Positions 1 to 23,463 of a DNA stretch of 23,463 bases are shown here, piece by piece (positions within the stretch are counted from its first letter, which is position 1; every line of letters begins with the position of its first letter). The notes under the pieces were generated by a model, which worked only from the letters and a program-made list of their open reading frames with translations, ran no database searches and had not been told where the DNA came from. A program made the translations under genes and the position numbers. The DNA is from a virus. Location: the IMG/VR virus record IMGVR_UViG_3300037278_000066, positions 1 to 23,463 of that record; one strand, 5' to 3'.

Positions 1-1012
1 CTTGACCTGTACCGGCATTAGTACCGCTAACGTTTACAAAACTCGCGTTAATAGTGTTGCTAGACGGGAAGCCTAAGATTACGTAGTCATTTGTCGCAGG
101 CGCTCCACCATCAGCACGGTAAGCACGACCGATCTGTGAGGCGGCGTTCATGTTTGCGGAGGCAGTTAGTCCGTTCGGCAAAGACATCGTAAATATCGAC
201 GCGCTCACGCTACCGACCGTAAAATCAGCGCGTACGTATAACTTATCGCCTCTGCGTGACCAAAAAATGGCCGGGGACGACGCTACAAGTCCGGCAAACG
301 TTGGCGTGTATGCCTGCTCATCACTCATCGCAGGCGCGATAGCAGTCGGCTGTGGGCCTACGAATACGTCGTCAACGCTGATTGTGAAAGCACCAGCACT
401 TGCGTTCGGGAAATAAACACAAAGCTGAATGTGACCAGAATTTGTGCTGTAGGTCGTTTGAAACGTTCCGGTCGCTATGCCCGTTCCAGAACCTTGAACA
501 AAGTTGAAAGCACCAGATACGGGAAGCCAAACCCCGTAGTCAGAATCCCAAACGGCAACGCCGACCGAGTTTGCCGAAGTTCCTGACAGGTTGATGTTCG
601 AAAGGCCCGAATCAACTCTGTAGCTGATTTTGTATTGCAAACACTTGGCTGAGTCTGACAGGTCAGTTTTGTAGACCTGCGTTGCAACCATGTCCCCAGG
701 ACTAGAGGCACTGGTAGTTGAGATCTGTGCTGACGATGATCCCGCGAGAGCACTAGAAGTTGAGTAAGCGGTGAAGCTTAAGTTTGCATTCGCGCCTGAG
801 CCAAATGTAGGAGTACCAGTCGGCAATCCATTTGTAAGAGTTCCAACATTTCCTATAGACCAGCCGGTTGTATTTCCGGTCTCGAAGTTGCCATAGGAAA
901 TATAGTTCTTAGGCCCGTTGTAGCTGAGCAACGTTCCGTTCGCGAGAAGTTCTTGGTTCTGTAAGACAGTAGCTGTTGAGTTAGGTCCCCAAAGGACCGG
1001 TGAATTGGCCAT
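1..1012 (-). CDS. Tail fibre / receptor-binding-like protein, 3' end cut by window edge
   Basis: Open minus-strand frame starting ATG at 1012 and running without a stop through position 1 (337 codons visible). A ribosome binding site AAGGAA stands about 7 bases before the ATG, just after the stop of the preceding gene. Residues about 36-60 contain YGNFETGNTTGW, the usual opening of carbohydrate-binding-module-like jelly-roll domains; residues about 40-220 look like one such beta-rich domain. Around residues 232-275 there is a second pattern (QAYTPTFAGL, then FWSRRGDKLYVRADF and SLPNGLTAS) that I recall from C-terminal domains of phage fibre proteins. By inference it is a virion surface protein that binds host or environmental glycans. 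The C-terminus, and any depolymerase or trimerisation domain, lies outside the window. Confidence 0.8.
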   Translation of the reverse strand, partial: MANSPVLWGPNSTATVLQNQELLANGTLLSYNGPKNYISYGNFETGNTTGWSIGNVGTLTNGLPTGTPTFGSGANANLSFTAYSTSSALAGSSSAQISTTSASSPGDMVATQVYKTDLSDSAKCLQYKISYRVDSGLSNINLSGTSANSVGVAVWDSDYGVWLPVSGAFNFVQGSGTGIATGTFQTTYSTNSGHIQLCVYFPNASAGAFTISVDDVFVGPQPTAIAPAMSDEQAYTPTFAGLVASSPAIFWSRRGDKLYVRADFTVGSVSASIFTMSLPNGLTASANMNAASQIGRAYRADGGAPATNDYVILGFPSSNTINASFVNVSGTNAGTGQ

Positions 1013-1021
1013 TTGGTTTCC

Positions 1022-2152
1022 TTAGTTGTAGAGATTCAAGAGGATGTAGCCACTCGTTGCGTTTGCTGTGAGGGCCTTGATTGCGATTCGAGTGGAAGCC
1101 GGAATCGTTACGACGATCTGATCGCCACCTGGAGGGACGTAAGCGAGGACGACTTCAGAACCAGCAGTTCCAGTCGCTAAGATCATTCCTTGTCCAGACG
1201 AATCGAAGATGTCGACGAAGGTTGCCGCTGTTGTCGTCGAAGCAATCAATTGTGTGTAAGCACTAGTGAGAACGTTTGTTGTTCCGTAATTGTTATAAAC
1301 AGGAGCGTTCGCTTGAGCGCGTCCACCTTGCTTAGTGAATCCAATGACGTTCGTTCCTGTAGGAAGAGCGTTAGTGATTGATGTGACGGCACCAACGGTT
1401 GTTACAGTCGCAAGAGTCTGAGATGCGGCTAGCGAAACAGTCGCTAGCAAATTCGCAGCAGTCGGATTGTTTACGGTGACGATGCTTGAAGTTGCGAGCG
1501 GCGCAATGATCTGACGACCACTTGAATCGAGTTGAACACCTGCTTGCTGACCAGTCGTGAGAGTGGGCAGAGTTGTGTTAAAGATTCCGCCCATCATGTA
1601 GGCTTTAGTCGCAGCCGTACCAGCAGCCACAGAACCAAGTCCTGGGTCAGAACTGTTAGGACTCATCGAGACAACGAGCGCAGGATCAGTTGCAGCAGGA
1701 ACAGTAGAAGCAGCTTTGACCGCGCTTACGTTCGTGCCGTCAGTGATCTTGTTCATCCAAGCGCCAGAAGCCGCAGCCGCTGTACCTTGGGTCGCAGAAA
1801 CAGTCCCAGAAATCGGTTGAGTCGTTTGCCAGAAAGTTCCTGTCACCGCTTGTGATGAAGGAAAGTTGGATACGCTTACGGAACCGCTGATCGGTTGAGT
1901 TGCCTGCCAAAATGTTCCGGACACTGCTTGAGTTGCAGGAAAGTTAGAGACAGAGACTGCACCACTGATCGGTTGAGTCGTTGCGCTTGAGTCAGTCTTG
2001 ACAGCGCCGCCAGTAGTGATTGGAAGAGCTACTAAGTTTCCAGAAGGATTTACGCCAGCAACTTCAAGGGCAGAGATCGGAGCCGTTGCGCCAGTGAGTC
2101 CGCTTGCTGCGATGGTGACAGTTGCTCCAGGCGGAAAGAAGAAGTTAGCCAT
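1022..2152 (-). CDS. Tail fibre-like virion protein with 26-residue tandem repeats
   Basis: A 376-residue protein rich in Thr, Ser, Ala, Val and Gly with no enzyme motif. Residues 59-84 and 85-110 are near-identical 26-residue units (TQPISG, SVSNFP, QAVSGTFWQ), followed by a partial third unit beginning at 111. The repeat shows in DNA as a 78-base period near 1812-1977. The N-terminus MANFFFPPG is hydrophobic. The C-terminal half (residues about 270-376) looks like a compact beta domain ending in ILLNLYN. The start ATG shares one base with the stop of the 125-residue gene upstream (TAATG), so translation is probably coupled. Proteins with this kind of repeat occur among fibre and accessory genes of short-tailed phages; the exact role is unknown. 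Confidence 0.75.
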   Translation of the reverse strand: MANFFFPPGATVTIAASGLTGATAPISALEVAGVNPSGNLVALPITTGGAVKTDSSATTQPISGAVSVSNFPATQAVSGTFWQATQPISGSVSVSNFPSSQAVTGTFWQTTQPISGTVSATQGTAAAASGAWMNKITDGTNVSAVKAASTVPAATDPALVVSMSPNSSDPGLGSVAAGTAATKAYMMGGIFNTTLPTLTTGQQAGVQLDSSGRQIIAPLATSSIVTVNNPTAANLLATVSLAASQTLATVTTVGAVTSITNALPTGTNVIGFTKQGGRAQANAPVYNNYGTTNVLTSAYTQLIASTTTAATFVDIFDSSGQGMILATGTAGSEVVLAYVPPGGDQIVVTIPASTRIAIKALTANATSGYILLNLYN

Positions 2153-2529
2153 TAGAGCTCCTTCCCGTAGATATTCACCGTGATGTCTGCTTGGCCTGAG
2201 TTAGGCGTGTAGACGAGACGGACGAACCGGAATGGAAACTGAGTGATCGAGACAAGGTGAGATCCGCTTGCGCTGTCGACTTGAGGAATTGCCGAGAGTG
2301 TTAGCGGAGTCCATGTAGCACCAGACATTGTCTGGTTTGGTAGGATCGTTCCTGCGTCTGCACCTTGAAGCGTGAAATAGCCAGAGGGCGTATTTGTAGC
2401 GTTCGCAAAGATGAGTTCGTAGGAAAGGTTATCAACTCCTTGAGTATCGGTCGGAGCTGTAGAGAAAGTGGTCGTCACAGCGGTTTGACTGAACAGCTGC
2501 TTAAATATCGTTCGTTTAGTACCAGACAT
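2152..2529 (-). CDS. Small tail-associated virion protein, function unknown
   Basis: A 125-residue protein without a recognisable enzymatic domain. The pattern is a beta-sandwich one: a central stretch YFTLQGADAG, followed by WTPLTLS, and a C-terminal FRFVRLVYTPNSG followed by short strands to the end. I recall small proteins of this shape next to phage fibre genes, so a virion accessory role is inferred from sequence style and position. Its ATG is preceded by AAGGA (minus strand, 2539-2535), which lies inside a strong intergenic hairpin (2532-2581), so its translation may depend on that structure opening. It is coupled to the repeat-containing fibre gene downstream through TAATG. Confidence 0.65.
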   Translation of the reverse strand: MSGTKRTIFKQLFSQTAVTTTFSTAPTDTQGVDNLSYELIFANATNTPSGYFTLQGADAGTILPNQTMSGATWTPLTLSAIPQVDSASGSHLVSITQFPFRFVRLVYTPNSGQADITVNIYGKEL

Positions 2530-2531
2530 CG

Positions 2532-2581
2532 GCGTCCTTATAGGGTCGTCCGATGTATTCGGACTGAGGCCTATAAGGCGC
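2532..2581. other. Strong intergenic hairpin burying a ribosome binding site
   Basis: Perfect 9-base arms CCTTATAGG (2536-2544) and CCTATAAGG (2570-2578) enclose a second perfect stem GTCCGA/TCGGAC (2548-2553 and 2559-2564) with loop TGTAT. GCG/CGC pairs extend the base across a one-base bulge. It fills the gap between the 856-residue ejection-protein gene and the next gene. On the minus strand the arm contains the AAGGA ribosome binding site of the downstream gene. On the plus strand the stem is followed by TTTTT, so it also has the shape of a terminator for plus-strand transcription. Confidence 0.75.
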
Positions 2582-2599
2582 TTTTTAGGTTGTCGCTTT
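2582..2599 (-). repeat. 18-base dispersed repeat, copy 1
   Basis: Minus strand reads AAAGCGACAACCTAAAAA, identical to copies at 15684, 18195 and 21346. Its first base is the last base of the TAA stop of the 856-residue gene, and its 3' side runs straight into the hairpin at 2532-2581. It marks the boundary between the ejection-protein block and the fibre block. Confidence 0.9.
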
Positions 2600-5169
2600 T
2601 AGCGAGTACGACCTGAGCTAGCTTTGCCTGTCATAGACAAGCGATTCGACAGGTTTAACTTACCTAAGCCCGTCTGACCGGACTTCACTGCACCCTGCTG
2701 CGCTTGCTTGCCTGCACCTTGCGAGTAGATGTTCTGGTGAGACATGATTGAAGCTGGACTCACTGAACCGCTCATCTGAGTTCCTGTAAGGAGTGAAAGC
2801 ATGGCTTGTTGTCGGTACGTCACTCTCCCCTTCTTCCCAGACAGTTGATTCAAGAGTTCAGAGTTGATTTGGTTATAGATCTGCGGATAGACAGACTTCA
2901 CTGCTTCCACGCCTTCTTGTGTGAGTGTTCCTGCGGCTGCTTGCTTTAGGATAGAAGTCGGATTTTGTACGGCATTGTAGTAGCGGTTGAATTTCGACAC
3001 TTCCGACTTCGACGGCGACCACATTGAATCGAGTGGACCTTGCTTTGGATGCTGAGGGATTTTTGAGTTCAGGAAGTTGATGCCAGTAACGGCAGTCATC
3101 TGCATCCCTTGAGCAACCTTAGGAGCATGCTGAGACAAGTCTGCCGTCGAGTTCGAAAGAACTCCATGAAACTTGGCAGCGTCTGCATAGAGCTCTTGGA
3201 TGTGGGCTGTTCTCTTCTCAAACACTGGAACACTATCCTCGTGGTCTTTCCCGAAGTCTTTCGCTAAGCCAGCAGCAACTTCGCCACGGCCTACAGAGAA
3301 TGCACGGCTACTTCCTGACAAGATTGCTTGAACACCGGAAGAGATCTTCGCAGAGCTTTTGTTAGCTAAGGATTCAAGTGCGACCAGTCGTTGAATTGTA
3401 CCACCTGGATTAGCGAGGGCTTTGTATGCTCCGGCTCCAGCAGCAACTAACGTTCCTGGAAGTCCGACTGCATGAGCAACACCGCCAGCAAGGAAAGGAC
3501 TGATCGAATCACCTTGGCCGGTGTTCACTTGACCTTGAAGTCTTGCGAGTTGAGCGTTTTGCTCGGCGTTCTCAATGTAAGAAGCATTCTTGGCAGCAAG
3601 TGCTTCATGAGCAGCTTGATCAAACTTTCCTGTCGGCATGTTTGTATACGACTCTTGAATCTCATCGATCATGTTCTTCGATGCCTTCATGTAACGGTCG
3701 AGTGCCGCTTTACGAATCTCGTTCTGAGGAGTTCCAATGCCGTTATAGAAGGCGTTCACCTTCGTAGGATTGGCCTTCAATGTAACGCCACCGTTATTGC
3801 TCTTAGTTTTGTAGAGGAAGTTCTTTTGAAACTCCTTCTTTGCAGTGAAATATTCGTTTTGAGCTTCGTTGAATGCAGCTTGCCTGCTAGCACCTGGGCC
3901 GAACACGCCCTCGTTCTCAAGAGAGCCTTTCAAGTCACCACGAAGAGACTTAACTAAGTTGATCGCGTCTGAGTCGGCGGCAGAAGTAACTCCGTCGAAC
4001 TTCAAAACCTTCGAGTCGAGAGTTTGCTTCAAGTCGTTAAGAGTTGCGAAGACCTCGGCCGGAGTTTGTGCAGCTTGTCCGTCACGCATCAATCCCTTCT
4101 GAATGTCTTCAAGCTTAGAAGCGAACCGTCCAGGATAGATGTCTGGCTTTTCACGCATCTCTTGGATGGTGTCGCCGAGCTTATTGAAGACGCGCTTGTA
4201 CTCTTCGTTCACTCCCGTCTCATCAACTCCTTTAACAAGGTCAGCCGTTTCTCCAGGACGAATGTCTCTGTTTGCAGTCTTCAAAGCAGCTTCAGTCTCT
4301 TTGTATTGATCAGCTAAAGACTCTGCCGTTTCGTTAACGGTTGCGGCGCGAGCTTCCGCCGTTGGGAGTGCTAGGTGACGGTTCTGCAATGCTTCTGCTA
4401 TTGAGGCTTCTGGAACGCCAGAGACAGCGCTAGACACCTTCGAGAATGCATCGCCTGCTGCACCAGAGGCCCTGTCGAAGATTGAAGAGAGGGAGTTCTT
4501 AGCTTTCTGAACAGCCTCAGGAATAACAACTCCACCTAGACCGACAAGACCACCGATACCACCACCCAAAAGAGCAGAGAGACCGATTTGAGAAACTGCA
4601 TGCTCTGCAACTTCACTTGGATCTCCAAGAGCGGACTCACTTACCACGTTTCCTAGCCCGTAAGCAGCTCCCTCGATTGCGGATCCAACAGCTTTGCTTC
4701 CTGCTTTCGCAAGGATTCGTCCAGCAAGAGATTCACCGGCCGGTAACGCCGCAGCAGTTGCAGCCTCGGCAGCCGAACCAAGTTTGCCAACGCCCTTTAC
4801 AAGGTTAGCAGCTCCAAGCTCATCGCCGACAAGCATCGGAGCAACGATTCCCGTCACAGTTCCTGCAGTGTCAGCAATCTTATGTCGCTTCTCAAGTTGA
4901 GTGAGCGTGCGAGGATCTGCCAAGCCGGTGTCAGTGAGCAAGTGATCAGAAAGTCCAAAGGTCGCCGCACGAGCCGCAGCAGCACCGAAGGCCTTTGCAG
5001 AGTTACCCACACCGTCGCCGTACTCTGCATCGTCTTGCACATCTTGTATTTGTGCATCGTTAGGGACAGTGTAACCGCCCTGTTGAATCGCTTGTTGCGC
5101 TTCGCTTGCGTCGACGTTTACCGGATCACCGTTTGGATCCAGTAGGTTCACTCTTGAGGAATCTGCCAT
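2599..5169 (-). CDS. Internal virion (DNA-ejection) protein, largest
   Basis: An 856-residue, Ala- and Gly-rich protein. It has a polar N-terminus (NLLDPNGDP), then two glycine-rich hydrophobic stretches that could insert in a membrane: residues about 195-220 (LSALLGGGIGGLVGLGG) and about 585-612 (VGLPGTLVAAGAGAYKAL). Long charged helical segments lie between them, probably coiled coil. Size, composition and position after the nozzle gene match the internal head proteins of short-tailed phages that are ejected with the DNA and span the host envelope. No lysozyme or transglycosylase active-site pattern is visible. It starts directly after the stop of the 531-residue gene (TAAATG). Function is inferred from context; sequence identity in this class is usually low. 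Confidence 0.75.
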   Translation of the reverse strand: MADSSRVNLLDPNGDPVNVDASEAQQAIQQGGYTVPNDAQIQDVQDDAEYGDGVGNSAKAFGAAAARAATFGLSDHLLTDTGLADPRTLTQLEKRHKIADTAGTVTGIVAPMLVGDELGAANLVKGVGKLGSAAEAATAAALPAGESLAGRILAKAGSKAVGSAIEGAAYGLGNVVSESALGDPSEVAEHAVSQIGLSALLGGGIGGLVGLGGVVIPEAVQKAKNSLSSIFDRASGAAGDAFSKVSSAVSGVPEASIAEALQNRHLALPTAEARAATVNETAESLADQYKETEAALKTANRDIRPGETADLVKGVDETGVNEEYKRVFNKLGDTIQEMREKPDIYPGRFASKLEDIQKGLMRDGQAAQTPAEVFATLNDLKQTLDSKVLKFDGVTSAADSDAINLVKSLRGDLKGSLENEGVFGPGASRQAAFNEAQNEYFTAKKEFQKNFLYKTKSNNGGVTLKANPTKVNAFYNGIGTPQNEIRKAALDRYMKASKNMIDEIQESYTNMPTGKFDQAAHEALAAKNASYIENAEQNAQLARLQGQVNTGQGDSISPFLAGGVAHAVGLPGTLVAAGAGAYKALANPGGTIQRLVALESLANKSSAKISSGVQAILSGSSRAFSVGRGEVAAGLAKDFGKDHEDSVPVFEKRTAHIQELYADAAKFHGVLSNSTADLSQHAPKVAQGMQMTAVTGINFLNSKIPQHPKQGPLDSMWSPSKSEVSKFNRYYNAVQNPTSILKQAAAGTLTQEGVEAVKSVYPQIYNQINSELLNQLSGKKGRVTYRQQAMLSLLTGTQMSGSVSPASIMSHQNIYSQGAGKQAQQGAVKSGQTGLGKLNLSNRLSMTGKASSGRTR

Positions 5170-6765
5170 TTAGTTGAAGCCTTTTTTCGCTGTGCTTGGT
5201 TTGAAAGGAGCTTGATAGTTAACGAGCTTGTGTTTGAAGCCTGCCACTTGTGCGTCAGTGAGTGACTGTCTGAGTGCCTTGGTACGGTTCGCACCGTTTG
5301 CACCGAAGATGGACTTCATCGCAGATGGGTCACCGAACTGCTTACCGATCTGTTCAAGCAACTCAGGACTGTGACGCTTGATTCCTTCGTTGTTCGAGAT
5401 CTTAAGCTTCAGCGAACTAACGAGTGATTGAGCTTTTTTGTTCTCTGGAGTTCCAGGAACACCAGCCTCAGGACCGAGCTTATCGAGACGGTCAAGTCCC
5501 GCAGTGATGTCCTCAGTCGAAGACAAGTTGCTACGGATGTCTTCCGCTTCTTTCTCAGAGTTTGCGATCGCGACTTGTCCGTTGGGAAGTTTAACAGCAC
5601 GAGCTTGAATCTTAGGATCCGCGGTATTCAAATCTTGCTGAGTTCCTTGCCCGTTTGCAATTCGCGCTTGCCCCATGAGCATTGCTGTCTTGGCGTTGAC
5701 TTGTTGAATCTGCATCTTGAGTTGACCAAGGAGTTGATCTTTTCGTGCAACCGCCTCTGGACCCATTGCTTGAGCGTTAGCCTGGCTCACTTGTGCAGCC
5801 GTAATTGCCAAGAGCTGACTCTGAGTCATCGACTCCGCAGCTTGAACAGATCCCGTGATGGCGAGGTTCTGACTAATCAAGCTGTGCTTGTTTGCCATGT
5901 TGGTCTTTTGAGCGTCGATGTCGCGATCGATATTGTGATTGATCTGGTCGACAGCAACGTTTCCGCCCTTGCCAGTGAAAGCACCGCCGATACCACCAAG
6001 GAACATAGCAATAGCAGCCGTGTTCTTCGAGTGAGCGTTCTTCCCGTCTGCATCGCCACTCCAATAATGGGTGGGATCGATCTTATCGTTTTGAGCAGCG
6101 TTAAATAGATCCATCGAACGTTGGTTGAGCGAATCAACCTGTCCTTGATAGTGATCCATATTCTTTTGAAGGTTGTCGGCTGTGGTTCCGTAAGTTTTCG
6201 AAAGCTTGTTGCCAAGATCAGTCTGGGCTTGCGCGCCTTCGTTGATGCCCTTGGTAATTTGATCGACACCCGCAGGATTGGGAAGGTTAGCTGGAGCTTG
6301 CGCAGCAGAAGTTGGATCCATTGAGCCCGTGGCAGGTGCACTCACTTGCATGGTGTTCGCGTTTGGATCAGTTACCAGCGGAGTTGCTGGAGTCTGATCT
6401 TCATCGCTTGCAGTCGGAGTGCCTTTATAATTAGTCGAACCCATTCCTGACAAGTCGGAAGCTTCAGAGCCTGCCTTAGCAGGATCAAACTTAGAGTCGT
6501 CGTAGAAGTACTGGCTTGCGCCAGCGAAGGGATTCAACTGATTCAGTGCTTCCAAACGCTCAGACGAGACTTGCGAATCAGAACCAGGAGCAGCAGCAGC
6601 ATCATCCTCAACTTCTCCGCCATCAGCGAACTTAGGAAGAGACTTGATGGACTGGTAGTTACGCTCTGACATGGCTTTCTTAGCCATCTTGAAAGACTTG
6701 CCGTCATTCGTGTTATGAAGGACAAAATGATCTTTGGCTTCGTGGACTAGTTTATAATTCTTCAT
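5170..6765 (-). CDS. Internal virion protein, middle
   Basis: A 531-residue polar protein, predicted mostly helical and Gln/Asn/Ala-rich. The N-terminus is a small domain (MKNYKLVHEAKDHFVLHN and following, residues 1-45), then the motif FADGGEVEDD, then a low-complexity Pro/Thr/Ala linker to about residue 165, then long helices. A glycine-rich stretch IAMFLGGIGGAFTGKGG lies near residues 250-270. The FADGG motif recurs in the neighbouring 341-residue protein, which suggests that the two share a particle function. ATG shares one base with the previous stop (TAATG). Position within the three-gene block before the fibres supports an ejection-protein role; nothing in the sequence proves it. Confidence 0.7.
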   Translation of the reverse strand: MKNYKLVHEAKDHFVLHNTNDGKSFKMAKKAMSERNYQSIKSLPKFADGGEVEDDAAAAPGSDSQVSSERLEALNQLNPFAGASQYFYDDSKFDPAKAGSEASDLSGMGSTNYKGTPTASDEDQTPATPLVTDPNANTMQVSAPATGSMDPTSAAQAPANLPNPAGVDQITKGINEGAQAQTDLGNKLSKTYGTTADNLQKNMDHYQGQVDSLNQRSMDLFNAAQNDKIDPTHYWSGDADGKNAHSKNTAAIAMFLGGIGGAFTGKGGNVAVDQINHNIDRDIDAQKTNMANKHSLISQNLAITGSVQAAESMTQSQLLAITAAQVSQANAQAMGPEAVARKDQLLGQLKMQIQQVNAKTAMLMGQARIANGQGTQQDLNTADPKIQARAVKLPNGQVAIANSEKEAEDIRSNLSSTEDITAGLDRLDKLGPEAGVPGTPENKKAQSLVSSLKLKISNNEGIKRHSPELLEQIGKQFGDPSAMKSIFGANGANRTKALRQSLTDAQVAGFKHKLVNYQAPFKPSTAKKGFN

Positions 6766-7790
6766 TACTTCGCTGCCTTCATAGTGCTTTCGAGACGCTT
6801 CAGACGCTCATGCAAGTTGCGTTGGCCTTCGAGCACTTTGCCGTAGCCTTGAGCACCGGAAGCCTTTTTTGGAGTCTGATGTTTTTTGAGTGCTTCCATA
6901 AACTCCTTGGCTTTCTCAGGAGCGTTCGCGGCAGTTGTCACTGAGCGAGGGAGGACGACTTCACCAGGCGAAGCGAGGATAGGCTTCGTATCGTTTGCAA
7001 AACTGTTTCCAGGAACTAAAGCATGTCCTGGAACTTTCCCGCCCTTTGCCATCAAAGCTAATAGGCCAAGCAATGCACCTGCTCCTCCGCCTCCACCACC
7101 ACCGCCACTTGAACTTTGCGCGGGCGGAGGTTGAGAAGTCGGAACAGAGAGTTGAGGATTCGAGTTGTCGACCATACCGCCGTCGGCAAACATCGACATA
7201 GCAGAGCTTGCACCGTTCATGATGCCACCGATAACTTGCGAGCTAGTCGCTGCGTTCTGAGTTTGGTTTCCTGCTGCAACGCTAGCGTTCACTTGATCTG
7301 CGCCGAGATCACCCGTGTTGATTGCTGAGTTCTGATTGGCTTGCGCGGTCTGCGTAGTTGCGTTGTTAGCTTGCGCTTGAGTCCCGACGTTATTCAGGAT
7401 TGCAGTCTGGTTATTCAGGGCTTGGTTCTGCGCAGTCATCTGGTTAGTTGCTTCAGTGCCTGCGGCATTCTGACTTGCGGTAGCTTGCGCATTAGATGCA
7501 AGTCGTGCGGCCAGTGCAGGATTGATTCCCTTTTGAGAAGCAATCGTCCCAGCTGTCTGCTCAGCGTTTTGATCGACGTTCTGTTGGTACTGAGTCTGAG
7601 CAGCGTTATTCGCAGTTCCGTTAGCTACAGCTGCTTGTTGAGCTGCAAGTGCTTGCTCAGAGCTGATGTTTGAGCCGATTGTGTTTTGGCTACTGTTGAT
7701 AGTGGGCGTGAGATTTTGTTGGTTAATCCCTGGTGCCTGTACGCTGTAGTAGTTAGTTGTGCCGTCAGCGGCGTTTACTAAACTTCCCAT
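6765..7790 (-). CDS. Internal virion protein with GG-rich SPGE motif
   Basis: A 341-residue protein. Its first 190 residues are an extreme Asn/Gln/Ala-rich helical region. Next come FADGGMVDN (about 200-208), a Pro/Ser linker, a run of eight glycines, a short hydrophobic stretch (GALLGLLALMAKGG) and the motif PILASPGEVVLPRS. That last pattern (GG-x-V-P-G, then N-D, then SPGE-x-V-x-P-R-S) recurs in tape-measure-like and internal virion proteins of many phages. The tail end is lysine-rich (residues about 290-341). A strong ribosome binding site AAGGAAC lies inside the preceding acetyltransferase gene, and the ATG overlaps its stop (TAATG). Role in the internal virion assembly is inferred from motif and position. 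Confidence 0.7.
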   Translation of the reverse strand: MGSLVNAADGTTNYYSVQAPGINQQNLTPTINSSQNTIGSNISSEQALAAQQAAVANGTANNAAQTQYQQNVDQNAEQTAGTIASQKGINPALAARLASNAQATASQNAAGTEATNQMTAQNQALNNQTAILNNVGTQAQANNATTQTAQANQNSAINTGDLGADQVNASVAAGNQTQNAATSSQVIGGIMNGASSAMSMFADGGMVDNSNPQLSVPTSQPPPAQSSSGGGGGGGGAGALLGLLALMAKGGKVPGHALVPGNSFANDTKPILASPGEVVLPRSVTTAANAPEKAKEFMEALKKHQTPKKASGAQGYGKVLEGQRNLHERLKRLESTMKAAK

Positions 7791-8158
7791 TATAGTTCCT
7801 TGTAAAAGGACTCGTAGGTCCCTGATGATTTGAAGCCAAGATCAATGCTGAGTTGAACCATCGAAGGAAACTGTGAGTCTGCCTTCAAGAGTTGAACACC
7901 TTGGTTCTTAGCGAATGAAATTATTGTTTGGCTCAAGAGCTCTAGAGCAGCACGACGCTGTTCCTTTGGAGCTTCTGGGTCTGTGATGAATACGTCTGCG
8001 ATGCCAACGGTTGAGTTCGTTAGATACAGAAATCCTGCTGCCTCTTGAGTGATGAAGCCAGTCTTAGACAAGACTTCAAGCGAGGGACAAACACGTCCCC
8101 GCTTAGCAAACCATGTGCAGATAGTCGGATAGTCCGACTCGGTGAAAGACCGAATCAT
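7790..8158 (-). CDS. Short GNAT-like acetyltransferase family protein
   Basis: A 122-residue protein whose N-terminus MIRSFTESDYPTICTWFAKRG resembles the first strand and helices of GNAT folds. After a short beta hairpin (AGFLYLTNSTVGIADVFI) comes a helix with PKEQRRAALELLSQTI, in the place where the acetyl-CoA-binding loop and helix sit, then LLKADSQ and a closing DLGFKSSGTYESFYKEL, also GNAT-like. A canonical Q/R-x-x-G-x-G/A loop is not present, so catalysis is doubtful. Small GNAT-like proteins between nozzle and internal-protein genes are common in short-tailed phages; substrate and role are unknown. It overlaps the nozzle gene by four bases (ATGA). Confidence 0.65.
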   Translation of the reverse strand: MIRSFTESDYPTICTWFAKRGRVCPSLEVLSKTGFITQEAAGFLYLTNSTVGIADVFITDPEAPKEQRRAALELLSQTIISFAKNQGVQLLKADSQFPSMVQLSIDLGFKSSGTYESFYKEL

Positions 8159-11112
8159 CCGAAGATCCGAGTTGCAGGGAGACGGTTGAGACCACCCTTT
8201 TGACCCACTTCAAACGCGATTGCAGACAGACTGAACCCTTCGCCATAATTTGATGTTTGAATATCCTCTATGGAGATTTGTAGGGTGTCGCATTTCTGTT
8301 GAGCTAGATCGACTCTGAATTGATAAACAGGATTCTGCCCACCATACACACCAGCTCCAGAAGCATAAGTTCCTGTGCCAGATGCGTAAGGCGCAGTCGG
8401 GTTTATGATTGCGGTCGTATCAATGAGGTCTGACTGAGTAAAAACAGGGATGAAGTCATAACCCACTTTTACTAAGAGCTTGTGCGGACTCTTGTATGTT
8501 CCAAGGATCGTCGCTTTGTAAACGCGCTGGTATCCTTGAAGACCGGCCATCGACATCCAAGCAAGAACAACGCGCAATTTGATAGCGCTTCCGTTATCGT
8601 TGAATTGCCCAGGAGTCTCTTGTTGGATTGTCCCGTTCGATTGGATGTAACAATACACGTTCTGGAAAACGGTCGAGTCAGCCGCGGCAATGTTTGTGAA
8701 CACTGACCACTGGTTATAGGCCGTATCGTAAGTGAGACAGACTCCAGTATTCAGAGTGAATCGCACTTGGTTGCTAGTAGCTAAGAGCTGCGCTGATGTC
8801 ACTGAAGACGAGTTGTAAGCTTCAACGTCGGCACCGATGTAGTAGTCAACGAGAGAGCGATTGAGCAAGTAAATGCCCTTTGAGCTCTGATACATCAAGC
8901 CTGCTGGAACCTGCACTAAACTCTTCGTGTTAACACATCCTGAGTCAGCGGCAATTAACAAAGCTTCTGCGAAGTCATCGTTCAATCCGTTCGCAGAAGG
9001 ACCATCACCAGTCGTATAGAAAATGTTATGGCTTTTAAGGAAGACTAGGTTGGCGTCAAGCTGAGCAACGGCAGTGATACTCCCTCCACGCTGGTCGATG
9101 TTCTTAACGAAGGTGTCGTTCACTTCTACCGGAGAACCGGGAACAGTCTGCTTAGAGAACCACCATGTGAGACCATTTTCAGAGGGAACGATAATTAGTC
9201 GGTTCTTGTAAGTCCCGATGATCTGAGTAGCAGGTGCCGCGATGTTTTCGATCACACCACCGGTTGTATAGATCTGCTCATTTCCTATGATCACTGAGTC
9301 AGCCAAGCCGTCCGTGATAGTGATCGAGTCAACCGTTGGGTCGTTCAACACAGGAGTCGCGATTGTCGTCACTGCGTAAAGCACTGTCTGGTTAACGAAT
9401 GTTCGATAGAGCATGATGCGAACGTTCGACTTGCCAGTGAGTCTGAGAGTTGGAACGGTCACTAACACCGTCGCTCCACCGCTGACGCTTATTGTGAGAA
9501 GCTGAGATGGTGCTGAGTTATGATCTTGTCCCTGAGCGTCTGTCCAACGATAGACAGCAGAATACCCATAACTTCCTGACGACAAACTGCCACCTGAGCC
9601 AGCAGCAGCAGTGAGTCCCTCAGGAAATAAGTGGAAGCCGTGCTCGGAGATCGTTGCCCCGTCATAGCAAGACAAGATCCCGCCAGTGATGTGCAAGTTG
9701 GAGCCAAGCTCAAGCGTTTGAAACTGAGCATCTACAAAGTCGAAAGTCCCGGACATCACGCCGGTGTTTGAGAACACATTTCCAGCAATTGTCGAGATGA
9801 AGTCCTTCTGTAGGAACGCGAACTGGAATACACCAGGCGAAACGACGTTAACCTCAGTGAGGATGGACGCAACTGTAACGCCACCGGCGTTCTGGTTAGC
9901 AACTTTCCCGACTACTTGCCCAAGCGAATTCAGAACAAAGTAAGACGGCTGTAATGTCGCCGTATTAGTTGAAGTCGGAGACGGTCCATAAGCAGTAATA
10001 ACATAGACACTTCCGTTATAAGAGAAAGCCTTCGAAACGATACCGACTGAGCCGACAAGTCTGCTTGCGGTTCCTACGACACCAAGAAGCGTGCATGTGT
10101 TGATGCGAATCTGGTTCTTGTATTCCGTTGCTCCAGCGACTTCGTAGAAGATCGTCGCCGTTGTTCCGGATATTGAAGTAGTTATGTTACGGGACAAAAC
10201 CGTCTCAACAACTTGAGGAGCTACGAGAACTCCTGACAATGCGTTGTTAACTACGGTCACCTTCGTAGCAGTTCCGTTACAGTAGGAAACCCAGAGATTT
10301 CCAGAAGCATCGGCCGCGACGTTGATTGCATTCGAAGCTGAGTCACTTCCAAAGGAATAGACGTTACTCGTCTGCAGGTAAGAGTTGATGCTCCGTGAAG
10401 AGATAGAGCCAATACTGTTGTTGAACACCAAGTAGGCGATGTTTTGAAATACTGCTACGTCGTAGAGGTAGTTCGTCGTGTTCATTGTCGTGTTGAAGTC
10501 TACAGCCGCACTCAAGAGAGTCGGTGAACCCAGGGCAATCGACTTATACTGAATCCTTCCGTTGACCGGATTGAAATAGAAAACAACGAAGTAGTTTCCT
10601 AAGACGACCGGCTTCGCTCTCTTACCAGCAGACAAAACCGCATTGGCTACGATCTGTTGGTTCGTAGACGAGTCTGTCACCGAGTAGCGAATTCCTCCGC
10701 TAGAGTCTTCCCATGTGAAGATTTGAAGGCCTGAGCTATGAAGAGCCGAGTCTTGAACAAGTTGGAGGTTTGAGTTTCGAATGATCGGCTTTGATGTCAC
10801 TTCAAGATTCACTAAGGAACCTTTGTTCGACCACATCTGAGCTGACGGCGAGAAGCTGAACAAGCTCGTGCCATCAAAGGACAAGAGTTCATTCTTAAAC
10901 GTTGTTGTTCCTGCTCCGGCAGTGATCCCTGTAGTGCTAGAGAAGACTGAGCGAGCCAAGGCTTGAAAGCCGCTGCGCTTACGAAGCTCCTTAGGAGAAG
11001 AGAAGATTCCGTTCTCCAGAACAGCAACCTTGCCTTGGATTTGATATGGGTCGGTCTTTGTATCTACGCCGTTGCCAAGCGAGACCGTTACGATTTGCTT
11101 TTGTAACGGCAT
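8155..11112 (-). CDS. Tail nozzle / packaged-DNA stabilisation protein
   Basis: A 985-residue beta-rich protein. The N-terminal segment VSLGNGVDTKTDPYQI, followed by LENGIFSSPKELRKRSGF (residues about 10-48), is the usual opening of the nozzle/stabilisation proteins of podoviruses (P22 gp10-like or T7 tail-tubular-B-like), which list the virion data in a beta-propeller body and close the tail tube. Later segments such as YSAVYRWTDAQGQDHNSAPS (about 520-540) and the NRLIIVPSENGLTWWFS region (about 635) also fit that family. It is longer than P22 gp10 (about 470), so extra domains are likely. It starts two bases after the stop of the fibre-like gene and overlaps the GNAT-like gene. Family assignment is by recalled pattern. 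Confidence 0.8.
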   Translation of the reverse strand: MPLQKQIVTVSLGNGVDTKTDPYQIQGKVAVLENGIFSSPKELRKRSGFQALARSVFSSTTGITAGAGTTTFKNELLSFDGTSLFSFSPSAQMWSNKGSLVNLEVTSKPIIRNSNLQLVQDSALHSSGLQIFTWEDSSGGIRYSVTDSSTNQQIVANAVLSAGKRAKPVVLGNYFVVFYFNPVNGRIQYKSIALGSPTLLSAAVDFNTTMNTTNYLYDVAVFQNIAYLVFNNSIGSISSRSINSYLQTSNVYSFGSDSASNAINVAADASGNLWVSYCNGTATKVTVVNNALSGVLVAPQVVETVLSRNITTSISGTTATIFYEVAGATEYKNQIRINTCTLLGVVGTASRLVGSVGIVSKAFSYNGSVYVITAYGPSPTSTNTATLQPSYFVLNSLGQVVGKVANQNAGGVTVASILTEVNVVSPGVFQFAFLQKDFISTIAGNVFSNTGVMSGTFDFVDAQFQTLELGSNLHITGGILSCYDGATISEHGFHLFPEGLTAAAGSGGSLSSGSYGYSAVYRWTDAQGQDHNSAPSQLLTISVSGGATVLVTVPTLRLTGKSNVRIMLYRTFVNQTVLYAVTTIATPVLNDPTVDSITITDGLADSVIIGNEQIYTTGGVIENIAAPATQIIGTYKNRLIIVPSENGLTWWFSKQTVPGSPVEVNDTFVKNIDQRGGSITAVAQLDANLVFLKSHNIFYTTGDGPSANGLNDDFAEALLIAADSGCVNTKSLVQVPAGLMYQSSKGIYLLNRSLVDYYIGADVEAYNSSSVTSAQLLATSNQVRFTLNTGVCLTYDTAYNQWSVFTNIAAADSTVFQNVYCYIQSNGTIQQETPGQFNDNGSAIKLRVVLAWMSMAGLQGYQRVYKATILGTYKSPHKLLVKVGYDFIPVFTQSDLIDTTAIINPTAPYASGTGTYASGAGVYGGQNPVYQFRVDLAQQKCDTLQISIEDIQTSNYGEGFSLSAIAFEVGQKGGLNRLPATRIFG

Positions 11113-11114
11113 GA

Positions 11115-12137
11115 TTAGAGTCCGTACGCAGTGAGCATGCAGTAGTAGACAGATACGAAGTTGCCAGCCTGCGAACGAACTTGAACCGTATAAGTATAAG
11201 TTCCTGCACCGACTCTATCTGGGAACGTGATCATAGCGGGCACAACCATTTGCGCTTGCCCACCCACGTTGGTCGAATAAATCGTCGTGCCGTTTCTTTG
11301 GATGATTAAGTTCATGATGTCGCCTGCATTGGTCTCTAGATAACCACCCGCACCGGCGCTAGCTGTTCCATCTGGCACAATCGAGATCATCACGGGCTTA
11401 CCGATAGACGTGATCGACACTGAAAGATTCGTAACACTTACGAAGCTAGTGGAAGTCGTAGCGAACGTTCCTGACGAAGCACTCACTTGAATCGGAACTG
11501 GTGTGATGAACGATAAGTTGCCTGACGAGTCCATTTGGATTGGACTTGTTACAGTAGGTGCAGCAGGCGGAAGCGTGATCGTGTAAGCGAGTGCCAAGGC
11601 CAAAGGAGATTGAAGGGTGATTCCGAATGCGCCTGAAGTCGGTGCCGACAGAGTAAGCGCTGAAGACGAGATCAACGCCGAGATGCCAGAGTTCTGAGTG
11701 AAGTAGAAGGTCTGATTCGCAGAGGAATAAGTTAAAGCGGCGGTGGTTCCACTAAGTCCTGAAATCGATCCAGCAGAACTCAAGTTAAGAGCAGCACCGG
11801 AAGTCATGTGAACTGGCTGTCCTGCACCTGAGTTGAAATACAGATCGCCACCGGACATGTAGATGCAACCGACGTCAGAGACACCAGACAAGGATGACGT
11901 TTGGTTTTGAAACTTAGCCGAACGCAAGTTCGTTGCGTTGTTGCCGATGAAACTCAAGTCAGCGTTGATATTGAGACCAGCCGTAGGAACTAAGCTTCCT
12001 TTGCCAGGCGAGTGATCGTGCGAGTCCACTGTAGTGAACGCAGCGTTAATGTCGACAGCTCCAGCAAACGGGCTCACTTCTACAAGTGGCGTTGGGAGTT
12101 GAAGACTCATGTATGGGGTCTGTGTCGTAGTACTCAT
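11115..12137 (-). CDS. Fibre-like tail appendage protein
   Basis: A 340-residue protein. The N-terminal block VDSHDHSPGKG, followed by VPTAGLNINADLSF and NATNLRSAKF (residues about 37-76), is a conserved opening that I recall from many phage appendage proteins and that probably attaches the protein to the tail. The middle is a Ser/Thr/Gly-rich beta region, and residues about 215-340 form a compact domain (FVSVTNLSVSIT, GKPVMISIVPDG, TYTYTVQVRS) resembling a jelly-roll knob. It is preceded by AAAAGGAAA as ribosome binding site. It lies between the small tail protein and the nozzle gene, consistent with a fibre or tailspike adaptor. Receptor specificity cannot be read. Confidence 0.7.
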   Translation of the reverse strand: MSTTTQTPYMSLQLPTPLVEVSPFAGAVDINAAFTTVDSHDHSPGKGSLVPTAGLNINADLSFIGNNATNLRSAKFQNQTSSLSGVSDVGCIYMSGGDLYFNSGAGQPVHMTSGAALNLSSAGSISGLSGTTAALTYSSANQTFYFTQNSGISALISSSALTLSAPTSGAFGITLQSPLALALAYTITLPPAAPTVTSPIQMDSSGNLSFITPVPIQVSASSGTFATTSTSFVSVTNLSVSITSIGKPVMISIVPDGTASAGAGGYLETNAGDIMNLIIQRNGTTIYSTNVGGQAQMVVPAMITFPDRVGAGTYTYTVQVRSQAGNFVSVYYCMLTAYGL

Positions 12138-12146
12138 TTTTTCCTT

Positions 12147-12461
12147 TTAGAAAATCCAGAGGTCAACCGTTACCGCCGCAGACGATGTAAGGATAAGAGT
12201 GCGTGTCGGTGACGGGTTTGAGGCTTGTGCGCCAGTGTGAATGTCAGCGAAGGTGCTCTTGAGCAGAGTCATCACTCCTTGAACTTCACGCTGGATAGGA
12301 TTTGGAATGACGTTAGTTCCAGCAGCTAGGATCACGTTCTTCACCAGCACCCCGTCCAACATTGGATTTGTGAAAACGGGATTGAGGCAGTTGATTAGAC
12401 TGTCTTGAACTTGGCTAAGCGTAAGGTCCGATGTCTGGTTCTTTGAGAAGCGTTTAAGCAC
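12147..12461 (-). CDS. Small tail protein, base-of-fibre family
   Basis: A 104-residue protein with the order LSQVQDSLINCLNPVFTNP, then MLDGVLVKNVILAAGTNVI, then PIQREVQGVMTL, and a C-terminal SNPSPTRTLILTSSAAVTV. I recall this sequence architecture from small proteins encoded between adaptor and fibre genes of short-tailed phages, where the middle part usually reads G-x-N-x-I-x-H-x-L-x-R. The usual His is replaced here (NVIPNPIQR). Its ATG overlaps the adaptor's stop by one base. The function has not, to my knowledge, been determined; a virion role is inferred from the neighbours. Confidence 0.6.
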   Translation of the reverse strand: MLKRFSKNQTSDLTLSQVQDSLINCLNPVFTNPMLDGVLVKNVILAAGTNVIPNPIQREVQGVMTLLKSTFADIHTGAQASNPSPTRTLILTSSAAVTVDLWIF

Positions 12462-13153
12462 TAGAAGTCCCAGCCGGTGTCATAGACGTCAGTCACCGTA
12501 GAGGGATCGCCTGCATTGCGATTTGCCGCTTCGTCGATGATGCGCTCTCGCATCGACTCTTTCTCGGCAGCAAAAGGACTTGGATCCATTTCCTGCTTCA
12601 CCATCACCTTGGCGCATACGCTTGCGATGATGTATTGCTCCCACCCGTTAACGCCGTCGACTATGTCAGTGTCGTTTACAAGGACTGGACAACGTGGCAC
12701 GTACCACAACTGAATCCACTGCCCTGCTTGAGCAAGCGGAGTGAGCATGATGTTGTTGCCGTTGATCTGGTACCGGATGTTCTGAAGAACGTTGAAGGAT
12801 TGCGAAGGATAGAATGCGTCGTTGAGTCGGTTACGCTGAGCAAAGTTGAATGGCTTGAGTGTAACGAACGAGTTGCTCGCTCCTGTTAGAGAGAGATCAA
12901 CACCGCGAAGCTTGAAGAAATCAGTGGGCAGAGGAAACTGGAATGAAGTTCCGTCAGTCTGAAATTGAAATGGCGTTTGAAAGAAGTAGTTATCCCCATA
13001 CGAGGTTACGAGAAGCCCGTACAGTTCTTGATAGTCGAGATTGATGTAGGAATTTAACTCCGTATCAGTCACGACTTGGTTGTTCACCGTATCTGTCATG
13101 CTTCGCACCAGCGTGCGAATGGCAAGCAGAGTCGTTTGTCCAGGAATAGACAT
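12461..13153 (-). CDS. Head-tail adaptor (tail tubular A-like)
   Basis: A 230-residue protein with a helical N-terminus (TTLLAIRTLVRSMTDTVNN, then TDTELNSYINLDYQELYGLL), a beta middle with FQFPLPTDFFKLRGVDL, and a later MLTPLAQAGQWIQLWYVPRCP. This helix-then-beta arrangement, the LPxDFxKLxGVD element and the length of about 200-230 residues are typical of adaptor proteins that dock between portal and nozzle in short-tailed phages. Gene order (capsid, adaptor, fibre, nozzle) agrees. A ribosome binding site AAGGAAC stands before the ATG but lies in one arm of a hairpin (13159-13178), downstream of a terminator, so this gene may begin a separately controlled unit. Confidence 0.7.
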   Translation of the reverse strand: MSIPGQTTLLAIRTLVRSMTDTVNNQVVTDTELNSYINLDYQELYGLLVTSYGDNYFFQTPFQFQTDGTSFQFPLPTDFFKLRGVDLSLTGASNSFVTLKPFNFAQRNRLNDAFYPSQSFNVLQNIRYQINGNNIMLTPLAQAGQWIQLWYVPRCPVLVNDTDIVDGVNGWEQYIIASVCAKVMVKQEMDPSPFAAEKESMRERIIDEAANRNAGDPSTVTDVYDTGWDF

Positions 13154-13158
13154 CTATA

Positions 13159-13178
13159 GTTCCTTAGATAAAAGGAAC
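13159..13178 (-). promoter_or_regulatory. Hairpin sequestering the adaptor ribosome binding site
   Basis: Minus strand has arms GTTCCTT (13178-13172) and AAGGAAC (13165-13159) around a six-base loop. The second arm contains the AAGGA ribosome binding site of the adaptor gene that starts at 13153. It follows the terminator hairpin and shares one base with it. It could act as a translational switch or as a processing site; that role is inference from the complementarity. Confidence 0.5.
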
Positions 13179-13195
13179 CCCGCTTGTAAGCGGGG
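13178..13195 (-). terminator. Rho-independent terminator after the head gene block
   Basis: Perfect inverted repeat CCCCGCTT/AAGCGGGG with a minimal loop (stem effectively CCCCGC/GCGGGG with six-base loop), followed on the minus strand by TTCCTTTTATC. It lies eight bases downstream of the stop of the 84-residue gene and upstream of the adaptor gene. The U-tract is interrupted, so partial read-through is likely. Confidence 0.75.
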
Positions 13196-13202
13196 CTCGG
13201 AG

Positions 13203-13457
13203 TTATTCTTGGTCTTGTTCGTCGTCGTCAGAGTCTGCGAGAGAGAGAAAGGCTTTCAGCGCCATCATCAACCCTTGAGGGTCTTTGTCTTGGATCGCTT
13301 GCAGCAGATCTTCAGCCGCAGCTCTCATCCCTTGAGCATCTTCGTCGTCACCCATCCCAACGGTGGGCTTGACCTCTTGAGTCTTCGACTTCCCATCCTT
13401 CATCTTTGCTAGGATGAGAGAGGCAGTAGACCGTTTGTCGTCACCGTTCATGATCAT
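13203..13457 (-). CDS. Small acidic protein, function unknown
   Basis: An 84-residue protein with an acidic C-terminus (SLADSDDDEQDQE). The central region is helical (MRAAAEDLLQAIQDKDPQGLMMALKAF is one amphipathic stretch, with a Pro-Gly break). The N-terminal part is basic (DDKRSTASLILAKMKDGKSK). It starts 3 bases after the stop of the preceding head gene, with GGAG as ribosome binding site eight bases ahead of ATG. I do not recognise a family. The location between the decoration candidate and the adaptor suggests a head-related or assembly role; it is the last gene before the terminator. Confidence 0.6.
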   Translation of the reverse strand: MIMNGDDKRSTASLILAKMKDGKSKTQEVKPTVGMGDDEDAQGMRAAAEDLLQAIQDKDPQGLMMALKAFLSLADSDDDEQDQE

Positions 13458-13460
13458 GGG

Positions 13461-13850
13461 TTACGCTCCGACAGATCTAGAAAGTTGGATTGCGATCAAG
13501 ATCTCTTCGCCAGATGCAGGGTCAGTTGCAGTGCCAGTAGGCGTTTGAAACTGAACTGTTAAGCTAGGAGCGAGTGGAGTTACAGAGCCGTTAACGTTGG
13601 CGATTGAAGTCACCGACATAACAGGTGCAGCGGGAGCGGTAGAGACGAGCGTCTCGCACACGTTCAAGCAACGGACGTATCGGTCCGCTAAGACGATAGT
13701 GTAGTTGCCAGTAGAGTTACGAATGATCGACTTGATACCAATTGAGTTTGTAGCTTTGAGAGTTGGAGCACCGGAAGCACCGACAGTGAAGTCCATGAAC
13801 AGGTCAACCGTCTTTAGCTCTTTACGCTCGAGTTGGTTATTGACAGGCAT
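13461..13850 (-). CDS. Head decoration / minor capsid candidate
   Basis: A 129-residue beta-rich protein directly downstream of the major capsid gene and its terminator. It begins MPVNNQLERKELKTVDLFMDF, and most of the rest is alternating strands (NYTIVLADRYV, LTVQFQTPTG, EEILIAIQLSRS). Single-domain beta proteins at this place commonly decorate the capsid, but I cannot match it to a named family. It has its own ribosome binding site AAGGA, in an AT-rich leader immediately after the terminator, so expression depends on read-through or a separate promoter. Confidence 0.6.
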   Translation of the reverse strand: MPVNNQLERKELKTVDLFMDFTVGASGAPTLKATNSIGIKSIIRNSTGNYTIVLADRYVRCLNVCETLVSTAPAAPVMSVTSIANVNGSVTPLAPSLTVQFQTPTGTATDPASGEEILIAIQLSRSVGA

Positions 13851-13871
13851 TTTAATTTTTCCTTAGTAGTA

Positions 13872-13905
13872 AATAAAAAGAGCCCATCCCGAATGAGATA
13901 GGCCC
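13872..13905 (-). terminator. Rho-independent terminator after the major capsid gene
   Basis: On the minus strand GGGCCTATCTC pairs with GGGATGGGCTC (11 base pairs including G-T wobbles) around loop ATTC and is followed by TTTTTATTTA. It begins 14 bases after the capsid stop codon. A terminator here is common for the most abundant late transcript. Confidence 0.85.
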
Positions 13906-13919
13906 GTAAAACGGAGGGC

Positions 13920-15155
13920 TTAGTACTGGAGCGAAACGACTGCGCACGCCGAAGTGTTGTGGCAGGCAAGGTTCCAGTAGGCAGAGATGCGGTATTGAGC
14001 TGCATCTGTGTCGATGAGGTTCAAGAATGCACCGCGCTCGTCTTGAAGCTCAGGAGCTTGGCCAAGCGAAGCGATCTCAAGAACGTCAGTGTCCAAGATG
14101 AAAGCTGTTTGCGGAGGGCATGAACGATCAGGAACGACGTTCAAGATTCCGAGTGCAGTGGCCATCTGGAAACCAGTGAAACCAACAACAACTTCAGCGC
14201 CGTCACGCTTCGTGTTCACATCCATGCGCTGCACTTGAATCTTGGCACCCATCTCAAGGCTAAGTTGCTGCCAAGAAACCGGGTTCATGACGATGACGTC
14301 AGCTTTGCCAGTAGTTGAGTTCTGCATGAGTTGAACCACTGCTTTAGTGAGCGAGTCTTGAACCGACTCTCCACCAACCGATGCGTAACGAGTTCCTGCC
14401 AAGTTAGGAGCAGTCGAACGGTCGATACCGTAGAAGTTGTCTCCACCGACAGGTGCAGTAACCGGGAACCAGCCAAGAAGACCAGACACACCAGCGTTAG
14501 AGTTTCCGTTAGGAACTAAGTAGCCAGTTGCTACCCAACCCGTAGGAGTTGCAGCTGATCCGCCGAGAGTCAGAGAAACTGTGATTGTTCCTGCGTCAGG
14601 CGAGATCGCGATAACATATCCGCCAGCAGCAACCGGAGTTCCACCGTCAGACGTAGCTTGTTGAAGGAGTTGGTTGATCGAGAAGTTTCGAGCATCCGAG
14701 GGCGAAGCAAGAGTGATCACGCCAGAGGTGATCGAAGAGATCACACCAAGTGTACCTGTTCCTGAGCGAAACAAAGCCATGCTCATCTCAAGAGAGACTT
14801 GCTGGATCTTTTGATCGATCTCGAACGACTTAGCACTGATGAAAGCGCCGATGTCGTTTGCAGAAGCCATCATAGCTTCACGAGAGATTGTTCCAACACC
14901 GTAGTTGTATTTACGAGTGAGCTGGAACTTCTTGTACTGACCAGGAGTTTGGTTCGTGTATGCAGACGAGAAGCTGTTTGATCCTGCGCCTGTGCTAGAG
15001 AGCAAAGGAAGCGGATATGTTTCACCAACAAAGTTAGTGTTCTTCTTAATCATCGCGAAGGTCGGACGACCTTGGAAGATAAGCGAAGCGACCTTTTGGC
15101 CGTTGTAGTACTCTTTCAGAGCACCGTTGATTGCGTTGATGTCTAGAATTGCCAT
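13920..15155 (-). CDS. Major capsid protein
   Basis: A 411-residue protein directly after the scaffold gene. The N-terminal part LKEYYNGQKVASLIFQGRP, followed by TFAMIKKNTNFVGETYPLPL (residues about 13-52), is the recurring opening of a capsid family found in short-tailed phages (HK97 fold by family knowledge). A long helical part (ISREAMMASANDIGAFISAK, about 94-113, then KSFEIDQKIQQVS) would be the spine helix region. Residues about 140-225 look like an inserted beta domain. DVIVMNPVSWQQL (about 280-292) and the C-terminal AQYRISAYWNLACHN fit the A-domain end. A ribosome binding site AAAAGG stands before ATG. A strong terminator follows, fitting high expression. Confidence 0.85.
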   Translation of the reverse strand: MAILDINAINGALKEYYNGQKVASLIFQGRPTFAMIKKNTNFVGETYPLPLLSSTGAGSNSFSSAYTNQTPGQYKKFQLTRKYNYGVGTISREAMMASANDIGAFISAKSFEIDQKIQQVSLEMSMALFRSGTGTLGVISSITSGVITLASPSDARNFSINQLLQQATSDGGTPVAAGGYVIAISPDAGTITVSLTLGGSAATPTGWVATGYLVPNGNSNAGVSGLLGWFPVTAPVGGDNFYGIDRSTAPNLAGTRYASVGGESVQDSLTKAVVQLMQNSTTGKADVIVMNPVSWQQLSLEMGAKIQVQRMDVNTKRDGAEVVVGFTGFQMATALGILNVVPDRSCPPQTAFILDTDVLEIASLGQAPELQDERGAFLNLIDTDAAQYRISAYWNLACHNTSACAVVSLQY

Positions 15156-15168
15156 TTGAAATTACCTT

Positions 15169-16071
15169 TTAATTTTTGCGTGCGAGCTCGTGATAACGAG
15201 CGACTGCACTTGCAAGAGCGTCAGAGCCTGAATGGTTCGAAATTGAACGAGACGACTGCGAAGCCGGAGTTAATGAAGACGAGATTGTCCGGTTGCTGAT
15301 GGACGGCTTGGGTGCTTGCTGTTGCGCCACTTGGGGCTGTGGCTGTGCCTTCGCTTTGATTTTCTTGGTCTCTAGTGCTTTCGAGGCCAGTTCTTCTAGG
15401 TACTGTTCAACGAGGTCTGCGGCTTTATCAGTTGCCATGACTTCGTTTGTTTCTTCGAAGTGCAGTTCAATAACCTTCCGCACTTCTAGTTCTTGATTAT
15501 AAAGTTTCGTGAGCTCGTACTTCTCAGCGTTATCCGCTACGAAATCCACGATGCTCTTCGTCCAGTTCTCGACAACTTGCGCTTGCTCTGCCTCAAGTTT
15601 CGTTTTCTCAGCAGCTAGAACCTTGTCGCGCTCTGCTTGCTGCTCTTTCCTGAACTCTTCGATCTTGCGATCTACCTCTGAGATTTTTAGGTTGTCGCTT
15701 TGCTGACCACCGCTAAGGAAGTAGTCGTTCACTTGATCAAGTGTGAGACCGGCTTCTTCTAGGAACTTGAGCGGATTCTTGAGAGCCTCTTTCTTCGCGT
15801 CTTCGAAAGCTTTGATCTGCGCTTGAACTGGGCTCAACCCTTCGCGTTCGGCTTTCAGAGCTTCACGCTCTGCTTGGAGTTTGGCTTCCTTCTTCGCGAG
15901 GGCAGCGAATCGTGTCGACGCAAGTTCTTGCTTGGGCTCAACTTTTGTTTCTACAGGAGTAGTTGAGTCTGCTTGAACGGGTGTCGTCTTGTTCTCTACG
16001 ACTGGAGTTGCTGGAGTGGGGATTGCGTTAGGCGTAGCTGTGCCTACGGTGATCGTTGGTGTTTCGCTCAT
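15169..16071 (-). CDS. Scaffolding protein
   Basis: A 300-residue, strongly charged, predicted mostly helical protein between portal and major capsid genes, the standard place of the scaffold. The N-terminus is Pro/Thr-rich and disordered (1-48). Coiled-coil segments rich in Lys, Glu, Gln and Ala follow (55-92, 132-175, 210-240). A disordered Gln/Ser-rich linker and a short C-terminal helix (ALASAVARYHELARKN) complete it; a basic C-terminal helix that binds coat is the rule in this family. The ribosome binding site is AAGGAA. The dispersed 18-base repeat lies inside this gene in frame (residues 124-129, QSDNLK). Confidence 0.85.
   Translation of the reverse strand: MSETPTITVGTATPNAIPTPATPVVENKTTPVQADSTTPVETKVEPKQELASTRFAALAKKEAKLQAEREALKAEREGLSPVQAQIKAFEDAKKEALKNPLKFLEEAGLTLDQVNDYFLSGGQQSDNLKISEVDRKIEEFRKEQQAERDKVLAAEKTKLEAEQAQVVENWTKSIVDFVADNAEKYELTKLYNQELEVRKVIELHFEETNEVMATDKAADLVEQYLEELASKALETKKIKAKAQPQPQVAQQQAPKPSISNRTISSSLTPASQSSRSISNHSGSDALASAVARYHELARKN
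15684..15701 (-). repeat. 18-base dispersed repeat, copy 2 (inside scaffold gene)
   Basis: Minus strand AAAGCGACAACCTAAAAA, then TCTC as in copy 4. The only copy within a coding region, translated in frame as part of the scaffold. It lies about 530 bases upstream of the major capsid start, a possible place for an internal promoter. Confidence 0.9.
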
Positions 16072-16076
16072 CGAAA

Positions 16077-17954
16077 TTAAGTTCCTTGGGGTTGTTGAGG
16101 AGGTACGTTGGGAATGAGGTTAGATACCGGCGGAGGCGCTGGATTCGCCTGCGGTGTGTTCATGCCTGGTGCTGGTGGCATTGCCGGAGCTGGCGGTGGA
16201 GTTGTGAGAGTGACGACTTGATCGATGAACCTGCGAAGGAGTTCGATCTTCTCTTCCTCTAAGCCGTTTGTTTGACCATGCTTTAAGTAGAGCAAAGCCA
16301 AACTGTGAGCGAGCTGTAGATCGTCGTAAGACTCTGGCGGTGTGTAGTCGCCGTCGTCGATGATCTGTTCAAGGATCATGTGCAAGTAGTCTTCCGGAGC
16401 GTTCTGTAAACTCTCGGCTGCTTCTAAGTCGGGATAGTCGAGCAAGCGCTGACCACTACGAACACTCAGCATTCCTGCTTGAATGAATTCTTGAATGGTC
16501 TGCAATCTTCCTGAGGGATCCTTAGGAAGTGATGAGACTGGGAAAGCCTTCATCACAAACTCGTCAGCTTCTAAGTCGACGTCATTCCAATTAAGAGTCT
16601 TAAGGTATTTCCCGTTAGGGCTCTTAACGCTGAGTGACCCTTCGTCATCCCCGTTCGAAATTTCTTTCGCCGTCTCAATGATGAGCATCGCTAGCTTAAG
16701 GAAGAACTGTTCGTATGCTTGGCCGAAGCTCTGCGTGCGGTCAGTACTGATGTCGTCGTATGTCCTGATTGCTTCACCTGAGTCGAGACCTGCTGGCTTC
16801 TGACCAGCGGACGCAAGCTGCGAGATCCCTTCTTGGTTGTAGGCATCTGTCTTGAGCTGTTGGATCTGCGAGTAGAGTTCCGGCTGAACGATTGGCGGAA
16901 GGATGTATTGCGGTGGTTCGTCACTCTGGATTGTCTGAGCGATCTCATTACTGAGCTTAGAGTCGACTAAGCGTGAACCAGTCTTCGTCCACACCTTGAA
17001 TGTCCCAGCAAGTCGTTGAGACCTGTAGACGATGTGTTCGAGTAAGTTGAGCTTCTTCTGGATGTGTTGGACACGCTCGATCAATCCCTTGCCAAAGATT
17101 CCTACAAGCGGCTCTTGGTAGTTCAAGATCGCAAATGGAAACCCGTCACGGTCATAGTCTTCCTCTAGGAGAGAAGTACCTTCGATAGTGATGAGATGCT
17201 TTCCATCGGTGGCGTCAGGACCAGACTTCAAGTGCCATGATTCACGCACTGTCACCATGTCAGCTACTAGCGCCATGCCGGTGATACTGTTGAACGTGGC
17301 TTTCTGTGCTGTCTTGATCTGAGCTTCGAACTCAGGAAACATCTCACAGAGGATCATGCGATCAACGTTACGGATCTGGTGAAGCTGGCGAGGTGAACCG
17401 TACATCGCCTCTAAAGGATCGACGTAGAGCTCAGTAGGTAAGATGCGCTCAAGCTTGATCCTGCCGTTCTCGGCAAACACCTTCACTAAGCCAGACCCAA
17501 AGATGCTTGCGTCACGTAGAGCAGACATACCCAAGTGGTAGGCCTTGTTCTCGTACATCACGCCATCAACGAATTCAGAGAGCTTCTGCGCACGACGCTG
17601 GAGCTTGTAGTTGCCACCGTCAGTGAGGAACATAGCTCGAGGCTTGTTACTCAACATCCGACTAGTGAGCGTCTCTACCATCGAGGAGCAGAGATTCAAT
17701 CCTTGGACTGAGTTGGTGTTTGGCTTCGTCGAGTAGCTTCGCTTGCTCCCATAGACATGAAGTCCACCGAACAGGTTGCCGTCGTAGAGCATTGCTGAGT
17801 CACTGAGTTGAGCTAAGCGTCCGTGCGAGTTGTTAACGATGGCCTGGATTGCGGCCGTGATGCTGTCAGCAGCTACTCGTCCTTCCATAGTCCACCAACG
17901 AACATCAGAGGGAACTGAGCCAACCTGCTGAGGACCAAGGACAACGTTACTCAC
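16077..17954 (-). CDS. Portal protein
   Basis: A 625-residue protein that would form the dodecameric DNA-entry ring. Visible family features are the helical N-terminus with SHGRLAQLSDSAMLYDG (residues 43-59), LRDASIFGSGLVKVF (146-160), ILPTELYVDPLEAMYG (171-186) and a long helical stem/crown region (about 290-420; DSGEAIRTYDD, then AYEQFFLKLAMLIIE). The last 42 residues are a proline-rich, probably disordered tail. The length fits portals of short-tailed phages; I cannot say whether it is nearer the P22 or T7 type. It overlaps the 78-residue gene upstream by 8 bases and is followed by the scaffold with a 5-base gap. Confidence 0.85.
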   Translation of the reverse strand: MSNVVLGPQQVGSVPSDVRWWTMEGRVAADSITAAIQAIVNNSHGRLAQLSDSAMLYDGNLFGGLHVYGSKRSYSTKPNTNSVQGLNLCSSMVETLTSRMLSNKPRAMFLTDGGNYKLQRRAQKLSEFVDGVMYENKAYHLGMSALRDASIFGSGLVKVFAENGRIKLERILPTELYVDPLEAMYGSPRQLHQIRNVDRMILCEMFPEFEAQIKTAQKATFNSITGMALVADMVTVRESWHLKSGPDATDGKHLITIEGTSLLEEDYDRDGFPFAILNYQEPLVGIFGKGLIERVQHIQKKLNLLEHIVYRSQRLAGTFKVWTKTGSRLVDSKLSNEIAQTIQSDEPPQYILPPIVQPELYSQIQQLKTDAYNQEGISQLASAGQKPAGLDSGEAIRTYDDISTDRTQSFGQAYEQFFLKLAMLIIETAKEISNGDDEGSLSVKSPNGKYLKTLNWNDVDLEADEFVMKAFPVSSLPKDPSGRLQTIQEFIQAGMLSVRSGQRLLDYPDLEAAESLQNAPEDYLHMILEQIIDDGDYTPPESYDDLQLAHSLALLYLKHGQTNGLEEEKIELLRRFIDQVVTLTTPPPAPAMPPAPGMNTPQANPAPPPVSNLIPNVPPQQPQGT

Positions 17955-18183
17955 GGTTCACCTGGAAGCCGCTCGCAGCGAAAAGGATCTCGTCCTCAGT
18001 GGGAAGATCATCGATGAGTTCGATGTCCTCTAGAGTTGGTTGTGCGTTGGTAGTTGCTGAAGAGGAGACATGATGGCCGATAGCAAGTTCGAAGGCGTTG
18101 CACTTGAAGGAAGCTACTCGGCCATCATGCAGAACCTGCAGGAGGTTCTTGAGGTAGTCCAGATCTGGTAATGTTTGATTCAT
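17947..18183 (-). CDS. Small portal-associated protein, function unknown
   Basis: A 78-residue protein whose segment YLKNLLQVLHDGRVASFKCNAF (about 10-31) follows a pattern of small proteins that I recall upstream of portal genes in podovirus-like phages; no function is known to me. The C-terminal half is acidic (LEDIELIDDLPTEDEILF). The ATG at 18183 lacks a ribosome binding site: the minus strand before it reads CCTCCTGGTA, and the 18-base repeat ends exactly 11 bases upstream. A perfect 12-base inverted repeat lies inside the gene. It overlaps the portal start by 8 bases, so it may couple portal translation. Confidence 0.6.
   Translation of the reverse strand: MNQTLPDLDYLKNLLQVLHDGRVASFKCNAFELAIGHHVSSSATTNAQPTLEDIELIDDLPTEDEILFAASGFQVNRE
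18069..18129. repeat. 12-base inverted repeat with nested stem inside the 78-residue gene
   Basis: CATGATGGCCGA (18069-18080) and TCGGCCATCATG (18118-18129) are perfect reverse complements. Between them CAAGT and ACTTG form a nested 5-base stem around a central loop of about 13 bases. It could fold into a long RNA hairpin or serve as a protein-binding site ahead of the portal gene. Confidence 0.75.
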
Positions 18184-18194
18184 TACCAGGAGGA

Positions 18195-18212
18195 TTTTTA
18201 GGTTGTCGCTTT
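18195..18212 (-). repeat. 18-base dispersed repeat, copy 3 (at recombinase stop)
   Basis: Minus strand AAAGCGACAACCTAAAAA, then TCC. It overlaps the TAA stop of the recombinase gene by two bases and ends 11 bases before the ATG of the 78-residue gene. A repeat right after an integrase gene is also where an attachment site would be expected, but three other copies argue against a simple attP. Confidence 0.9.
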
Positions 18213-18771
18213 AGATGCTCGTGATTGCCTTGTTGATCTCGTCTTGAAAGACCTCAAGGTAATTAACCGTAGAGGTTATAGAGGCATGGCCCAACGCTTT
18301 ACTCGTCTTCACTACGTCGTTGCCTAAAGCCTTGTGAACTCTGGTTGCGAAGCTCTTACGCATGCAGTGAGTTCCTGTACGTCCGTCTATTCCAGACATC
18401 GCTTCTTTGAGGATGATGTGAGCTTGAACTCGACTAATGGCTTTGTTCGACTTCATCGACTTGAAGAGAGGTGTTGCACCTGAGTTAGTTAGGGAAAGGA
18501 TTCTGCAATATTCCCCTAGAGCTTCTCGCGCTTGAGGGTGAAGGATAACAGTACGGGCTTTGTGTTTGCCCTTCATAGATTTCTTAGCTACTGAGACCTG
18601 AGCTACGACTTGGTTGTCTTGGTAGACGTCATCCAAGGATAGAGAAAGTAGCTCAGAGATACGGAAGCCAGTCTTCAGACCAACGATGAACAAGGCCTTA
18701 TCACGTAGGCTCGTGAGGTTAGAAGTGACGAGGCTGATTTCTGTATCGCTTAAGCTCTTGCAACCGCTCAT
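18211..18771 (-). CDS. Tyrosine recombinase, catalytic domain only
   Basis: About 186 residues. Catalytic residues of the tyrosine recombinase family are all visible (numbered from the ATG at 18777): Arg39 in TGFRISELLSL, a Lys in GKHKARTVIL (71-73), HxxR as His137 and Arg140 in GTHCMRKSFATR, His164 in ALGHASITSTVNYL and the nucleophile Tyr173. The N-terminal core-binding domain of lambda- or Xer-type integrases is absent; the length resembles FimB/FimE-type recombinases. AAGGAG touches the ATG at 18777 but is six bases from the ATG at 18771, so I chose the latter. It lies, unusually, between the large terminase and the portal genes on the same strand, and the 18-base repeat covers its stop. 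Integration, resolution of genome concatemers or DNA inversion are possible roles. Confidence 0.85.
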   Translation of the reverse strand: MSGCKSLSDTEISLVTSNLTSLRDKALFIVGLKTGFRISELLSLSLDDVYQDNQVVAQVSVAKKSMKGKHKARTVILHPQAREALGEYCRILSLTNSGATPLFKSMKSNKAISRVQAHIILKEAMSGIDGRTGTHCMRKSFATRVHKALGNDVVKTSKALGHASITSTVNYLEVFQDEINKAITSI

Positions 18772-18777
18772 ATCCAT

Positions 18778-18893
18778 CTCCTTGTTCAGGCAGGACTAGA
18801 ATATCAAGCAAGCATCGAGAAGCACATTTTCCTAACGAAACGGTGATTTGTTAGCAAGATTTTGGGGCAGTATTTACACTCAATACGATTGGT
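18778..18893. other. Intergenic gap between terminase and recombinase
   Basis: A 116-base gap without a gene, the largest in the window. It contains an imperfect inverted repeat CTAACGAAA/ATTTGTTAG (18832-18853) and AT-rich stretches, but no convincing promoter pair or terminator. It could hold a promoter or an operator for the recombinase; I cannot show that. Confidence 0.4.
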
Positions 18894-20336
18894 TTAGTAA
18901 GGATCATCGTAATGGAAGGGGTCGTTTTTACGGTGATAGGCAGCGATTGCAGCTGCTTCCATCTTCCTCTGTTCCTTTAGGAACCACTCAGTTGTGTGCG
19001 GAGCTGGTTGTACTGCACTAGCTTTATACAGCCAGTTCTGTGCTGCACGGAATGCATACAGCGTGGAGTCCATAGCGTCAGAGTGAAACCTATCGCTTAC
19101 CTTGCGCTTCTGCGTCTTAGGGTTCCATTCCCACTCAACCTTGTCACAGTCTTGAGCGAATACAGACTCATGCTTAGCTTTGAATGTTGAAGCGCATAGA
19201 GCACCATTCAATAGCTCAAGGAACTCAGCTTTGCGGGTCTTCTCTGCTACCTCTACAGATAGATCGAAGCGGTTGTTGATGTCCTCAGCCCATTTCAAAG
19301 CACCGTTAGCAGGGTCAACCACAGTCTTAACGGGGTCATACTTAGCTGTTAGTGCACGAATCTGAGTGGATAGCTGTTCCCAACCTTGCTTTGCTTGCAC
19401 AATTTCATCGATGAGATAGCAATTTGGAGAATCGTCGTACCAACCGATCACCGAAATTGAATCTGAGTCCTTAAAGCCTGTGTCTATCCCTATGATGGTC
19501 TGTAACGGACTGGCTGAGCTAGGTAAGTCTCGATAATCGTTCCTGTTCCTATCGTAGCGTAGGACTAGAGAGTTGAGATCTGTGATCCACTCTCCAAAGC
19601 ATTCTCTACGAATACTCGGATCATCTATTCCACATCCTTTTCTCTCGCAGTCTTGAAGGATCAAGTCCTCTACTGAGAGTTTATTCCCTTTCTTTAGCAG
19701 GAAAGGATTCGCATGCATGGTCCACTTATGCTTAGACCACTTTGGGTTATGGCATACGTCGTAGAAGTAACCGGCTGGTATTGGGCCTGGTGTTCCAGTG
19801 AGCTTCAAACGGCCGTTGTGGTCGAACAGTGCCTTAGCAATGACGTCGTCTACTAGCTCCTGCAGGAAAGAGCCGAACGACTGAGCTTCGTCGATGTAGC
19901 ATAGTGAAAGAGCAAGCCCGCGGAATCGCTCGATAGAGACTTTGTCCTTAGCTCCAGACACATAAATTATCGACTTGTTAGGAAATGTGATGCTGAGCTC
20001 GGTTGCATTGAGCTCTCCGTTCAACTTAAGAGTGCGGTTCAGCTCTAGTAGCTTTGACCAGACGATCTTCTTGGCATTCGACCGAGACAGAGTGAGGTAC
20101 AACGCCGTGATCCCATCCTTGGAAGTGGCCTCTCTTAGAAGGTCGTAGCAGATCCCTTCAGTCTTCCCTGCCCTACGTGAACAGCATGCAACTGAGTACG
20201 GTGCTGGATCATCGACGAACGCGAGTTGCTCCTTGAATAGGAACCGAGTGATGTTGAGTGAGGCCTTTTGCTGTAGCTTTCGCGCAAGTAGCTCCTTCTT
20301 GATGAGGAGTTGATTGGCAGTGAGTGGCTTAGCCAT
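18894..20336 (-). CDS. terL: Terminase large subunit
   Basis: A 480-residue packaging motor. The ATPase domain shows the Walker A variant CSRRAGKT (52-59), Walker B with LCYIDEAQ (145-152; Asp149, catalytic Glu150) and the coupling motif KLTGTPG (178-184). The RNase H-like nuclease domain begins IIGIDTGFKDSDS (281-293) with Asp285, then VVDPANG with Asp341, then FHSDAMDSTLYAFR with Asp420/Asp423 as third acidic site. It cuts and translocates phage DNA into the prohead through the portal. Its ATG overlaps the preceding gene by 8 bases with no good ribosome binding site, suggesting coupled translation. The family is clear; the packaging type (headful or defined ends) is not readable here. No certain small subunit lies immediately beside it. 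Confidence 0.95.
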   Translation of the reverse strand: MAKPLTANQLLIKKELLARKLQQKASLNITRFLFKEQLAFVDDPAPYSVACCSRRAGKTEGICYDLLREATSKDGITALYLTLSRSNAKKIVWSKLLELNRTLKLNGELNATELSITFPNKSIIYVSGAKDKVSIERFRGLALSLCYIDEAQSFGSFLQELVDDVIAKALFDHNGRLKLTGTPGPIPAGYFYDVCHNPKWSKHKWTMHANPFLLKKGNKLSVEDLILQDCERKGCGIDDPSIRRECFGEWITDLNSLVLRYDRNRNDYRDLPSSASPLQTIIGIDTGFKDSDSISVIGWYDDSPNCYLIDEIVQAKQGWEQLSTQIRALTAKYDPVKTVVDPANGALKWAEDINNRFDLSVEVAEKTRKAEFLELLNGALCASTFKAKHESVFAQDCDKVEWEWNPKTQKRKVSDRFHSDAMDSTLYAFRAAQNWLYKASAVQPAPHTTEWFLKEQRKMEAAAIAAYHRKNDPFHYDDPY

Positions 20337-20580
20337 TAGTCTTTTGAGATTTCTTACCAGTAATAGATTTGGGTTCTGTTTGAACTTCTTCTTCTTTGAG
20401 AACCAGGAATGGAATATTGGCGTATGGCACTAGGTAGCGAGTACCGTCTTCTAGAGTGACGATTGCGCCTTCTGGGCATGTATCGATGCCCTTGATGCCT
20501 GGGTCTTTCTCGTTGATGCCGGTGGTTCCGCCCTTAGGTAGATTGACGGCTTGGTGGAACTTAACTTGCTTCACTCTCAC
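20329..20580 (-). CDS. Small protein of unknown function before the terminase
   Basis: An 83-residue protein. The start is a GTG overlapping the stop of the upstream gene by four bases (GTGA). The central part GAIVTLEDGTRYLVPYANIPFLVL looks like a short beta barrel of SH3-like type; the C-terminus is basic and Lys-rich (SITGKKSQKTNG). There is no family match. It overlaps the terminase start by 8 bases, so it is probably co-translated with it. A role in packaging is possible from position only. Confidence 0.55.
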   Translation of the reverse strand: MRVKQVKFHQAVNLPKGGTTGINEKDPGIKGIDTCPEGAIVTLEDGTRYLVPYANIPFLVLKEEEVQTEPKSITGKKSQKTNG

Positions 20581-20915
20581 TTGGTCACTTCCTTGACGAT
20601 CTCTTGTTCTTGTTTAGTCTTGGCTCTTAGGAACTGTTTGAAGTCGTTAGCGACCCAATCCTTAAACGCATCGTTGTGTGCTCGTGATATTGGGGCCATG
20701 ACTCGCAGGTACTCTTCGAACGACAGTCGGATGTATGACGGCGCAACGAAGTCGCTTGGGAATCCCTTGCGAAGGAGCTTCATAGTGGCAGCGACAAGCT
20801 TTGGTCTGTACTTCGTGCCTAGGTTGGTTTTCTTAATGAGCACTAAAAGCGCTTGAAGCACGCACGAAAAGGCGTAGTTCATCACATAACGGACGTATAG
20901 AAATCGCACTCTCAT
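20577..20915 (-). CDS. Small protein of unknown function with hydrophobic N-terminus
   Basis: About 112 residues. AAGGA overlaps an ATG at 20921 and is five bases from the ATG at 20915, so I prefer the second. Residues about 10-28 (VMNYAFSCVLQALLVLI) are hydrophobic and could be a membrane segment or a buried helix. The remainder is helical and basic, with an acidic/Lys-rich end (AKTKQEQEIVKEVTK). I do not recognise a family. A holin is conceivable but there is no lysis partner next to it. It sits between the GNAT-like gene and the 83-residue gene with four-base overlap downstream. Confidence 0.55.
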   Translation of the reverse strand: MRVRFLYVRYVMNYAFSCVLQALLVLIKKTNLGTKYRPKLVAATMKLLRKGFPSDFVAPSYIRLSFEEYLRVMAPISRAHNDAFKDWVANDFKQFLRAKTKQEQEIVKEVTK

Positions 20916-20923
20916 GCTCATCC

Positions 20924-21334
20924 TTAAATTGCGTAGGGATTGTAGTTGTTCGTAAGCAGCGGATACTTCAGAGCAATCCAGTTCATGTCTGGAGTCGCGT
21001 GAGTAAACTGCATTTGATTTGGATCAATGCTTTGATGCTGGATGAGATTTGTGGCGACACCCAGCTTTCGAAACTGGAACTTTACGTAGCAGTAGTGAAC
21101 GACGTTCGGCTCTGTTACTAGGTAACCGACTATTATGTTCGGTTGTCCCGTTGGGTGAGCGATCACGACTTGCGATCTTGTGAGGATTGATTCAATGATC
21201 TTGTGATGCCAGGAGAAATAGATCTTCGATTCGATATTCTGCGCGAACTGGCTTGTTCGATAGGACTTCAGCCAAGTTGCATAGATAAAAGGAAGGTCGT
21301 CAGGTTTCGCTGGTCTAATCTCAATCTCGCTCAT
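20924..21334 (-). CDS. GNAT-family N-acetyltransferase-like protein
   Basis: A 136-residue protein. The N-terminus IEIRPAKPDDLPFIYATWLKSYR is a characteristic GNAT beginning; VVIAHPTGQPNIIVGYLVTE gives the two middle strands, and VHYCYVKFQFRKLGVATNLI (79-98) is the acetyl-CoA-binding motif A with R-x-x-G-x-A as RKLGVA. It would transfer an acetyl group to an amine; the substrate is unknown. The same type occurs near terminase genes of many podovirus-like phages. The ATG has no ribosome binding site but lies exactly 11 bases after the 18-base repeat, which also ends the preceding gene. Confidence 0.8.
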   Translation of the reverse strand: MSEIEIRPAKPDDLPFIYATWLKSYRTSQFAQNIESKIYFSWHHKIIESILTRSQVVIAHPTGQPNIIVGYLVTEPNVVHYCYVKFQFRKLGVATNLIQHQSIDPNQMQFTHATPDMNWIALKYPLLTNNYNPYAI

Positions 21335-21345
21335 TGAGATAGAGA

Positions 21346-21363
21346 TTTTTAGGTTGTCGCTTT
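21346..21363 (-). repeat. 18-base dispersed repeat, copy 4 (holds a stop codon)
   Basis: Minus strand AAAGCGACAACCTAAAAA encodes the last residues Lys-Ala-Thr-Thr and the TAA stop of the helix-turn-helix gene. With copy 2 it also shares flanking bases on both sides (23 bases in all). It stands 11 bases before the ATG of the GNAT-like gene. Confidence 0.9.
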
Positions 21364-21840
21364 GGGTTTGCGCCCAGTCTTGCTTTTGGGAACGCCTTGG
21401 CGTCGAAGGCTTTGGTAGACGGTCTCTTTCCTGGGAAGGCCAAGAGCTTGTGCGATCTGTGAGTAGCTCAGACCCTGCTCTCTTAGCTTAATGATAGCTT
21501 TGTCTTTCTCAGTAACTGGCTTAGCTCGACGGTTCGTGAGTTTCGCAGGAAGACCGTTAGCAATACGAATTCGCTTAAGAGTAGTCTTGATTCTTTCCTC
21601 TCCAATACCTAGCTTTGCTGCCGTCTGCTTTCGCGTGAGTCCTTCCGCATGGCACTCCCAGATCAGCTTGTCGAGTTGAGAATCGAAACTGTAGTTGTGT
21701 AGGACTTGATCTACAGACTCGTAGTAGTTCTTGATGGAGTGGTACGTGCGTTGAGCTTTGGGTGGGTCGATCTTGTCGACGAGGTTGAGTCCCTCTTCCG
21801 CTAGCTTATTGTCCCACTCTTTTTGCAGATCAGATTTCAT
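21349..21840 (-). CDS. Protein with two helix-turn-helix motifs; regulator or small terminase candidate
   Basis: A 163-residue basic protein. Helix-turn-helix one spans about residues 58-91 (LIWECHAEGLTRKQTAAKLG, then IGEERIKTTLKR). The second spans 113-147 (AIIKLREQGLSYSQIAQALG, then LPRKETVYQSLRRQ). The C-terminus is very basic (PKSKTGRKPKATT). The stretch in between is a flexible linker. Two such motifs and the position upstream of the terminase would suit either a transcription regulator or the DNA-recognition part of a terminase small subunit. The oligomerisation region expected for the latter is not obvious. It overlaps the preceding gene by 11 bases and ends inside the 18-base repeat. 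Confidence 0.65.
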   Translation of the reverse strand: MKSDLQKEWDNKLAEEGLNLVDKIDPPKAQRTYHSIKNYYESVDQVLHNYSFDSQLDKLIWECHAEGLTRKQTAAKLGIGEERIKTTLKRIRIANGLPAKLTNRRAKPVTEKDKAIIKLREQGLSYSQIAQALGLPRKETVYQSLRRQGVPKSKTGRKPKATT

Positions 21841-22051
21841 ACTTACTCTTTCTTAAGTCAGACTCTTCGTCTTGATAGTCAGAGAAGAGATCAAACATCT
21901 GCTCGATCTCCGTCTGACGAGACGGCGTTATCTCTACATCGTCCCCTTCGATTGAATATGAATCGACCTTGCCTTCCCGTATGAGAACGTCGACGACTTC
22001 TTTCCATCTGCTTCCAAAGTTCTCTTGGAGGAAAGGCAAGGTTGTCTTCAT
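21830..22051 (-). CDS. Small protein of unknown function
   Basis: A 73-residue protein. The N-terminal part LQENFGSRWKEVVDVLIREGKVDSYS could be a small winged-helix-like element: two helices, then a beta hairpin VDSYSIEGDDVEITPS. The C-terminus is acidic and polar. It starts in a four-base overlap (ATGA) with the preceding gene and overlaps the helix-turn-helix gene by 11 bases. It is part of the chain of small, translationally coupled genes; there is no recognisable family. Confidence 0.6.
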   Translation of the reverse strand: MKTTLPFLQENFGSRWKEVVDVLIREGKVDSYSIEGDDVEITPSRQTEIEQMFDLFSDYQDEESDLRKSKYEI

Positions 22052-22338
22052 GATTCGACTGGCTCTTCTTGCTTCGCTTCTGGCTTTGACTCATCGACAA
22101 GGGCTTCAAGTTCTTCGACAGTGAGGTTCGCAAGGTTCTTCTTAGCGTCTTTGTCAGCCTTCTGCGTAGATCCCTGAATCTTCACAGCGGCTTCAATGAG
22201 CTTAGAAAGGATCAAAGCTTGGTCGACAGTGAGTGTTGATGATCCAGTCTTCTCTATCTTCTTTGCTTGGTCGCTTAGGATGCGAAGATACGTATTCAGT
22301 ACGTCTCTTGCTCCTGGTGTACGGCGTTGCTTAGCCAT
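22048..22338 (-). CDS. Small helical protein of unknown function
   Basis: A 96-residue charged, helical protein: basic start (MAKQRRTPGARD), amphipathic helices (DVLNTYLRILSDQAKKIEK and ALILSKLIEAAVKI), then a Lys/Glu-rich tail (residues about 60-96, ESKPEAKQEEPVES). The arrangement of basic N-terminus and helical body could serve DNA binding or oligomerisation; it is not conclusive. The ATG shares one base with the previous stop (TAATG) and its stop overlaps the next gene. Confidence 0.6.
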   Translation of the reverse strand: MAKQRRTPGARDVLNTYLRILSDQAKKIEKTGSSTLTVDQALILSKLIEAAVKIQGSTQKADKDAKKNLANLTVEELEALVDESKPEAKQEEPVES

Positions 22339-22559
22339 TACTTAGTTCCTAAGTCGATGAGGTCATCAGGATTTTGCAACAGATCGCCTTGAGTGGGATA
22401 GGAAACGACAACAAGACTTGTGCTCATGCGAGCGACCCAAACCTTCATGCCAAGAAAGCCCTTCACGTAGTATCCGCAAGGACCTACGACTTTGTTTCGC
22501 ATGATTACGCCAACTCGGTTATTTGAATCTGCTACTTGGTTGCCAACTGCGAACTTCAT
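22338..22559 (-). CDS. Small beta-rich protein of unknown function
   Basis: A 73-residue protein. MKFAVGNQVADSNNRVGVIM resembles the opening strands of a small SH3/KOW-like barrel (a turn at GNQVADSNNRVG followed by two strands GYYVKGF and KVWVARM). A function cannot be given. The ribosome binding site AAGGAA is well placed, and the ATG overlaps the upstream stop by four bases (ATGA). Confidence 0.6.
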   Translation of the reverse strand: MKFAVGNQVADSNNRVGVIMRNKVVGPCGYYVKGFLGMKVWVARMSTSLVVVSYPTQGDLLQNPDDLIDLGTK

Positions 22560-22744
22560 GCTTGTTCCTTTGCCTTACTCATCTCCGTAAACTGCTTGTT
22601 GAGCTCAGGAATGATTTCTTTGCGCAGTTTCTCAATGTCTGCGGTGATACGGTCTTGCTTGATGAGAAGATCACCAAGAGTTCCGCATGCATTTGCGTAC
22701 TCCGTTTGGACCTCTTCGATCGTCTTTGCTGCTTCTTCGCTCAT
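22556..22744 (-). CDS. Small coiled-coil protein
   Basis: 62 residues from the ATG at 22744, which has GGAG five bases ahead; longer frames beginning at TTG (22789) or ATG (22774) have no such site, so I prefer the short form. The whole protein is heptad-like and charged (MSEEAAKTIEEVQTEYANAC, then DRITADIEKLRKEI), predicted to be a parallel or antiparallel coiled coil. Function unknown. It is the first of a chain of overlapping small genes. The 70 bases upstream are AT-rich and contain GATAAT and TATAAA elements that could belong to a promoter, but the spacing to a -35 box is not convincing. Confidence 0.6.
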   Translation of the reverse strand: MSEEAAKTIEEVQTEYANACGTLGDLLIKQDRITADIEKLRKEIIPELNKQFTEMSKAKEQA

Positions 22745-22815
22745 TTGAACTCCATTAAATAGATTTATATCCATTATCCCATGCACCAAGGGTTAAACAT
22801 TGGCCGCTTGGATCA

Positions 22816-23352
22816 CTATTTTTGAGTATTTTTGCGAAGTGCGCGTTGATGCTGATAACCGGGAGGCAACTTGATTTCGCACTTACAACCGACTCTGCAT
22901 TTCCTACTGCGCTTGCATTTAGGAATTAGTGATTTAACGATGATCTCCATCGCAAGGAGATGGTCTTCGGGACTTGTCAAATCGGTACCTAATTCTGTGC
23001 ACAACGTAGATTCACCAGAGCCAGGTTCGCCTACGATGAAATCTGGGATTTCTAGAAATCTGTTGTTGCTTTGCGAGTGGCCGTGTTTGCTCCAGATCAC
23101 TGAGTCAGTCACCATGGTTATAAAAGTGACCGGAGCTGATTTTTCTTTTGAGTAAGTCACCAACGCAAGACGTGTGAGAACATCTTGCGTAAGATCGTCA
23201 GTCTCAAACCTCTTTAGCATAGAGGAGTGCTGACGCTGGATCTGCCACAGGATCACCTTAGTGACCTCATTGATTGGAATAGGCGGCAGTCCTGTTGAAG
23301 GATCAATTGAGAATATGGTTAGACCGCTAGGTTTTGATTTACGAGTTGCCAT
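22816..23352 (-). CDS. Sigma-70 region-2-like protein with cysteine-rich tail
   Basis: About 178 residues from the ATG at 23352 (a TTG directly before it would add one). In numbering from that TTG, residues about 50-100 follow sigma factor region 2: FETDDLTQDVLTRLALV with the D-L-x-Q-x-V-x-x-R-L signature, then TFITMVTDSVIWSKHGH. SPEDHLLAMEIIVKSLI (128-144) resembles the linker before region 4 in sigma factors. In place of region 4 there is a cysteine cluster (Cys147, 153, 157, 159) in a basic tail ending KNTQK. It could direct RNA polymerase to phage promoters, or bind DNA/RNA through a metal site. No clear ribosome binding site is visible. Family assignment is by pattern and is moderate. 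Confidence 0.6.
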   Translation of the reverse strand: MATRKSKPSGLTIFSIDPSTGLPPIPINEVTKVILWQIQRQHSSMLKRFETDDLTQDVLTRLALVTYSKEKSAPVTFITMVTDSVIWSKHGHSQSNNRFLEIPDFIVGEPGSGESTLCTELGTDLTSPEDHLLAMEIIVKSLIPKCKRSRKCRVGCKCEIKLPPGYQHQRALRKNTQK

Positions 23353-23375
23353 CAACTGCTAGTTATACCTAGGTG

Positions 23376-23463
23376 TCAGAACTTAAATCCGAGCGACAGC
23401 GTTGCGTTCGAGATGATCGGACTTAGCACGGTGTTTAGCTTTAAGTAGGTGCTCTCGTTGAAT
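23376..23463 (-). CDS. C-terminal end of an upstream gene, possibly an outer-membrane beta-barrel
   Basis: A minus-strand frame, open from the window edge to a TGA at 23376-23378, gives 28 residues ending SNATLSLGFKF. The alternation of hydrophobic residues at positions -1, -3, -5, -7 and -9, with a terminal Phe, is that of the beta-signal by which outer-membrane proteins are recognised for assembly. A second frame is open to a TAA at 23383 (26 residues, ending NAVARI), so the choice of frame is uncertain. The stop is 23 bases ahead of the sigma-like gene. Confidence 0.4.
   Translation of the reverse strand, partial: FNESTYLKLNTVLSPIISNATLSLGFKF

Follow-up and report, generated by a model that had tools for sequence, protein, structure and literature searches.

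Sigma-like late regulators of the Xpf/ArpU type are encoded beside packaging genes. In the podoviruses phiEco32 and 7-11, late promoters are served by phage sigma factors, gp36 in the former and gp47 in the latter (PMC8948821, PMC4331800), and these promoters stand at module heads, with a consensus that differs between the two phages while the genome positions are similar (PMC8948821).

Here we describe a repeated element that marks the late module heads of an environmental virus. The window analyzed is the whole IMG/VR record of 23,463 bases, a genome fragment from which the early half is missing. Its minus-strand genes run from a 179-aa protein, small genes, a helix-turn-helix (HTH) protein, a GNAT-like protein and two small genes to the terminase large subunit, then through a tyrosine recombinase, a 78-aa protein, the portal and a scaffold-like protein to an SU10-type capsid, and finally to an adaptor, a 985-aa tail protein, ejection-like proteins and fibre-side genes. 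The names ejection, scaffold and fibre were inferred from position, and the capsid and adaptor match SU10 families. In the searches made, this podovirus-like group gave only weak terminase matches among cultured phages (pelagiphages and one Rhodoferax phage), and no relatives were found in the bacterial genomes searched with portal or capsid queries. The small gene that opens the ejection-like module (7790-8158) is, by eye, possibly acetyltransferase-like too. Strong terminator-like hairpins followed by T-rich runs were also seen on the coding strand at 13175-13198 and 13880-13905, after an 84-aa gene and the capsid gene, respectively.

A preliminary description of this DNA had reported four exact copies of AAAGCGACAACCTAAAAA, and all of them were recovered at the reported coordinates on the minus strand, oriented along transcription. 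Together with a diverged copy missing from that list, the repeat has the following five members:

21346..21363, minus strand: copy 1, exact; on the stop codon of the HTH gene, heading the GNAT/terminase cluster
18195..18212, minus strand: copy 2, exact; on the stop codon of the recombinase gene, before the 78-aa gene and the portal
15684..15701, minus strand: copy 3, exact; in frame within the scaffold-like gene, ~530 nt before the capsid gene
8277..8294, minus strand: copy 4, with three mismatches; in frame and close to the 3' end of the 985-aa gene, ~120 nt before the ejection-like module
2582..2599, minus strand: copy 5, exact; on the stop codon of an 856-aa gene, before the fibre-side genes

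Copy 4 reads AATGCGACACCCTACAAA and is followed by the same TCTC, whereas copies 1 and 3 are identical across 23 nt (21342-21364 at copy 1). In a weight-matrix scan of the window the five sites scored 32-36 and the next best site 9, with maxima of 9-17 in three shuffled sequences. Shuffling predicts 0.03 matches at three mismatches or fewer, none of 100 shuffles reached five, and in order-3 Markov simulations no 18-mer occurred more than twice. Both kinds of simulation fall short of the observed copies, in agreement with the earlier view that the repeat is not due to chance.

The overlap with stop codons described for the copies at 21346, 18195 and 2582 (HTH, recombinase and 856-aa genes) is also correct, and the probability that at least three of four copies would fall on stop codons is ~5e-5. 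The register of the stop codon differs, however, lying at the start of the motif at 18195 and 2582 and in its middle at 21346, which indicates a constraint on DNA or RNA and not on protein. As had been noted, the copy at 15684 is in frame in the scaffold, where it is read as SDNLKIS. The two intragenic copies share one reading frame and encode similar peptides (SDNLKI in the scaffold, CDTLQI in the 985-aa protein), but given the codon usage of the window their exact codon choice is improbable (P=0.002 and P=0.003, respectively), and the genes of homologous proteins do not have the DNA motif at the aligned positions. An origin of the repeat by chance or at the protein level is ruled out by the shuffles, the Markov simulations and the improbable codon choice.

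A scan of 2.9 million viral contigs for the 17-mer GCGACAACCTAAAAATC found multiple copies only in near-identical contigs of the same virus (L006/L014 and L011, 99.98-100% identity). Six further contigs (L007-L010, L012 and L013), each with one match and no homologues of the window proteins, were judged to be chance hits. A capsid profile search yielded 35 relative loci, in which the gene order is mostly that of the window, and none of them has the window motif at a level comparable to its five copies there. The preliminary description had made the signalling role depend on the motif being conserved as DNA where relatives conserve the surrounding protein. The motif is not retained at ~30-50% protein identity, but in one relative the position is kept with another sequence.

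This distant relative, G013 (IMGVR_UViG_3300014501_000009), is a complete genome of 38,468 bp with a 123-bp terminal repeat. A mismatch-tolerant repeat search, which recovers 17 promoter copies in T7 and the five copies of the window, pointed to a different repeat in G013, TGACCACTTATTACTATT; the window motif is absent from this genome. Its sites are as follows:

G013, 392: TGACCACTTATTACTATT site 6 nt past the preceding ORF, before the capsid gene
G013, 15672: TGACCACTTATTACTATT site on a stop codon, before the homologue of the 125-aa fibre-side gene of the window
G013, 33143: TGACCACTTATTACTATT site with two mismatches, overlapping the stop codon where an HTH gene ends, before GNAT
G013, 31329: weaker TGACCACTTATTACTATT candidate, likewise on a stop codon

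The three strong sites, two of them on stop codons, coincide with three of the window's five heads (GNAT/terminase, capsid and fibre-side). The motif begins 29 nt from the GNAT start in the window, compared with 26 nt in G013. For heads picked randomly among 22 junctions, such a coincidence of heads would have a rough probability of ~0.006. In both phages, then, a repeated element lies at late module heads with its position constant and its sequence different, pointing to promoters that belong to a phage-specific and rapidly changing transcription system. An anchor-based search found no comparable pair of repeats in 24 other relatives, many of them short contigs. In the portal tree the window phage and G013 are not sisters, and G020, from the clade of G013, has no repeat, so that the arrangement arose twice, was lost, or has diverged beyond sight elsewhere. 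Regulatory sequences would turn over while their positions stay, and each phage lineage most likely changed its late-gene start signal for itself. G013 also has a tandem duplication, in which two adjoining post-capsid genes (L057 1935-3959) start near-identically (MSNRRDNQF...).

Promoters are the best supported reading because all copies run with transcription at module heads, three of which carry another repeat in G013. We give about even credence to the full proposal that the repeat represents five phage-specific late promoters, most likely served by a host RNA polymerase redirected by a phage specificity factor. We infer both that transcription starts at the element and which protein reads it. 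One promoter would head each late module, that is, GNAT/terminase, portal, capsid, ejection-like proteins and fibre-side genes, and the motif would be read by the host polymerase through the phage-encoded factor. The best candidate for this factor is the sigma-region-4-like HTH protein whose gene ends in copy 1; produced from an earlier transcript, this protein would subsequently activate all that lies downstream. Against the proposal, the sequence outside the motif shows no evident conserved -10-like element, and the invariant block of 18 bp exceeds the 9-bp element of phiEco32. The genes that adjoin the first two copies are:

21349..21840, minus strand: two-HTH protein resembling sigma region 4, candidate reader of the motif; the gene ends in copy 1
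20924..21334, minus strand: GNAT-like gene, the first past copy 1; conserved a short way upstream of terminase in many relatives
18211..18777, minus strand: Xer-like tyrosine recombinase; the gene end falls in copy 2

The whole HTH protein matches Pfam Sigma70_r4_2 with 37.7 bits against a cut-off of 25.7, although generic HTH families match it equally well, HTH_23 even slightly better. For the HTH proteins of both phages the best NCBIfam match is the region-4 part of the sigma70-ECF superfamily (E=3.4e-9 in the window and 8.7e-5 in G013, both below the curated cut-off). A match to the 'positive control sigma-like factor' model is weak (E=0.003, far under the cut-off). The predicted structure has two three-helix units (mean pLDDT 68), which would suit a contiguous non-palindromic site, and a fold search with this model gave no significant match. 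In the window as in G013, the gene ending in the first motif copy encodes a region-4-like HTH protein. No region-4-like HTH domain was found in the eight repeat-less relatives tested, and the region-4-like hits in G016, G017 and G019 sit elsewhere. This association of repeat and protein in two phages is suggestive but falls short of proof, because HTH domains occur widely and BLASTP gives no alignment between the two proteins.

If the sigma-like protein of the preliminary description is the 179-aa product of 22816-23355, it has no Sigma70_r2 match and reaches only E=0.095 to one sigma family. We rejected it as a sigma factor, since neither Pfam nor PHROG supports the assignment and the AlphaFold model is useless (pLDDT 32); the HTH protein is the better candidate. 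The E=0.095 match corresponds to the region-2 part of the sigma family. The 179-aa protein could be a separate region-2 partner, with which the region-4-like HTH protein would possibly form a split sigma factor. Sigma70_r2 (PF04542) was absent at E<=1 from the window, itself a fragment, and from the relatives. Literature searches on late regulators adjoining terminase yielded nothing relevant to the element.

Downstream of three copies the transcript is predicted to fold, with energy percentiles given relative to the window:

21317..21347, minus strand: predicted RNA hairpin directly past copy 1, the loop of which contains the GNAT start codon; energy over 35 nt in the lowest 2%
18165..18189, minus strand: predicted RNA hairpin directly past copy 2, containing the start codon of the 78-aa gene; lowest 2%
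2532..2581, minus strand: strong predicted RNA hairpin directly past copy 5; -27 kcal/mol over 60 nt, lowest 0.07%

Such hairpins, two of them containing a start codon, together with the presence of every copy in the sense strand of a single transcription unit, would also suit a signal acting in a long late transcript as a processing site, a nut-like antitermination site or a translational operator. We regard this as rather unlikely, since the hairpin sequences are mutually unrelated and missing at the two intragenic copies, those past the G013 repeats are unexceptional, the next start codon lies anywhere between 12 and ~530 nt from the motif, and Rfam gives no match. Downstream hairpins were accordingly rejected as a general part of the element, since they follow only three window copies and do not stand out in G013; they may serve in transcript stability or translational regulation, but do not define the element. 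Alternatively, the promoters could be those of a single-subunit RNA polymerase of T7 type whose gene lies in the missing part of the genome. The element is long, contiguous and invariant, T7 promoters too precede capsid, ejection and fibre genes, several of them on upstream stop codons, some T7 late transcripts begin with a hairpin, and the CGAC, CTA and A positions are common to both. Yet this CGAC-NNN-CTA-N-A likeness, pointed out in the preliminary description, is at chance level: the best comparison with T7/T3/SP6-type promoters gives 12 matches, a value equalled by 9% of permuted motifs, and +1 would be A. The polymerase gene that had been suggested as a search target was not found in the window or in complete relatives. 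In the window fragment PF14700 was negative and no ORF of a single-subunit RNA polymerase was seen, while PF00940 and PF14700 were absent from the terminal-repeat relatives G013, G014, G016 and G020, with a positive T7 control. G013, which shows this promoter-like layout too, contains no unassigned ORF of sufficient size, its long ORFs matching structural or packaging genes. A T7-type polymerase as the reader is thus disfavoured and we consider it unlikely; of the roles proposed earlier, that of a phage-specific promoter is best supported, by the module-head copies along transcription and the parallel in G013, and the link to T7 is not supported.

The motif could also be an operator at which a phage regulator, activator or repressor, acts on nearby host-type promoters, without being a promoter itself. 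The two-HTH protein gene adjoining copy 1 would agree with this, as would the palindromic operator-like repeats in the early region of G016, but the motif is not palindromic, and a scan of 1-19900 (copy 1 lies outside) found no sigma-70-type promoter near the copies and fewer sigma-70-type matches than in shuffled sequences; such an operator therefore appears quite improbable. Even less credible is a recombination or module-boundary sequence, such as a set of sites for the Xer-like recombinase of the window, the stop codon of which lies under copy 2. At a tyrosine recombinase site, two inverted arms flank a core of 6-8 bp, and on inspection the motif has no such arms. Exchange between direct copies would delete terminase, portal or capsid genes, two copies lie within conserved genes, and three of the module heads carry another repeat in G013. 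The recombination or boundary role suggested earlier is unlikely because inverted arms are missing and direct repeats would delete essential genes, and we see hardly any chance for it.

Two side observations concern these last subjects. The recombinase is a catalytic-domain-only protein of 188 aa placed between terminase and portal, and tblastn found no homologue of it at the corresponding place in the relatives. G016 has three copies of a near-perfect AATATACGTCCGGACGTATATT-like palindrome in its early region (11019, 13519 and 20152; L063 11019 and 13519; L064 152), two of the three followed by the same AGGAGGAGGATGATATG, resembling a repressor operator set. This repeat, near a region-4-like hit, was rejected as a counterpart of the motif, being palindromic, operator-like and away from the late heads.

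With promoters as the preferred reading, the window offers a candidate orthogonal promoter/factor pair, that is, a promoter set with a putative reader encoded beside copy 1. In a more specific version, which we consider possible but less likely than not, the host RNA polymerase would be led to an unusually long contiguous element of 18-23 bp by a small two-HTH region-4-like protein without recognisable region 2, element and reader being replaced together between phage lineages while module positions stay constant.

A close parallel to the proposed promoters is found in phiEco32 and 7-11, podoviruses whose phage-specific promoters are few, well conserved and placed at the heads of late modules, and in which the consensus changes between related phages although the genome positions remain similar. 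The element in those phages is either a single box of 9 bp or bipartite (6+4, with a 16-bp gap), whereas that of the window is contiguous over 18-23 nt; their motifs, tAATGTAtA and GTAAtg-(16)-aCTA, differ from ours, and unlike in those phages no sigma region 2 was found in the window. With the class III promoters of T7 the element shares a long contiguous invariant sequence heading capsid, ejection and fibre modules, several copies on an upstream stop codon and, at some, a hairpin at the transcript start, but the sequence similarity is at chance level, the complete relatives have no single-subunit RNA polymerase, and there are five copies in the window against 17 recovered in T7. As in the Xpf/ArpU type, a small sigma-like HTH protein is encoded just ahead of the packaging genes, although the match that links them is a single weak one (E=0.003). 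Systems of this kind are known from phiEco32, 7-11 and T7 (PMC8948821, PMC4331800), whereas this sequence, phage group and reader would each be new.
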